Origin: Blattabacterium cuenoti
GTDB lineage: Bacteria > Bacteroidota > Bacteroidia > Flavobacteriales > Blattabacteriaceae
Direction of reading: 5' to 3'
DNA: 64,000 bases
Assembly: GCF_014252035.1 (NCBI RefSeq)
Contig: NZ_CP059207.1
Coordinates: 1-64,000, forward strand
Under the pieces are notes generated by a model, which saw nothing but the letters and a program-made list of their open reading frames with translations, was not told the origin of the DNA and made no database searches. Shown here piece after piece: positions 1 to 64,000 of the stretch. Made by a program: the position numbers and the translations under genes. Each line of letters starts with the position of its first letter. Position 1 is the stretch's first letter.

Positions 1-1257
1 ATGGATAATGAAGCTTTAATAGATTCTTTTTCAGATTTTAAGTCTGAAAAAAATATAGATAGAGTAAATCTTATGGCAATTCTTGAAGAATCTATACGAT
101 GTGTATTAAAAAAAAAATATGATTCATCTAAAAATTATGACATTATTGTAAATCCTGATCAAGGAGATTTAGAAATATGGAGAAATAGAATAGTAGTACA
201 AAATGAAAAAATAAAAGATAAAAATAAAGAAATAACATTATCTCAAGCAAAAGAGATTGAACCTGATTTTGAAATTGGAGAAGAAGTTACTGAAAAAGTA
301 GAGTTACAAACTTTAGGAAGACGTTCTATTTTAGCTTTAAAACAAAATCTACTTTCAAAAATTAATGAATATGATAATACAAATACCTATAATAGATTTA
401 AAAAAAAAATAGGAGAAATTGTAAATGTTGAGGTTTATCATATTTTACCCAAACAAATTATCACAAAAGATGAAGAACAAAATGAAATGGTATTACCAAG
501 ACAAGAACAAATACCAAGTGATTTTTTTCGAAAAGGAGATCCTATAAGAGCATTAGTAAAAAAAGTAGAATGGAAAGATAATAAACCTTTTGCTATATTA
601 ACCAGAAAAGACGATTCTTTTTTAGAGGAACTTTTTAAGTTAGAGATACCAGAAGTTTCTGATGGTTTAATTACTGTAAAAAAAGTTGCCAGAATTCCAG
701 GAGAAAAAGCTAAAATAGCTGTAGAATCTTATGATGATCGTATAGATCCAGTTGGAGCTTGTGTAGGTATGAAAGGATCCAGAATACATCCAATTGTGAG
801 AGAATTAAAAAATGAAAATATAGACGTTATTAATTACACATCAAATATTCAATTATATATAACAAGAGCATTAAGTCCTGCGAAAATATCTATGATGGAA
901 GTAAATGAAGAACATAAATATGTCAATGTTTATGTAAAAATTGAAGAAATATCAAAAGCTATTGGTAAAGGTGGACAAAATATAAAATTAGCAAGTTATC
1001 TAACTGGTTATAAAATACATATATTTAGAGATTTTCCTTTTGAAGATGATGTTGAGTTAACAGAATTTTCTGATGAGATAGAATCAGAAGTTTTAGAAAA
1101 ATTTCATAAAGTAGGTTTAAATACTGCAAAATCTGTTTTAAGTTACGGAAAAAATGATCTTAGTAAACGTACTAAATTAGAAGAAAAAATCATTAATAAA
1201 GTTATAAACATATTAAAAAAAGAATTTGAGGAAGAGTTAAATAATATAAAAACCTAA
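1..1257 (+). CDS. nusA: Transcription termination/antitermination factor NusA
   Basis: NusA binds RNA polymerase and nascent RNA and controls pausing, termination and antitermination in the cytoplasm. The 418-residue protein has the usual order: an N-terminal polymerase-binding domain (about 1-130), an S1 domain (about 135-200) and tandem KH domains. The KH region shows DDRIDPVGACVGMKGSRI near residue 245 and a second GKGGQNIKL loop near 325. The start is the ATG at the first base of the window, and the opening residues (MDNEALIDSFSDF) match how flavobacterial NusA begins, so it looks complete. It lies 75 bases before infB, the classic nusA-infB pairing. Identification is secure. Confidence 0.96.
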   Translation: MDNEALIDSFSDFKSEKNIDRVNLMAILEESIRCVLKKKYDSSKNYDIIVNPDQGDLEIWRNRIVVQNEKIKDKNKEITLSQAKEIEPDFEIGEEVTEKVELQTLGRRSILALKQNLLSKINEYDNTNTYNRFKKKIGEIVNVEVYHILPKQIITKDEEQNEMVLPRQEQIPSDFFRKGDPIRALVKKVEWKDNKPFAILTRKDDSFLEELFKLEIPEVSDGLITVKKVARIPGEKAKIAVESYDDRIDPVGACVGMKGSRIHPIVRELKNENIDVINYTSNIQLYITRALSPAKISMMEVNEEHKYVNVYVKIEEISKAIGKGGQNIKLASYLTGYKIHIFRDFPFEDDVELTEFSDEIESEVLEKFHKVGLNTAKSVLSYGKNDLSKRTKLEEKIINKVINILKKEFEEELNNIKT

Positions 1258-1332
1258 TAATACTAATAAAGACCTAAATTTAATCATATTTTTGTTTTTG
1301 TTCTTGCTGTGTTTTATTTTTATATTAGATGT

Positions 1333-3888
1333 ATGACTGATAAGATCAGATTAAAAACTATATTGACTCAATTTAACATTTCTTTGCAAAGAGTAGTTAA
1401 ATTTCTGCAAAATAAAGGTATTGAAATAGATAATAATCCTAATGCAAAAGTAGAAGATCGTATTTACAAATTTCTAGTACGAGAATTTCAAACTTATAAA
1501 GAAATACGAGATGCTTCTGAAAAGGTTTTTTTACAAAAAAGAATAGAAAAAGAAAAAATAAAAAAAGAGCTAATAAAATCAAAAAATATTGTTCGTACTA
1601 AATCAGAAAATTTTATTGAATTTAGAAAAAAAAATATAAATACCAATACTTTGGATAAAAAAAAATATGAAAATAAAGAAAAAAAAAATAATAAAGAAAA
1701 AAAAATAGAAAGTTTTAAACCGGAACATATAGATACTATCTATCAAAAACTAGATGGAGTTATGTTGACGGGAGACAAAATAGATTTATCTCAATTTGAA
1801 AAGAAAAAAACAAAACAAGAAAGTTTTTTTAAAAAAAAACGTAAAAGAATTAAAAAAGAAATATCCTTTGAGGAAGTAAGAAATGTCAATAAAAAAAGAC
1901 AGGATAAAGAAAGAAAAAATTCATATGAAAAAAAAGGAGAAAAATTCAGAAATAAAAAAAATATTCAAAAACAAAAACAAATCGTCACAGATGAACAAAT
2001 AAAAAAACAAATTAAAGAAACTTTAGAAAAATTATCCTCAAAAAAAACAAAATCAAAATCTTCAAAAATTAGAAAAGAAAAACGTCAGCAAAAAAAAGAA
2101 AAAAGGCTACTTCAAAAGGAAAAAAATAGTGAAAACAAAGAAAAACTACTTAAAGTAGCTGAATTTACAACAGTAAATGAACTAGCATCTATGATGAAAG
2201 TAAATCCTGCTGATGTCATTGTATCTTGTATGTCTTTGGGAATTATGGTTACTATGAATCAAAGATTAGATGCAGAAATATTAACTTTAGTTGCAGATGA
2301 ATTTGGATATAACGTAGAATTTGTTGGATTAGATTTAGAAGAAGCAATTCAAGATGATAAAGATTCGGAAGATAGCTTGAAACCAAGACCTCCTATAATA
2401 ACAGTAATGGGTCATGTAGACCATGGAAAGACATCTTTATTAGATTATATAAGAAATACGAATGTCATTGCTGGAGAAGCTGGAGGTATTACTCAACATA
2501 TAGCTGCATATAGCGTAGAATGCTCCAATAATCAAAGTATTACGTTTTTAGATACTCCAGGTCATGAAGCATTTACTGCTATGCGTGCAAGAGGTGCTCA
2601 AATAACAGATATTGCAATCATAGTAATTGCTGCAGATGATGAAGTTATGCCTCAAACTAAAGAAGCTATTAGTCATGCTCAAGCTGCTAATGTCCCTATA
2701 ATTTTTGTATTTAATAAAATAGATAAAAAAAATGCTAATCCTGATAAAATTAGAGAACAATTAGCAAATTTAAATTTTTTAGTAGAAGAATGGGGAGGAA
2801 AATATCCATCTCAAGAAATATCAGCAAAATTAGGAGATGGAATAGATAAACTATTAGAAAAAGTATTACTAGTATCAGAATTATTAGATCTCAAAGCTAA
2901 CCCAAATAAACCAGCAGTAGGAACTATAATAGAAGCTTCTTTGGATAAAGGAAGAGGTTATATTACAACTTTACTTTTGCAAGGAGGTACTTTAAAATGT
3001 GGAGATTATGTGTTGGCAGGAAGATATCACGGTAAAGTAAAAAATATTTTAGATGAAAGAGGGAATTCTATTTCTTCAGCAGGTCCATCAAAACCAATAA
3101 CTATACTAGGCCTAAATGGAGCTCCTACAGCTGGAGACAAATTTAAAGTTTTTGAAGATGAAAAAGAAGCAAAACAACTTGCTTCTAGAAGAGAACAGTT
3201 ACAAAGAGAACAAAATATCAGAGCTCAAAAACATCTGACACTTGATGAAATAGGTAGAAGAATAGCATTAGGAGATTTCAAAGAATTGAAAATAATTCTT
3301 AAGGGAGATGTAGATGGATCTGTTGAAGCTATAGCAGATGCTCTTCAAAAATTATCTACAAATACTATAATGATAAATATTATTTATAAAGGTGTAGGAC
3401 AAATAACGGAATCAGATGTTTTACTAGCAAGTGCTTCTGATGCTATTATTATAGGATTTAATGTAAGACCTAATGTTGGCTCCAAAAATATAGCAAAAAA
3501 AGAAGATATAGAAATACGTACTTATTCTATAATATATGATGTTATTAATGACATTCAAGAGGCAATGGAAGGAATGTTATCTCCTGAAGTAAAAGAAAAA
3601 ATATTGGGAAATGCAGAAATAAGAGAAATATTTAAAATTTCGAAATCAGGAGCTATAGTAGCTGGATGTATGGTTACTGAAGGAAAGTTATCTAGACAAT
3701 CAAAAGTTAGATTAATTAGAGAAGGTATTGTTATTCATAATGGTGGAGAATTTATGTCTTTAAAACGTTTTAAAGAAGATGTTAAAGAGGTTCATAAAGG
3801 ATATGAATGTGGTATAAGCATAAAGAATTTTAATAGTCTGAAATATGGAGATCTTGTAGAAGTTTATGAAGAGTTATCTACTAAATGA
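1333..3888 (+). CDS. infB: Translation initiation factor IF-2
   Basis: IF-2 is the GTPase that brings initiator tRNA to the 30S subunit and promotes subunit joining. The first 280 or so residues are a lysine/glutamate-rich linker, expanded in Lys by AT bias. Then come the IF2_N segment and the G domain with GHVDHGKT (about residue 360), DTPGHEAF and NKID, followed by the beta-barrel and C-terminal domains. A GTG at 1309 also opens the frame, but the ATG at 1333 ([11 protein letters not shown]) fits the family N-terminus better. The stop overlaps the aspS start by four bases (ATGA), suggesting translational coupling. Confidence 0.96.
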
Positions 3889-5627
3889 AAAAAAGTAACC
3901 CTAAAATGTATAGAACACATAATTGTGGAGAATTACGTAAAAAAGATATTGGAAAAAAAGTTATTTTATCTGGATGGATACAAAATATAAGAAATTTTGG
4001 TTCTCTATTTTTTGTAGATATGCGAGATTATTTTGGAATAACACAAATTATTTTATCTAAAAATTTATTAAAAATAAATAATATTATTATATCCTTAGGA
4101 AAGGAATTTGTAATTAAAATTCATGGAGAAGTAGTTGAAAGACATTCTAAAAATTATAATTTAAATACGGGAGAAATAGAAATAAAAGTATCTAAAATAG
4201 AAATTTTAAATATTTCTATTCCACTTCCTTTTTCTATAGTAAATAAAACTGATGGTAGTGAGGAAGATAGAATGATTTACAGATATCTTGATATAAGAAG
4301 AAGTCCTATAAAGAATAATCTTATCATACGTCATAATATATCTTTAATGATACGTAATTTTCTTTCTATGAAAGGATTTATAGAAATAGAAACTCCTGTA
4401 TTAATTCGTCATACATCAGAAGGTGCAAGAAATTTTGTTGTTCCTTCTAGAAATCACATTAATAAATTTTATGCATTACCTCAATCTCCTCAATTATTCA
4501 AGCAGTTATTAATGATAGGAGGAATAGATAAATATTTTCAAATAGTAAAATGTTTTAGAGATGAAGATGCTAGATCTGATAGACAAGTAGAATTTACACA
4601 AGTAGATTGTGAAATGTCCTTTATAGATGAGAAAGATATTTTAATTTTTTTTGAAACTTTTATTAAATTTTTATTTAAAAAAGTAAAAAATATTGATTTA
4701 GAACCTTTTCCTATAATATCTTATTTTGATTCTATTAAAATGTACGGAACCGATAGTCCAGACCTTCGTTTTGGAATGAAATTTTTTGAATTAAATGATT
4801 TAATTCAAAAAAAGAAGATTCCATTTTTAATAAAACAAGAATTAATAGTTGGTATAAAAACAAAAAAATGTGAATGTTGTAATACATATAATAAGATTAA
4901 TTCCATATTAAAAAATAATATTAATAATGAAAGATTTTTTTGGATAAAACATTTATCGAATAAAACTTTTATTTTTTCAAATAAAAGTTTTTTAAATGAA
5001 AAAGTATGTTTTTTTATTACAAAACATTTTAAATCTGATCCTGGTGATTTATTATTCATAGTTTATGGTAAAAAAAAAGAATCTAGATCTATTTTACATA
5101 AAATACGTTCAGAAATTGCTAATCATTTAAATTTAAAAAATAATAAAGAATTTAAACCATTATGGATAAAAGATATACCTCTTTTTGAATGGGAAAATAA
5201 TAGGTATAAATCTATACATCATCCATTTACAAGTCCAAAAGAAGAAGATTTACATCTTTTAGAAAGAAATCCAGAAAATGTTCGATCTAAATCTTATGAT
5301 TTAGTTATAAATGGAATAGAAATTGGAAGTGGTTCTATACGAATTAATAAAAAAAATATACAGGATATAGTATTTAAACATTTAGGACTATCTAAAGAAG
5401 AAATAGAATCAAATTTTAGTTTTTTTATTAAAGCATTAACATATGGGGCCCCTCCTCATGGAGGTATAGCTTTTGGTTTAGATAGATTGATAAATCTTAT
5501 AGAAGGAGGGGATGATATAAAAAATTTTATTGCTTTTCCTAAAAATAATTATGGTAAAGATGTAATGGTAAATTCTCCATCTTTTTTAGATAATGATAAA
5601 TTAAATGAATTGCATTTACGTTATTAA
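3885..5627 (+). CDS. aspS: Aspartyl-tRNA synthetase
   Basis: AspRS charges tRNA-Asp with aspartate. The 580-residue protein has the bacterial layout: an N-terminal OB-fold anticodon domain (about 1-110), then a class II catalytic core with motif 2 [18 protein letters not shown] (about 225) and motif 3 GIAFGLDRL near the C-terminus. The GAD insertion between them (about 290-430) is present but highly diverged and Lys/Asn/Phe-rich, as expected from AT pressure. The ATG at 3885 overlaps the infB stop by four bases. The gene ends in a short convergent gap facing ppa. Confidence 0.95.
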
Positions 5628-5666
5628 TAATAAATAATTAGTTAGTAGTAGTCAATTATTGATATG

Positions 5667-5687
5667 ATAATAATAAATTATTATTAT
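5667..5687. terminator. AT-only inverted repeat between convergent aspS and ppa
   Basis: A 21-base near-perfect palindrome (ATAATAATAA arms around one central base) sits in the 56-base gap between the 3' ends of aspS and ppa and runs over the ppa stop. Its place suits a bidirectional terminator. The stem has no G-C pair and such repeats arise easily in AT-rich DNA, so this is a weak call. Confidence 0.2.
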
Positions 5688-6196
5688 TCATTATCATTTG
5701 TATGATTATTTTTTTTATTATTATATCTAATACAAGATTGTTTATATACATATACAGCTTCATTTTTACTTTTCCAATCTCCTATTGTGACTTTTTTATC
5801 TTCCAAATCTTTATATACTGAAAAAAAATGTTCTATTTCTTTCTTAGTATGTGAACTTATTTCTTCTATATCATTAATATTGTTATAGTTTGGATCAGCA
5901 ATAGGAATACAAATAATCTTTTCATCCTTTCCTTTTTCATCTATCATAAAGAAGACTCCAATTGGTTTTACTGTTATTAAACATCCAGGAAAAGTTGGTT
6001 CTGTTAAAAATATTAATGCATCTAATGGATCTCCATCTGTGGAAAGTGTTTTTGGAATAAATCCATAATCCGTTGGATAATTCATAGGGGAATATAAAAC
6101 TCTATCTAAACGAATACAATTATTTTTTTTATCAAATTCATATTTATTTCTACTACCTCTTGGGATTTCAATTAATACGTCAAAAACTATTTTCAT
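5684..6196 (-). CDS. ppa: Inorganic pyrophosphatase (family I)
   Basis: This cytoplasmic enzyme hydrolyses pyrophosphate to phosphate and so pulls tRNA charging and polymerisation forward. The 170-residue length is right for soluble family I enzymes. The metal-binding signature DGDPLDALIF lies near residue 55, preceded by the PRGSRNKYE and YPTDYGFIP segments that line the active site. The C-terminal tail is Asn/His-rich and not conserved. It lies 14 bases downstream of the E2 gene on the same strand, so the two are probably cotranscribed. Confidence 0.95.
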   Translation of the reverse strand: MKIVFDVLIEIPRGSRNKYEFDKKNNCIRLDRVLYSPMNYPTDYGFIPKTLSTDGDPLDALIFLTEPTFPGCLITVKPIGVFFMIDEKGKDEKIICIPIADPNYNNINDIEEISSHTKKEIEHFFSVYKDLEDKKVTIGDWKSKNEAVYVYKQSCIRYNNKKNNHTNDNE

Positions 6197-6210
6197 AATT
6201 ATTATTATTT

Positions 6211-7434
6211 TTATATTTTTGTATAATAGTTAAATTTTTCTAAATATAAAGCAACTTTTTTAGCAAAACTACCACCTAATACACCATCTATTACACGATG
6301 ATCATAAGAATGGGATAAATATATTTTATGTCTTATTCCAATACAATCTCCTTCCGGAGTTTCTATTATAGATAATTTTTTTTGTATTAATCCTATTGCC
6401 ATGATAGCAACTTGCGGTTGATGTATAATTGGAGTACCAAAAAGATTTCCAAAACTTCCAATATTACTTATAGTATAAGTTCCTCCTTGCGTTTCTTCAG
6501 GTTTTAATTTATTAGATTTAGCTCTTTTTATTAAATCATTAATAATTTTTACTAATCCTCCTAAACTATAAGAATCTGCATGCTTTATAACAGGAACAAT
6601 TAAATTGCCGTTAGGTAATGCAGTAGCTAGTCCTATATGAATGTTTCTTTTTTTTACTATATTTTTTCCCTCATTAACGACAGATATATTTATCATAGGT
6701 AAATCTTTTATCGCTTTTACTACACATTCTACAAAAACAGACATTAAAGTCAATTTTTCTCCTGTATCCTTTTGAAAAGATTCTTTTATATTTTCTCTCC
6801 ATTTTACAATGTTTGTAACATCTGCTTCAACAAAAGAAGTAACATGTGCAGCTATATTTTTACTTTTTACCATATGTTCTGCAATTATTTTCCGCATTCT
6901 ATCCATTTCTAAAATTTCTTCATTACTACTACTTATACAATCATGCATCATCACATTAGTAGTATGATAATTTTTTACTATTTTTTTTGTAGTAGGAGTA
7001 ATTCTATTTTTTTTTATACGGATGTACTTTAATATGTCTTCTTTAGTAACTCTATCATTTATTCCAGTCCCTTTTATGGTTTCTAATTCATAAAAATTAA
7101 TTCCTTCTTTATGGGCAATAGTACGAACAAGAGGAGAATAAAAACGTTTTTTTTTCTCTTTAGTAGTAGGTATTGAAATAATTTTTGTTTTATTTTTTAT
7201 TTCTAAAACAGCTATAGAACTTCCAATTTTAGCTACTTCATTAGGAAGAAATAATTTCTTTTTTAAAATTCCATTCACAGGGGAATAAACTTCTGAATCA
7301 ACTTTATCGGTTGCAATTTCTACTAAAATTTCTTCTTTTTTTACAGTATCTCCTTCTTCTTTTAACCAACGAATGATAGTAGCTTCAGCTATACTTTCAC
7401 CCATAGCTGGAAGAATCAAGTTATATTCGGACAT
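6211..7434 (-). CDS. 2-oxoacid dehydrogenase E2, dihydrolipoamide acyltransferase (pyruvate or branched-chain type)
   Basis: This is the E2 core of a 2-oxoacid dehydrogenase complex, which transfers acyl groups from lipoate to CoA. The 407 residues contain an N-terminal lipoyl domain with the lipoylated lysine in EIATDKVDSEV (about 45), a peripheral subunit-binding domain (about 120-155) and the catalytic domain ending in SHSYDHRVIDG, with the His and Asp of the acyltransferase active site. A dedicated succinyltransferase gene follows sucA at 49,518, so this one more likely serves the pyruvate or branched-chain complex. Its N-terminus resembles the flavobacterial branched-chain/pyruvate type. 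No E1 or E3 gene is adjacent, so the substrate cannot be settled here. Confidence 0.88.
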   Translation of the reverse strand: MSEYNLILPAMGESIAEATIIRWLKEEGDTVKKEEILVEIATDKVDSEVYSPVNGILKKKLFLPNEVAKIGSSIAVLEIKNKTKIISIPTTKEKKKRFYSPLVRTIAHKEGINFYELETIKGTGINDRVTKEDILKYIRIKKNRITPTTKKIVKNYHTTNVMMHDCISSSNEEILEMDRMRKIIAEHMVKSKNIAAHVTSFVEADVTNIVKWRENIKESFQKDTGEKLTLMSVFVECVVKAIKDLPMINISVVNEGKNIVKKRNIHIGLATALPNGNLIVPVIKHADSYSLGGLVKIINDLIKRAKSNKLKPEETQGGTYTISNIGSFGNLFGTPIIHQPQVAIMAIGLIQKKLSIIETPEGDCIGIRHKIYLSHSYDHRVIDGVLGGSFAKKVALYLEKFNYYTKI

Positions 7435-7541
7435 CTAAGTTTATCGTTTTAATTATATATTTGCATAATAATTATAATTAGATTTTATAATCTAATATAA
7501 AATCCATTGTAAGGTAAAAAATAATAAATTCATTTTAAAAA

Positions 7542-9098
7542 ATGAAAATTCTTTCGTTGAATCAGATAAAGAAAATGGATCAATATTGTATTGATTACGA
7601 ATCAATTTCTTCAATTCATTTAATGGAAAGAGCAGCAAGAAGTTGTTTCAATTGGATTATTAATCATCCATACTTTACATCCATAAATATTCCATTTATA
7701 ATTTTATCAGGAAATGGAAATAATGGAGGAGATGGTCTTTGTTTAGCTAGAATGCTTCATTTACATGGATACACTGTATCAGTATACATTATCAATATTT
7801 CTAATAGTTTATCAAAGGATTTCCTTATTAGTAAAAAAAAAGCATTAAGATATGGAGTTGAACTAAAAAATATTTATGAAGGAGATCAATTTCCTACACC
7901 ATTGTTAAACAATAAAAAAGATATCTATTTGATAGATGCAATATTTGGAGTTGGATATAATAGACCTATAAAAAGTAGATATTGGAAATACTTTTTTTAT
8001 CATATAAACAAAAATAAATTTAAATATGTTATATCCATAGATATTCCTTCTGGATTATTTATGGAAAAAAATAATAATAATTTTGATACTATTATAAAAG
8101 CTAATTATACCTTAAGTTTTCAAACCCCGAAGATTCCTTTTTTACTTCCAAATTTTGTTGATTATGTTGGAGAATGGTATTTATTAGATATTGGATGGGA
8201 TAATATTTTTTTACAAAAAATGAATACAAAAAATATTCTTGTTGACAAAACGTATATTAGAAATTATTTATTTAATAATAAAAGAAAAAAATTTTCTCAT
8301 AAAGGAAACTATGGTCACGGAATCATTATAGGTGGAAGTTATGGAATGATAGGTTCTATCGCTCTTTCTGGAGAAGCAGTTCTTCGTTCTGGTATAGGAA
8401 AATTAACTATTTTTATTCCAAATTGTGGATATGATATAATACAAAACCTTGTTCCAGAAGCTATAGTCAAAACAAATGGTGATAAATATTTAAATGAAAT
8501 TGTTGTTCATGATGATGGTATCAATGCGATATGTATAGGAATGGGAATGAGCAAAAATTCGGAAACTATAAATGCTTTGGAAAATTTTTTAAAAAATAAT
8601 AAAAAAAATTCTATTCCTATGGTTATAGATGCAGATGCAATTAACATATTATCTGATCGTATAGATTTATTAAATTTTTTACCAAAAAATACTATTATAA
8701 CACCACATCCAAAAGAATTTAATAGATTATTTGGTTTATGGAAAAATGAATACCATAAATTAAATATACTTAGAAAAAGTTCTAAAAAATATAAAATATT
8801 TATTGTTTTAAAAGGAGCTCATTCAATTATATGTACTCCAAAAGGGGTACTGTATTTTAACAGTACTGGAAATCCAGGAATGTCTACTGCAGGAAGTGGA
8901 GATATTCTTAGTGGAATTATTATGAGTTTTTTATCTCAAGGATATTCTCCGAAAAAATCATGTATCATAGGAGTTTATTTACATGGATTAGCTGGGGATA
9001 TAGGATCCAAAAAATATAGTGAACAATCTGTAATATCTAGAGATATCAATAAATGTATAGGAAAAGCATTTAGTAATATATTAAAATATGAAATTTAA
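7542..9098 (+). CDS. nnr: Bifunctional NAD(P)H-hydrate epimerase / ADP-dependent NAD(P)H-hydrate dehydratase
   Basis: This protein repairs damaged, hydrated NADH and NADPH. The N-terminal half (about 1-230, YjeF_N type, with GNGNNGGDGL near 60) epimerises the R form to S. The C-terminal half (about 240-518, YjeF_C/ribokinase-like) dehydrates the S form using ADP, and shows NPGMSTAGSGDILSG near 445, the nucleotide-binding and catalytic segment. The length of 518 fits the fused bacterial enzyme, and both halves look intact. It converges on lnt with an 18-base overlap of their 3' ends. A metabolite-repair gene kept in so small a genome suggests real need. Confidence 0.93.
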   Translation: MKILSLNQIKKMDQYCIDYESISSIHLMERAARSCFNWIINHPYFTSINIPFIILSGNGNNGGDGLCLARMLHLHGYTVSVYIINISNSLSKDFLISKKKALRYGVELKNIYEGDQFPTPLLNNKKDIYLIDAIFGVGYNRPIKSRYWKYFFYHINKNKFKYVISIDIPSGLFMEKNNNNFDTIIKANYTLSFQTPKIPFLLPNFVDYVGEWYLLDIGWDNIFLQKMNTKNILVDKTYIRNYLFNNKRKKFSHKGNYGHGIIIGGSYGMIGSIALSGEAVLRSGIGKLTIFIPNCGYDIIQNLVPEAIVKTNGDKYLNEIVVHDDGINAICIGMGMSKNSETINALENFLKNNKKNSIPMVIDADAINILSDRIDLLNFLPKNTIITPHPKEFNRLFGLWKNEYHKLNILRKSSKKYKIFIVLKGAHSIICTPKGVLYFNSTGNPGMSTAGSGDILSGIIMSFLSQGYSPKKSCIIGVYLHGLAGDIGSKKYSEQSVISRDINKCIGKAFSNILKYEI

Positions 9099-10736
9099 AT
9101 TTTTATATCTATGATAAATAAGAAAAATAACGAAATAAAATACTATAATTAGTAAACTTATTCTAAAGATATAATCTCCATGTTTGACATAAAAAGTTTT
9201 TTGATTATTAATAGGTATTTTACTGTATAATACGCCTTCTTTTCCATAAGGTAACAAGGATAAAAACTTACCTTTTTCATCAATAAAACAAGACACCCCT
9301 GTATTGGCCGATCTAGCTATAAATTTTCTATTTTCAATAGCTCTTAAACGTGCATAATATAAATGTTGTTTATGTCCTTGTGAATTTCCCCACCAACCAT
9401 CATTAGTGATAATGGTCATTAATTGAGCATTTTTATTAAAAAATGAAGAAACATATTCTCCATAAACAGATTCATAACATATAATAGGCGCTATTTTAAT
9501 TTTTGAGTAAGGATGTTTAAAAACATAAGGTGTTCTTTGTTTCCCTAATTCTACTTTTGTTCCACCAAAATTCAGTAAAATATCTCCTAATATAGAAAAT
9601 ATAATCCTTTTATAAGGAAAACTCTCTACACCTGGTACTAATTTTGATTTATGATGAAATATTGTTTTTTCAACAGAAGAAATTTGAATTATTGAGTTGA
9701 AAAAATCTATCCATTGTATTGAGTTTTTAAAAAAAATTGGAACAGATGTTTCACTTTTTTTTTCTTTTTTATAAAAAGTAAATAATTCTGCTCCTGTTAT
9801 AAAAATAGTTTTGGGAGATTTATTTTTTAGATAACTTTTGAAAAAAGAAACTATACTGTTTTTATCAATATTGTCTATTAATATTTTGTTACCATTTCCT
9901 GGTAATATAGTTTCAGGAGCTATTATGATTGTAGGTTTTTTAGAAATTTTTTTATTTATTAAATTTTCTAAACGTAGAATTATATTTTTTGTAGAAATTT
10001 TATATTTTTGATTATATGGATCTATATTAGGTTGTAATATGAGTACATTTGTATACTTATTGTAATTTTTATGTTCAAATTTTATATATATAAAATTTGA
10101 AATAAAAATTACAATAAGTATTATGCCTATATTTAACAATATATTTTTATATAATGACAATATATTTTTATTTTTTTCATATTTTATAATAGATTTTGTC
10201 AATCCAATATTGACTATCCATATCCATACAGATCCTCCTAAAGTTCCAGTATATTCATACCATTGAATCCATTTTATCCGATTAGAAAATCCATTTCCTA
10301 AATTCAACCAAGGCCAAGATAATTCCCATTCTAAATGTACTTTTTCAAATAAAATCCATAAACAAACTAATAGAATATAACCTAGATCTTTACTTTTTTT
10401 TATATTATTCTTGATATAAGAATAAAAAGTAAAGATAACTGACATAAAAAAAGCATTAAAAAATGTTGGAATTAAATAAGCTTCTAAAGCAAAAGATCCA
10501 TTAGTTCTTTTTGCATAAGATAACCACCATGTGCTCATACAATTCCATACTAAAAATGTTATAAAAGAAAATAAAAATATATATAAAAAAGAAAAATTGA
10601 AATTATTTTCTGCATATAATAAAGGAATAAAAGCTATAAATAAATAGATAGGATCTCCATTAGTAGGCCATCCATATCCTAATAAAAATCCCGATAGGAT
10701 ACTATATATAAAAAATTCAGTCCTTGTTATTATTAT
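9081..10736 (-). CDS. lnt: Apolipoprotein N-acyltransferase, start codon unclear
   Basis: Lnt adds the third acyl chain to inner-membrane lipoproteins so that they can be released to the outer membrane. An N-terminal multispan membrane part is followed by a nitrilase-like domain. Counting from the Met at 10538, the catalytic triad is intact: Glu209 in IIAPETILPG, Lys297 in HHKSKLVPG and Cys354 in PIICYESVYG. That Met is not the true start: the same frame stays open upstream and encodes the expected N-terminal helix (ILSGFLLGYGWPTNG, LFIAFIPLLYAENN). There is no ATG, GTG or TTG in this extension. ATA codons at 10730, 10733, 10736 and 10751 are the nearest options, so the upper boundary here is a guess. 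tmRNA lies just upstream. Confidence 0.88.
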   Translation of the reverse strand: MIITRTEFFIYSILSGFLLGYGWPTNGDPIYLFIAFIPLLYAENNFNFSFLYIFLFSFITFLVWNCMSTWWLSYAKRTNGSFALEAYLIPTFFNAFFMSVIFTFYSYIKNNIKKSKDLGYILLVCLWILFEKVHLEWELSWPWLNLGNGFSNRIKWIQWYEYTGTLGGSVWIWIVNIGLTKSIIKYEKNKNILSLYKNILLNIGIILIVIFISNFIYIKFEHKNYNKYTNVLILQPNIDPYNQKYKISTKNIILRLENLINKKISKKPTIIIAPETILPGNGNKILIDNIDKNSIVSFFKSYLKNKSPKTIFITGAELFTFYKKEKKSETSVPIFFKNSIQWIDFFNSIIQISSVEKTIFHHKSKLVPGVESFPYKRIIFSILGDILLNFGGTKVELGKQRTPYVFKHPYSKIKIAPIICYESVYGEYVSSFFNKNAQLMTIITNDGWWGNSQGHKQHLYYARLRAIENRKFIARSANTGVSCFIDEKGKFLSLLPYGKEGVLYSKIPINNQKTFYVKHGDYIFRISLLIIVFYFVIFLIYHRYKNLNFIF

Positions 10737-10769
10737 ACCCCGTTCCGTTATAAAAGTTTTTTTTGATTG

Positions 10770-11179
10770 TGGAGCTGGCGGGAGTCGAACCCGCGTCCAA
10801 ACAAGAAGTTTTAAAAGAATTCTACATACTTATCCAAAAGTTATTTTATTCAGTTTTTATTTAAGTTTTGGCCCCTAATAATAAAAACCTACATATTCAA
10901 ATATATTTTTCAGAAAATTTAAGAATCATCCATTTTCCTTATCCTTAATATCTTTTGTATCTCTAATATTCAGAAATCATAAGGAAAGATCTCTAAGAGA
11001 TATTTTGCTTCTACTTTATGCAGATAAAGCTATAATGAAATTACATTAAGCAGCAAAAGCGTATTGTTTTTCGCCGTTTATATTTTTGTAATGCTTTATT
11101 TACGTGTTATGCATTACGTACGTTACACGGTATGCTATCTTTTACAACTAATCTTGCTGTCAATTCCATAAACAGCCCC
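10770..11179 (-). ncRNA. ssrA: Transfer-messenger RNA (tmRNA)
   Basis: tmRNA rescues stalled ribosomes and tags the unfinished peptide for proteolysis. On the minus strand the 5' end GGGGCTG pairs with CAGCTCC at the 3' end to form the tRNA-like acceptor stem. The 3' part carries the T-arm GGTTCGACTCCCGCC. An internal reading frame ends in NGEKQYAFAA followed by TAA (about 11048-11080), which resembles tag peptides such as the E. coli one ending YALAA. The exact resume codon is not clear. The genomic 3' end reads ACA rather than ACCA, so CCA must be added after transcription. Ends are judged from acceptor-stem pairing. Confidence 0.93.
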
Positions 11180-11253
11180 GATATATATCGTTGTAATAAT
11201 GTTTAATTAAGTTAATAAAAAAAAATTATAAAAAAAAACATATTTCCATTTTT

Positions 11254-12498
11254 TTATATCAAAGTAGTTTGATCTGATGCATCTATTCTTAGAAATAAAA
11301 ATAATAAAACAGTAAAAGACCATAAAGAAGAACCTCCATAACTGAAAAATGGCAATACAATTCCTATTGTAGGAATTAGTCCCATAACCATACCTAAATT
11401 AATAATTAAATGAATAAAAATAATATTTCCAACAGAATATCCAAAAATCCTACCAAAAGAATCTTTTTGTCTTTCAGACAAGAAATAAATACGACTAATA
11501 AATAATAGATAAAATATGATAAAAATTACGCTTCCTATAAAACCCCATTCTTCTCCAATAGAACAAAAAATATAATCAGTATGTTGTTCTGGTACAAATT
11601 TTCCTTTTGTTATAGTTCCTTTTTGATATCCTTTTCCAAATAATTTTCCAGAACCAATAGCTGTTTTTGAATATAATAAATTATACCCAACATTATCTCT
11701 GTATTTTTTATCAAATTCATTTTGAAATAATATATCAATTCTATCCTTATGATGTTGTTTTAAAAATTTTTGAAAAAAAAATGGTGAAAAAATAGAAATA
11801 ATAGAAAAATTTATTAATAAAAATATATAAAATAATATTCTTTTTAAGAAAAAACTTTTTCTAAAAATAAAAATAAGTACAAAAACACAAAATAAAAAAA
11901 ATTCTATAATACAATATGGGACTTTTAACGAAAAAAAAAATAGAAAAATAGAAAATAGAAAATAAATAATAAAATAAATAGAAAGTCCTTCTCTATATAA
12001 AGTTAAAATGAAAGAAGAAAATATTACAGAAGAACCAGGATCTGGTTGAATAAAAATTAAAATAGAAGGGATTATAAATACAGTCATTATATATAATAAT
12101 GTTCTTTTATTATTTTTTATATCATACTGATAACTACTTATTAAATGAGATATCATCAAAGATGTTGATATTTTTGATAATTCAGAAGGTTGAAAACTAA
12201 TAGGACCTAAAACATACCAAGATTTTGAACCATTTATATTTTTACCAAAAAAGAAAACTCCAATAAGAAGAAGTAATGTAAATAAAAAAAATATCGGAGT
12301 AATATACTTATAATGTGTTGGTTTAAATAAAAAAATAATGAATATAAAAATAAAACTAAAAATAATCCATATTAATTGTTTTTCAGCTTTTTCATGTGAA
12401 ACAGAATATAAATTAGTATATCCAAAAATAACCATCATAATATAAATGATTACGATAATCCAATCAATATTTCTTAGTATTTTATTTCTTTTTATCAA
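11254..12498 (-). CDS. rodA: Peptidoglycan glycosyltransferase RodA (SEDS family)
   Basis: RodA polymerises lipid II into glycan strands for cell elongation, working with PBP2 in the inner membrane. The 414 residues form about ten hydrophobic helices. SEDS landmarks are visible: NGSKSWYVLGPISFQPSELS near residue 95, the QPDPGSS segment near 150, and EQHTDYIF with IGEEWGF near 310. The C-terminal GGSSLW motif lies near 388. A plus-strand A10 run at 11931-11940 lies inside the gene with the frame intact. The start overlaps the mrdA stop by 17 bases, and it is the last gene of the mreBCD-mrdA-rodA operon. Confidence 0.95.
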   Translation of the reverse strand: MIKRNKILRNIDWIIVIIYIMMVIFGYTNLYSVSHEKAEKQLIWIIFSFIFIFIIFLFKPTHYKYITPIFFLFTLLLLIGVFFFGKNINGSKSWYVLGPISFQPSELSKISTSLMISHLISSYQYDIKNNKRTLLYIMTVFIIPSILIFIQPDPGSSVIFSSFILTLYREGLSIYFIIYFLFSIFLFFFSLKVPYCIIEFFLFCVFVLIFIFRKSFFLKRILFYIFLLINFSIISIFSPFFFQKFLKQHHKDRIDILFQNEFDKKYRDNVGYNLLYSKTAIGSGKLFGKGYQKGTITKGKFVPEQHTDYIFCSIGEEWGFIGSVIFIIFYLLFISRIYFLSERQKDSFGRIFGYSVGNIIFIHLIINLGMVMGLIPTIGIVLPFFSYGGSSLWSFTVLLFLFLRIDASDQTTLI

Positions 12499-14380
12499 AG
12501 GAATATTTTAATTTTTTCGTTTTCGCTATAGTATCATATACTTTTTGTAATCCTGAATTCATTATTTTTTTTTCAAGATTTTTTCTATTTACATAATTTT
12601 TAATATATTTTTCTGCAATTAAACTTGCAATTGGTCCAGCCCAACGAGAACCATATCCTCCATTCTCTATTATAACAGATATAGCTATTTTTGGATCTTC
12701 TACTGGGGCAAATAAAATAAAAATTGAATGATCAGGTAAAGAAACTACTTTATGATTATTTATCCTTATAAAATTTTGAGCTGTTCCAGTTTTTCCCGCC
12801 ATTCTAATATCCGAAGATTTAAAATGTTTTCCTGTTCCAATTATGAAAACTTTTTCCATTCCATTAATAATAGATTGAAAATATTTGTGTTCTACTTTAG
12901 TGAAATTGGCTAAAGTAGAATTATTATTAAATGTAGGATAGTGGTTAATATATTTAACAATATGTGGAGTGTAAAAAAAACCTTTATTTGCTATAGCACA
13001 AACCATATTTGCCAACTGAATAGGGGTCACATTAATTTCACCTTGACCTATACTATTAGAAATAATAGTAATAGCATTCCATTTTTTTGGACTCCCATAT
13101 TTTTTATTATAATAATCTCCAGAAGGAATTACTCCTTTTTCTCCTGTTGCTAAATCACTAGATAAATAATTTCCGAATCCAAAACTTTTAATAATGTCAC
13201 ACCATTCATTAACTCCTTTTGTTAAATTTTTAGGATATTTTTCTATCATACGTTTATAAACTTGCGCAAAATAATTATTGCAAGAAATAGCAACTGCAGT
13301 TTCTACACCTATAGGAAACCCATGAAAACCTGAATGACAATGAATTATTTTTTTACCATATCTGAATCCTTTGTAACAAATAAAAGTTGTATTAACATCA
13401 ACTACTCCCATTTGTAGACCCGCTAATTCAGTTAATAATTTAAATGGAGAAGCTGGAGGATAACGTGCTTGTGTAGTTCTATCAAATAAAGGGTTATCTA
13501 TTGTATTTTTCATTAATTTTTTAAATTCTTTAGTTCTATTTAATCCTACAAATAAATTTGGATTATTTATGGGACTAGATACTAATGATAGTATTTCTCC
13601 ATTTTTTGGATTTATAGCAACAATACCACCTTTTTTTTGATACATAAGCTTTTCCGCATATTTTTGTAAATTCCAATCAATAGTAAGAGATATATCACTA
13701 CCACTGACCGCTTTAACATTATTTTTTTGATTATTATAACTACCTATTATACACCCATTCCTATCTCTTGTCCAATATTTTATTCCTTTTTTTCCTCTCA
13801 ACACTTTTTCATAAGATTTTTCCACTCCTGCCCAACCAATAAAATCACCCATTTGATAATAATTAGATTCTTTTTTTATATCTTTTTGTGTAACTTCTCC
13901 TATATATCCTAAAACGTTAGCAGAACTATCTACTTTATAATCTCTTATAGGTCTTTTTATCCAATCAAAACCTCTATATTTATATAATTTTTCTTGAATA
14001 GAAGCAAATTTTTCTTTTGATATAAATGGCAAAAAAACAGAAGGAAGATATTTTGAATAAGATTTTGCCTTTTCCAAATTTTTATAAAACGTTTCTTTTT
14101 CAATTCCTACAAGATTGCAAAATTCAACAATATTGAAATTTCCATCATCAATAAGTATTGGAATAACTATTAATTCATAAATAGATTTATTAAATACCAA
14201 CAAGTTATTATTCCTATCAAAAATAGACCCCCGTTCAGGAATAATAACTTCTTGTTTTATAGAAGTATTAAATGCATTTAATATATATTTTTCAGTATAT
14301 ATTTGTATATAAAATAATCTAAATATAAAAATTACACCTACAATAGTTAATAAAATGTAAAACTTATACAGTTTTTTCAA
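12482..14380 (-). CDS. mrdA: Penicillin-binding protein 2 (elongation transpeptidase)
   Basis: PBP2 cross-links peptidoglycan during lateral wall growth as RodA's partner. The 632-residue protein has one N-terminal membrane anchor (about 5-25), a pedestal/dimerisation region, and a transpeptidase domain with all three active-site motifs: SPFK (nucleophile Ser311 to Lys314), SCN (366-368) and KTGT (530-533). It appears catalytically complete. It is packed between mreD (4-base overlap) and rodA (17-base overlap), consistent with one elongasome transcript. Confidence 0.95.
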   Translation of the reverse strand: MKKLYKFYILLTIVGVIFIFRLFYIQIYTEKYILNAFNTSIKQEVIIPERGSIFDRNNNLLVFNKSIYELIVIPILIDDGNFNIVEFCNLVGIEKETFYKNLEKAKSYSKYLPSVFLPFISKEKFASIQEKLYKYRGFDWIKRPIRDYKVDSSANVLGYIGEVTQKDIKKESNYYQMGDFIGWAGVEKSYEKVLRGKKGIKYWTRDRNGCIIGSYNNQKNNVKAVSGSDISLTIDWNLQKYAEKLMYQKKGGIVAINPKNGEILSLVSSPINNPNLFVGLNRTKEFKKLMKNTIDNPLFDRTTQARYPPASPFKLLTELAGLQMGVVDVNTTFICYKGFRYGKKIIHCHSGFHGFPIGVETAVAISCNNYFAQVYKRMIEKYPKNLTKGVNEWCDIIKSFGFGNYLSSDLATGEKGVIPSGDYYNKKYGSPKKWNAITIISNSIGQGEINVTPIQLANMVCAIANKGFFYTPHIVKYINHYPTFNNNSTLANFTKVEHKYFQSIINGMEKVFIIGTGKHFKSSDIRMAGKTGTAQNFIRINNHKVVSLPDHSIFILFAPVEDPKIAISVIIENGGYGSRWAGPIASLIAEKYIKNYVNRKNLEKKIMNSGLQKVYDTIAKTKKLKYSFDKKK

Positions 14381-14904
14381 AGTTTAATTTTTTTGAAAAA
14401 AAAATATATAATACATAAAATAGTTGTAAAAATACTGCTTAATATGAATCTAAATATGATTAGTTTATTAAAAAAATTAGCGATTTTTAATGACTGTAAT
14501 ACTAATAAAGAAATATAATGTGTAAATACTAAAAGAAATATATAAAATATTTGTCTAGAAAAACGGACATTGTAAATAGAAAAATCATTTTTATTGATGA
14601 AATAATTTCTGTAAAAAAATTGTAAAATTTTACTTCTTAAAAATGAAGATAATGTAGAGGAAAAAGCATGAATACCACCAGTATTCATACAATGATCAAT
14701 AAACCATCCTATGAAAAACGACAGTATTAAAAACTTATATTTTTTTTTATTATTATATGGATATAATAAAAAAAATATAATATATATGTAAATACAATAA
14801 TGTTTTCCTAATAAAAATAATGGATTTAGTATAGATATCTGTGTTATAAAGAAAAGTAAAATATAAAAAACATAAATAAAAAAATTTATAATATAGTTGT
14901 TCAT
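14377..14904 (-). CDS. mreD: Rod shape-determining membrane protein MreD
   Basis: MreD is a small inner-membrane part of the elongasome that connects MreC, MreB and the PBP2/RodA pair. The 175 residues are almost all hydrophobic, with five or six predicted helices. A GWFIDHCMNTGGIHAFSST stretch near residue 65 corresponds to the conserved loop in MreD. Sequence alone would be weak because the protein is very AT-biased (Ile, Phe, Tyr, Asn). Its position between mreC (1-base overlap) and mrdA (4-base overlap) makes the call firm. Confidence 0.88.
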   Translation of the reverse strand: MNNYIINFFIYVFYILLFFITQISILNPLFLLGKHYCIYIYIIFFLLYPYNNKKKYKFLILSFFIGWFIDHCMNTGGIHAFSSTLSSFLRSKILQFFYRNYFINKNDFSIYNVRFSRQIFYIFLLVFTHYISLLVLQSLKIANFFNKLIIFRFILSSIFTTILCIIYFFFKKIKL

Positions 14905-15734
14905 TAGTTATTTTCAACTTTATAAAGTTGAATATTCCCCCATTCTTTTTGAAATAAATTTTTTACTACATAAGCACTTTCTATAGTAGAAAAATCTTCG
15001 ATTAATTTTACTTTTATAATATAATTTGCATGTTCATGATCAAATTGGTAAGAATATACTTTTCCAATTGGAATTCCTTCAGGAAAAGTAGCAGATTTTC
15101 CATCTGTCTCTACAATATCATCTTTTTGAACAATAGAATGTTTTGGTATATCATACAATATCACATATTCATAATCTACTCCATCCCAAGTAAGCGTACC
15201 AAAATTTTTATTATTTTTTAATCTAGCATTTACTTTAATATTTGTATTTAGTAGAGATATACCTATACTAAAGTGTGGAGATGTTTTTATAATAATTCCG
15301 GCAATTCCATTAGGTAAAATAATTGCCATATCTGGTTTAATACCATCTATACTTCCTTTATTTATTGTTATATAATTTTCTTTTTCGTTAATAGTATGAT
15401 TCAGAATTTTTACAGGAGTAAAAATATATTGTTGTAAGTATTCTACATTATCTTCTTTAAAATCAGATATTTTTTTTATTTTGTAAGATAAACTATCATT
15501 ACGTAAAGACCTATTTTCTTTTATTAATCTTTTATTCTCAATTTCTAATAAAAAATAACGACGTAATTGATGAATTGCATTATAAATATTTCCAATAATT
15601 AAGTTCGAAGAACCTGTATAAAAGTATCTTTTTGTTTCAAAATTAGAATATGAAAAAAAAATTGCAGTAAATTCAAGTAAAATAAATGAAAATAGAAAAC
15701 GACGTTTTAAAAAAAAATTAAAAAATTCATGCAT
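14904..15734 (-). CDS. mreC: Rod shape-determining protein MreC
   Basis: MreC is a bitopic, mostly periplasmic scaffold of the elongasome that activates PBP2. The 276 residues start with a short cytoplasmic end and one membrane helix (about 10-30). A coiled coil follows (about 55-90, rich in Leu, Glu and Asn), then the two small beta domains. The GIAGIIIKTSPHFSIGI segment near 145 and PEGIPIGKVYSY near 220 are typical. It sits 31 bases after mreB and overlaps mreD by one base. Confidence 0.92.
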   Translation of the reverse strand: MHEFFNFFLKRRFLFSFILLEFTAIFFSYSNFETKRYFYTGSSNLIIGNIYNAIHQLRRYFLLEIENKRLIKENRSLRNDSLSYKIKKISDFKEDNVEYLQQYIFTPVKILNHTINEKENYITINKGSIDGIKPDMAIILPNGIAGIIIKTSPHFSIGISLLNTNIKVNARLKNNKNFGTLTWDGVDYEYVILYDIPKHSIVQKDDIVETDGKSATFPEGIPIGKVYSYQFDHEHANYIIKVKLIEDFSTIESAYVVKNLFQKEWGNIQLYKVENN

Positions 15735-15765
15735 AATAAAAATAATGATTCAACTAACTATTTTA

Positions 15766-16785
15766 CTATTTCATTAAAAATGTAAATTTATCAATATTTT
15801 TTAAAGCAACACCTGTTCCTTTTACTACTGCCCTTAATGGGTCTTCTACTAAAGAAACGGGAAGTCCAGTTTTATTTGAAATTCTTTTATTTAAACCTCT
15901 TAATAAAGAACCTCCACCTGCCATATAAATTCCTGTTTTATAAATGTCTGCAGCAAGTTCTGGAGGGGTCATAGAAAGAGTTTCCATAACTGCATCTTCA
16001 ATACGTAAAATTGATTTATCAAGTGCTGGAATTGTTTCTTTATAAGAAAGATGCATTTCCTTAGGTTTACCGGTAGGTAAATCTCTTCCTTGTATATGAA
16101 TATCATCAGGTGGAGAATCAATATTTTCCATCGCAGCACCTATATCTATTTTTACTTTTTCCGCAGTCCTTTCACCTATATATAAATTATATTTAGTACG
16201 GAGAAAATAAGCAATATCATTTGTAAAAACATCTCCAGCTATTTTGATAGATCGTTGACAAACGATTCCTCCTAGTGCTATTACCCCACATTCAGTAGTT
16301 CCTCCACCTATATCAATTATCATATTACCTTCTGCTTTTGTTACTGATATTCCGGAACCTATAGCTGCTGCCATAGGTTCTTCAATAAGATATACTTCTT
16401 TAGCATTAAGATGTTGAGCTGAATCTTTTACCGCTCTTTTTTCTACTTCTGTAATACCAGAAGGTATACAAATGACCATGATAAGTGATGGTGTGAAAAA
16501 TTTATTATTTATTCCTGGAACTTTTTTGATAAATTCTCTTATCATAAGTTCTGCTATCTGATAATCAGCAATTACTCCATCTTTTAGCGGTTTATATATT
16601 TTAATATTTTCATGAGTTTTACCTTGCATTTTTTTTGCTTCCTCACCAACTGCTAATACTTTTTTCGTTCTTACATCTATGGCAATTATAGAAGGAAAAT
16701 CTACAACAACTTTATTATTATGCATAATCAAAGTATTAGCAGTCCCCAAATCTATAGCTATTTCTTGAGTAAAAAGATTTTTCAT
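15766..16785 (-). CDS. mreB: Actin-like cell-shape protein MreB
   Basis: MreB forms membrane-associated filaments that steer wall synthesis. The actin-fold signatures are clear: IAIDLGTANTLI (phosphate 1), MIIDIGGGTTECGVIALG (phosphate 2) and MAGGGSLLRGL (adenosine site). The frame opens upstream to 16881, and Mets also occur at 16806 and 16785. I place the start at 16785 (MKNLFTQEIAIDLG) because it gives the same lead length as other flavobacterial MreB proteins and avoids overlap with the divergent folK. It is the first gene of the shape operon. Confidence 0.95.
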   Translation of the reverse strand: MKNLFTQEIAIDLGTANTLIMHNNKVVVDFPSIIAIDVRTKKVLAVGEEAKKMQGKTHENIKIYKPLKDGVIADYQIAELMIREFIKKVPGINNKFFTPSLIMVICIPSGITEVEKRAVKDSAQHLNAKEVYLIEEPMAAAIGSGISVTKAEGNMIIDIGGGTTECGVIALGGIVCQRSIKIAGDVFTNDIAYFLRTKYNLYIGERTAEKVKIDIGAAMENIDSPPDDIHIQGRDLPTGKPKEMHLSYKETIPALDKSILRIEDAVMETLSMTPPELAADIYKTGIYMAGGGSLLRGLNKRISNKTGLPVSLVEDPLRAVVKGTGVALKNIDKFTFLMK

Positions 16786-16869
16786 AAAATCTACTACTAA
16801 TGTCATTGATATTTTTTGAAAAAGTAAGTTTTTTAAATAAAACTGTATATTAATACAAATTTTTCGATT

Positions 16870-17376
16870 TTGCAAGAACATAATATTTTTTTGTTACAAG
16901 GAAGTAATAAAGAAAATAGAGAAATAAATATAGAAAAATCTTTGGCTTTAATAGCTGATAATATTGGAACTATTATTAAAAAATCTTCCTATTTTGAAAG
17001 TCAAGCGTGGAATATGAGTAATAATACATATTCATTTTATAATAGAGCTTTACATATAAGAACACATCTTACTCCAATGAGCATCATTCAGGAAATAAAT
17101 AAAATAGAATTATCTATGGGAAGAAAAAAAGTACACCATGATAAAAAAATAAAAAAATATCAGGATAGAGAAATTGATATAGATATTATATTTTACGATA
17201 ATATAATTATATATAGTTCAATTTTAACTATTCCACATCCATTATTTCATTTACGTAGATTTGCATTAGAACCTATGTGTGATATAGCTCCAAATAAAAA
17301 CCATCCTGTATTTAACATACGAGTTATAGAAATATTAGGTTTATGTTTAGATAAATCAAAAATTGAAAAACTTTAA
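16870..17376 (+). CDS. folK: HPPK, 2-amino-4-hydroxy-6-hydroxymethyldihydropteridine pyrophosphokinase
   Basis: FolK transfers pyrophosphate from ATP to the pterin in folate synthesis. The 168-residue protein shows the HPPK signature DREIDIDIIFYDN (about 98-110), then HPLFHLRRFALEPMCDIAP (about 117-135), which bind ATP and magnesium. It begins with TTG at 16870; no ATG precedes the conserved FLLQGSN strand, so TTG is the likely start. It is divergent from mreB, and ridA follows 20 bases downstream. Confidence 0.92.
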   Translation: MQEHNIFLLQGSNKENREINIEKSLALIADNIGTIIKKSSYFESQAWNMSNNTYSFYNRALHIRTHLTPMSIIQEINKIELSMGRKKVHHDKKIKKYQDREIDIDIIFYDNIIIYSSILTIPHPLFHLRRFALEPMCDIAPNKNHPVFNIRVIEILGLCLDKSKIEKL

Positions 17377-17396
17377 CATTAGTGTAATTTTATATT

Positions 17397-17768
17397 ATGA
17401 ATTTAAAAAAGACTTCAATTAAAAAAATTCCATGTTATGGTCCATATAGTACTTGTGTACTTTCTGGAAATTTTTTATTTATTTCTGGACAAATAGCTGA
17501 AAATATAGAAGAAAGTAGTAGTATAGAAAGAGAAACAAAAGAAATTATGAAAAATATAGAAATTATATTGAAAAAAAATAAAATTGACTTTACAAATATT
17601 GTAAAAGCTACAATATTTGTAAAAAATATTAATGATTTTTCAAAAATCAATAAAATTTATTCACAATTTTTTATAAAGGATAATTATCCAGCAAGAGAAA
17701 CTGTTCAAGTCAGTGGTCTACCAAAAAATGCTAATATAGAAATCTCTATGATTGGATTCATTGAATAA
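17397..17768 (+). CDS. ridA: RidA family enamine/imine deaminase
   Basis: RidA hydrolyses reactive enamine/imine intermediates released by PLP enzymes such as threonine dehydratase, protecting other PLP enzymes. The 123-residue length fits the family. The N-terminal part shows GPYSTCVLSGNFLFISGQI, and the C-terminal signature is ARETVQVSGLPKNANIEI, including the conserved Arg that binds the substrate carboxylate. It lies directly after folK and 12 bases before the OstA-like gene, on one strand. Confidence 0.93.
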   Translation: MNLKKTSIKKIPCYGPYSTCVLSGNFLFISGQIAENIEESSSIERETKEIMKNIEIILKKNKIDFTNIVKATIFVKNINDFSKINKIYSQFFIKDNYPARETVQVSGLPKNANIEISMIGFIE

Positions 17769-17780
17769 TAATTCAAATAA

Positions 17781-19132
17781 ATGTCATATATCATAATCTA
17801 TCGCATTACAACTTTTTTTTTAAAAATTATTTATGGATAATTATATTATTATTTGTTCTATTAACTAATAAAATAGGATGCAGTAATATAAAAATTATAC
17901 ATGTTGATTCTATACAAAAAAATGATAGTACTCATTCTATTTCTTTAATAGGAAATGTTCATTTAAAATATAATGAATATCATCTTTTTTGTAAAAAAGC
18001 TGTTTATTATTATCATAATAAAATAAGGAAATTTTATGGATTTGGACAAGTTAAGTTAATTTCGAAAGAAAATAAAATACTTTCTAAAAAGATAGAATAT
18101 ATAGGGAGAACACATCTACGATTTTCAGGAGGTACAAAATTATTTTATGGAAATACTAAACTTTTCGCAGATACCATTAATTTTTTCTTTCACAAAAGAA
18201 TATTTAGATCTGTTGGTCATGTTATCTGTTATTATAATAAAGTTATAAAGATAAAAACTAATGTTTTAGAATATAACTTAAAATCTAAAGAATTGTATTA
18301 TAATAATGGAGCTTGGATTCATTATTATAATAATAAATTAAAACTAACTATATATAGTAATAAAGGTTATTTTTTTTCCAAAAAAAGAAAAGCAAATTTA
18401 AAAAATAAGGTTAAAATTTTTGATGGAAATTATACTTTATATTCTAATGCAATGGAATTTTTATTAGAAGAAAATATAATAAATTTTTATACTCCTGCTA
18501 TTCTTAAAAAAGAAAGAAATGTTAAAAATAAATTAAATAATCATTTATTACTATCTAATAAAACATCTTTTTTGATAAATAAAAGAATTTTTATATTTAG
18601 AAAATACAAAATATATTATAAAGAAATAGTATTCATAGGAAATTCACTTTTTTTTGATCAAAAAAATGGTAAGTTGTTATTTGATAATCTATCGATAAAA
18701 AATAGAGAAAGAAAATTTTTATTTAAAGGACATGGAATTTTCGATTTAAATCAAAAAAATATTTCTCTCAAAAAAAGACCAAATATTATTTATAGTAATA
18801 AATCAAGTAATAGTAAATATTCAATATACATTAATGCAGATTTTATAAAAATTTTAGAGAAAAATTCAACATATTTAACTTATGTTTTTTCCGTTAAAAA
18901 TATTATTATAAATAAATATATCAAAGGAAAATGTAAGTTTTTAATTATTGATTCCTCAAAAAGAAAAATTAAATTTTTTGGTTCCCCTATAATATTATGG
19001 ATTGATAAACAAAAAATTACTGAAATACCTATTCATTTTATTGATTTTGATGAAATAAAAAGAAAAATTACAATCATATTTCTTAACAAAGAAAATATTT
19101 ATAAAAAAATTTTTATTAAAATTCGAAGATAA
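17781..19132 (+). pseudogene. OstA-like (LptA/LptD N-domain family) envelope protein, frameshifted at a T9 run
   Basis: Proteins of the OstA/LptA fold carry lipopolysaccharide across the periplasm. From the ATG at 17781 the frame reads MSYIIIYRITTFFLKIIYG and stops at 17840. The rest of the protein continues one frame over to 19132. The break lies in or near a run of nine T at 17813-17821. One added T would give a 450-residue protein with an N-terminal signal segment (WIIILLFVLLTNKIGCS) and then repeated beta-strand units such as SLIGNVHLKYNEYHLFCKKA, typical of OstA_N. A TTG at 18293 could start only a C-terminal fragment. The flavobacterial neighbourhood (ridA before, aminotransferase after) supports identity. 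It may be a true pseudogene, a slippage-rescued gene or a sequencing undercall. Confidence 0.75.
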
Positions 19133-19216
19133 TATTATTCAAAATCAAAAATTTTTTGGAAAAAAATTATAAATACTATGTTGTTAAAATTTTGTAAAAT
19201 AACGAAATAAAACTTT

Positions 19217-20395
19217 ATGGAAATAGAAAATGATTTTTTAAAATATCAAGCACAAATAAATCCTAGACCAATGAAAATAATAGTTGATTATGCTGATGGA
19301 AATTATATTTATGGAAAAAATGGAAAAAAATATTTAGATTTTGTATCGGGAGTTTCTGTAAACGTATTAGGACATGGCAATAAAAAAATTAAGAAAGCAA
19401 TAAAGAAACAAATAGATAAATATTTGCATACTATGGTTTATGGAGAATTTATACAGGAACCTTCTGTTTTACTTTGCAAAAAAATAGCAGATAATCTTCC
19501 GTTTCCACTTAAAAATACATATTTAGTTAATTCAGGAACTGAAGCAGTAGAAGGAGCTTTAAAATTAGCTAAAGCTTATACAGGTAGAGAAGAAATTATT
19601 TCTTTTAAATTATCATATCATGGAAGTACTCATGGTTCTATGAGTATTATGGGAAATGAAGATAAGAAAATATATTTTAGACCTCTTATTCCTTTAGTAA
19701 AATTTATTAATTATAATAATATAGAAGAATTAGTTGATTCTATATCAGAAAAAACAGCATGTATAATTTTAGAAACTATTCAATGTTCTTCTGGAATTAT
19801 ATTACCTAATATCTCTTTTTTAATAAAAATCAGAAATTTATGCAACCATAAAAAAGTTTTAATGATTTTTGATGAAATACAAACTGGATTTGGAAGAACA
19901 GGAAAACTATTTGCATTTGAACATTATGGAATCATCCCTGATATATTAATAATGGGAAAAGCAATGGGAGGAGGTATACCAATTGGAGGATTTGTCTCAT
20001 CTAAAGAAATTATGAAATCTTTTATTCCACTCGGACATTTGACCACGTTTGGAGGAAACGCTGTAGCAGCTTCTGCTGCGTTATCTACTTTAGATCAAGT
20101 TATAAATTCTGATTTAATGAAAAAAGTTTCAGTAAAAGAAGAATTGATTAGAAAATATTTAATACATGATAAAATTAAAAATATCAGTGGAAAAGGATTA
20201 CTTTTATCTATTGAATTAAAAAATAAAAATTATACTAGGAAAATATTAGAATATTGTTTAAAAAATGGATTGATATTATTTCCTTTTTTATTTAAGGAAA
20301 ATGCGTTACGCATATCTCCTCCATTAACTATTACAGAAGATGATATTTTTAAAGGATGTTCGATTATTATGGATAGTTTAACAAAAATAAAATAA
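19217..20395 (+). CDS. Class III PLP-dependent aminotransferase (acetylornithine/aspartate aminotransferase family)
   Basis: This 392-residue fold-type I, class III aminotransferase has the cofactor residues in place: VNSGTEAVEGALKLA near 100, the Asp of MIFDEIQTGFGRTG near 220, and the PLP lysine in MGKAMGGGIPIGGF near 250. The family includes ArgD (acetylornithine aminotransferase), and that is one reasonable role. Flavobacteria also carry a generic member next to the OstA-like gene, as here, so the substrate is not proven. No other arginine gene is adjacent. The stop is followed directly by the truA TTG start. Confidence 0.9.
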   Translation: MEIENDFLKYQAQINPRPMKIIVDYADGNYIYGKNGKKYLDFVSGVSVNVLGHGNKKIKKAIKKQIDKYLHTMVYGEFIQEPSVLLCKKIADNLPFPLKNTYLVNSGTEAVEGALKLAKAYTGREEIISFKLSYHGSTHGSMSIMGNEDKKIYFRPLIPLVKFINYNNIEELVDSISEKTACIILETIQCSSGIILPNISFLIKIRNLCNHKKVLMIFDEIQTGFGRTGKLFAFEHYGIIPDILIMGKAMGGGIPIGGFVSSKEIMKSFIPLGHLTTFGGNAVAASAALSTLDQVINSDLMKKVSVKEELIRKYLIHDKIKNISGKGLLLSIELKNKNYTRKILEYCLKNGLILFPFLFKENALRISPPLTITEDDIFKGCSIIMDSLTKIK

Positions 20396-21157
20396 TTGAG
20401 ATTTTTTATAGAATTATCTTACAATGGAAAGAATTTCCATGGATGGCAAGTCCAAAAAAAAGTAAATACTATAGAAGGTCAATTAGAGTATTGCTTTTCA
20501 AAATTATTGAAAACTCCTATAAATATAATAGGAGCTAGTAGAACAGATACGGGGGTCCATGCTAAACAAATGTTTGCACATTTTGATTACGAAAATCAAA
20601 TTCATGATAATTTTTTATATAAACTAAATATATTTCTACCTCATTCCATTAAAGTAAACAGTATTTTTCCAGTTAAAAATTATGCTCATGCTAGATTTAA
20701 TGCTACAAGTCGAACCTACAAATATTTTCTTACATGTGAAAAAAATCCATTCTATCGTGATATTTGTTGGTATTATTTTTATTCATTAGATATTAAAAAA
20801 ATGAATCAAGCCGCAAAAATTTTAATGGATTATAAAGATTTTAGTTCTTTTTGTAAAAAAAATTCTAGCAGTAACAATAATATATGTCATATCTATCAAT
20901 CTTATTGGTCGTTTAAAAAAAATATTTTTTGTTTTACTATTGAAGCTAATAGATTTTTGAGATCTATGGTAAGATCTATAATAGGAACAATTTTAGATGT
21001 AGGTAGAAAAAAAATTGACATTGATGAATTCAATGAAATTATAAAATTAAAAAAAAAATATCATTATTCTAGTTCTATAGTTCCTGCATGTGGTTTATTT
21101 CTTACTAATATTATTTATCCAGAAGACATTTTTTATGAAAAAAAATTCGAAAAATAG
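20396..21157 (+). CDS. truA: tRNA pseudouridine(38-40) synthase TruA
   Basis: TruA makes pseudouridine at positions 38-40 of the tRNA anticodon arm. The 253-residue protein begins with the typical MRFFIELSYNGKNFHGWQVQ strand. The catalytic Asp is in GASRTDTGVHAKQ near residue 51. The C-terminal RFLRSMVRSIIGTILDVG segment near 188 is the other conserved block. The start is TTG at 20396, the first codon after the preceding stop. Its 3' end overlaps the ABC exporter start by 23 bases. Confidence 0.94.
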   Translation: MRFFIELSYNGKNFHGWQVQKKVNTIEGQLEYCFSKLLKTPINIIGASRTDTGVHAKQMFAHFDYENQIHDNFLYKLNIFLPHSIKVNSIFPVKNYAHARFNATSRTYKYFLTCEKNPFYRDICWYYFYSLDIKKMNQAAKILMDYKDFSSFCKKNSSSNNNICHIYQSYWSFKKNIFCFTIEANRFLRSMVRSIIGTILDVGRKKIDIDEFNEIIKLKKKYHYSSSIVPACGLFLTNIIYPEDIFYEKKFEK

Positions 21158-22898
21158 AAAATCTTCTTTCATGGAATTTATTAAAATTAGTTTGAATTAT
21201 AAATTTATTTTAATATCAACAATACTCATATCTATATTAATATCTTTTATTTCTGCTTATCGACCAAAATTAATTCAGAAAGCTATAGATTTTTATATTT
21301 TATACAAAGATTTTATTGGTCTACAAAAGATAATAATCTTAATAATTTCTCTCATTTTTTTAGAAAGTATATTTCATTTTATCTTGTTGCATTTATCAAA
21401 TGTTTTAGCACAAAATGTAATTGAAAAAATTAAAATATTATTATTTAACAAATTATTGCATTTCAATAGTACTTATTTGAACAAAACTCCTATAGGAAAA
21501 TTGGTTTCTTATTCTGTTTCTGATATAGAAACTATCACAGTAATATTTAATGATGGTATATTACTTGTTTCAGGAGATATTTTAAGAATCATTATGATCA
21601 TAATTATGATGTATACTGTGCATAAAAAATTATGTTTTATTGTTTTTTTAACAATACCTTTTATGTATTTTATCACTCGTTTTTTTCAAAAAACGTTAAA
21701 AAAGACATTTCATGAAGAACGAATATATTCGTCTCGTTTAAATAGTTTTCTTCAAGAAAATATTATAGGAATGTCTATTGTTCAGTTATTTAACAAAGAA
21801 AAGGAAAAATATTTAAAATTTAAGTCCATTAATTATAGTTTAATGAAATCTCATTTTAAAACTATATTTTACTTTTCCATTTTTTTTCCTATAGTTGAAT
21901 TAGTATCTTCTTTTACGATAAGCGGTGTAATATTTTATGGAGGAATTTATGCTATTGGTAAGGATAATATTCAACCAGGTCAAATTATTGCTTTTATATT
22001 TTTTATTTATCTTATATTTCGTCCAATGCGACAAATTGCAGATCGATTTAATATTATACAAAGAGGTATAGCTGGAATAGAGAGGATTTTCTATATATTA
22101 AATTCTGATGAAGAAATAACTCCTAATAATGGAAAAATTTATTTAAGGAAATTAAAAGGACATATTGTATTCAATAATGTTTACTTCTCATATATGGAAA
22201 ATAATGATGAAATGGTTCTAAATGGGATTTCTTTTGAAATAAAACCAGGAGAAAAAGTTGCTATAGTAGGATCTACCGGGTCTGGAAAATCTACAATTAC
22301 ACATTTAATTTCTAGATTATATGATATAAAAAAAGGAAATATATGGATTGATGGACATAATATACAGGATATTGAATTAAAAAATTTAAGATCTCATATA
22401 AGAGTAGTAGCACAGGATACATTTTTATTTAATGATTCTATTATGAATAATATTACTTTAGGAGATACTTCTATTGGTATAGAGGAAATAAAAAATGTAG
22501 CTAAAAAAATAGGAGTACATAATTTTATTACTTCATTACCTAATGGGTATCAATATGTAGTAAAAGAAAGAGGAGGGTATCTTTCTCTTGGAGAAAAGCA
22601 ACTAATTTCTTTTTTAAGAGTACAGATGCATCCTTATTCTATTCTCATTTTAGATGAAGCTACAGCATCATTAAATAAAGAATTAGAAAAAATGATATAT
22701 CAAGCTACTGAAATTTTAACTAGAAAAAAAACTTCTATAATTATAACTCATCGTTTATCTACATTAAAAAATGCAGATAAAATACTTGCGATTCATAAGG
22801 GACATATTGTGGAAAAAGGTACTCATGATGAATTAATATATTTAAATGGATATTACGCAGGATTATACAAAGAATCTTTTAAAAAGAATTTAAATTAA
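21135..22898 (+). CDS. ABC-type exporter, MsbA-like (membrane domain fused to ATPase)
   Basis: This is a half-transporter of the lipid/multidrug exporter class, with six predicted membrane helices (about 1-315) fused to an ATPase (about 335-585). The ATPase has Walker A VGSTGSGKST, signature LSLGEKQL and Walker B ILILDEAT, with the H-loop in IITHRLST. The signature departs from LSGGQ, but LSxGQ-type variants are usual in this branch. I choose the ATG at 21135 (MKKNSKN), which lies inside the truA 3' end; the frame opens earlier, at 21090. Substrate is unknown; lipid A precursor export is one option. It converges with the SurA-like gene with a 4-base overlap. Confidence 0.9.
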   Translation: MKKNSKNRKSSFMEFIKISLNYKFILISTILISILISFISAYRPKLIQKAIDFYILYKDFIGLQKIIILIISLIFLESIFHFILLHLSNVLAQNVIEKIKILLFNKLLHFNSTYLNKTPIGKLVSYSVSDIETITVIFNDGILLVSGDILRIIMIIIMMYTVHKKLCFIVFLTIPFMYFITRFFQKTLKKTFHEERIYSSRLNSFLQENIIGMSIVQLFNKEKEKYLKFKSINYSLMKSHFKTIFYFSIFFPIVELVSSFTISGVIFYGGIYAIGKDNIQPGQIIAFIFFIYLIFRPMRQIADRFNIIQRGIAGIERIFYILNSDEEITPNNGKIYLRKLKGHIVFNNVYFSYMENNDEMVLNGISFEIKPGEKVAIVGSTGSGKSTITHLISRLYDIKKGNIWIDGHNIQDIELKNLRSHIRVVAQDTFLFNDSIMNNITLGDTSIGIEEIKNVAKKIGVHNFITSLPNGYQYVVKERGGYLSLGEKQLISFLRVQMHPYSILILDEATASLNKELEKMIYQATEILTRKKTSIIITHRLSTLKNADKILAIHKGHIVEKGTHDELIYLNGYYAGLYKESFKKNLN

Positions 22899-24151
22899 GA
22901 AGAGTATGAACAATTATTAATTCTTATATAGGTTTTATTTGATATACTTTTTGCCCATTCTTTTATTTTTTCTTTTTTTTTCATTTCTCTTATGAAATTT
23001 TCTAGTATAATATAATCTTTATCAAAAGATAAAGGACGAGATGGAATTTCATCTAAAAATTTTAGAATAAAGAATATTTTTTTGCCATTTATAGTATCCT
23101 CATATGGATAAGAAATTTTTCCTTTTCTTAAATGACGTAATGCTTTAATCATATTTTTTGATAAATTATTTTCATTAACCCATATATTTTCCAATATAGA
23201 TACATTTTCTATTTTATTTTTAGATATATCTTCTAAACTAATTTTGTTATTAAGAATACGTTTTCTAATAGTATTAGCATACAATTTTGTTTTATACAAT
23301 GTATTTTTATCATATTTATTATCATTATTATTTTTTCTGTCTATTACATGTATTATGTCTACTTCATCGTTTCTATTATCTTCTAATTTTATTAAATGAA
23401 ATCCTAAGTTTGTTTCAAAAGGTTCAGATATTTCTCCCTTTTTTAAATTACGAATCACATTTCCAAATTCTTTTGGAAGAAGATTAATTTTCAATTTTTT
23501 TATTGAAACTATGTCTAATCCTGGGTATTTAAATTTTTCAGAAGAAAAATTTAAATCAGAACGTATTTTATTTTTAATATTATTATATAAACTAGTAATT
23601 TTATTATGTTTTTTTTTTGATTTAGGATAAAAAATTATGTAAGAAATATTTAACATTTTCGGTAAAAAAGGTATTTTATTTTTATTAATATGTAAAAAAT
23701 CACGTATTTCTTTAGGAGTAACTTCAATATCACTTGTTATTTTTTTGATAAAATTTTGAATATACTGTTCATTTTTAATCATTTCAATTATCTCTTCTTG
23801 AGATAAATTTTTTATATTTTTGTTATTTCTTATTATTAATTTAGGAAACAACATTTGATATTGTAATTTTAATTCTTTATCATCTATTTTTATGAATGGA
23901 TCTTTTTTTGCATGATATAACATTAATTTTCTAATAAAAAATTGATCTTTAGGATCAAAAAAATCTTTACAGTTTTTATTTGTTCTAATTTTTTTAGAAA
24001 AAGTAATATCATTTCCTATAATCATTGGAATATATCCTATTTTTTCCAATTTTTCTTTTTCTATATCATTTATCTTAGTAGAAGAATAAGAATATGTAAA
24101 AAAAACAATAAAGAAAATGAAAAAATATTTTTCAAAAAAACTGTTTATCAT
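22895..24151 (-). CDS. Periplasmic SurA-like peptidyl-prolyl isomerase
   Basis: This is a predicted periplasmic chaperone/parvulin that helps outer-membrane proteins fold. The 418 residues start with a signal peptide (about 1-23, FFIFFIVFFTYSYSS). A SurA_N-like helical segment and a parvulin domain follow (about 170-270), with FPKMLNISYIIFYPK-like and KKGEISEPFETNLGFHLIKL motifs. A second, weaker isomerase-like region near 290-380 ends in RHLRKGKISYPYED and GKKIFFILKFLDEIPSRP. Sequence is strongly AT-biased, so the match is by motif. Transcription converges with the ABC exporter and is divergent from lptB. Confidence 0.82.
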   Translation of the reverse strand: MINSFFEKYFFIFFIVFFTYSYSSTKINDIEKEKLEKIGYIPMIIGNDITFSKKIRTNKNCKDFFDPKDQFFIRKLMLYHAKKDPFIKIDDKELKLQYQMLFPKLIIRNNKNIKNLSQEEIIEMIKNEQYIQNFIKKITSDIEVTPKEIRDFLHINKNKIPFLPKMLNISYIIFYPKSKKKHNKITSLYNNIKNKIRSDLNFSSEKFKYPGLDIVSIKKLKINLLPKEFGNVIRNLKKGEISEPFETNLGFHLIKLEDNRNDEVDIIHVIDRKNNNDNKYDKNTLYKTKLYANTIRKRILNNKISLEDISKNKIENVSILENIWVNENNLSKNMIKALRHLRKGKISYPYEDTINGKKIFFILKFLDEIPSRPLSFDKDYIILENFIREMKKKEKIKEWAKSISNKTYIRINNCSYSS

Positions 24152-24215
24152 AAATAAAATATTTTAAATAAAATTAATAGAAAAATTTTATACAATACAA
24201 ATTATTATTGTTCTA

Positions 24216-24944
24216 ATGAACTTAATAGCTCAAAATATATACAAAAAATATAATAAACAATATGTAGTTGAAAATATTTCTTTTCAATTATCTCAAGGAG
24301 AAATAGTCGGATTAATAGGACCGAATGGATCAGGTAAAACAACATGTTTTCACATGATAGTTGGAATAGTAAAACCTACAAAAGGTAAAATTTTTCTTAA
24401 TGAAAAAAATATTACAGAATATCCAATGTATTTACGTTGTAGAAATGGTATTGGATATTTATCTCAAGAACCATCTATATTTAGAAAACTTTCTGTAGAA
24501 GAAAATATATTATGCATATTAGAAATGCAAAAAAAATATTATAAAAATAAAAGTGAAATAACAGATAAATTAATTATAAAATTAAAATTACAAAATATCC
24601 GTAAAAATCGGGGAGATCTTCTTTCAGGTGGAGAAAGAAGAAGGACTGAAATTGCTAGATGTTTAGCAATAAATCCCAAATTTATACTTTTAGATGAACC
24701 TTTTTCTGGAATAGATCCCATATCTGTAGAAAATCTACAAAATATAATTCTTTCTCTTAAAAAAGAGAATATAGGGATTTTAATAACAGATCATAATGTA
24801 CAAGATATATTTATGATAACTGATCGTGTTTATTTAATGTTCAATGGAAAATTGCTAAAACATGGAACTACTACAGAATTCATGAAGGATTCTTTAGTAA
24901 GAAGAATTTATTTAGGGAATCGTTTTTTTACTCATTCTAAATAA
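24216..24944 (+). CDS. lptB: LPS export ABC transporter ATPase LptB
   Basis: LptB powers extraction of lipopolysaccharide from the inner membrane into the Lpt bridge. The 242-residue ATPase has Walker A GPNGSGKTT near residue 37, signature LSGGERRRTEIARCLA near 140 (the E-R-R-R-T-E variant is typical of LptB), Walker B FILLDEPFSGIDP near 160, and ITDHNVQD. The N-terminal MNLIAQNIYKKYNKQYVVE agrees with flavobacterial LptB. No LptF or LptG is present in the window. thiN follows after 6 bases. Confidence 0.94.
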   Translation: MNLIAQNIYKKYNKQYVVENISFQLSQGEIVGLIGPNGSGKTTCFHMIVGIVKPTKGKIFLNEKNITEYPMYLRCRNGIGYLSQEPSIFRKLSVEENILCILEMQKKYYKNKSEITDKLIIKLKLQNIRKNRGDLLSGGERRRTEIARCLAINPKFILLDEPFSGIDPISVENLQNIILSLKKENIGILITDHNVQDIFMITDRVYLMFNGKLLKHGTTTEFMKDSLVRRIYLGNRFFTHSK

Positions 24945-24950
24945 ATAAAA

Positions 24951-25577
24951 ATGAATAATCATCGTTTTAAAGGACCTAAAGTAGGATTATTTCTTAATGG
25001 AGATCCATCTTTTATATCACACAAAAAAATATCCTTTTATGAAAAAATTTTTTCTGTTGATGGAGCTTTTTACTATTTAACTAAATTAGGAATATCCATT
25101 GATTATATAATTGGAGATATTGATTCAATATCAAAAAAAGATATTCCTTTAGAAAAAACTATTTTCACTTATAATCAAAAATATACAGATTTTGATAAAG
25201 CTTTAAATATAGTTTATAAAAAAGGATTTTTTAATATCGATGTTTGGGGTGGTAGTGGTAAGGAACAAGATCATTTTTTAGGTAATTTATCCACAGCTTT
25301 AAAATATAAGAAAAAACTGTCTATTATATTCTATGATAGATATCACTTTTATTTTTTTTCTGATAAAAATAATGTTTTCTATCAGAAAAAAAATAAAAAT
25401 ATATCGCTATTTCCATTCCCTTTAGTAAAAGGATTAAAAACTAAAGGATTAAAATACAAAGTTAATAAAGGTTGTTTCAAAATAGGTAAAAATATAGGAA
25501 TAAGAAATAAATCTTGTAATGAAAGAATAGAAATAAATTATATAGAAGGTGAACTATTAATTTTTATAGAAAGATAA
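24951..25577 (+). CDS. thiN: Thiamine pyrophosphokinase
   Basis: This enzyme converts thiamine to thiamine diphosphate, the cofactor of the E1 subunit of SucA-type dehydrogenases. The 208-residue protein has the family motifs: VDGAFYYLTKLGISIDYIIG with GDIDSISKKD near 50, the TDFDKALNIV segment near 80, and WGGSGKEQDHFLGNLSTALK near 100. The C-terminal thiamine-binding beta region is AT-biased but full length. It is just downstream of lptB and converges with mdh. A kinase for ready-made thiamine suggests the vitamin may come from outside, but thiamine biosynthesis genes could lie elsewhere in the genome. Confidence 0.87.
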   Translation: MNNHRFKGPKVGLFLNGDPSFISHKKISFYEKIFSVDGAFYYLTKLGISIDYIIGDIDSISKKDIPLEKTIFTYNQKYTDFDKALNIVYKKGFFNIDVWGGSGKEQDHFLGNLSTALKYKKKLSIIFYDRYHFYFFSDKNNVFYQKKNKNISLFPFPLVKGLKTKGLKYKVNKGCFKIGKNIGIRNKSCNERIEINYIEGELLIFIER

Positions 25578-25589
25578 AATAATAAAGAA

Positions 25590-26516
25590 TCAATGATTTA
25601 TTACTTTATTTATCATATTTTTTACATGATTAGATGACTTTTTTAAAAGATTCATTTCATTATTATTTAATTTTAACTCTATAATTCTTTCAATTCCACA
25701 TTTACCTAATATAACGGGAACTCCTAAATATGTATCTTTTATTCCATATTCTCCTTTTAATAAAACAGAACATGGAAAAATTCGCTTTTGATTTTTTATA
25801 ATAGATTCTATCATTTTAACAATAGATGCGCCTGGTGCCATCCAAGCAGATGTTCCCAACAAATTGACTATCTGTTCTCCTCCTTTTTTTGTCTTTTCAA
25901 TAATAATATTATTCTCTTCTTCCGATAAAAATTCTTTTATTGGAATTCCAGATATAGAAGTATACCTATATAATGGAACCATTGTATCACCATGTCCCCC
26001 TAACAATAAAGATTGTATATCATGATATGACAAACCCAATTTTTTTGATAAAAAATATTTATATCTTGTTGTATCAAGTACACCAGCCATTCCTATAATA
26101 CGAGAAGAATCTATTTTTGCTGTTATATAACTTACATAAGCCATAACATCTAATGGATTAGAAACGATAATAAATTTAGCGTTTGGAGAAAAAAAAATAG
26201 ATTTTTTAGTTGCTTCTCTTATTATATTTGCATTGGTATTTACTAGGTCATCTCGACTCATACCTGGTTTTCTAGTAACACCACAAGTTATTACAACTAT
26301 ATCAGAATTTTTTGATTGAGAATAATCATTAGTAACACCAATTAACTCAGTACTTGAATCTGTTAAAGATATCATTTGAGAAATATCTAAACTTTTTCCT
26401 TCAGAAAAATTTTTTCTAATATCTAATAGAACAATTTGATCCACTATATTCTTCTGAGCTAAAAAACTAGCACAAGAAGATCCTACATTACCAGATCCGA
26501 CAATAGTTATTTTCAT
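25590..26516 (-). CDS. mdh: Malate dehydrogenase
   Basis: Mdh oxidises malate to oxaloacetate with NAD in the TCA cycle. The 308-residue protein is of the LDH-like MDH type, with the NAD motif GSGNVGSSCA at the N-terminus. Substrate arginines lie in TRKPGMSRDDLV near 83, and VSNPLDVMAYV is near 120. The catalytic His is in LLGGHGDTMVP near 176. It lies opposite gcvP, with a 111-base divergent spacer between them. Confidence 0.95.
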   Translation of the reverse strand: MKITIVGSGNVGSSCASFLAQKNIVDQIVLLDIRKNFSEGKSLDISQMISLTDSSTELIGVTNDYSQSKNSDIVVITCGVTRKPGMSRDDLVNTNANIIREATKKSIFFSPNAKFIIVSNPLDVMAYVSYITAKIDSSRIIGMAGVLDTTRYKYFLSKKLGLSYHDIQSLLLGGHGDTMVPLYRYTSISGIPIKEFLSEEENNIIIEKTKKGGEQIVNLLGTSAWMAPGASIVKMIESIIKNQKRIFPCSVLLKGEYGIKDTYLGVPVILGKCGIERIIELKLNNNEMNLLKKSSNHVKNMINKVINH

Positions 26517-26627
26517 TTTTTTATTACGTAATATTTTTTTTATAAGCTCTATTTAATTTACCTAAATTTGTAATCAAATAAGGAAAATAAAATAAATCAA
26601 AGATAAATACAATTTCTAATTTAGATT

Positions 26628-29537
26628 ATGAAAAAGGATTCCGTGAGAATAAAAAAATTCCATGATAGACATATAGGTCCATCTTGTAGCGATATTAAAA
26701 CAATGTTGAAAACTCTACATTGTTCATCTATCATAGATTTGATAAAAAAAACAATTCCCAAAAAAATACTTTCTCAAAAAAAAATAAACATTCCAAATCC
26801 CATATCTGAATATAAATACTTAAAGCATATTCATAGAATAGGAAAAAGAAACAAAATTTATCGTTCTTACATAGGATTAGGATACAAAAATACTATAACA
26901 CCAAGTGTTATTCAAAGAAATATTTTAGAAAATCCAAATTGGTATACCCCTTATACACCATATCAATCTGAAATATCCCAAGGACGTTTAGAAGCTTTAA
27001 TGAATTTCCAAACAATGATTTCAGATTTAACTGGAATGAAAATAAGCAATGCATCTATGTTAGATGAATCTACAGTATCAGCTGATGCTATGTTTATGAT
27101 TTATCAAGAAAAAATAAGAAATCAAAAAATAAAAAAAAATCCCTATATTTTTGTTTCAAACAATTTATATCCACAAACTGTATCCGTTTTAAAAACAAGA
27201 TGTTTTGGGCTTGGAATCAACGTAATACATGATGATTATGATAAAATATTTCAATATGAAAAAAATATATTCTGTTTATTAATATCTTATCCTTCTTGTT
27301 CAGGAGAAATAAATGATTATCGTAATGTTATCAAATATGCAAAAGAAAATAATGTATCAATAATAGTATCAACTGATTTATTATCACTTTCTTTATTAAA
27401 ACCACCTGGAGAGTGGGGGGCAGATGTTGTCGTAGGAACCAGTCAAAATTTTGGTATTCCTATGGGGTATGGAGGACCTCATGCCGCATTTTTTGCTACT
27501 AAAGAAAAATATAAACGATTTATTCCTGGAAGAATTATAGGAATTTCTATAGATAAAGAAAGTAAAAAAGCATTTCGAATGTCTTTACAGACTAGGGAAC
27601 AACATATTAGAAGAGAAAAAGCGACTTCTAATATTTGTACATCACAAGTATTACCTGCCATAATGGCTTCTATGTATGCTTTATACCATGGTAAAAATGG
27701 ATTGATAAATATAGCAAATAGCATTCATGAAAATGCTAAAAAATTAGAATTACTATTGGTAAATAATATAAAAAATATTTTCCAAATAAATACATCTTAT
27801 TTTGACACTATACGAATAAAAGTGGAATCAACATATTTAAAAAATTTGAAAAAAATAGCAAATAAAAAAAAAACAAATTTTAGATATATAGATCAAAACC
27901 ATTTGACTATTACTGTGGATGAAACAACAGATCAAGAAGATTTAAATCATATATTTTCTATATTTTATGAAGCAAATAATAAAAAATATGATCGTAAAAA
28001 AAAGAATAGAAATTCTTATTCTATGATTCCTATTAATAGGATACCATCTTTTCTAAAAAGATTTTCTAGTTTTTTAGATCATGAAGTATTTCATAAATAT
28101 TATTCAGAACATGAAATAACTCGATATATAAAAAGGCTGGAAAAAAAAGATATTTCACTAACTCAATCAATGATTCCATTAGGATCATGTACTATGAAAC
28201 TTAATGCTTGTAGTGAGCTTTATTCTTTAAGTCAATACGAATGGAGAGATATTCATCCATTTGCTCCAAAAGAACAAACAAAAGGATATATTTTTATAAT
28301 AAAAAATTTAAAAAAATATTTAAAAGAAATAACAGGACTTGATGGGGTGTCTTTACAACCAAATTCTGGAGCACAAGGAGAATATGCAGGATTGATGGTT
28401 ATAAAAAAATATCAAAATTTATCACAAAAAAATGAAAAAAATATAGCTTTAATACCTTCTTCTTCTCATGGTACAAATCCAGCCTCAGCAAATATGGCAG
28501 GAATGAAAATAGTTTCAATAGCAACAAAAAATGATGGATCTATTGATAAAAAAGATTTACTAAAAAAAGTAAAAGAAAATCAAAAATCATTATCTGTTTT
28601 AATGATAACATATCCATCTACTAATGGTGTATATGAAGAACATGTAAAAGAAATAACAGAAATAATTCATGATTATGGTGGTCAAGTTTATATGGATGGG
28701 GCAAATATGAACGCTCAAATAGGTTTAATTAAACCATCAGATTTAGGGGTAGATGTATGTCATTTAAATCTTCATAAAACATTTGCTATTCCACATGGAG
28801 GAGGAGGTCCAGGTATGGGTCCAATATGTGTAGCTTCTCATTTAAAACCATACCTACCTAATCATCCATTTTCAAAATGGAATAGCAGCAGCAATGATAA
28901 CAGAAAAAATTATAAAGGAGACTTCACTATTTCTTCTTCTCAGTATGGTTCTTCTTTAATCTTAACAATATCTTATGCTTATATTCGTTTATTAGGAGCA
29001 AATGGACTTAAAAAATGTACAGAAGTATCCATTTTAAATGCTAATTATATAAAAGAAAAATTGAAAAATTTTTATAAAATTTTATATGTAGGAAAAAATG
29101 GTATGGTAGCTCACGAACTAATCATAGATTGTCGAAGTTTTAAATCCATAGGAATAGAAGTTATGGATATAGCAAAAAGAATGATAGATTATGGATATCA
29201 TGCTCCTACAATTTCTTTTCCTGTAGAGGGATGTATGATGATAGAACCTACGGAAAGTGAATCTAAAGAAGAAATAGATCGATTTATTGAAACTCTTATA
29301 TCTATACGGAAAGAAATTAAAGAAATTGAAAATGGTATTTTCTCTAAGGAAGAAAATGTTTTAGTAAATGCTCCACATAGTATAGATGTCTTAACAAAAG
29401 ATAAATGGAATTATTCTTACAGCAGAGAAAAAGCCGCTTATCCCCTATCCTGGGTAAGAGAAAGAAAATTTTGGACATCAGTTAATCGTGTAAATGATGT
29501 ATATGGGGATAGAAATTTTGTATGTACGTGTATTTAA
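26628..29537 (+). CDS. gcvP: Glycine dehydrogenase (decarboxylating), P protein
   Basis: The P protein decarboxylates glycine in the glycine cleavage system, feeding one-carbon units to folate and releasing ammonia. The 969 residues fit the fused single-chain form. The N-terminal half contains YTPYTPYQSEISQGRLEALM near 105. The C-terminal catalytic half has the PLP lysine in NLHKTFAIPHGGGGPGMGP near 710. Both halves are intact. No gcvT or gcvH is in the window. Its stop overlaps the convergent tsaD stop by four bases. Confidence 0.96.
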   Translation: MKKDSVRIKKFHDRHIGPSCSDIKTMLKTLHCSSIIDLIKKTIPKKILSQKKINIPNPISEYKYLKHIHRIGKRNKIYRSYIGLGYKNTITPSVIQRNILENPNWYTPYTPYQSEISQGRLEALMNFQTMISDLTGMKISNASMLDESTVSADAMFMIYQEKIRNQKIKKNPYIFVSNNLYPQTVSVLKTRCFGLGINVIHDDYDKIFQYEKNIFCLLISYPSCSGEINDYRNVIKYAKENNVSIIVSTDLLSLSLLKPPGEWGADVVVGTSQNFGIPMGYGGPHAAFFATKEKYKRFIPGRIIGISIDKESKKAFRMSLQTREQHIRREKATSNICTSQVLPAIMASMYALYHGKNGLINIANSIHENAKKLELLLVNNIKNIFQINTSYFDTIRIKVESTYLKNLKKIANKKKTNFRYIDQNHLTITVDETTDQEDLNHIFSIFYEANNKKYDRKKKNRNSYSMIPINRIPSFLKRFSSFLDHEVFHKYYSEHEITRYIKRLEKKDISLTQSMIPLGSCTMKLNACSELYSLSQYEWRDIHPFAPKEQTKGYIFIIKNLKKYLKEITGLDGVSLQPNSGAQGEYAGLMVIKKYQNLSQKNEKNIALIPSSSHGTNPASANMAGMKIVSIATKNDGSIDKKDLLKKVKENQKSLSVLMITYPSTNGVYEEHVKEITEIIHDYGGQVYMDGANMNAQIGLIKPSDLGVDVCHLNLHKTFAIPHGGGGPGMGPICVASHLKPYLPNHPFSKWNSSSNDNRKNYKGDFTISSSQYGSSLILTISYAYIRLLGANGLKKCTEVSILNANYIKEKLKNFYKILYVGKNGMVAHELIIDCRSFKSIGIEVMDIAKRMIDYGYHAPTISFPVEGCMMIEPTESESKEEIDRFIETLISIRKEIKEIENGIFSKEENVLVNAPHSIDVLTKDKWNYSYSREKAAYPLSWVRERKFWTSVNRVNDVYGDRNFVCTCI

Positions 29538-30562
29538 AAAATTTTGAATTTTGAATATGGACTAACATAAATAGAATCAAATAAGTTTTCTTTATATTTC
29601 AAGAGTCCTGTTATTGCTATCATAGATCCATTATCCGTAGTATATTTTTTTTTCAAAAGGAAAATTTCCCATTTTTCTTTTTCTGCAAAAGAAGTGAATA
29701 TTTCTCTAATTTTTGAATTAGAAGAAACTCCACCTACTAAAGACACTCTAAAAATATTTGTTTTTAGAGTGGCTTTTTTTACTTTATCTAAAAGAATTTC
29801 TGATATACATTTTTGTATAGAAGAACATAAATCATGCAAATTATTTTTAATAAATAATGGATCTTTTTTTAGGTTAGTACTAATAAATTGTAAAACATTA
29901 CTTTTAAATCCACTAAAACTAAAATTTAATCCTTTCACCATTGGTTTTGAGAATAAAAATTTTTTATCACATCCATTTTTGGAAAAAAATTCTATTATAG
30001 GACCACCTGGATAAGAAAATCCTAAAAATCTGGCTATTTTATCAAAAGTTTCTCCTACAGAATCATCTAAAGTAGATCCTAATATTTCCATATGAAAAAA
30101 ATTAGAAACTTTTAATATTTGAGTATGTCCGCCACTTATAACTAAAGATAAAAATGGAAATATAGGATAATAATTACTTACATTTGCATTTTTTATAAAA
30201 TGAGAAAGTACATGTGCTTGTATATGATTCACTGCTAATAAAGGTATTTTTAATCCAGTTGAAAATGACTTTGCAAAACATGCACCTACTAATAAAGATC
30301 CTATTAAGCCTGGACCTATAGTAAAAGAAACAGCGTCAATATCATTTTTTTTTATATTAGCTGATAATATAGCTTTATTCACAGCTTTTACAATATTTTT
30401 ATCATGTAATCTTGCCGCTAATTCAGGTACAACCCCTCCATACTTTTTGTGAATTTCTTGAGAAATAATAATATCAGATAATACTTCTCTATTTTTAATA
30501 ATGGAAACAGCTGTTTCATCACATGATGATTCTATTCCTATGATAATAGGTTCCTTTTTCAT
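29534..30562 (-). CDS. tsaD: tRNA N6-adenosine threonylcarbamoyltransferase
   Basis: TsaD transfers the threonylcarbamoyl group to A37 of tRNAs that read ANN codons, an essential modification. The 342-residue protein begins IIIGIESSCDETAVSII, the typical opening. The metal-binding His pair is in AVNHIQAHVLSHF near 110. The ATP-binding GPGLIGSLLVGACFAK and SGGHTQIL segments follow the family. The window shows no TsaB, TsaC or TsaE. It converges with gcvP, and a 228-base AT-rich spacer without a gene separates it from the Lrp-like gene. Confidence 0.95.
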   Translation of the reverse strand: MKKEPIIIGIESSCDETAVSIIKNREVLSDIIISQEIHKKYGGVVPELAARLHDKNIVKAVNKAILSANIKKNDIDAVSFTIGPGLIGSLLVGACFAKSFSTGLKIPLLAVNHIQAHVLSHFIKNANVSNYYPIFPFLSLVISGGHTQILKVSNFFHMEILGSTLDDSVGETFDKIARFLGFSYPGGPIIEFFSKNGCDKKFLFSKPMVKGLNFSFSGFKSNVLQFISTNLKKDPLFIKNNLHDLCSSIQKCISEILLDKVKKATLKTNIFRVSLVGGVSSNSKIREIFTSFAEKEKWEIFLLKKKYTTDNGSMIAITGLLKYKENLFDSIYVSPYSKFKIF

Positions 30563-30790
30563 TGGTAGTTATTATTTATTATCCAATATCCAATACTTAT
30601 ATAAAAATTAAGGTTAATTAATATAAAAATAATAATGTCATAAAAATTATGAAAAAATTTTTATAACTTAAAATTTAAATAAGGTTATCCATAAATAAAT
30701 TCATAATATTTTGTAAAAATAATAATACTTTTCTTCAAAAGAAAGTTTTGTATCTTGGTACTTTTAATTAAGAAATAAAAATATAAAATA

Positions 30791-31285
30791 ATGATTCTAA
30801 GATATAATACAGATGAAATAGATAATACTATTGTCAAAAAATTAAATATCAACGCTAGAACACCATACACTGAAATAAGTAAAGAAATAAGTAAAGAGAT
30901 AAAACCATTGTCAGTTGGAACTGTTCATGTTAGGGTAAAAAAACTAGAAGATGCAGGGATTATAAAAGGAAGTACTTTAATTATTGGTTATGAGGCTTTA
31001 GGATTTCATTTAATAGCATTTGTAGGTATTTTATCAGATTCTAGAGAATCTAAATTGGTAAAAGAAGAATTAAAGAAAATCCCCAATATAGTACAATTAT
31101 ATATCACTTCTGGAAAGTATAATCTTTTTTGCAGAATTATTGCTAAAGATCCTTCAGATGCTAGAGATGTAATATCAAAAATTGGTGAAATTAAAGGAGT
31201 ACTTAGAACTGAATCTACTATTTGTTTGGAAGAAAGTATTAACGACGAAAATAGATTATTATCTAATATATTGCAAAAACATTAG
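30791..31285 (+). CDS. Lrp/AsnC family transcriptional regulator
   Basis: This 164-residue protein has an N-terminal winged helix (about 8-70: DEIDNTIVKKLNINARTPYT, then a recognition helix with VGTVHVRVKKLEDAGIIKG) and a C-terminal RAM ligand-binding domain (about 75-150). It is the only clear sequence-specific DNA-binding regulator in the window. Family members respond to amino acids or act as global DNA organisers; the ligand here is unknown. It is preceded by a 228-base spacer with no gene, where its own operator could lie. Confidence 0.9.
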   Translation: MILRYNTDEIDNTIVKKLNINARTPYTEISKEISKEIKPLSVGTVHVRVKKLEDAGIIKGSTLIIGYEALGFHLIAFVGILSDSRESKLVKEELKKIPNIVQLYITSGKYNLFCRIIAKDPSDARDVISKIGEIKGVLRTESTICLEESINDENRLLSNILQKH

Positions 31286-31369
31286 TCATAAAAAAATACT
31301 TCTTTATATCTTCCTTCATTCTTCTTCAAGACTTACGGAAAAAATTGCATAAGATCAATTTTTTAGGTA

Positions 31370-33409
31370 ATGTATAGCTTTTTAAAAAAGTTTTCTACAT
31401 ACAATAATAAAAAAAATATTTCGTATAAGATTTTAGTTACAGTGATTATAGTCTTATCATTGACATTTTTTTTTCCGAAAAAAGAAATTTTTAAATATGA
31501 ATTTTACAAAGGAAAAATTTGGTATTATGAAGATTTATTTTCTCCATTTAATTTTATTGTTTTAAAAAGTAAAAAAGACATTAATTTAGAAATTAAGAAT
31601 CTTAAAAAAAGTCAAAAAATATTCTATAATAAAAATGAAAAAATATTTCAAAGGGTAATAAAAATTATTCATAATAATTCTTTTTTAAGAAAGAAAGAAA
31701 ATAAACATTACTATAAGATTATTTTTCGTTTATTAAATATTATTTATAAATATGGATATTTAAAATATCAGTATTTTCCGAGTATAAACAGTAGAAATAA
31801 AATATTTCTTTTGAAAAAAAATAATGAGACAATAGCAATTTCATATAATAAGATTTTCACCTATAAAAAAGTAAATAATATTATTGAAAAGCATTTCTTA
31901 GATAGAAAAAAAAATGAAAAAAAAATTAAAAAATTATTAAAAAGAATTATAGCTCCTAATTTTTTTTATAATAAAAAATATACAGATAATTATTTTTATA
32001 AAAAAATAAAAAATATCAGTAAAATAAAGCATTCTTTTGGAAAAGGAAAAATTATAATAAAAAAAAATAAAGTAATAGACGATGAAAAATTTTATATTTT
32101 ATCTTCTTTAAAAAAAGAATATGAAAATAAAATATGGAATAAAAATAAAAATATTTACTTAAAAATAGGTTATTTTTTAATAATAAGTATTATATTTTTA
32201 ATATTTTTATTGTATTTCTTTTACTTTCAAAACAAGATATTTCATAAAAATAGAGAATTTAATTTTTTGATTACCAGTATATTTTTCACATCAATTATAA
32301 CAATATTCATACTCAAGTATAATTCTAGAATATTATATATAATTCCTTTTTCTATACTTCCTATTAGTGTTCGTTCCTTTTATAATTTTGATGTCAGCAT
32401 TATTATTCATTTAACAACTATTCTATTACTATCTTTGATTACACCAAATAGTTTAGAATTTATTTTACTTCAAATTATTACAGGATTTTTAGTACTACTG
32501 ACGAATAAAAATATCTCTAAAATGGAAAACCTATTCGTATCTGTAGTAAAAATAATTATTACTTATAGCATAACTTTTATTTCACTTACCTTTATTCGTA
32601 AAGGAACTATAGAAAATATCCCATTACAAACTTTTTATTTATTTTTTTTTAGTGGAATTTTTACGTTATTTGTACATCCATTAATATTTATTTTCGAAAA
32701 ATTATTAAATATAACTTCAGATATTTCTTTACTAGAATTATCAAATATGAACAACCCAATATTGAGATTATTATCTCAGAAAGCTCCAGGTACTTTACAA
32801 CATGTTCTTACTGTAGCAAATATAGCAGAAGAAGCCGCGGTGGCTATTGAAGCTAATTCATTATTAGTAAGAATAGGAGCAATATATCATGATATTGGAA
32901 AAATTAAAAAATCAGTTTTCTTTATTGAAAATCAAAATAATTTGTTAAATCCTCATGAAAAATTAAGTCCAATAGAAAGTGTCAAAATTATTTTAGAACA
33001 CGTATCAATTGGAGTAAAATTAGCTGAAAAATATCATTTACCTAATCGTATCACTGATTTTATTAAAACTCATCATGGCGATAGTACGATTCAATTTTTC
33101 TATGAAAAACAAAAAAAAATAAATGCAAAAGTAGATAAAAAACAGTTTCAATATCCAGGACCTAAACCATTTTCAAAAGAAACTGCTATTGTAATGATAG
33201 CTGATTCTGTAGAAGCAGCTTCAAAAAGTATAAAGAATCCATCTAATAAAGATTTGGAAAATTTAGTAGAAAATATTATAAATAAACAAAAAAAAGAAAA
33301 TCAATTTTCTGATACTGACATAACTTTGAAAGAAATAGAAAAAATAAAAAAAGTAATTAAAGAAAAATTAATCAGTATCTATCATCCTAGAATAGAATAT
33401 CCTAGATAA
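31370..33409 (+). CDS. 7TM-HD family membrane phosphohydrolase (PgpH/YqfF-like)
   Basis: This 679-residue membrane protein has a first helix near 25-40, a long periplasmic 7TMR-HDED region (about 45-260, very Lys/Asn-rich), about seven membrane helices (about 265-450) and a cytosolic HD domain. The HD residues are visible in IGAIYHDIGKIKK near 500, and HLPNRITDFIKTHHGDS lies further on. Members such as Listeria PgpH hydrolyse cyclic di-AMP, which gives a possible role, but the substrate here is unproven. The gene ends about 50 bases before the tRNA cluster. Confidence 0.88.
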   Translation: MYSFLKKFSTYNNKKNISYKILVTVIIVLSLTFFFPKKEIFKYEFYKGKIWYYEDLFSPFNFIVLKSKKDINLEIKNLKKSQKIFYNKNEKIFQRVIKIIHNNSFLRKKENKHYYKIIFRLLNIIYKYGYLKYQYFPSINSRNKIFLLKKNNETIAISYNKIFTYKKVNNIIEKHFLDRKKNEKKIKKLLKRIIAPNFFYNKKYTDNYFYKKIKNISKIKHSFGKGKIIIKKNKVIDDEKFYILSSLKKEYENKIWNKNKNIYLKIGYFLIISIIFLIFLLYFFYFQNKIFHKNREFNFLITSIFFTSIITIFILKYNSRILYIIPFSILPISVRSFYNFDVSIIIHLTTILLLSLITPNSLEFILLQIITGFLVLLTNKNISKMENLFVSVVKIIITYSITFISLTFIRKGTIENIPLQTFYLFFFSGIFTLFVHPLIFIFEKLLNITSDISLLELSNMNNPILRLLSQKAPGTLQHVLTVANIAEEAAVAIEANSLLVRIGAIYHDIGKIKKSVFFIENQNNLLNPHEKLSPIESVKIILEHVSIGVKLAEKYHLPNRITDFIKTHHGDSTIQFFYEKQKKINAKVDKKQFQYPGPKPFSKETAIVMIADSVEAASKSIKNPSNKDLENLVENIINKQKKENQFSDTDITLKEIEKIKKVIKEKLISIYHPRIEYPR

Positions 33410-33459
33410 TTAAATTAATTTGTTTATTTTTATTAGTGTTTTTTTTAGTAGTAATTTTT

Positions 33460-33545
33460 GGAGAGTTGCCGGAGTGGTTAACGGAACAGTTTGCTAAACT
33501 GTCGGTATTATAAATACCGCGTGGGTTCGAATCCCACATTCTCCG
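33460..33545 (+). tRNA. tRNA-Ser (GCT anticodon)
   Basis: A class II tRNA cloverleaf with acceptor stem GGAGAGT paired to ATTCTCC. The anticodon loop reads TTTGCTAA, giving anticodon GCT (codons AGC/AGU). The long variable arm (GGTATTATAAATACC) is typical of serine. The T-arm is GTGGGTTCGAATCCCAC and the discriminator is G. CCA is not encoded. It is the first of three tandem tRNAs. Confidence 0.95.
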
Positions 33546-33550
33546 CTTTT

Positions 33551-33625
33551 CGGGGTATAGCGTAGTTTGGTTATCGCGCCTGGTTTGGGACCAGGAGATC
33601 GTAGGTTCAAATCCTGCTACCCCGA
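33551..33625 (+). tRNA. tRNA-Pro (TGG anticodon)
   Basis: The cloverleaf has acceptor stem CGGGGTA paired to TACCCCG. The anticodon arm CCTGGTTTGGGACCAGG gives anticodon TGG, and the T-loop is GGTTCAAATCC. The first base C opposite G is usual for bacterial proline tRNA. The discriminator is A and CCA is not encoded. It lies 5 bases after tRNA-Ser. Confidence 0.95.
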
Positions 33626-33641
33626 CGTATAAATAAATATA

Positions 33642-33715
33642 GATCACGTAGCTCAAAAGGATAGAGCAACTGCCTTCTAAGCAGTAGGTTACAGGTTCGA
33701 ATCCTGTCGTGATCA
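33642..33715 (+). tRNA. tRNA-Arg (TCT anticodon)
   Basis: Acceptor stem GATCACG pairs with CGTGATC. The anticodon arm CTGCCTTCTAAGCAG gives anticodon TCT (codons AGA/AGG, the dominant arginine codons at this base composition). The T-arm is CAGGTTCGAATCCTG and the discriminator is A. CCA is not encoded. It ends 4 bases before the clpP stop on the other strand. Confidence 0.95.
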
Positions 33716-33719
33716 TTTT

Positions 33720-34397
33720 TTAATTTTGATTTTTACCTTTTAATACTTCATCAATCATACCATATTCTTTTGCCTCTTCAGATGTCATCCAATAATCTCT
33801 ATCTGAATCTTTCTCTATTTTTTCAATAGAAACACCAGAATGATTAGATACAATTTCATATAGTTCTCTTTTCAATTTGAGAATTTCACGAACTGTTATT
33901 TCTATATCTGAAGCTTGACCCTGAGTCCCCCCTATAGGTTGATGAATCATAATTCTAGAATGTTTCAACGCAGATCTTTTATCTTTTGCTCCAGAACATA
34001 AAATGATAGCTGCCATTGAAGCGGCCATACCAGTACAAATAGTAGCAACATCAGGTTCAACAATTTGCATTGTATCATATATTCCTAATCCTGCATAAAC
34101 ATCCCCTCCAGGAGAATTTATATATATTTGTATATCTTTCAAAGAGTCTACTGATTGCAGAAACAATAATTGAGCTTGTACTATATTAGCAATTTGATCT
34201 TCTATAGCCGTACCTAAAAAAATAACACGATCCATCATTAAACGAGAGAAAACATCCATTTGAGCTACATTAAGTTTTCTCTCCTCTACAATATAAGGAG
34301 TCATATATTTAATATAATCATCCATTACCAATCGATTGATATTTTTATGTTTTATAGCATAATTAATAAAATCTTCTGATTTTTTATAAAAATCCAT
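33720..34397 (-). CDS. clpP: ATP-dependent Clp protease proteolytic subunit
   Basis: ClpP is the barrel-shaped serine peptidase that degrades substrates handed over by Clp ATPases. The 225-residue protein has the catalytic triad: Ser in CTGMAASMAAIILCSG near 128, His in SRIMIHQPIGGTQGQASD near 153, and Asp in DRDYWMTSEEA near 202. The N-terminal 25 or so residues form the processed/axial segment. The likely partner in this window is the N-truncated ClpC at 55,603; ClpX is not here. No neighbours form an operon with it. Confidence 0.95.
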   Translation of the reverse strand: MDFYKKSEDFINYAIKHKNINRLVMDDYIKYMTPYIVEERKLNVAQMDVFSRLMMDRVIFLGTAIEDQIANIVQAQLLFLQSVDSLKDIQIYINSPGGDVYAGLGIYDTMQIVEPDVATICTGMAASMAAIILCSGAKDKRSALKHSRIMIHQPIGGTQGQASDIEITVREILKLKRELYEIVSNHSGVSIEKIEKDSDRDYWMTSEEAKEYGMIDEVLKGKNQN

Positions 34398-34515
34398 TTT
34401 CGTATTTTAATTTCAGACAATTCATCAATATAACTACTTTTAATTTTCAATACAAAATTAAATCAAAATTTGATATATAAATTTTTCAGATATTAGAAAC
34501 TTTTATAAAAAGTTA

Positions 34516-35985
34516 TTGAATTTGTACAAAAAACTAGCGATACAAACAATTATTTATTCTATAGGATTAATTCTACCAAAAATTATTAATTATTTTTTTT
34601 TAAAAATTTTTACTGAATTTTTAAAAAGGGAAGAATTTTCTCTTTATACAGATATGTATTCTTTGTCTTTTTTAATAATAGGATTCCTTTCTTTTGGACT
34701 AGAAAATACTTACTTTAGATTTTTATATAAAAAAAATTATACCAAGGATATTGTATTTTCAACAGGAATTATAACACAACTATTAATTAGTTCCATTTTT
34801 TTTATTTTTTCTATTTTTTTTATTGAAAAAATATCATATATATTTGGATACCATAAACATCCAGAGTATCTTTTAATGTTTTTTTTAATTATATTTTTTG
34901 ATACAATCTGCATTTTACCTATGGCTTGGTTACGTGTAAATGACAAGTCTATATACTATTCTAGTGTGAATATAGTCAATATATTAATACAATCTTTTTT
35001 TATAATTTATATGTTTTTTTGTTATAAATATATGTTTTATAAAAAAAACGAGTATTATTATTTTTATGTTTTTAATCTTGTTAATTCGGTTACAGATAAA
35101 ACAGGTTCTATATTTTTTTCTAATGTCCTTTCGTCCATAACTAATTTATTTTTAATTTTTCCTATTCTTATAAAAGAAGTAAAAATAAAAAAATTTAATA
35201 AAATTCTTTCCATAAAAATGTTAAATTATGGAATCCCTATTATGATTGGAACTATTGCGTTTTCTATCAATGAAAATATGGATAAAATTATTATAAAAAG
35301 ATGGATTTCCGATGAAATTAATGGAGCATATTCTGCTTGTTATAAAATAGCTTCTTTTATGAATTTATATATCAGAACTTTTAGACTAGGAATTGAACCT
35401 TTTTTTTTTAAAAAATCATTAGATTCTAATGCAAAATATTACTATGAAGAAATAACCTATATATTTATTTTATTCGGATTATTTTTTTATGTACTAATAT
35501 GTGGTAATATTTCTATTTTTATAAAATTATTAATAGATGAAAAATATCATATTGCAACATCTATCATTCCTATTATCATGATGGGAAACCTTTTCCTTGG
35601 AATTTATAATAATTTATCCATATCTTATAAAATCATAGATAAACCAATTATTGGGACCTATATATCCTCAATAGGAGTTTTAGTTACATTTTTATTTAAT
35701 ATCATTTTTATTAATACTTCTACCAAAAGTTTTATGATTCCAGCTTGGGGAACATTTACATCCTATATATGTATGTTATTAGCTATATTTTTTTGGGGTA
35801 AAAATAATTTTCTAAATTTTTGTAAAAAAAAAATAAAGAGTATTATATACTATTTTTTATTTTCAATTTTATTAGTTGTTCTTACTAAAGAAAATGAATT
35901 TAAATTCAACATTATTTTACAATTTTTATATTTTTTTACTATTTTTTTATTAGAAAGAAAAAGATTTATTAATTTAATTAAATAA
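34516..35985 (+). CDS. Polysaccharide/lipid-linked flippase (MVF/Wzx-like)
   Basis: This 489-residue integral membrane protein has about twelve to fourteen hydrophobic helices and resembles the polysaccharide biosynthesis (Wzx/MurJ-type) flippases. Visible landmarks are an N-terminal YSIGLILPKIINYFFLKIFT segment and a central ENMDKIIIKRWISDEINGAYS segment, typical of the family in flavobacteria. The start is TTG at 34516. The gene is followed at once by the dUTPase-like and nucleotidyltransferase genes, an order also found in flavobacteria. The cargo is unknown; lipid II or a glycolipid is possible. Confidence 0.82.
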   Translation: MNLYKKLAIQTIIYSIGLILPKIINYFFLKIFTEFLKREEFSLYTDMYSLSFLIIGFLSFGLENTYFRFLYKKNYTKDIVFSTGIITQLLISSIFFIFSIFFIEKISYIFGYHKHPEYLLMFFLIIFFDTICILPMAWLRVNDKSIYYSSVNIVNILIQSFFIIYMFFCYKYMFYKKNEYYYFYVFNLVNSVTDKTGSIFFSNVLSSITNLFLIFPILIKEVKIKKFNKILSIKMLNYGIPIMIGTIAFSINENMDKIIIKRWISDEINGAYSACYKIASFMNLYIRTFRLGIEPFFFKKSLDSNAKYYYEEITYIFILFGLFFYVLICGNISIFIKLLIDEKYHIATSIIPIIMMGNLFLGIYNNLSISYKIIDKPIIGTYISSIGVLVTFLFNIIFINTSTKSFMIPAWGTFTSYICMLLAIFFWGKNNFLNFCKKKIKSIIYYFLFSILLVVLTKENEFKFNIILQFLYFFTIFLLERKRFINLIK

Positions 35986-36357
35986 GTGATTTTAAAAGCT
36001 AATATAGAGAAATCTATTTTTATTAATTTCTTAGAAAGGAAATTAATACCAACAAATTTATTTTTTAAATTTTCTAAAAAAATAGATAAATATTTCTTTT
36101 CATTAAAAGAAGAATTCATACAAGCTATTTCTATTATCCATATCACTAAAAAAAAACATAATAATTTATTATACTATTATAATATGAATATTATTATAAT
36201 AAATCCATTTTATAAAACAATAATTATTCACCAAAATGATCGACTAGCAAGAATAAATTTATTAAAAAAAGTAAATAAAATAAAGTGGAAAAAATGTTTG
36301 ACTATAAGTAATTCAAACATAAGATCAAATAATGGTTTTGGAAGTACTGGAATATGA
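35986..36357 (+). CDS. dut: Degenerate dUTPase homologue
   Basis: dUTPase hydrolyses dUTP to keep uracil out of DNA. The 123 codons align almost without gaps to a flavobacterial dUTPase recalled from memory: MILKANIEKSIFINFLERKLIPT at the start matches the MDLRANL...R.lv.TGL block, NDRLARINL matches the G(D/E)RIAQLV motif, and NNGFGSTG matches the C-terminal P-loop-like motif. The middle is not conserved: the RSGLA motif and the catalytic-Asp motif (VDADYRGEI) are replaced by unrelated Lys/Asn/Tyr-rich residues. About 20 N-terminal residues are also missing. The start GTG follows directly on the flippase stop. The gene is open but probably inactive as a dUTPase. Confidence 0.65.
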   Translation: MILKANIEKSIFINFLERKLIPTNLFFKFSKKIDKYFFSLKEEFIQAISIIHITKKKHNNLLYYYNMNIIIINPFYKTIIIHQNDRLARINLLKKVNKIKWKKCLTISNSNIRSNNGFGSTGI

Positions 36358-36370
36358 AAAAAAAAGATAT

Positions 36371-37408
36371 ATGAAAATTATAATTCCAATGGCTGGAAAA
36401 GGGACCCGGCTTCATCCTCATACTTTAAAAACGCCAAAACCATTTTTTCCAATAGTAGGAAAAACAATTTTAAAAAGATTATTAGAAAATCTATCCAAAC
36501 TTATTAAAATATTTTCTATTGACGAAATTGTTTTTATTGTAAGTAGTAATAACAATAATGGAAACTATAATATTGAAAAAAATTTAATAAAATTATCTAA
36601 TGAAATAGGTGTTCATCCAATAATATATTATCAAGAAAAACCATTAGGAACTGCAGATGCTTTATTAAAAGCTAAAAATTCTTTGATAGGCCCAATAATT
36701 ATTATTTATTCTGATACTTTATTTTACAACAATAATTTCGAAAATGAATTGGATAGCAAATTAGATAATATCATATGGACAAAAAAAGTTAATAATCCAA
36801 ATATTTTTGGTGTAGTAAAATGTAATTCACTAGGATTAATTACTCATTTTATAGAAAAACCAAATGATTATATTTCTAATCTAGCTATTATTGGAATATA
36901 CTATTTCAAAAATAGTACTCTTCTGAAAAAAGAATTGGAATACATATTAGATAATAATATAAAAAATGAGCAAGGAGAATATCAATTAACATCTGCTTTA
37001 GAAAATATGAGAAAAAAAGGAATAAAATTTTTTAGTAAACAGGTTAATGAATGGATGGATTTTGGTTGTAAAAAAACTATTATATCTTCTAATTCAAAAA
37101 TATTATCTATTGAATATTCCAAAAAAGAAAATAAATTGATTCATAAAAAATCTATCATAAAAAATAGTTTAATCATAAATCCTTGTTATATAGATGAAAA
37201 TACTATTATTAAAAATAGTATTATAGGACCTTATGTATCAATAGGAAAATATACTAAAATAATAAATAGCAATATAAAACAATCTATTATACTGGATAAT
37301 ACGGAAATAAATTCTGTAATTTTGCATTATTCTATGATAGGAAACTATTGTTACTACATAGAAAAAATAAAGGAACTAAATTTAGGAGATTATTCCACTA
37401 GTAGGTAG
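36371..37408 (+). CDS. Sugar-1-phosphate nucleotidyltransferase
   Basis: This enzyme makes an NDP-sugar from a sugar-1-phosphate and an NTP. The N-terminal Rossmann-like domain begins IIIPMAGKGTRLHPHTLKTP, with the GxGTRL-P-K signature, and has the metal Asp in IIIYSDTLFY near 118. The C-terminal part (about 270-345) is a hexapeptide-repeat, left-handed beta-helix (IIKNSIIGPYVSIGKYTKI). The frame opens at 36332 inside the dUTPase-like gene; I take ATG 36371 because the signature starts there. The NTP and sugar (glucose-thymidylyl or mannose-guanylyl type) cannot be told. It probably supplies glycan precursors for the neighbouring flippase. Confidence 0.85.
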   Translation: MKIIIPMAGKGTRLHPHTLKTPKPFFPIVGKTILKRLLENLSKLIKIFSIDEIVFIVSSNNNNGNYNIEKNLIKLSNEIGVHPIIYYQEKPLGTADALLKAKNSLIGPIIIIYSDTLFYNNNFENELDSKLDNIIWTKKVNNPNIFGVVKCNSLGLITHFIEKPNDYISNLAIIGIYYFKNSTLLKKELEYILDNNIKNEQGEYQLTSALENMRKKGIKFFSKQVNEWMDFGCKKTIISSNSKILSIEYSKKENKLIHKKSIIKNSLIINPCYIDENTIIKNSIIGPYVSIGKYTKIINSNIKQSIILDNTEINSVILHYSMIGNYCYYIEKIKELNLGDYSTSR

Positions 37409-37568
37409 GTGGTGGTGGTAGCATTAGCTAATAAAAAGAATAGTATCTGAAATATAAGTTATTAATACTGATTAATTTTAATATTCTAGTTCTTGTTTAT
37501 ATTATTCATTATTACTTTTTACGAAGTAAGGAATATTTTTTATATTTGATGAAAAATTCTGCACAACA

Positions 37569-37763
37569 ATGAATTTCATTTTATTTTCTCTTATATTTCT
37601 TGGTACTTTTGGAACTACAGAAATAGTAGTTATTGTTATTCTTGCTTTATTGCTTTTTGGAGGGAAAAAAATACCAGAATTAATGAGAGGTTTAGGAACA
37701 GGATTAAAAGAATTTAAAAAAGCTTCTGAAGGAAAAAGTTCAGAAGAAGAAGAAAAAGAGTAA
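37569..37763 (+). CDS. tatA: Sec-independent protein translocase subunit TatA
   Basis: TatA forms the pore that lets folded proteins cross the inner membrane. The 64 residues show the family plan: one N-terminal helix ([20 protein letters not shown]), the [20 protein letters not shown] amphipathic helix after the FG hinge, and an acidic tail (EEEEKE). No tatC or tatB is in the window, so function depends on a gene elsewhere. Spacers of about 160 and 320 bases flank it. Confidence 0.92.
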
Positions 37764-38085
37764 ATAAAAAAAACATAGGTAGTATCTATTATATTTTTAT
37801 TTATTGTAGTTGATTTAGTGATTAATTTTTATTTTATTTCCATCACGTTTACAATATAAATTTTGTATAAAAATATCATTAATAGAAATTAAAGCAATTT
37901 TTACATAGAAATATATCCATATATAATAGCATTATTTATAATTTTTCATGTTCATTCGTAATGAAGTTCATAATTCAAATATTAAAGTATTCATAGATAT
38001 AAAAAATTTAAATTAATTACCATAAGAAATATTGCTTATTATTAAGTTCATATTTTTTGTGAAAAAATATGTTAAAATTTACTCT
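37764..38085. other. Gene-free AT-rich spacer between tatA and recA
   Basis: This stretch of about 320 bases has no open frame with recognisable protein similarity on either strand. I see no tRNA-like arm, no G-C hairpin and no repeat. It probably holds the recA promoter and may include eroded remains of a lost gene. A weak in-frame extension of recA reaches back to 38032 but does not resemble RecA. Confidence 0.6.
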
Positions 38086-39096
38086 ATGAATGAAAAATTT
38101 GAGAAAAAAAGAAAATCTTTGGATCTCGTATTAGAAAAAATGGATAAAATATATGGAAAAGGGACTATCATGCGAATGGGGGAAAAACATGACCAAAGTT
38201 TAGATGTTATTTCTTCTGGATCAATAAACTTAGACATTGCATTAGGAATAAAAGGATTTCCTAAAGGTCGAATTATTGAAATATTTGGTCCAGAATCTTC
38301 TGGAAAAACTACTTTAGCTTTACATGCCATTACTCAATCCCAAAAATCCGGTGGATTTGCTAGTTTTATAGATGCCGAACATGCTTTCGATTCTATATAT
38401 GCAAAAAAAATAGGAGTGGATTTAAAAGATTTACTTATATCTCAACCAGATAATGGAGAACAAGCTCTTGAGATAGTAGATAATTTAATTAGATCAGGTG
38501 TTATAGATATGATAGTAGTTGATTCCGTGGCCGCACTAACACCAAAAAGTGAAATAGAAGGAGAAATGGGGGACTCTAAAATAGGATTACAAGCAAGACT
38601 TATGTCTCAAGCTTTGAGAAAATTAACCTCTAGTATAGGAAAATCTAAAAGTATTTTAATATTTATTAATCAATTGAGAGAAAAAATAGGTGTATACGGA
38701 AATCCAGAAGTAACAACAGGAGGAAATGCATTAAAATTTTATTCATCTATAAGACTAGATATACGGAAAGGAATACCAATCAAAAGTGGAGAAAAAATAT
38801 TAGGAAATAGAACAAAAGTAAAAGTAGTGAAAAATAAACTTTCTCCTCCTTTTAAAATTGCTGAATTTGATATTATGTATGGAGAAGGAATATCAGAAAT
38901 AGGGGAAATTATTGATTTGGGGATTAGTTTAGGATTCATAAAAAAAAATGGTTCTTGGTTTAATTATAATAATATATCCTTAGGACAAGGAAGAGATTCA
39001 GTTAAAAAATTTTTGATAGATAAAAAAAATATTACGTTAAAAAATAAAATACAAAATGATATTTTGAACAAAACAATGAAAAATTTTTATAAGTAA
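38086..39096 (+). CDS. recA: Recombinase RecA
   Basis: RecA forms the filament for homologous recombination and DNA repair. The 336-residue protein (from ATG 38086, [20 protein letters not shown]) has Walker [10 protein letters not shown] near 68, the [19 protein letters not shown]alker B block near 140, the [15 protein letters not shown] loop L1 region and the [20 protein letters not shown] loop L2 region. The frame also opens at 38032, but that extension is not RecA-like. The C-terminus lacks a long acidic tail. RecA is full length, so recombination repair is probably kept. Confidence 0.96.
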
Positions 39097-39100
39097 AAAT

Positions 39101-39871
39101 ATGAAAATTACTTTTTTAGGTACTGGAACATCACAAGGAGTTCCCGTAATAGGATCCAGTCATCCAGTATGTTTATCTAGAGATCCAAAGGATAAAAGAC
39201 TCAGAAGTTCCGTTCTAATTGAAAAAAATGGAAAATTTTTTTTAATCGACTGTAGTCCAGATTTTAGATATCAAATGCTCAGAAATAATAATGAAAAAAT
39301 AGATGCTATTTTTATAACACATGAACATCAAGACCATATAGGTGGATTAGATGATGTAAGGCCTATAAGTAATAATATGAATAAATCTATTCCTATTTAT
39401 GCATTACGTAGAGTTTTAGATAATTTAAAAATAAGATATTATTATTTTTTCTCTGGTAAAAAAAATACTACAAATATAAATTTGTTTGAAATAGATAAAT
39501 ACAAAAAATTTTTTTTTGTAGAAGAATATTGTAAAATATTTTTATTATATGTTTACCATGGAGATCTTCCAATATTAGGATTTAGAATAGATAATTTTGC
39601 ATATATCACAGATGCAAGTAAAATACCATGTTCTACAATTGATAGTTTAAATAAATTAGATATTTTAGTGATAAATGTTCTTAGAAAAAAACCATTACAT
39701 CATTCTCATTTTACACTTTCTGAATCATTAAATATTATTCATCAAATAAATCCTAAAAAAACTTATTTAACACATGTTAGCCATTTACTTGGATTCCATG
39801 AAAAAATACAAGAAAAATTACCAAAAAATGTTTATTTAGCTTATGATGGTTTAGTTATTAATTCATCATAA
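39101..39871 (+). CDS. Metallo-beta-lactamase-fold hydrolase (PhnP-like)
   Basis: The 256-residue protein opens MKITFLGTGTSQGVPVIG and carries the metal-binding motif THEHQDHIGGLDDVR near residue 70. A YITDASKI block near 165 and a THVSHLLG His near 225 complete the metal site. This is the PhnP/ElaC-like branch that acts on cyclic phosphodiesters; flavobacteria keep such a gene widely. Exact substrate is unknown. It follows recA by 4 bases, so the two probably share a transcript. Confidence 0.87.
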   Translation: MKITFLGTGTSQGVPVIGSSHPVCLSRDPKDKRLRSSVLIEKNGKFFLIDCSPDFRYQMLRNNNEKIDAIFITHEHQDHIGGLDDVRPISNNMNKSIPIYALRRVLDNLKIRYYYFFSGKKNTTNINLFEIDKYKKFFFVEEYCKIFLLYVYHGDLPILGFRIDNFAYITDASKIPCSTIDSLNKLDILVINVLRKKPLHHSHFTLSESLNIIHQINPKKTYLTHVSHLLGFHEKIQEKLPKNVYLAYDGLVINSS

Positions 39872-39926
39872 AAACGTCTATTTTAATTTAAATATTATTA
39901 TAATAAATAAAAATATATTAATAAAT

Positions 39927-41360
39927 ATGCAAAAAATATTAAAAAAAATTATTTTTTCAACAAAAATGACTTCTTTTTTATTTTTAATATTGGTATTTTA
40001 TATGGCTTTAGCTACTTTTTTAGAACAAAAATATTCTACTGATGTAGCAAAAGTACTTGTCTATGAATCTATTTGGTTTGAAACTATCATTTCATTAATT
40101 ATTCTAAATTTAATAGGAAATATATGGAAATATAAATTGTGGAATAAAAAAAAATTTCCTCTTTTTATTTTTCACTTATCATTTGTTATTATTTTCATTG
40201 GAAGTGTTATTTCTAGATATTATAGCCAAGAAGGAATAATCTCTATAAGAGAAGGAGAAAAAACTAATAAAATTTTATCAAAGAAAAATTATATTAAATT
40301 GAACATTAATACAGGTAATAGTAAATACGTTAAAACTTATTATCAACCTTATATATTTTCACATTTTCACAATAATTACAGTGGTAAATTTTTTTTTCAT
40401 AACCATCCAATAATAATAAAATTTACTAATTATATTCCATGTGCAAAAATGATTTTTTCAAAAAAAGAAAAAGAAGATAAAATTATAAAACTCATTTTCT
40501 CCGTAAAAGAGAATAATATGAAAGAAATTTTTATTAAAAATGGAGAAATAAAAACGATAAATGGAGTTCATTTTTCTTTTAATAAAGATAACCCTTTGGG
40601 AATAAAAATTTTTGATATAGATGATGATAGAATCTATATCAAATCTTTTTTTCCAATAAATACCATAAATATGGTAACTAAAAAAAATAGTTATTTGTCA
40701 AACAATCATTATCATGTATTACATACCAAAAAATTATATCAAATATTAGTTAATCATGATACAAAAATAAATATTGTTATTCCAGAAGGAATTATAAAAG
40801 GAAAATTAAAATACATTCCTTGTGACAAAAAAAATGAAAATACAGTAGAAAAAAATACTTTTTTTAGTGCTTTTACTGCAAGAATATATTTTAATAATCA
40901 ATCCAAGCTAGTTACATTTTTAGGTGGTAAAAATACAATGAATATGAGTGATCCTATTATATTTAACAATGGTTATAAAATATCTATTGGATATGGATCT
41001 ATATTTTGGACACTACCCTTTTTCTTAAAACTAAATAAATTTAAACTGGAAAATTACCCCGGATCTAATTTACCTTCTTCTTTTATGAGTTATGTAACTA
41101 TTTTAGATAAAAAAAATTATCATTATTCTATTCATATGAATAGAATACTAGATTATAAAGGATATCGATTTTTTCAATCTGGATATGATCCAGATGGAAA
41201 AGGGTCACATTTTTCCATAAATGATGATTATTTAGGAACATATTTATCATATTTTGGATATGCTCTTATGAGTATTGGTATGTTTCTTAACTTATTTTGG
41301 AAAGGTACTAGATTTTATTTTCTAAAAAAACAGTTAAAAAAATACTTACATGAAAAATAA
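39927..41360 (+). CDS. ccsB: Cytochrome c biogenesis protein CcsB (ResB-like)
   Basis: CcsB works with CcsA to deliver haem to apocytochrome c on the outer face of the inner membrane (System II). The 477 residues have three N-terminal helices (about 15-95), with ALATFLEQKYSTDVAKVLVY and the HLSFVIIFIGSVISRYYSQEG segment. A large periplasmic region follows, then DYKGYRFFQSGYDPDGKGS near 420 and a last helix. In Bacteroidetes CcsB and CcsA are usually one fused chain; here the frame ends at 41360 and CcsA continues in another frame from 41350. Confidence 0.88.
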   Translation: MQKILKKIIFSTKMTSFLFLILVFYMALATFLEQKYSTDVAKVLVYESIWFETIISLIILNLIGNIWKYKLWNKKKFPLFIFHLSFVIIFIGSVISRYYSQEGIISIREGEKTNKILSKKNYIKLNINTGNSKYVKTYYQPYIFSHFHNNYSGKFFFHNHPIIIKFTNYIPCAKMIFSKKEKEDKIIKLIFSVKENNMKEIFIKNGEIKTINGVHFSFNKDNPLGIKIFDIDDDRIYIKSFFPINTINMVTKKNSYLSNNHYHVLHTKKLYQILVNHDTKINIVIPEGIIKGKLKYIPCDKKNENTVEKNTFFSAFTARIYFNNQSKLVTFLGGKNTMNMSDPIIFNNGYKISIGYGSIFWTLPFFLKLNKFKLENYPGSNLPSSFMSYVTILDKKNYHYSIHMNRILDYKGYRFFQSGYDPDGKGSHFSINDDYLGTYLSYFGYALMSIGMFLNLFWKGTRFYFLKKQLKKYLHEK

Positions 41361-43125
41361 ATATTTTTTTATTATCATATTGTTTTTTACAAGCATAAAT
41401 TATTCTTTTTCTCAAATACATGAATCAAAAAAAATAATACCGTTAAAAAATATACCTGATGTTATACACATTCCTAAAAAACATGGAGATAATTTTGGTC
41501 ATTTATTGGTGCAAGATGATAAAGGAAGAATTAAACCTATTAATACTTTAGCAATAGAATTACTTAGAAAAATACATAAAAAAAATTCTATAGAAAATTT
41601 AGATGCTAATCAATGGCTGATATCTATGCATCAAGATAATTTTTTTTGGATAAAAGTGCCATTTATAAAAGTAGATTCAAAAGGAGGATTCAATTTTTTA
41701 AGAAAAGTAAACGCAAATCAAGATAATTATGTTTCTATGATGAATCTTTACAGTTTTAATCCAAAATCAAAAAAAATAAAATTTCTTTTACAAGAAGATT
41801 ATAAAGTAGCTTTATCTAAAAATCCTATGCATAGAAATGAGTATGATAAATCTGTTATTCTTCTTAGTGAACGTATAGGTATTCTTCATGAGATTTTTCA
41901 GGGTAAATATTTACGTATTTTTCCTATTCCAAACGATATACATCATACTTGGTCAAGTTGGATTATTATGGATTCTAAATATAGTAGACTTAACCCCTAT
42001 GGTTTTTCTATGTTTAATGATTACTTAAAATCCTTATTTAGAGCACAAAATGAAAAAAATTGGAAAATTGCTGATCAAGAAATTGAAAAAATACGACTAT
42101 ATCAAATTAAATATGCTAAATCTATATTACCTACAAATAGAAAGATTTCCGTAGAAATTATGTATAATAAAATACATATATTTTACACATTATCTTTTTT
42201 ATATGCTATTTTAGGATTAATAATCATTTTTAATTCTTTTTTAAGCATTTTTTTTCACAAAAAATATTTATCTATTTCTTATAAAATATTAGTTACTATT
42301 GTATTAATTTTATTTATTCTTCAATCATTAGGTTTAATTTCAAGATGTTATATATCTGGTCATGCTCCATGGAGTAATGGATATGAATCAGCGATTTTTA
42401 TTAGTTGGTGTTTAACTGTTATAGGTTTGATATTTTATAATAATCAATTTGTATTAGGAATAACTTCTTTGATATCATCAATTTTACTAATGATAGCACA
42501 TAGTAATATTATGGATCCAGAAATAACCAATCTAGTTCCTGTATTAAAGTCCAATTGGCTTATTATACATGTAGCAACAATAACATCAAGTTATGGATTT
42601 TTTTTTACCGGATCTCTTTTAGGATTTTTAGTATTAATATTATATATATTAAGTGGTTTTTTCCCTTTACATAAAAAAATGATAAAAATTCATATTGAAC
42701 GATTAACTATTATTAATGAGATGTGTTTAACTATAGGTATTTTTTTATTGACTATAGGAACTTTTTTAGGTGCAATTTGGGCAAATAATAGTTGGGGAAG
42801 ATATTGGAGTTGGGATCCAAAAGAAACTTGGGCGTTGATTAGTATTATAATTTATGCATTTGTATTGCATATACGGCTAATACCCTCTATTAGAGGTCTA
42901 TATTCTTTTAATTTTTTTAGTGTATTATCTGTATTTTCTATAATTATGACCTATTTTGGAGTTAATTATTATCTATCTGGTTTGCATTCTTATGCTAAAG
43001 GAGAACCATTAGAAATATCTTATTGGGTATATTGCAGTTTATTACTATTCATAATTATTACAATAGCATCTTACTATTGCAAACAAAAGTATAACAACAT
43101 AAATAAAAAAGTTAATTATAAATAA
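41350..43125 (+). CDS. ccsA: Cytochrome c haem exporter CcsA
   Basis: CcsA carries the haem-handling WWD domain of System II cytochrome c maturation. The 591 residues begin with a signal-like helix (YFFIIILFFTSINYSFSQ). A periplasmic part follows (DNFGHLLVQDDKGRIKPINT near 45), then about eight helices. The WWD motif NNSWGRYWSWDPKETWALI lies near 478, and histidines occur in HVATITSSYGF and the HIRLIPSIRG region. It starts inside ccsB (11-base overlap, different frame). The two frames together equal the length of the fused Bacteroidetes protein. Confidence 0.9.
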   Translation: MKNKYFFIIILFFTSINYSFSQIHESKKIIPLKNIPDVIHIPKKHGDNFGHLLVQDDKGRIKPINTLAIELLRKIHKKNSIENLDANQWLISMHQDNFFWIKVPFIKVDSKGGFNFLRKVNANQDNYVSMMNLYSFNPKSKKIKFLLQEDYKVALSKNPMHRNEYDKSVILLSERIGILHEIFQGKYLRIFPIPNDIHHTWSSWIIMDSKYSRLNPYGFSMFNDYLKSLFRAQNEKNWKIADQEIEKIRLYQIKYAKSILPTNRKISVEIMYNKIHIFYTLSFLYAILGLIIIFNSFLSIFFHKKYLSISYKILVTIVLILFILQSLGLISRCYISGHAPWSNGYESAIFISWCLTVIGLIFYNNQFVLGITSLISSILLMIAHSNIMDPEITNLVPVLKSNWLIIHVATITSSYGFFFTGSLLGFLVLILYILSGFFPLHKKMIKIHIERLTIINEMCLTIGIFLLTIGTFLGAIWANNSWGRYWSWDPKETWALISIIIYAFVLHIRLIPSIRGLYSFNFFSVLSVFSIIMTYFGVNYYLSGLHSYAKGEPLEISYWVYCSLLLFIIITIASYYCKQKYNNINKKVNYK

Positions 43126-43127
43126 TA

Positions 43128-43925
43128 GTGAATATCCATTTATCATTTTTAAAAAAAATAAAGAAAAAACGTTTTACAAGTAATATATTGAAGGATGTTT
43201 TTGGAAATTATCATTTTATTAAGCGTTTTTTAATCTTTACTCTTGGATGTATATCTTATAATTCTTATAATAAAGGTAAATTGCAATTACAAGGAACAGA
43301 ATATATTAAAAACCTTCCTGATAAAAGAGTTCTTTTTGTATCTAACCATCAAACTTATTTTGCAGATGTTTTTGCTATGTTTCATGTTTTTTGCAGTGTA
43401 AAAAATGGATTTATAAATACAATTGAAAATCCTATTTATCTTTTAAATCCAAAAATCAACATCTATTATGTAGCTGCTAAAGAGACTATGAATCAAGGTT
43501 TTTTAACAAAATTATTTACTTATTCTGGAGCTATTACTGTAAGTAGAACATGGAAAGAAGGTGAAAAAAAAGTGAATCGTATTGTGAATAGTTCTGATAT
43601 AACTAAAATGGGGATGGCTATTAAGGATGGATGGTTAATAACATTTCCGCAAGGAACTACTCAAGATTTTGCTCCAGGAAGAAGAGGGATTGTTCATGTT
43701 ATAAGAAAATATAATCCTATTGTTGTTCCTATTGTTATAGATGGATTTAATAAAGCTTATGATAAAAAAGGCATTCGTATTATTAAAAAAGAAGTATTAC
43801 AAAAAATGATTTTTAAAAAACCTATAGAAATAGATCTTAATAAAGATTCTACTGAATTAATTATGGAAAAAATTATGGATGGAATAGAACAATCTTCTAA
43901 GTATTACAAAAATCATATTTTATGA
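43128..43925 (+). CDS. plsC: 1-acylglycerol-3-phosphate acyltransferase-like protein
   Basis: The 265-residue protein belongs to the PlsC/LPLAT family that adds acyl chains to lysophosphatidate in phospholipid synthesis. The acyl-acceptor motif H-X4-D is in SNHQTYFADVFAM near residue 75. The second block FPQGTTQDFAPGRRGI near 180 corresponds to FPEGTRS. The start is GTG at 43128, two bases after the ccsA stop. A role in lipid A acylation is less likely. The assignment to plsC is by family. Confidence 0.8.
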   Translation: MNIHLSFLKKIKKKRFTSNILKDVFGNYHFIKRFLIFTLGCISYNSYNKGKLQLQGTEYIKNLPDKRVLFVSNHQTYFADVFAMFHVFCSVKNGFINTIENPIYLLNPKINIYYVAAKETMNQGFLTKLFTYSGAITVSRTWKEGEKKVNRIVNSSDITKMGMAIKDGWLITFPQGTTQDFAPGRRGIVHVIRKYNPIVVPIVIDGFNKAYDKKGIRIIKKEVLQKMIFKKPIEIDLNKDSTELIMEKIMDGIEQSSKYYKNHIL

Positions 43926-43929
43926 AGTT

Positions 43930-46641
43930 ATGAAGTATGAATATATAAAAAATACTTTTTTAAAATTTTTTCAAAAAAAAAATCATAAAATTTTTTCTTC
44001 TTTTCCTATTTATTTAGAAAATGATCCATCATTATTATTCATTAATGCAGGTATGAATCCATTCAAAGATTATTTTTTAGGATATAAGAAACCATTATAT
44101 ACAAGAATAACAAATGTACAGAAATGTCTTAGAGTTTCTGGTAAACATGATGATTTAGAAAATGTTGGATATGATAATTATCATCATACAATGTTTGAAA
44201 TGTTAGGTAATTGGTCTTTTGGTGATTATTCTAGAAAAGAAGCTATTGAATGGGCATGGGAACTTTTAACAAACATATACAATATTCCGAAGGAAGATAT
44301 ATATGTATCTATATTTATTGGGGATAAAGAAGATGATAAATTGTTAATGGATAATGAAACTTTTATTTGTTGGAAAAATTTAATAAGTGAAAAAAATATT
44401 ATTTTTTTTGGAAAAAAAGAAAATTTTTGGGAAATGGGAGATGTTGGCCCATGTGGTCCATGTACTGAAATCCATATAGATATACGTCATAAAAAAGATA
44501 AAAAAAAATTATTAGGTAGATATCTTGTTAATAAAAATCATCCAAAAGTGATAGAAATATGGAATATTGTTTTTATAGAATTTTTGAGAAAAAACAATGG
44601 AAAATTGGAAAAACTTGATAAAAAACATATAGATACAGGAATGGGACTAGAAAGACTATGTATGATTCTTCAAGGAAAATCTTCTACTTATGAAACTGAT
44701 ATATTTTATCCTATTGTTAAAGATATAGAAAAATCCTTAGGAAATATTTATAAAAATGAATTTTATCAAAATGTATCTATACGGATAATAGCAGATCATT
44801 TAAGAGCCATTGTATTTTCTATATGTGACGGAAAAATTCCATCTAATAATGGATCTGGTTATGTTATAAGAAAAATTTTAAGAAGAGCCGTATTTCATGT
44901 CAATCTATTTTTATTAAAAAAAGAACCGTTTATTTTTCAATTTGTTCCTTCTTTAATAAAAAAAATGAGAATTTTTTTTCCAGAATTAGAAAAAAATAAC
45001 GAATATATACAATATGTAATAAAAGAAGAAGAATTATCTTTTATTAAAGTTTTAAATGAAGGAAATAAGAAAATACAATACGTTATTAATAAAACTAAAG
45101 AAAAAAAAAAACATATTATTAGTGGAGAAACTATTTTTAAATTATATGATACTTACGGTTTTCCATTAAGTTTATCTAAAATTTTGATAGAAAAACATCA
45201 ATTGAAAATTGATGAGAAGTCGTACCAAAAAAAATTGTTAGAACAAAAAAATAGATCTAAAAAAAGTAATAATGCAGTTATAAAAGAAGATTGGATAGTA
45301 GTAAATACCACAAAAGAAGATTTATTGAATAATAGTGTAGAAGATAATTTTGTTGGATATTTTCATACAGAAATTGATAATGTTTTTATTATAAAATATA
45401 GGATAGTAAAAAATATATTAATTAAAAATAATTTTTATGAATTAGTTTTATCCAAAACTCCATTTTATCCTGAAGGAGGTGGTCAAATAGGTGATACTGG
45501 CTATATTATTAATAATATAAATGAAAAAATAAGTATACTGAATACTAAAAAAGAAAACAATACCATTGTCCATTATACTAACCAATTACCTTTTCATATC
45601 ACTTTTCCATTTAAAGCAATTATAGATATAAATAGAAGAAAAGATATTGAGAAAAATCATACTTCTACTCACTTATTACATTTCGCTTTGAGAAGTATTT
45701 TAGGAAATCATATTCAACAAAAGGGATCTTATATAGGAAATGAATACTTACGTTTTGATTTTTCACATTATAAAAAATTAACTACTGATGAATTATTGGA
45801 AATAGGAAAATTAGTTCAAAAATTTATTTTTTCTGATTTTCATTTAAAAGAAAAACAATTTTCCTCTTTGATAGAAGCAAAGAAAATAGCATCTTATTAT
45901 TCTAGTAATGAATTATTCAACTATGAAAATCAGAAAAAAATACGTGTAATAGCTTTTGGGGATTCTTCTGAACTATGTATTGGAACGCATGTAAAAAATA
46001 CTCGTTCTATTGAAGTTTTTCAAATAATATCAGAATCCTCTGTATCACATGGAATTCGTAGAATTAAAGCGTTGACTTCTAGAAAAGCTATAGAATATTT
46101 AAAAAATATTTATCATCAATATGATTCATTAAAAATGATAATGAAATATCCTAATTCGATTACTAAAAGTTACAATTATATTTTAGAAATTAATAAAAAA
46201 CTGAAGCAAGAAAAATTAAAAATAGAATTTCATCAAATAGAACTTCTTAAAAGGATTTTTTATTCAAATAGTATTCAACTAAATAATAAAATAAGATATT
46301 TATGTGATATAAATAATTTATTAAAAAAAGAAAAATTAGACATAAATATTATAAAAAAAACTCTTTTATCTCTAAGGATAAAAATTGAATATTTCATTTC
46401 TATTATAGGATTTATTAACAATGAAAAACCTATGATATTTATTTGCATTTCAGATAAAATTGCAAAAATGAACAGTGCATTATATGCAGATAATCTAATA
46501 CTAAAAATATCAGATTATATAAGCGGAAAATATTGGGGTAACCATTTATTTTCTACATCTGTGGGAAAAAATAAAAATGGACTAATTTTAGTTAAAAACT
46601 ATATGGATAAATATATAATAAAACTTATAAAAAATCAGTAA
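43930..46641 (+). CDS. alaS: Alanyl-tRNA synthetase
   Basis: AlaRS charges tRNA-Ala and edits mischarged serine. The 903 residues carry the class II core at the N-terminus (LRVSGKHDDLENVGYDNYHH, with EMLGNWSFGDY near 95; MGLERL near 237), then the editing domain (HTSTHLLHFALR near 575, CIGTHVKNT near 675, both holding zinc-site residues), and the C-terminal DHH-like domain. It is full length. Four bases separate it from the acyltransferase. Confidence 0.96.
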   Translation: MKYEYIKNTFLKFFQKKNHKIFSSFPIYLENDPSLLFINAGMNPFKDYFLGYKKPLYTRITNVQKCLRVSGKHDDLENVGYDNYHHTMFEMLGNWSFGDYSRKEAIEWAWELLTNIYNIPKEDIYVSIFIGDKEDDKLLMDNETFICWKNLISEKNIIFFGKKENFWEMGDVGPCGPCTEIHIDIRHKKDKKKLLGRYLVNKNHPKVIEIWNIVFIEFLRKNNGKLEKLDKKHIDTGMGLERLCMILQGKSSTYETDIFYPIVKDIEKSLGNIYKNEFYQNVSIRIIADHLRAIVFSICDGKIPSNNGSGYVIRKILRRAVFHVNLFLLKKEPFIFQFVPSLIKKMRIFFPELEKNNEYIQYVIKEEELSFIKVLNEGNKKIQYVINKTKEKKKHIISGETIFKLYDTYGFPLSLSKILIEKHQLKIDEKSYQKKLLEQKNRSKKSNNAVIKEDWIVVNTTKEDLLNNSVEDNFVGYFHTEIDNVFIIKYRIVKNILIKNNFYELVLSKTPFYPEGGGQIGDTGYIINNINEKISILNTKKENNTIVHYTNQLPFHITFPFKAIIDINRRKDIEKNHTSTHLLHFALRSILGNHIQQKGSYIGNEYLRFDFSHYKKLTTDELLEIGKLVQKFIFSDFHLKEKQFSSLIEAKKIASYYSSNELFNYENQKKIRVIAFGDSSELCIGTHVKNTRSIEVFQIISESSVSHGIRRIKALTSRKAIEYLKNIYHQYDSLKMIMKYPNSITKSYNYILEINKKLKQEKLKIEFHQIELLKRIFYSNSIQLNNKIRYLCDINNLLKKEKLDINIIKKTLLSLRIKIEYFISIIGFINNEKPMIFICISDKIAKMNSALYADNLILKISDYISGKYWGNHLFSTSVGKNKNGLILVKNYMDKYIIKLIKNQ

Positions 46642-46699
46642 TCTTTAGTTTAGATATTTAAAATGTTTAAATTTAAAGTAAAAAAATAATCAACAATCT

Positions 46700-49504
46700 A
46701 TGAATGATAGATATTCTTTTCTAAACGCTATCCATTTTGAAGATATAGAATCTCTTTATCAAAAATATAAAGATAACCCGAATTTACTAGAATCTAGTTG
46801 GAGCGCTTTTTTTCATGGATTTGATTTTGGAGAAAAAAATTATAAATGGAACAATACATCAAGCCAACATTTAATACATGAAAAAAATAATGATAATGGT
46901 GGTGTAGTAATTAATTATAATGATTTTATTTATAAACTTAAAAAAGAATTTTCTGTATTTAGTTTAATTAATACCTATAGAAAGGTAGGTCATTGTTTTA
47001 CGAACACCAATCCTATACCTATAAAAAAAAATAAAAAAAAATATCATTTTTTAGATTTAAAAGATTTAAATAATTTCAATTTATCCGATAAAGATCTTGA
47101 TACTTTATTTGAAGCTGGTCAATTAATAGGCATTGGGAAAACATCATTAAGAAATATAATTAATTATTTAAATAATGTTTATTGTCATTCCATAGGAATA
47201 GAGTATGAATATATTGTGGATTATAATAAAATTAAATGGATTGAAAAATGGTTTAATCAAGAAAAAACAATTTTATCTGTCATTGATAAAAAATTAATTT
47301 TAACAAAATTACATCAAGCTTTAGCTTTTGAAAGTTTTGTTCATAAAAAATTTATAGGTCAAAAAAGATTTTCTATAGAAGGAAATGAATCTGTACTACC
47401 TGCATTAGAAGAAATATTAGAATACTCTTCTAATAAATATCATACGGAAAGTTTAATGATAGGAATGCCACATAGAGGACGTTTAAACGTTCTTTCTAAT
47501 TTCTTGGGAAAGGACTATTCTCACATATTTAGTGAATTCCAAAGTAAAGAATATAAAGATAAATATTTTTCAGGAGATGTTAAATATCATTTAGGTTATC
47601 ATAGAATGAAGAAAACTAGAAATGGAAAATATGTTGATTTATATTTAGTTCCTAATCCTTCTCATTTAGAATGTGTTAACCCTATTGTAGAAGGAATCAC
47701 TCGTGCAAAAATAGATCATCATTATAAAAATGACTTTAATTCTAATAAAATTATTCCTATTCTTATTCATGGAGATGCCGCTTTATCAGGACAAGGAATA
47801 GTATATGAAGTTATACAACTTTCTAAATTAAAAGGTTATACAACAGGTGGAACAATTCATATCATTATTAATAATCAAATAGGATTTACTACAAATTGTG
47901 AAGAAGGAAGATCTAGCATTCATTGTACTGATATAGCAAAAGTAATTCTTTCTCCAGTTTTACATGTCAATTCAGATGATATAGAATCTGTTATTAAATC
48001 AATTCGTTTTGCTATAGATTTTAGAATGCGTTATCATGAAGATGTATTTATTGATTTAGTAGGATATAGAAAATATGGTCATAATGAAGGAGATGAGCCT
48101 AGATTTACTCAACCTTATTTATATAATATGATATCTAAACATGTAGATTCTTACAAAGAATATAAAAAAAAATTAGAAAATGATAATGTTATTGATACCT
48201 ATGATATCATAAAAATGGAAAAAAAATACGAGAATATTCTTTATAAAGGTTATAATGAATCAAAAAATATAGAATATTCTGAGCAAGAATCTTTTTTAGA
48301 AAAAAAATGGAAAAATTTTCCTATAGTATATAGTAATGAAGATGTTATGAAAGAAGTGGATACAAAATTTTCAACTGAAAATATCAAACATATTTCTAGA
48401 AAAATTTTTTCTCTTCCAAAAAAGAAAAAATTTTTCAAAAAAACAGAATCAATTTTTAATCAAAGATTGGAAATGATTAAAAAAAATTCAGTGGATTGGA
48501 GTATGGCAGAATTATTAGCTTATGGAACATTATTATATGAAGGAGTTAATATTCGTTTATCAGGAGAAGATGTTGGAAGAGGTACATTTTCACAACGTCA
48601 TGTTATCATCAAAACAGAAGATAAAGAAGAAGATATCATTCTTCTAAATAAAATATGTATTAATCAAGGTAAAATACAAGTATATAATTCTCCTTTATCT
48701 GAATATGGAGTTTTAGGTTTTGATTATGGATATGCTATGTATTCTCCTAATGTTTTAACATTGTGGGAAGCTCAATTTGGAGATTTTGGTAATGGTGCAC
48801 AAATTATCATAGATCAATACATTTCTTCTGCAGAAGACAAATGGAAAATTAGAAATGGAATTGTATTGTTGTTACCTCATGGATATGAGGGACAAGGACC
48901 AGAACATTCTTCTGCACGGATAGAGAGATATTTACAACTTTGTGCAAAAAATAATATGTTTGTAGTAAATTGTACAACTCCTGCAAATTTTTATCATTTA
49001 CTCAGAAGACAGATGAAATTAAAATTTCGAAAACCTCTTATTATCTTTACTCCTAAAAGTTTACTAAGAAATACAAAATGTATTTCTTCTATTAATGATC
49101 TTTCTCATGGATCATTTAAAGAAATATTAGATGATGATTCTTGTCATATTGATAAAATAACTAGGTTAATTTTTTGTTCTGGAAAAATATATTATGACTT
49201 GCTAAATAAAAAACAAAAAATAAAAGATGAAAAAACAGCATTAATTCGCATAGAACAAATATACCCATTGAAAATAGAAAAAATAGAATATATATTAGAA
49301 AAATATATAAATAAAAAAGATATTTTCTGGGTTCAAGAAGAACCGGAAAATATGGGTGCATGGAGTTTTATTTTAAGAAAAATGAGTAATATTACGCAAT
49401 TAAATTTAATATCTCCATATGAAAGCTCTAGTCCATCTACAGGTTCTTACTCAAATTTTTTAAAAATTCAAAATGAAATACTAGAAAAATCTTTTAACCA
49501 ATAA
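46700..49504 (+). CDS. sucA: 2-oxoglutarate dehydrogenase E1 component
   Basis: SucA decarboxylates 2-oxoglutarate with thiamine diphosphate and loads succinyl groups on E2. The 934-residue length is right. The N-terminal DRYSFLNAIHFEDIESLYQKY segment anchors to E2, the thiamine diphosphate region includes GMPHRGRLNVLSN near 254 and HGDAALSGQGIVYE near 355, and the pyrimidine domain shows LWEAQFGDFGNGAQIIIDQY near 690. It is followed 13 bases later by sucB. Confidence 0.96.
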   Translation: MNDRYSFLNAIHFEDIESLYQKYKDNPNLLESSWSAFFHGFDFGEKNYKWNNTSSQHLIHEKNNDNGGVVINYNDFIYKLKKEFSVFSLINTYRKVGHCFTNTNPIPIKKNKKKYHFLDLKDLNNFNLSDKDLDTLFEAGQLIGIGKTSLRNIINYLNNVYCHSIGIEYEYIVDYNKIKWIEKWFNQEKTILSVIDKKLILTKLHQALAFESFVHKKFIGQKRFSIEGNESVLPALEEILEYSSNKYHTESLMIGMPHRGRLNVLSNFLGKDYSHIFSEFQSKEYKDKYFSGDVKYHLGYHRMKKTRNGKYVDLYLVPNPSHLECVNPIVEGITRAKIDHHYKNDFNSNKIIPILIHGDAALSGQGIVYEVIQLSKLKGYTTGGTIHIIINNQIGFTTNCEEGRSSIHCTDIAKVILSPVLHVNSDDIESVIKSIRFAIDFRMRYHEDVFIDLVGYRKYGHNEGDEPRFTQPYLYNMISKHVDSYKEYKKKLENDNVIDTYDIIKMEKKYENILYKGYNESKNIEYSEQESFLEKKWKNFPIVYSNEDVMKEVDTKFSTENIKHISRKIFSLPKKKKFFKKTESIFNQRLEMIKKNSVDWSMAELLAYGTLLYEGVNIRLSGEDVGRGTFSQRHVIIKTEDKEEDIILLNKICINQGKIQVYNSPLSEYGVLGFDYGYAMYSPNVLTLWEAQFGDFGNGAQIIIDQYISSAEDKWKIRNGIVLLLPHGYEGQGPEHSSARIERYLQLCAKNNMFVVNCTTPANFYHLLRRQMKLKFRKPLIIFTPKSLLRNTKCISSINDLSHGSFKEILDDDSCHIDKITRLIFCSGKIYYDLLNKKQKIKDEKTALIRIEQIYPLKIEKIEYILEKYINKKDIFWVQEEPENMGAWSFILRKMSNITQLNLISPYESSSPSTGSYSNFLKIQNEILEKSFNQ

Positions 49505-49517
49505 AATTTTATACACT

Positions 49518-50789
49518 ATGATAACAAAGGTAAAAGTTCCTTCACCCGGAGAATCTATTACAGAAGTAGAAGTAAGTTCCTGGTTTGTTAAAAGTGGGGA
49601 TTATGTACAAAAAGGACAAATAATAGCTGAAATTGATTCAGATAAAGCTACTTTAGAAATTTCTTCGGAAGAAAATGGAGTAATAACCTTAATGGTAGAA
49701 AAAGGAGAAAGAGTAAAAATAGGAGATGTATTATGCATTATTGACAATTCTTCTAAAAAAAATTTAGAAAATATTCAGAATAATCAAAATATAAAATCTA
49801 AAATAGATGAAAATAAAGAGCATGATAAAGATAGTAAAAATGCATCTCCAGCTTCTAAAAAGATCATAAGAGAAAATAATATTCCTTTAGAATCAATTAA
49901 AGGAACTGGAAAACATAAAATGATTACAAAATCAGATTGTGTTTCATATTTAATAAATGAAAAAAATAATTTTTCTACATATTCAGATGATAATTATTCC
50001 ACTATAAATAGAAATATAGCACCACCTATGTACCGTTCAAAAACGGTAAAAAATCTTTCTTCTCTAAGAAGAAAGATATCGGATAGATTAGTTTCATCAA
50101 AAAATGAAACAGCCACATTAACTACATTTAATGAAGTGGATATGCAAGAAATATTTATCATAAGAAAAAAATATAAGGATATATTTAAAAATAAACATGG
50201 TGTTAACTTAGGTTTTATGTCTTTTTTTACTCTTTCTTGTGTTAGAGCTTTAAAATTATATCCAGATGTAAATGCGATGATTGATGGAGATAAAAAAGTA
50301 AATTTTAATTATTATGATATTAGCATTGCTATATCTGGTCCAAAAGGACTAATGGTTCCTGTAATAAGAAATGTAGAAAATTTATCATTTAGAGGAATAG
50401 AACAAGAAATAGTTAGATTATCTAATCGTGTTCATAATGGTACGATTTCTATAGATGAAATGACAGGAGGGACTTTTACTATAACAAATGGAGGTATTTT
50501 TGGATCTATGCTTTCTACTCCTATTATAAATCCTCCACAAAGTGCTATTTTAGGAATGCATAAAATTATGAAAAGACCGATAGTATTATCTGATGTTTGT
50601 GGTAATAATGGTGGTGATTCTATTCATATTCGACCTATTATGTATTTAGCTTTATCCTACGATCATAGAATAATTGATGGAAGAGAATCTGTCGGATTTT
50701 TAGTTTCTGTTAAAGAAACTATAGAAAATCCCATCAAGTTTTTGATGGGTGGAGATGAAAAAAATATTCAAAGTGTATTGGAAATATAA
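49518..50789 (+). CDS. sucB: 2-oxoglutarate dehydrogenase E2, dihydrolipoamide succinyltransferase
   Basis: SucB transfers the succinyl group from lipoate to CoA. The 423 residues contain a lipoyl domain with the modified lysine in EIDSDKATLEIS near 43, a linker, the E1/E3-binding domain (SPASKKIIRENNIPLESIKG near 113) and the catalytic domain with LSYDHRIIDGRE near 387, holding the His and Asp of the active site. Linkage to sucA shows it is the succinyl type, unlike the E2 at 6,211. E3 (lpd) is not in the window. Confidence 0.95.
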   Translation: MITKVKVPSPGESITEVEVSSWFVKSGDYVQKGQIIAEIDSDKATLEISSEENGVITLMVEKGERVKIGDVLCIIDNSSKKNLENIQNNQNIKSKIDENKEHDKDSKNASPASKKIIRENNIPLESIKGTGKHKMITKSDCVSYLINEKNNFSTYSDDNYSTINRNIAPPMYRSKTVKNLSSLRRKISDRLVSSKNETATLTTFNEVDMQEIFIIRKKYKDIFKNKHGVNLGFMSFFTLSCVRALKLYPDVNAMIDGDKKVNFNYYDISIAISGPKGLMVPVIRNVENLSFRGIEQEIVRLSNRVHNGTISIDEMTGGTFTITNGGIFGSMLSTPIINPPQSAILGMHKIMKRPIVLSDVCGNNGGDSIHIRPIMYLALSYDHRIIDGRESVGFLVSVKETIENPIKFLMGGDEKNIQSVLEI

Positions 50790-50792
50790 TAA

Positions 50793-51352
50793 TTAAAAAA
50801 ATTTGTTCCTTATGTAAGGATTTTGTTTATTTTTTACAATATTCATTTTTTTCATTTGCATTTTTACTATTTTAATTTGATCATGTAATATTCCGGATAT
50901 ATCTGTTTTTTTTGCTTCTAATAGAAGAATTTCCGCTTTTTTTTTGTCTCCTTTTGATAGACACGCTATGGCCAAACTAAATTTGGCTATTGCTATGTTT
51001 TGTTTAAATTTTAAACCATGATCAAGAGCTTTTTTCATATAATTTTCGGATTGAAAAATATTTATTTCTGAATATAAGATCCCATTTAAAAAATAAAAAT
51101 AAGATAATTGATTATCAGTTAGTTGTGATTTTGGATTTTTGATATATGACAAATATTTTTTTAATCCTTTCATATCTCTATTTCTTATTTTGAAAAAAGA
51201 CAATAATAAAAATTCATTTCTAAAAATAAGAAATATAGGGATAAGGCTTATTAAAAACGTAATAGTTCCAAAAAAATAATTTTTTTTGATAAAAAAAAAA
51301 TAGATATTAAAAATATTGGTATAAATAAAATTAATTTTGTATGTTTTTTCAT
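50793..51352 (-). pseudogene. TPR-like membrane protein, frameshifted at A10/T8 runs
   Basis: An ATG at 51352 begins MKKHTKLILFIPIFLISIFF, a membrane helix, but the frame stops at 51251. The conserved remainder lies one frame over. One added base in the plus-strand A10 run (51291-51300) or T8 run (51280-51287) would join the parts into a 186-residue protein with two N-terminal helices (second: TITFLISLIPIFLIFRN). A soluble TPR-like part follows (QLSYFYFLNGILYSEINIF, YMKKALDHGLKF, AIAKFSLAIACLSKGDKKKA). A TTG at 51203 could start the soluble part alone. Related proteins of unknown function occur in flavobacteria. Confidence 0.65.
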
Positions 51353-51364
51353 AAAAATATTTGA

Positions 51365-52024
51365 TTAAAAATTTTTTTCTTTTATCCAGTTAATAAGATC
51401 TTCATAATTAGAATTACACAAAAAATGTCCAGAATCATATTCTTTAAAGGAATAAGAATATATTCCTTTCTTCTTAAGTATATTTAAACTTTTTTTTGCC
51501 CAACTTATAGGAATGATAAGATCATTTTTTCCATGAGAAATGAAAAATTCTAAATTTTTATTTAAAATAGAATTTTTTTTTATAATTTTTCTTTCTAAAT
51601 ATCCACTTAATATAATAGATTTTTTTACTTTTATATTTTCTAGACTTATAGCATAACATAGTATAGCACCTTGACTAAATCCACATAACCAAACATTATT
51701 ATTATTCAATTGATATTTATTTATAACCTCATTGATAAAATGATTTATTTTTTCAATAGTTTTTTCAGCTTGTAGAACATGAACAAATTTTTCTTTGTTA
51801 GAAAAATCTATGTGATACCAAAAATATTTTCCTTTTTCAATGGAGTAATTTCCTTGTATACTAATAACACAAAAATTTTCTGGTATATCTTTTGTTATAG
51901 AAAAAAGATCTTTTTCATTACTACCATAACCATGAATCATTAAAAATAGACTATAATTATCCTTACTTTTTTTTGGTTTTCTAATAATATATTTAAAAGA
52001 TAAGTCTTCATTATTTAAAAACAT
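51365..52024 (-). CDS. Phospholipase/carboxylesterase family alpha/beta hydrolase
   Basis: The 219-residue protein has the alpha/beta-hydrolase plan: the oxyanion segment LFLMIHGYGSNEKDLF near residue 30, the nucleophile elbow WLCGFSQGAILCYAIS near 113 (G-F-S-Q-G), the catalytic Asp near GKNDLIIPISWA, and the His in EYDSGHFLCNS near 200. It resembles small carboxylesterases/acyl-protein thioesterases. The natural substrate is unknown. It sits 5 bases after the lolD frame on the same strand. Confidence 0.85.
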   Translation of the reverse strand: MFLNNEDLSFKYIIRKPKKSKDNYSLFLMIHGYGSNEKDLFSITKDIPENFCVISIQGNYSIEKGKYFWYHIDFSNKEKFVHVLQAEKTIEKINHFINEVINKYQLNNNNVWLCGFSQGAILCYAISLENIKVKKSIILSGYLERKIIKKNSILNKNLEFFISHGKNDLIIPISWAKKSLNILKKKGIYSYSFKEYDSGHFLCNSNYEDLINWIKEKNF

Positions 52025-52029
52025 AATTA

Positions 52030-52712
52030 TTAATAATTTTTATTTTTTACTAAACCATTTTTTATTTCCATTATTTCATCTGCCATGTTTGCTAATTCAA
52101 TATTATGAGTAACAATCAAAAAAGTTTTTTTAAATTCTTTTTTAAGAAAAAAAAATAATTGATGTAAATTATCAGCGTTTTTTTTATCTAAATTTCCAGA
52201 AGGTTCATCTGCAAATATTATTTCAGGATCATTAATTAATGCTCTTGCTATAGATAATCTTTGTTTTTCTCCACCAGATAATTCATCAATTTTTGAATTA
52301 ACATGTTTATAAATATTTAATTCTTTTAATAGATTTATTGCAGTATCTTGAATATTTTTTCTATTTTTTTTTCTATTTATTAAGCCGGGTAAACTTACAT
52401 TTTCTAATACTGTAAGTTCTGGTAAAAATTCTGGATTCTGAAAAATAAAACCTATATTTTCATTTCTTACATAAGAAAGATTTTCATCAGACATAGATAA
52501 AATATCTTTTCCATTTATTTTTAAATAAGTTTTTACATTTTTTTTTTTGTAGGTTGATCTAGTGTTCCTAATATATGTAAAAGTGTACTTTTTCCAGATC
52601 CAGATTCTCCTAAAATACATGCTAAATGTCCTTTTTTTATGGATATAGTAACTCCTTTTAAAATATATTTTTTATTATCAAAAGATTTATAAATATTCTT
52701 GGCTTTAATCAT
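52030..52712 (-). pseudogene. lolD: Lipoprotein-releasing ABC ATPase LolD, frameshifted at an 11-base A/T run
   Basis: LolD is the ATPase of LolCDE, which extracts lipoproteins for the outer membrane. From ATG 52712 the frame encodes MIKAKNIYKSFDNKKYIL and Walker A LGESGSGKST, then hits a stop at 52533-52535. The remainder (Q-loop FIFQNPEF, signature ELSGGEKQRLSIARAL, Walker B EIIFADEPSG, H-loop VTHNIE) continues one frame over to 52030. The break is at a T11 run on the plus strand (52538-52548). A twelfth base would restore 227 residues, the normal LolD length. An ATG at 52620 opens the second frame but its first 30 codons are out-of-frame lolD sequence, so it is not a real start. Confidence 0.82.
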
Positions 52713-52807
52713 TATAACTTAATTTAGTAAAAAATTGCAAAAAAAATATGATAATTATATTCATAAAATGAATTTTAATTTAAATTTACTTGAAAAAATT
52801 ATTTTCA

Positions 52808-54001
52808 ATGAATTTGCACGAATATCAAGGAAGAGAAATATTAAATTATTTTTCAATAAGAACTCCTAAAGGAATGTTAGCTTTTTCTCCAGAAGAAGCA
52901 GTACGATGTGCTAAAATTATAATTGATCGTACTAAAAAAAAATCTGTAATTATTAAAGCTCAAATACATGCAGGTGGAAGAGGAAAATCTGGAGGAATAC
53001 AAATAGCAAAAAATTTAGATGAAGTTTATAAAAAATCTAAAGATTTATTAGGAAAATATCTTATTACTCCTCAAACTTCCGATAAAGGAAAATTAGTAAA
53101 AAAAGTATTAATATCTGAAGATGTGTATATTTCTGAATTAAAGCCACCTATAGAGTATTATATTTCAATACTACTAAATCGTGATTTAGAAAAAAATGTT
53201 ATCGTCTATTCTAAAGAAGGAGGAGTAAATATAGAAGAAAAACATGATCTTTTTACTGAAGAAATAGATCCAATATTAGGTCTACAACTATTTCAAATTA
53301 GAAAAATAGGTTTTAATTTAGGATTACCCAAAAATTTATTTTCTAAATTCAACACTTTTTTAAAAAATATTTATCAGTCATATAAGTATTATAATTCTTT
53401 ACTATTGGAGATAAACCCTATGATAATAAATAAAGAAAATGAAATAATTCCAGTAGATATAAAAATGATATTAGATGACAATGCTTTATTTCGTCATGAA
53501 AAAAAATATGCTAATATTCATTACGAATACGAAGATGTGAATCTTCTTGAAAAAGAAGCAATGAAATATGATCTAAACTTTATAAAGTTAAAAGGAGATG
53601 TAGGTTGTATGGTAAATGGAGCAGGATTAGCAATGGCAACTATGGATATGATTAAATTTTGTGGAGGAAATCCAGCTAATTTTTTAGATATAGGAGGATC
53701 TGCAGATATAACAAGAGTAGAAAAAGCTTTTTCTATTATTTTAGATGATAAATCAGTTCAAATTATATTAATAAACATATTTGGAGGTATAGTTCGTTGT
53801 GATACAGTAGCAAAAGGAGTAATTAATTCTTATTCAAAAAAAATAAATATTAATAATATACCAATTATTGTTCGTTTACAAGGTACAAATGAAAAAAAAG
53901 CAAAAGAAATACTCGATAATAGTCAATTACCTATTTATTATACCAATTCTTTAAAAGAAGCATCCAATAAAATAAAGAAAATATTATCCAGTTCTTTATA
54001 A
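52808..54001 (+). CDS. sucC: Succinyl-CoA synthetase beta subunit (ADP-forming type)
   Basis: SucC forms succinyl-CoA synthetase with SucD, making NTP from succinyl-CoA. The 397 residues begin MNLHEYQGREILNYFSI, the ATP-grasp N-terminus, with KAQIHAGGRGKSGGIQIAK near 45. The C-terminal part has NPANFLDIGGSADITRVEKA and NIFGGIVRCDTVAKGV near 315, which bind the subunit partner and the phosphate. A TTG at 52790 also opens the frame but adds only six residues. sucD is not adjacent. Confidence 0.94.
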   Translation: MNLHEYQGREILNYFSIRTPKGMLAFSPEEAVRCAKIIIDRTKKKSVIIKAQIHAGGRGKSGGIQIAKNLDEVYKKSKDLLGKYLITPQTSDKGKLVKKVLISEDVYISELKPPIEYYISILLNRDLEKNVIVYSKEGGVNIEEKHDLFTEEIDPILGLQLFQIRKIGFNLGLPKNLFSKFNTFLKNIYQSYKYYNSLLLEINPMIINKENEIIPVDIKMILDDNALFRHEKKYANIHYEYEDVNLLEKEAMKYDLNFIKLKGDVGCMVNGAGLAMATMDMIKFCGGNPANFLDIGGSADITRVEKAFSIILDDKSVQIILINIFGGIVRCDTVAKGVINSYSKKININNIPIIVRLQGTNEKKAKEILDNSQLPIYYTNSLKEASNKIKKILSSSL

Positions 54002-54026
54002 TACAGTAATAAAGAATATTAAATAA

Positions 54027-55511
54027 ATGAACAATTTTTTTTCAAAAAATTTTGTATTATCTGATAAATATAGTCCTTTAAAATGGGATGATATTGTAGG
54101 TCAAAAAGACATTACTTCTTCTCTTAAAAATGCAATAAAGTATAATCAATTATCACAATTTTTATTTTTTGTTGGACCTGATGGAGTAGGGAAAAATACA
54201 TGTGCCAAAGTTTTGGCTAATGAATTAAATAACAATTTTGATAAAAAATGTTATAATAATATATTTGAAATAGATTGTTTGTTAAATTCTTGTATTTACT
54301 CATATAATTTTCATGAAATAATAATAGATAGAATACTTTTTTATCCTAAATTAGAAAAGTATAACATTTTCATCATAAAAAATATACATGTATTTTCTCA
54401 AAAATTTATTAATTTTTTATTAAATTTTATAAAAGGAAAATATACAGAGATATTATTTATTTTTTGCACTAAAAAACAAAATAATATTCCTATATCTATT
54501 AGATCATATTCTCAAATATATGAATTTAAAAGTCTTTCTATAAAAGAAATTTTTTTTCATATCAAAATGATTTCTGATAAAGAAAATATAAAAGTAGATA
54601 GTGAAACTCTTTTTCTTCTTTCTCAACATGTTAATGGTTCTATTAGTAAAGCGATTTATGTTTTTGAAAAATTATTATTACTACATGAAAAAAAAATATC
54701 TAAAGATCTTTTAATGAAAGAATTAGGAATTGTAAATATTACATATTATTTTGATATAGTTAATTATTTGTTATTAGGGGATACACATAAAATATTTTTG
54801 TTACTAGACAAAATATTTCAAGAAAAAGTTAATTTTATCAATTTTATAATTGGACTAATAGAACATTTTAGAAATTTATTTTTATCTAAAAAAAATGAAA
54901 CACTTTCTCTTTTAAAATTAAAAAAAGAAATAATTCAATCTTATATAGAGCAATCAGGAAATATATCTTATTCATTAATAATAAAATCGATAAATATGTC
55001 TTCTTATTTAATAGAAAAATACCAATTTGATAAAATTGATGATAAATTTATAATAGAGATATTTTTAATAAAATTAGCTAATTATTATGATAACACAAAA
55101 AATGTGGATAAAAAAAAAATAGAAAAAAATTTAGAATATTGTGATTATGATAATAATGATAAAATATCTTTTATTAAAAAAAATTGGATAGATTTTTTAC
55201 AAAAATTTTCCGATAAAATGAATTCTATTTACATAGATTTTTTAAAAGAAGAAATACAATTTTGTATCGAAAATAATGATATATGCTGCTTTATAGTCCC
55301 TAATGAACTAAAAGGTCCTAATTTTTTATTAGTACAGTCATATTTTATAAAGTATTTAAAAAACAAATTCAATTATTCACAAAAATTTAAAGTAATAGGA
55401 AAAAAATCAGAAAAAGATACACTAAAAAATTATGCTTTTCTATCCAAAAAAAATAAATTTACAGAAAAATTAATAGAAAAATTAAATTTGAAAATATCTT
55501 CTATATCCTAG
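54027..55511 (+). CDS. dnaX: DNA polymerase III subunit gamma/tau, eroded ATPase
   Basis: DnaX forms the clamp-loader motor. The 494-residue protein opens YSPLKWDDIVGQKDITSSLK, matching DnaX, with a Walker A GPDGVGKNT at 50-58. The normal zinc module with four Cys between the P-loop and the NIFEID strand is absent. Walker B, usually IIDEVHML, reads IIKNIHVF (about 116-123) without its Asp and Glu. The TLEEPP block reads FIKGKY, and the SRC arginine-finger motif is displaced (ISIRSYSQ). The helical lid and oligomerisation region still match by pattern. It is placed before clpC, facing the same way. Confidence 0.82.
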   Translation: MNNFFSKNFVLSDKYSPLKWDDIVGQKDITSSLKNAIKYNQLSQFLFFVGPDGVGKNTCAKVLANELNNNFDKKCYNNIFEIDCLLNSCIYSYNFHEIIIDRILFYPKLEKYNIFIIKNIHVFSQKFINFLLNFIKGKYTEILFIFCTKKQNNIPISIRSYSQIYEFKSLSIKEIFFHIKMISDKENIKVDSETLFLLSQHVNGSISKAIYVFEKLLLLHEKKISKDLLMKELGIVNITYYFDIVNYLLLGDTHKIFLLLDKIFQEKVNFINFIIGLIEHFRNLFLSKKNETLSLLKLKKEIIQSYIEQSGNISYSLIIKSINMSSYLIEKYQFDKIDDKFIIEIFLIKLANYYDNTKNVDKKKIEKNLEYCDYDNNDKISFIKKNWIDFLQKFSDKMNSIYIDFLKEEIQFCIENNDICCFIVPNELKGPNFLLVQSYFIKYLKNKFNYSQKFKVIGKKSEKDTLKNYAFLSKKNKFTEKLIEKLNLKISSIS

Positions 55512-55602
55512 AAAAAAAATAAAAAAATAAAATAAAGGATATCTCATTTGTAGAAATGAAGTAGATATTTTATATTTCTTTTTTAATGAATAATCTTAGC
55601 TC

Positions 55603-57720
55603 ATGATTTATCATTATTCGTCAAACAGTATAAAAAAACTTTTTTTATCTTCTACCTATTCAAATGAAGATATTGAAAATGATAATTCTACTTCTTCTTA
55701 TAGCAGTAGCTCTGAAAGTGGAAATAGTGGAATAGGGTCTGGATATTACGGAAGGGGAACAGTAAGAAGTAAAACTCCAGTACTAGATAGTTTTGGAAGA
55801 GATTTAAATGCAATAGCTATGGAAGGAAAATTAGATCCTGTAATAGGTAGAGACAAAGAAGTAGAACGTGTTTCTCAAATATTAAGTAAAAGAAAAAAAA
55901 ATAACCCTCTACTTATAGGAGAACCTGGAGTTGGAAAATCTGCTATTGCTGAGGGATTAGCTTTACGTATTGTTCAAAAAAAGATTTCAAGAGTTTTATA
56001 CAATAGAAGGGTAGTTATTTTAGACTTAGCAAATCTAGTAGCTGGGACAAAATATAGAGGACAGTTTGAAGAAAGAATGAAAGCCATTATAAATGAATCA
56101 GAAAAAAATGTAGGACTTATTCTTTTTATAGACGAAATTCATACTCTGATTGGAGCTGGTGGCACTACAGGTTCTTTAGATGCATCTAACATTTTTAAAC
56201 CAGCATTAGCAAGAGGATATATTCAATGTATAGGTGCTACTACATTGAATGAATATAGACAATATATAGAGAAAGATGGTGCATTGGAAAGAAGATTTCA
56301 AAAAATTATAGTGCAACCTTCATCTGAAAATGAAACTATTGAAATATTAAAAAATATAAAAGGAAAATATGAAAGTCATCATAACGTATTATACACAGAA
56401 AAAGCTATAAAAGCATGTGTTCATTTAACTTCACAATATATTGTAGATCGTTTTTTACCAGATAAAGCAATTGATGCTTTGGATGAAGCTGGATCTAGAG
56501 TTTATATTAAAAATATAAAAGTTCCACAAGAAATAGTTTTTCTTGAAAAGGAGTTAGAAAATATACGTAAAGAAAAATCTAAAGTAGTAAAAAATCAAAA
56601 ATATGAAGAAGCAGCTCGTTTACGAGATACAGAAAAACGTATAGAAAAAAATTTATTAAAAGCACAAAAAAAATGGGAAACATCATCAAAAGAAAATAAG
56701 GAAATAGTTTCTGAAGAAAATGTAGAAGAAGTAGTATCTATGATGAGTGGCGTTCCAGTAAATAGAATAGCTCAAGCAGAAATGAAGAAACTAAATAAAA
56801 TGGCAAATATATTAAAAGAAAAGATCATAGGTCAAGATGAAGCTATAGATAAAATCGTAAAATCTGTTCAAAGAAATAGAACAGGGTTAAAAGATGCAAA
56901 TAGTCCGATAGGATCTTTTATTTTTTTAGGACAAACAGGAGTTGGAAAAACATATTTAGCAAAAGTTTTTGCTAAAGAACTATTTGATTCGGAAGAATCT
57001 TTAATACGCATAGATATGAGTGAGTATATGGAAAAGTTTTCTGTGTCCAGATTAATAGGGGCTCCTCCTGGTTACGTTGGTTATGAAGAAGGAGGCCAAT
57101 TAACAGAAATTATCCGTCGAAGACCTTATGCTGTAATATTGTTAGATGAAATAGAAAAAGCTCATCCTGATGTTTTTAATATATTATTACAAATACTAGA
57201 TTATGGAAGTATAACTGATAGTGTTGGAAGAAAAATAAATTTCAAAAATACCATAATTATTTTCACTTCAAATACAGGGACACAACAATTAAAAGAATTT
57301 GGAAAAGGTATAGGTTTCAATACACAATCTAAGAAAAATTATGACCACATTAGTAATATATTAGAACAAGCTTTAAAAAAAACGTTTTCTCCAGAATTTT
57401 TAAATAGAATAGATGATGTTATTATTTTTAATTCTCTAAAAACAGAAGATATATCTAAAATAACTAATTTAGAATTACAAAAAATAATTTTTCAAATTGA
57501 AAATTTAGGATATAAATTAATTTTATCACCTGAAGTAATAAATTTCATACAAAAAAAGGGGTTTGATAAATACTATGGAGCTAGACCATTAAAAAGAGTA
57601 ATAGAAAAATTTATTAAGAATACAATATCAGAATGTATTATAAACGAAAAAATAAAGAAGGGAGACGTTATTTATTTGGAAATAAATGAAAAAAAAGATA
57701 ATGTCAAAATTAAAATATAA
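55603..57720 (+). CDS. clpC: Clp protease ATPase ClpC lacking its N domain
   Basis: ClpC unfolds proteins for ClpP. The 705 residues keep both AAA+ domains: Walker A1 GEPGVGKS at 106-113 with LILFIDEIHTL, and Walker A2 GQTGVGKT near 447 with VILLDEIEKAH. The middle UVR-type segment YEEAARLRDTEKRI marks ClpC rather than ClpB. The usual N-terminal Clp_N double repeat (about 145 residues) is missing. The chain starts with a Ser/Gly/Asn-rich linker just before TPVLDSFGRDLNAIA. Only 91 bases separate it from dnaX, so the N domain is not encoded upstream. Confidence 0.93.
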   Translation: MIYHYSSNSIKKLFLSSTYSNEDIENDNSTSSYSSSSESGNSGIGSGYYGRGTVRSKTPVLDSFGRDLNAIAMEGKLDPVIGRDKEVERVSQILSKRKKNNPLLIGEPGVGKSAIAEGLALRIVQKKISRVLYNRRVVILDLANLVAGTKYRGQFEERMKAIINESEKNVGLILFIDEIHTLIGAGGTTGSLDASNIFKPALARGYIQCIGATTLNEYRQYIEKDGALERRFQKIIVQPSSENETIEILKNIKGKYESHHNVLYTEKAIKACVHLTSQYIVDRFLPDKAIDALDEAGSRVYIKNIKVPQEIVFLEKELENIRKEKSKVVKNQKYEEAARLRDTEKRIEKNLLKAQKKWETSSKENKEIVSEENVEEVVSMMSGVPVNRIAQAEMKKLNKMANILKEKIIGQDEAIDKIVKSVQRNRTGLKDANSPIGSFIFLGQTGVGKTYLAKVFAKELFDSEESLIRIDMSEYMEKFSVSRLIGAPPGYVGYEEGGQLTEIIRRRPYAVILLDEIEKAHPDVFNILLQILDYGSITDSVGRKINFKNTIIIFTSNTGTQQLKEFGKGIGFNTQSKKNYDHISNILEQALKKTFSPEFLNRIDDVIIFNSLKTEDISKITNLELQKIIFQIENLGYKLILSPEVINFIQKKGFDKYYGARPLKRVIEKFIKNTISECIINEKIKKGDVIYLEINEKKDNVKIKI

Positions 57721-58348
57721 TAATATAAAAAAAATAATAATTATCGAAAATATATTGGATTATTTATACCCAAATCCGAATAGTACTTTATATTACATCA
57801 ATGAATATACATTATTAATAGCTGTTATACTTACTTCCAGAAGTAAAGAAAAAAAAGTCAATGATATCACAAAAAATTTGTTCAAAATCATTCAAAATCC
57901 TGAAGATTTTATTTCTTATTCTTCTGAAAGAATAAAAAAGTATCTAAATAAAATAGGATTATATAATAAAAAATATAATTACATTTATAATTTATCTAAT
58001 ATTTTAATCAATAAATGTAACAGAATAATTCCTAAGGATATTTATCAATTAAAACGTTTTCCTGGAGTTGGACATAAAACAGCATCTGTATTTTTATCTC
58101 ATGTTTCAGATATTCCAGTATTTCCAGTAGATACACATATTCATAGAATGATGTATCGTTGGAAATTGAGTATCGGAAAAAATGTTAAAAAAACAGAAAA
58201 AGATGCTAAACGTATATTCGAAAAAAAACACTGGAATAAATTACATCATCAAATTATCAACTATGCTAGAGAATACTCTCCATCTAAAAATTGGAATAAA
58301 CATAAAGATGTCATATATCAAGAATTATTGAATAATCATTTATTGTAA
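57701..58348 (+). CDS. nth: Endonuclease III-like DNA glycosylase
   Basis: Nth removes oxidised pyrimidines and cuts the abasic site. The catalytic Lys is in the helix-hairpin-helix LKRFPGVGHKTASVFL near 120, and the Asp is in FPVDTHIHRMMYRW near 140. The C-terminal four-Cys iron-sulfur loop of E. coli Nth is absent: the chain ends AREYSPSKNWNKHKDV with no Cys. A Met at 57686 also opens the frame. It overlaps the clpC 3' end by 20 bases. Confidence 0.88.
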   Translation: MSKLKYNNIKKIIIIENILDYLYPNPNSTLYYINEYTLLIAVILTSRSKEKKVNDITKNLFKIIQNPEDFISYSSERIKKYLNKIGLYNKKYNYIYNLSNILINKCNRIIPKDIYQLKRFPGVGHKTASVFLSHVSDIPVFPVDTHIHRMMYRWKLSIGKNVKKTEKDAKRIFEKKHWNKLHHQIINYAREYSPSKNWNKHKDVIYQELLNNHLL

Positions 58349-58369
58349 TAATGTTATAATAATGATTGA

Positions 58370-58720
58370 TTAGAATGGTAAATCATCAAAATCATCTGAA
58401 GAAAAAGATGATTTTTTTGAATTTCCTATTATTTCATTATTATTACTACTTATTTCTTCTATTTTCCATCCTTGTATAGAATTAAAATACTTTATTTTTC
58501 CCTCTGGATTGGTCCATTCTCTTCCACGAATATTGATGTAAATTTTTATTTTATCATTTTGTCTTAAATTTTCTAGCAAATCTACTTTATCTTGAATAAA
58601 TTCAATTAATAAATTTTGAGGATACGGTTCCTCTGTTGTAATAACAACTTCTCTTTTTTTGAACCCACTATCAAATTTCTGAATTTGAAATAATTTTTTA
58701 ATCTTTCCTATTATTTCCAT
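58370..58720 (-). CDS. DUF3127 domain protein, SSB-like tail
   Basis: This 116-residue protein matches the Bacteroidetes DUF3127 family: EIIGKIKKLFQIQKFDSGFK at the start, then REVVITTEEPYPQNLLIEFI and IRGREWTNPEGKIKYFNSI. Predicted as a single OB-like beta domain. The C-terminal tail SSDDFDDLPF looks like the acidic tip of single-strand DNA-binding protein. A DNA-linked role is likely but untested. It overlaps the SPFH gene by 23 bases. Confidence 0.85.
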   Translation of the reverse strand: MEIIGKIKKLFQIQKFDSGFKKREVVITTEEPYPQNLLIEFIQDKVDLLENLRQNDKIKIYINIRGREWTNPEGKIKYFNSIQGWKIEEISSNNNEIIGNSKKSSFSSDDFDDLPF

Positions 58721-59654
58721 GATATTTTTTATTCTTATTATTTTTAATATTTTCTCCTATTTGATTAGATATATTAAATGAAGTAATCATATTATTTAAC
58801 ATATCACTAGCAGATCCTGGATAATTAGGTAATAAAATAACATTGGAATTACCAGATTCACCTATAGATTGAAGAGTATCATAATGTTGTGTTACTACAA
58901 TTAAGGCAGATGCCTCCTGTGAATTGATACCAACGTTATTTAAAAATTCAACAGACTCTAAAATCCCTTTAGCTATTTCTCTTCGTTGATCTGCAGTTCC
59001 TTTTCCCTGTAATTTTTTGCTTTCAGCTTCTGCTTTTGCTTTTGCTACTATTTTAATCCTTTCAGCTTCTGCTTTATATTCTGCGGCAACTCTCTCTCTC
59101 TCAGCTGCATTTATTTGATTCATAGCTTGTTTTACATGTTCATCTGGATCAATATCAGTAACTAAAGCTTTAATAATAGAATAACCATAATCTAACATTG
59201 ATTCTTCTAATTCTCTTTTTACTGCAATAGCAATATGATCTTTTCTCTCAAATACATCATCTAAACGCATTTTAGGAACTTCTGCTCTAACTACATCAAA
59301 TATGTAAGATTTAATTTGAGTATGAGAATTATCTAGTTTATAAAAAGCTTCATACACTTTATCTTGAATTACCTTAAACTGTACTGATATTTTTATTTTT
59401 ACAAATACATTATCTTTAGTTTTTGTATCTACTACAACATCAAATTGTTGTATTTTTAATGTCAATTTTCCGACAATATTATCTATAATGGGAATTTTAA
59501 AATTTAAACCAGCATAACGTATGCTATGAAATTTTCCCATTCTTTCAATAATAGCAGATGTTTCCTGATTAACTATAAAAATAAAACTAGAAAAAATAGA
59601 TAAAATTATAAAAATTAATAATGTTACATAAAATAAAAAACTAAAAATGCTCAT
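58698..59654 (-). CDS. SPFH/Band 7 membrane protein (QmcA-like)
   Basis: The 318-residue protein has one N-terminal membrane helix (about 1-28) and an SPFH domain (about 30-200): NQETSAIIERMGKFHSIRYAG and DVVVDTKTKDNVFVKIKISV. An Ala/Glu-rich coiled coil follows (AAEYKAEAERIKIVAKAKAE near 190). This order is typical of QmcA/stomatin-like proteins, which form membrane scaffolds; the exact role in flavobacteria is unclear. The SufT-like gene lies 21 bases upstream on the same strand. Confidence 0.9.
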   Translation of the reverse strand: MSIFSFLFYVTLLIFIILSIFSSFIFIVNQETSAIIERMGKFHSIRYAGLNFKIPIIDNIVGKLTLKIQQFDVVVDTKTKDNVFVKIKISVQFKVIQDKVYEAFYKLDNSHTQIKSYIFDVVRAEVPKMRLDDVFERKDHIAIAVKRELEESMLDYGYSIIKALVTDIDPDEHVKQAMNQINAAERERVAAEYKAEAERIKIVAKAKAEAESKKLQGKGTADQRREIAKGILESVEFLNNVGINSQEASALIVVTQHYDTLQSIGESGNSNVILLPNYPGSASDMLNNMITSFNISNQIGENIKNNKNKKYHGNNRKD

Positions 59655-59675
59655 ATTAATAATAATTAATTATTA

Positions 59676-59987
59676 TTATAATAATCCTAATTCTAAACGA
59701 GCCTCATCACTCATAAATTCTTTACTCCATGGCGGATCAAATGTTAATACAACATCAACATTTCTTACATGTTTTATAGACTGAATTTTTTCTTTTACTT
59801 CTAAAGGTAAAGTTTCTGCAACTGGACAATTTATAGTAGTTAAAGTCATAATTATTTTAACATCTTTATTATCAGATATTTTAATATCATAAATAAGACC
59901 TAATTCATAAATATCTACTGGTATTTCAGGATCATATATATTTTTTAGTATAGAAATAATATAATCTTCTAAATTATTTTCATTCAT
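59676..59987 (-). CDS. SufT-like iron-sulfur assembly protein (MIP18/DUF59)
   Basis: This 103-residue DUF59/MIP18 protein helps mature iron-sulfur proteins. Conserved blocks are NIYDPEIPVDIYELGLIYDI and MTLTTINCPVAETLP, with the single Cys of the family. The C-terminal FDPPWSKEFMSDEARLELG is typical of the bacterial SUF-linked version. The suf operon itself is not in the window. It lies 8 bases downstream of the M16 gene and is probably cotranscribed. Confidence 0.9.
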   Translation of the reverse strand: MNENNLEDYIISILKNIYDPEIPVDIYELGLIYDIKISDNKDVKIIMTLTTINCPVAETLPLEVKEKIQSIKHVRNVDVVLTFDPPWSKEFMSDEARLELGLL

Positions 59988-59995
59988 TTTATTAT

Positions 59996-61462
59996 TTATT
60001 TTTCATACTTTAAAAAAGTACCAAATTTATCAAAATGACGAATAGGAAATCCTAATTTCCTTATTTTTGGTAAAATTTCAATTGATTTACCAACAATTAA
60101 AATTATTTTATTAGGAAAATATTTATCACTATTACATGATTTTTGTATACTTTCTATAGTAACAGATTTAATATTATTTAAATAATTTTTATAGAAACCA
60201 TTTGTAAGATTATTTTTTAGTTCACAAATAAACAGATCAATAATTACGTTTGGGTCTTCTAAATCAAAGATAAATTGACCACTCATTTCATTTTTTTTAA
60301 TATCTAATTCTTCTAAGGAAACCTTATTATCAATCATATATGAAATCTCTTTCAATATATCTTTTATAGCTTCATCTGTTACTTCATTTCTTACTTGAGT
60401 ATAAACTGAAAAATAACCGATATATTTATCGGATTTTAGTGTAGAATATGCCCCGTATGTATATGCTTTCTTTTCTCTTAAATTTAAAAATAAACGACTC
60501 TGAGCACTTCCTCCTAAAATTCCATTTGCTAATATAGAAGGGAAATATGAAGTATCATTTTTTTTCAGAAATACAGGTCCACCTATACAAATATAAGATT
60601 GAGTTAAAGAAGGAAGATCTACTACATCTATTTCTATTTCTTTTGGAAGAAGATATTCTTTTTTCATAATATTTTCTTCTACAAAATGTGGTTTTTTTTT
60701 CCATCTAGAAAAATATAAATTGCATAATTTTTTTGCTTGATTTTTTGATATATCTCCTACAAAAGAAAGATAAAACATGTTTGGTGCATAATATTTATTA
60801 TACAATTTTTTTAAATCACTGGAAGTAATATTTTTAATAGATTGTTTTGTTTCATATTCTCCATAAGGATGATTATTTCCAAAATACAATACATTTTTAA
60901 CGCGTTCTAAAATAGAATTTGGATCTTTTTCCAAAATGTTAATATCTATTATTCTTTGTTTGATAATTCTTTCTAACTCTTTGAAATTATCAAAATCATT
61001 ATTCATCACAATATCACTAATGATAGAAACAGATTTAGTTAAAAATTTTTTTAGAGTAGAAATAGATATCTCTGAAAAAGATGTATATAAACTAAGCCCC
61101 ATATAATCAATAATATCATCTAATTCCTCTTTAGAATAATTTTTTGTTCCAGCTCTTAGCATTTGACCAAAAACCTTTCTTATTCCAGATTTATCTTTTT
61201 CTAAAAAAGGCTCACAATCTAATTCTAATCCTATCCTAACTATAGGTAATTTATGGTTTTCTACGATTAAAACTTTTAATCCATTTTCCATTTGGAAAAA
61301 TTTCGGACTTTCAATATTAATTGTTTGATTCCTTTTTAAAATTTTAGGAGGAATACTACGATTTATCGGAAAATTAGTGTTTGAAAACATAATTGTATGA
61401 AAAAAAAATGTTATGATAATAATAATAAAAAATCTACTTCTTTTTGTTATCTTCTGATACAT
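59996..61462 (-). CDS. M16 family metallopeptidase, non-catalytic subunit
   Basis: The 488-residue protein has a signal peptide (about 1-32, FFIIIIITFFFHTIMFS) and two M16 domains. The HxxEH zinc motif is absent: the corresponding stretch reads KSGIRKVFGQMLRAGTKNYS. Such pairs, one active and one inactive, usually act together in the periplasm. It overlaps the catalytic partner upstream by 29 bases, so the two are coupled. Substrates are unknown. Confidence 0.9.
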   Translation of the reverse strand: MYQKITKRSRFFIIIIITFFFHTIMFSNTNFPINRSIPPKILKRNQTINIESPKFFQMENGLKVLIVENHKLPIVRIGLELDCEPFLEKDKSGIRKVFGQMLRAGTKNYSKEELDDIIDYMGLSLYTSFSEISISTLKKFLTKSVSIISDIVMNNDFDNFKELERIIKQRIIDINILEKDPNSILERVKNVLYFGNNHPYGEYETKQSIKNITSSDLKKLYNKYYAPNMFYLSFVGDISKNQAKKLCNLYFSRWKKKPHFVEENIMKKEYLLPKEIEIDVVDLPSLTQSYICIGGPVFLKKNDTSYFPSILANGILGGSAQSRLFLNLREKKAYTYGAYSTLKSDKYIGYFSVYTQVRNEVTDEAIKDILKEISYMIDNKVSLEELDIKKNEMSGQFIFDLEDPNVIIDLFICELKNNLTNGFYKNYLNNIKSVTIESIQKSCNSDKYFPNKIILIVGKSIEILPKIRKLGFPIRHFDKFGTFLKYEK

Positions 61463-62783
61463 TATATAGACGAACTCTGTTATTTTTATTTAAATATTTA
61501 TTAGCTACTCTATTTATATCTTCTACTGTTATTTTTCTATATCTATCAATATCTGTATTAATTAAACTAGCATTTTTGTAATATAAATAATAGTGAATTA
61601 GATTAGATGCAATACCACTCATAGAATAATTATCAGAAATAAATTTTTTTTCAAAATAATTTCTTTGTTTTTCTAATTCGTATCGTGATACCCCTTTCTT
61701 TTTTAAAAAATCTATTTCTTGATCTAAAGCTTTTGTCAATTGATCTAAATCAACACCTGGAGTAATGAGTCCATATATTATAAATATTCCATAATCTTCC
61801 ATAGTTTCTAGAAAAGAACCTGCATAAGAAGCTTTTTGTTGAATATTAACAACATTTTTTATTATTCTAGAACTTTCTCCAGAAGAAAGAATATGATCAA
61901 TCATTCTTAATACATAAGAATCCTGATCAGTCATTTTTGGAATTCTATATGATAAAAAAACACCAGGTACATTGGAATTTTTATCTACACATGTATAGAA
62001 AATTTCTTTTTTTATTGGATCTTCTTTTATTACAACTCTCTTTAATCTATTTTTCCCTCTGGGAATAGATGAAAAATACCTTTTAATTAATTTTCTAGCT
62101 TCAACCATATCAAAATCACCTGCAACAACTAATACTGCATTATTTGGAGTATAATATTTTTTATAAAATTTTTTATAGTCATTTTCATCTGCCTTATCTA
62201 AATCTTTTTCCAATCCTATTATTGGAGATCTATAAGGATGTTTTTTAAATAATAAAGAAGGTATTATTTCATATAATGCTGTTACATAAGGTTGATTTTC
62301 TAAACGCATTTTTTTTTCTTCTTTTACTACTTCTCTTTGTATGTCAATACTTTCTTTATCTACTTTTGCATGTAGCATTCTCTCAGATTCTAACCATAAT
62401 GCAAGTGGTAAACGATCTGATGGTAACATTTCATAATAACAAGTAGAATCTTGATTAGTATAAGCATTATTTTTTCCTCCATTAGAAGCTATATATTTAA
62501 AGTATTCTCCTTTTTTAACATTTTTAGATCCTTCAAACATAAGATGTTCAAAAAAATGTGCAAAACCGGATTTTCCTGGATCTTCGTCTTTACTACCAAC
62601 ATGGTATAAAACAGATACAAAAACTAATGGGTTCGTGTTATCCTGATGTAATATAACATGTAAACCATTTGTAAGTTTTTCTTCAAAAAATCGAATATTA
62701 TTATGCTGTTTGGAACTTAATTGATTATTTATCATCATAGTTATCATTAAGAAAAAAAAATAAAATCTGATCATAGATTGCAA
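61434..62783 (-). CDS. M16 family metallopeptidase, catalytic subunit
   Basis: The 449-residue peptidase keeps the inverted zinc motif HFFEH (in GFAHFFEHLMFEGSKN near 80) and the downstream Glu in QREVVKEEKKMRLEN. A short signal sequence (FYFFFLMITMMI) precedes it, so it probably works in the periplasm with the inactive partner. The start could be ATG 62783 or 62774. The M16 genes are divergent from actA across a 140-base spacer. Confidence 0.92.
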   Translation of the reverse strand: MQSMIRFYFFFLMITMMINNQLSSKQHNNIRFFEEKLTNGLHVILHQDNTNPLVFVSVLYHVGSKDEDPGKSGFAHFFEHLMFEGSKNVKKGEYFKYIASNGGKNNAYTNQDSTCYYEMLPSDRLPLALWLESERMLHAKVDKESIDIQREVVKEEKKMRLENQPYVTALYEIIPSLLFKKHPYRSPIIGLEKDLDKADENDYKKFYKKYYTPNNAVLVVAGDFDMVEARKLIKRYFSSIPRGKNRLKRVVIKEDPIKKEIFYTCVDKNSNVPGVFLSYRIPKMTDQDSYVLRMIDHILSSGESSRIIKNVVNIQQKASYAGSFLETMEDYGIFIIYGLITPGVDLDQLTKALDQEIDFLKKKGVSRYELEKQRNYFEKKFISDNYSMSGIASNLIHYYLYYKNASLINTDIDRYRKITVEDINRVANKYLNKNNRVRLYNVSEDNKKK

Positions 62784-62923
62784 CTAAAGTCAAAAATAGT
62801 TAAACTTTATTTAAAGAAAAATAATTTACGATTTTTTTTTCCTAACAAAAATGTAATTTTTTCTTTTATTCTATTTTTGTTAAAAAAAATTTATGAATCT
62901 GTTTTTATTTATTTAGTATATAT

Positions 62924-64000
62924 ATGAAAAAAATTCTTGTCTATATTTTTATTTTAATTAATTTTTTATTTTCTTCATGTATTAAAGCAGATGAAAATAA
63001 AATAGAAGGAAATGCTCAGAACGGAATCGATCTATTTAAAAAAAATTGTACTGCATGTCATTCTCTAGATCTAAATAAAAAAATGATAGGACCTCCACTA
63101 TTTGGAGTAACAAAAAAAAGAAGTAGAGAATGGTTACATAAATGGATTAAGGATAATAAATCTCTAAGAGCAAGTGGAGATAAAAATGCTATATCTATTT
63201 ATAAAGAATTCGGAAATATAGAAATGAATCCTTTTCCTCAATTATCTGAAAAACAAATAGATGATATTTTATATTTTATCGAAAATCCAACAGTAGAAAA
63301 AAAAGAAACAATAAAAAATATAGAAAAAAATGAAAATAGTGAAAGTGAAATCATAGAGAAACAGTTTTTAATCAAACTGGTAGCTTTATTTTTTAGCATT
63401 TTATCTTTAATAATTATATGGATTTTATATAGAATTTATATTCTTACTACATTATTAAATGAAAATAAAGAACCTATATTTACAAAAAAAGATTTTTTAT
63501 TAGATAAAGTTTACAATTTATTAGGGGGAAAACCCATAAGATGGAAATTATTATCCTGTTTTTTAAGTTTATTTTTATTTTTTAGTATATGTCAGTCTTG
63601 GTTTTTTTTAATGAAAATAGATGTAAATAAAGGATATAAACCTAAACAACCTATTTATTTTTCTCATAAAATTCATTCCGGAATTAATGAAATTGATTGT
63701 CAATATTGCCATTCAAGTGCAAGAAACGGAAAAGTTTCAGGAATTCCATCTATGAATGTTTGTATGAATTGTCATATGACTATAGAAGAATATAAAGGAG
63801 ATTACATAGAAAAAGGAAAAAGCATAGAAGAATATAACAAAGAAATACAGAAAATTTATTATTCTATAGGATGGGATAAAAATAAAAGAGAATATTCTAA
63901 AGAAATTCATCCTACCAAATGGATTCGTATACATAATATGCCAGATTTTGTTTACTTTGATCATTCTCAACATATTATTTCTGGAGAAAACGCCATAAAA
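62924..64000 (+). CDS. actA: Alternative complex III cytochrome c subunit ActA (partial)
   Basis: This open frame runs off the window with 359 codons and no stop. It begins with a signal/lipobox-like segment (INFLFSSC), then a mono-haem domain with CTACHS near 45, a helix, and the multi-haem region with CQYCHSSA and CMNCHMT. The order mono-haem, membrane helix, poly-haem (FSHKIHSGINEIDCQYC, IRIHNMPDFVYFDHSQ) is the ActA of flavobacterial alternative complex III, which passes electrons from quinol to the oxidase. Its haem attachment needs the Ccs proteins at 39,900-43,100. The remaining act genes should follow beyond the window. Confidence 0.9.
   Translation, partial: MKKILVYIFILINFLFSSCIKADENKIEGNAQNGIDLFKKNCTACHSLDLNKKMIGPPLFGVTKKRSREWLHKWIKDNKSLRASGDKNAISIYKEFGNIEMNPFPQLSEKQIDDILYFIENPTVEKKETIKNIEKNENSESEIIEKQFLIKLVALFFSILSLIIIWILYRIYILTTLLNENKEPIFTKKDFLLDKVYNLLGGKPIRWKLLSCFLSLFLFFSICQSWFFLMKIDVNKGYKPKQPIYFSHKIHSGINEIDCQYCHSSARNGKVSGIPSMNVCMNCHMTIEEYKGDYIEKGKSIEEYNKEIQKIYYSIGWDKNKREYSKEIHPTKWIRIHNMPDFVYFDHSQHIISGENAIK

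Follow-up and report, generated by a model that had tools for sequence, protein, structure and literature searches.

One-base losses in long A/T runs of Blattabacterium genes and their likely rescue by transcriptional slippage

In dnaX-type systems and in insertion sequences, programmed slippage uses a run of A as its slippery element. In the insect symbionts Buchnera and Blochmannia, frameshifts within poly(A) tracts are described as being rescued by transcriptional slippage (Tamas 2008; Wernegreen 2010; as related in passages of PMC3017870 and PMC5009743). No report of such rescue in Blattabacterium was found in the literature that we searched. Here we analysed a window of 64,000 nucleotides from Blattabacterium cuenoti (NZ_CP059207.1) and compared the genome to which it belongs (G000) with 48 relatives, including its sister genome G019, for a total of 49 genomes. 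Seven genes of G000, intact in other respects, are one base short and are predicted, with a probability that we put at roughly 0.72, to yield full proteins through slippage of RNA polymerase that restores the missing base in some transcripts.

Frame faults at long A/T runs

The initial annotation had named three genes in the window as one base short at A/T runs, and two of them stand. The first, lolD (52030 to 52712, minus strand), encodes the ATPase of the LolCDE lipoprotein exporter. Its upstream frame, which carries Walker A, extends from an ATG at 52712 to a stop at 52533, while the homologous frame continues to 52030; an A11 tract (T11 on the plus strand, 52538 to 52548) is one short of its in-frame length. 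In NCBIfam, the downstream piece matches LolD best, at a score under the curated cut-off. The second is a membrane or TPR-like gene (50793 to 51352, minus strand), matched in 49/49 genomes, with a first frame from 51352 to 51251 and a second frame down to 50793. Its fault had been placed at A10/T8 and is most simply assigned to the T10 tract (A10 on the plus strand, 51291 to 51300), one short of the in-frame length, rather than to the adjoining A8 or T7, since G019 has a C inside this stretch and one base more. The break occurs in G000 alone among the genomes compared. Because the downstream piece has no Pfam or NCBIfam match, the TPR label is that of the initial annotation.

The third gene (OstA/LptC-like, 17781 to 19132, plus strand), whose OstA label has the same origin, is a doubtful member. 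A single indel in or beside an A/T run was found in lolD, in the TPR-like gene and in six more tracts of the genome; here, the run taken as the fault is only a T9 (17813 to 17821) beside a lost or shifted start. The conserved frame, which extends to 19132, is open upstream of this run and has no ATG, GTG or TTG there, and the only ATG nearby, at 17781, is in another frame and lies, by eye, about 7 codons upstream of the start in G019. The open frame spans 455 aa as compared to about 560 in most relatives, with a shorter C-terminus, and no Pfam or NCBIfam match was obtained for the piece from 18293 to 19129. This gene may have undergone a start change or decay, and it was rejected as a slippage member. 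As a control, the rodA-like gene (11254 to 12498, minus strand) does keep its frame, as had been claimed, over a T10 run (A10 on the plus strand, 11931 to 11940).

A genome-wide count of coding homopolymers of at least 8, proposed in the same annotation, extended these observations beyond the window. Eight single frame faults were kept in G000, all at runs of at least 10. Seven are short by one at an A/T run of 10 to 11 (lolD, the TPR-like gene, mutY, mvaD, ftsK, rluD and cmk), while folP carries an extra base in or next to a T10 (538294). By our own curation the 176 coding runs of length at least 10 were associated with 8 faults and the 1276 runs of 8 to 9 with 0 (p = 4e-8); when four places that had been set aside, all near runs of 8, were counted as well, the same contrast gave p = 1.3e-5. 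Frame loss in G000 begins at run length 10 and exceeds chance. The further claim that no gene needs a base removed is true of the two good cases in the window but fails genome-wide: because seven genes are short by one but folP is the opposite, the one-sidedness is a strong tendency but no strict rule. Indeed, 18 of the 19 tracts kept across three genomes are short by one, and faults of opposite sign occur among relatives in topA (A11, in G013 and G016), mvaD (G005 and G029), lolD (T13, in G025) and perhaps once more in ftsK. A bias between coding-strand A and T runs was unsupported in G000 (6/155 vs 2/21 faulted, p =.24).

In the filtered frame scan of G000, 26 of 40 rows had no run of at least 10 and were set aside, as judged from the listing and not singly. 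These comprised, for example, discrepancies close to either end of an ORF, tRNA genes taken for ORFs (33402 to 33716) and overlapping antisense ORFs (560.3 kb); the row at 41350 to 41360 reflects a gene pair that is fused in relatives, and that at 501.2 kb a pseudogene with three faults. Some set-aside rows may be genuine faults of a different type, such as 213881, which has no run and is long by one. Weak tracts near gene starts were dropped (101417, T10, in G000 and 411212, A10, in G019, both short). Among the events listed by a looser scan, those at long runs near gene ends in G000 were also left out, namely 109183 (A11) and 268884 (T12), which are short, and 14400 (T9), 512767 (A9) and 356517 (A10), which are long. 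The event at 356517 mirrors the rsmI break of G019. Two events in G031 went unused, an A9 fault at 571175 that adjoins a masked N stretch and an event near 463.2 to 463.5 kb at an A117 beside N. Loss of MutS as a cause is argued against by a MutS domain in an 844-aa open frame of G000.

The sign and onset of these faults bear on whether the ribosome, rather than the polymerase, might restore the frame by slipping back one base (-1) along consecutive AAA (or TTT) codons, whereby one base is read twice. Tandem AAA codons are a classical slippery sequence, and being short by one is the sign that such a shift would mend. However, one such shift would not mend the opposite-sign faults of topA, mvaD, lolD and folP, which occur at similar tracts, and the onset is sharp at a run of 10, longer than the ribosomal slip heptamer requires. 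We consider ribosomal correction unlikely.

Faulted tracts across the genus

Three of the G000 faults recur in the sister genome: lolD, mvaD and ftsK each lack one base, at a tract common to both genomes. Among 40 orthologous tracts of at least 10, these 3 were faulted in both genomes, 1 in G000 only (mutY) and 1 in G019 only (rsmI), a degree of sharing with p =.0016, or p =.012 if the ftsK tracts, whose linker is poorly conserved, do not correspond to each other. The rluD faults of the two genomes were rejected as a common fault, being in different tracts with a run of only 5 to 6 in the other genome at each place. The mutY, cmk, rluD and TPR-like faults are not found in G019; the TPR-like, mutY and cmk faults could be recent losses or errors. 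All 49 genomes had a match to mvaD, to ftsK and to cmk, the last divided into two matches in G000 only. Persistence across species was thus found for lolD, mvaD and ftsK with G019, and for topA within clades, and not for the TPR-like gene.

The topA gene is faulted at about residue 67 in 13 of 46 genomes, and the approximately 640 codons beyond stay open. On the tree these faults require 6 changes vs 11.5 in shuffles, with 0 of 2000 shuffles as low. Three genomes lack the gene or have only fragments of it, and it is thus dispensable in some. The lolD tract is short by one in G036 as well as G019, with lolD faulted in 8 genomes overall, and mvaD is faulted in 7/49. For these two genes clustering on the whole tree was not clearly above chance (252/2000 and 561/2000 shuffles as low for lolD and mvaD, respectively; 106/2000 for the lolD A-tract alone). 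Since these tracts are also faulted in unrelated genomes, part of the sharing may represent parallel hits.

Blattabacterium has a high genome copy number, and tract lengths might be mixed among the copies within one host, with the assembly reporting the commonest length and in-frame copies supplying the protein. Long A runs do change fast, four genomes having an in-frame topA run of 13 and eight an out-of-frame run of 12. Yet an in-frame minority should be favoured and spread, whereas topA is faulted along clades, and we give this explanation only a slim chance.

Selection on faulted copies and the partners of lolD

One net fault was present in each faulted copy of topA (14 faulted among 40 copies), mvaD (7 among 37) and lolD (8 among 36). 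Between G000 and G019, pN/pS beyond the fault was.26 for lolD,.14 for mvaD and.31 for ftsK, as compared to a genome median of.25 (478 genes); for rluD it was.42, close to the genome-wide 95% point (.438). For topA, pN/pS was.31 when faulted copies were paired with each other (53 pairs) and.40 among intact copies (156 pairs). Judged by these ratios, purifying selection holds beyond the fault in lolD, mvaD, ftsK and, in relatives, topA. Compensated frames in the lolD of G045 and the topA of G046 are suggestive of selection restoring the frame and were not taken as proof, because those two genomes have odd clusters of small losses.

The permease partners of lolD offer a way to part a rescued from a dead gene without RNA. 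We found lolD in 36/49 genomes, and an FtsX-type (LolCE) permease in the same 36. The 8 genomes whose lolD is faulted are all among them, which indirectly supports production of the full-length protein. Exactly the 13 genomes that have lost lolD lack these permeases, and in G000 both LolCE-like permeases are full length.

These observations weigh on the alternative that the faulted genes are recently dead pseudogenes in which runs of at least 10 were the site of the first fault. The loss of lolD from 13/49 genomes would fit this explanation, as would the faults not found in G019 (TPR-like, mutY and cmk) and, in a published account of other Blattabacterium, the pseudogene annotation of lolD in two strains and mvaK in one (PMC6039017, Illumina MiSeq, in the portion consulted). 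Nevertheless, away from the ends, 0/29 faulted copies of topA, mvaD and lolD carry another net fault or a stop, selection resembles that on intact copies, the permeases are kept in 8/8 genomes with faulted lolD and absent in 13/13 without lolD, and mvaD, ftsK and cmk are universally matched. True decay looks otherwise: further faults or stops, relaxed selection or partner loss mark the G000 gene near 501.2 kb, with its three faults, and one ABC gene of G031, and not lolD, mvaD or topA. Recent death is thus improbable. A consistent undercall of long A/T runs, whether in sequencing or in assembly, although it would give a one-sided sign and run-length dependence and although G045 and G046 have their clusters of small losses, is very improbable, as just 8 faults occur for 176 runs of at least 10 in G000, faults are independent neither between genomes (G000 and G019) nor of the tree (topA), and the MiSeq account (PMC6039017, same portion) likewise classes lolD among the pseudogenes of two other strains.

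Slippage rescue and its relation to known systems

The initial annotation left a choice between slippage-decoded genes as a class and a systematic undercall. Sharing with G019, the distribution of topA faults on the tree, purifying selection and the LolCE pattern favour real, tolerated faults and therefore slippage, albeit shorn of a strict always-short rule (folP and the opposite-sign topA, mvaD and lolD faults) and of the OstA-like gene. Transcriptional slippage is the likeliest rescue, and we infer that the correction takes place in the RNA. Comparison with the 48 relatives suggests that polymerase slippage likely still allows full proteins to be made, so that it would probably be a mistake to call such one-base-short genes dead.

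In the proposed course of events, long A/T runs would lose one base through replication slippage. At runs of at least 10, transcripts would already vary in length, such that the loss would cost only part of the protein and could be fixed by drift, and selection would then preserve the remainder of the faulted gene. That losses outnumber gains would stem from a bias of long runs towards deletion, aided by a tendency of slippage to add A. A bolder version, which we doubt, is that A-run length acts as a heritable dial on core genes: topA would long have stood at A12 in place of A13, with its dose set by RNA polymerase slippage that is perhaps supercoiling-dependent, so that topA would sense its own product in a feedback on DNA topology, as part of a genus-wide class normally read through a frame fault.

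If slippage rescue is true, some Blattabacterium core genes (mvaD, ftsK, lolD, cmk and topA) may be annotated as pseudogenes yet are likely working, gene-loss counts and metabolic models would be wrong for them, and rescue of this type extends from gammaproteobacterial symbionts to Bacteroidota. The set of 49 genomes also constitutes a natural experiment on the lifetime of a frame fault.

Programmed slippage of the dnaX and insertion-sequence type gives two useful products, whereas in Blattabacterium nothing points to a use for the short product. The Buchnera and Blochmannia cases, as far as the cited passages describe them, are closer, with one indel in a long A/T run, the gene being otherwise intact, faults common to species, selection kept and core genes included, in AT-rich obligate insect symbionts. 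There, 12 to 50% of the cDNA is longer by one base at the tract (PMC5009743). For example, the consulted parts of PMC3017870 give eight frameshifted genes for Blochmannia vafer vs eight tracts in G000, both including core genes (replication among those of Blochmannia), although the Blochmannia genes that are named are different ones (dnaX, dnaG, pth, dxs, ribF and visC), as well as 153 coding poly(A) tracts of at least 9 vs 456 coding-strand A runs of at least 9 within 567 conserved ORFs of G000. Unlike those symbionts, Blattabacterium belongs to the Bacteroidota, its slippage is predicted from DNA, the same gene is faulted over many species (topA 13/46, mvaD 7/49), and a partner-gene test is added. 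Taken together, Blattabacterium is likely a further case of the slippage rescue known from Buchnera and Blochmannia.

Single-base frame faults in the window and across the genome

Single homopolymer frame faults in genes under selection are a real class in several lineages of Blattabacterium, the cockroach symbiont genus to which the genome under study (G000) is taken to belong. The window comes from one 621,526-base contig. G000, one of the 49 genomes of its genus compared here, has a GC of 24.6%, and a tree of three proteins places G019 as its sister. Two of the three window genes that the initial annotation had described as one base short at A/T runs are members of this class, lolD with strong evidence. 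From its ATG at 52712 (minus strand), the lolD frame holds the Walker A motif and ends directly past an A11 tract (52538-52548, minus strand), while the homologous frame lies one base off and continues to 52030. The TPR gene was also correctly described; in the sister the same N-terminus lies in one frame, and the missing base is most simply placed in the coding-strand T10 at 51291-51300. The gene is matched in 49/49 genomes, and this fault, found in G000 alone among the 49 rows compared, could be young. The G008 copy has one in-frame stop. The third claim, for the OstA-like gene, did not hold, and we rejected the gene as a member: its conserved frame is open across the T9 but lacks a start codon at that place, the previously chosen ATG lies in another frame about 7 codons upstream of the G019 start (by eye), and its open frame (455 in G000, 423 in G019) is shorter than in most relatives (about 560). 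In another relative, at G012:20379-23066, the gene is matched twice in tandem with three TAA stops in one match, perhaps a duplicate in decay.

Two other window features were noted. A pair of overlapping ORFs at 39927-43125, judged by eye to be of cytochrome c biogenesis type, corresponds to one fused ORF of ~1052-1055 aa in G019 and G031; in the window the second of the pair has its own ATG and a signal-like start. The 104-aa minus-strand ORF at 33402-33716 is likely no protein gene, since three tRNA genes (Ser, Pro and Arg) lie opposite it on the other strand.

For a genome-wide count, G019 and G031 proteins were aligned in a frame-aware manner onto G000 (565 genes each), and other directions likewise. 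A fault had to be preceded by 20 or more aligned residues and followed by 15 or more, with identity of at least.45 on both sides, so that faults close to gene ends are missed. Gene names are from Pfam, refined by eye, with lolD from NCBIfam and folP and small genes named by eye. In G000, 40 rows passed, of which 14 represent 9 tracts at runs of at least 10. Eight tracts were kept; a T10 at 101417 (short) was left out for weak evidence. Seven of the eight are short by one (TPR T10, lolD A11, mutY A10, mvaD A10, ftsK A11, rluD A10 and cmk A10), and the eighth, folP, is of opposite sign, with one base too many at or beside a T10 (G000:538294). The sister has 7 such tracts, of which 6 were kept, all short: lolD, mvaD, ftsK, rluD, rsmI and a 120-aa gene without a match in G000. 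The five in G031 are likewise short without exception: topA, birA, a gene resembling mevalonate kinase and two small genes, one of which lies ~90 bases away from masked sequence. Two further G031 tracts are at A9, one of them adjoining masked sequence. Elsewhere in G031, 117 A (463241-463357) stand directly ahead of masked N within a conserved gene region. Thus, the earlier rule that all need one added base applies to lolD and the TPR gene in the window and fails genome-wide at folP, with 18/19 kept tracts short across the three genomes (p = 7.6e-5, three tracts being shared and so not independent).

The 567 conserved ORFs of G000 contain 176 A/T runs of at least 10, 378 of 9 and 898 of 8. Kept faults number 8 against the 176 longest runs and 0 against the 1276 runs of 8-9 (p = 4e-8, although a faulted tract may itself fall outside the ORFs counted). 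Four places near runs of 8 (26526, 501207, 518075 and 560331) were set aside as resembling start differences, a multi-fault pseudogene or overlapping ORFs; with all four included, p = 1.3e-5. As previously remarked, most other long runs keep their frame, including that in rodA.

Sequencing error and gene death

Sequencing error explains the faults poorly, as judged by sharing between sisters and by topA on the tree. Orthologous tracts of at least 10 in G000 and G019 comprise 37 in open frames plus mvaD, ftsK and rsmI at breaks. Both genomes are faulted at lolD, mvaD and ftsK, only G000 at mutY, only G019 at rsmI, and neither at 35 (p =.0016, or.012 without ftsK, whose tract lies in a poorly conserved linker). 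Further ftsK breaks occur in G003 and G024, where the gene is short, and perhaps in G015, there with opposite sign. The topA fault, at residue ~67 in 13/46 genomes, tracks the tree, requiring 6 changes against a shuffle mean of 11.5, with 0/2000 shuffles as low. The tree signal is weak for mvaD (561/2000), lolD (252/2000) and the lolD A-tract alone (106/2000). The topA run is 13 A and in frame in 4/40 genomes shown; it is 12 in eight faulted genomes, 10-11 in three more faulted genomes and 14 in none, and two with 11 have the opposite sign. Within the small-genome clade, topA is a C-terminal fragment in G011 and has no match in G039 and G040.

Gene death accounts poorly for the reading frames. 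Frame-aware reading found faults in 14/40 topA, 7/37 mvaD and 8/36 lolD copies, the remaining 6 topA and 12 mvaD copies being single matches in a genome search. Each faulted copy carries a single net fault, and its frame is free of stops away from the ends; in the topA of G046 two events cancel each other. Downstream pN/pS between the sisters is.26 for lolD,.14 for mvaD,.31 for ftsK and.42 for rluD, whereas over 478 genes the median is.25 and the 95% point.44. Pairs with both copies faulted are constrained about as much as pairs of intact copies: topA.31 (53 pairs) versus.40 (156), mvaD.22 (10) versus.20 (412) and lolD.28 (9) versus.23 (251), using overlapping pairs with pS of.05 to.45. At four-fold sites A is kept as A between G000 and G019 in 14633/19580 cases; at this rate an A10 free of constraint would be expected to survive intact ~5% of the time, and three tracts still whole speak modestly against long neutrality. 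Together, the single net faults, absence of stops and pN/pS argue that the faulted genes are not dead. All 49 genomes have matches to mvaD, ftsK and cmk.

The partners of LolD are the FtsX-type permeases LolC/E. The FtsX family occurs in 36/49 genomes. It is missing from the same 13 genomes, and no others, in which lolD has no match, and parsimony assigns three losses to this joint absence. Permeases would be expected on their way out if faulted lolD were dead, and their retention in 8/8 faulted-lolD genomes (G000, G001, G018, G019, G021, G025, G036 and G047) counts against this. Both are full length in G000 (best model LolCE, scores below the curated cut-off); in G021 the open frame of the second permease is shorter, at 219 aa.

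In contrast to the single-fault class, a gene at ~500.8-501.7 kb of G000 has three frame faults at short runs and is likely a true pseudogene. Separately, lolD of G045 and topA of G046 carry several small deletions within a short stretch, their total length divisible by three, which regain the frame past a shared short tract; this may be either second-site restoration or an assembly oddity.

Probable rejoining of the frames

Ahead of the fault lie the LolD Walker A motif, the N-terminal half of the TopA Toprim domain (Pfam 14-120) and the part of Cmk with the P-loop; the remainder of each protein is encoded behind it. Restart behind the fault would therefore probably yield no working protein, and some process would have to join the frames. 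A -1 ribosomal shift could correct the short faults, which predominate, and would leave the opposite-sign cases over. Transcriptional slippage can correct either sign, as those cases require, which favours RNA polymerase slippage on the run as the process that would rejoin the frames. Short faults would then most plausibly outnumber long ones because long runs lose bases more often than they gain them.

Some of the genes metG, lolD, mvaK, ygaD, gltX, atpG, dnaN and resP are essential in bacteria generally. The first four are listed as pseudogenes for one Blattabacterium strain, and gltX, atpG, lolD, dnaN and resP for another, both Illumina-sequenced, in a paper from which the terms frameshift and slippage are absent (PMC6039017). 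Among the papers listed from the literature searched, with most subscription papers outside it, none was on slippage rescue in this genus. In bacteria, nine A or T in a row are a known site of transcriptional slippage, and for Buchnera and Blochmannia genes the share of transcripts so corrected is 12-50% (PMC5009743; see also PMC3017870). Six Blochmannia genomes are reported to have 4 to 8 such frameshifted genes each (PMC4389277), and the class described here is known in kind but, as far as our searches show, not from Blattabacterium.
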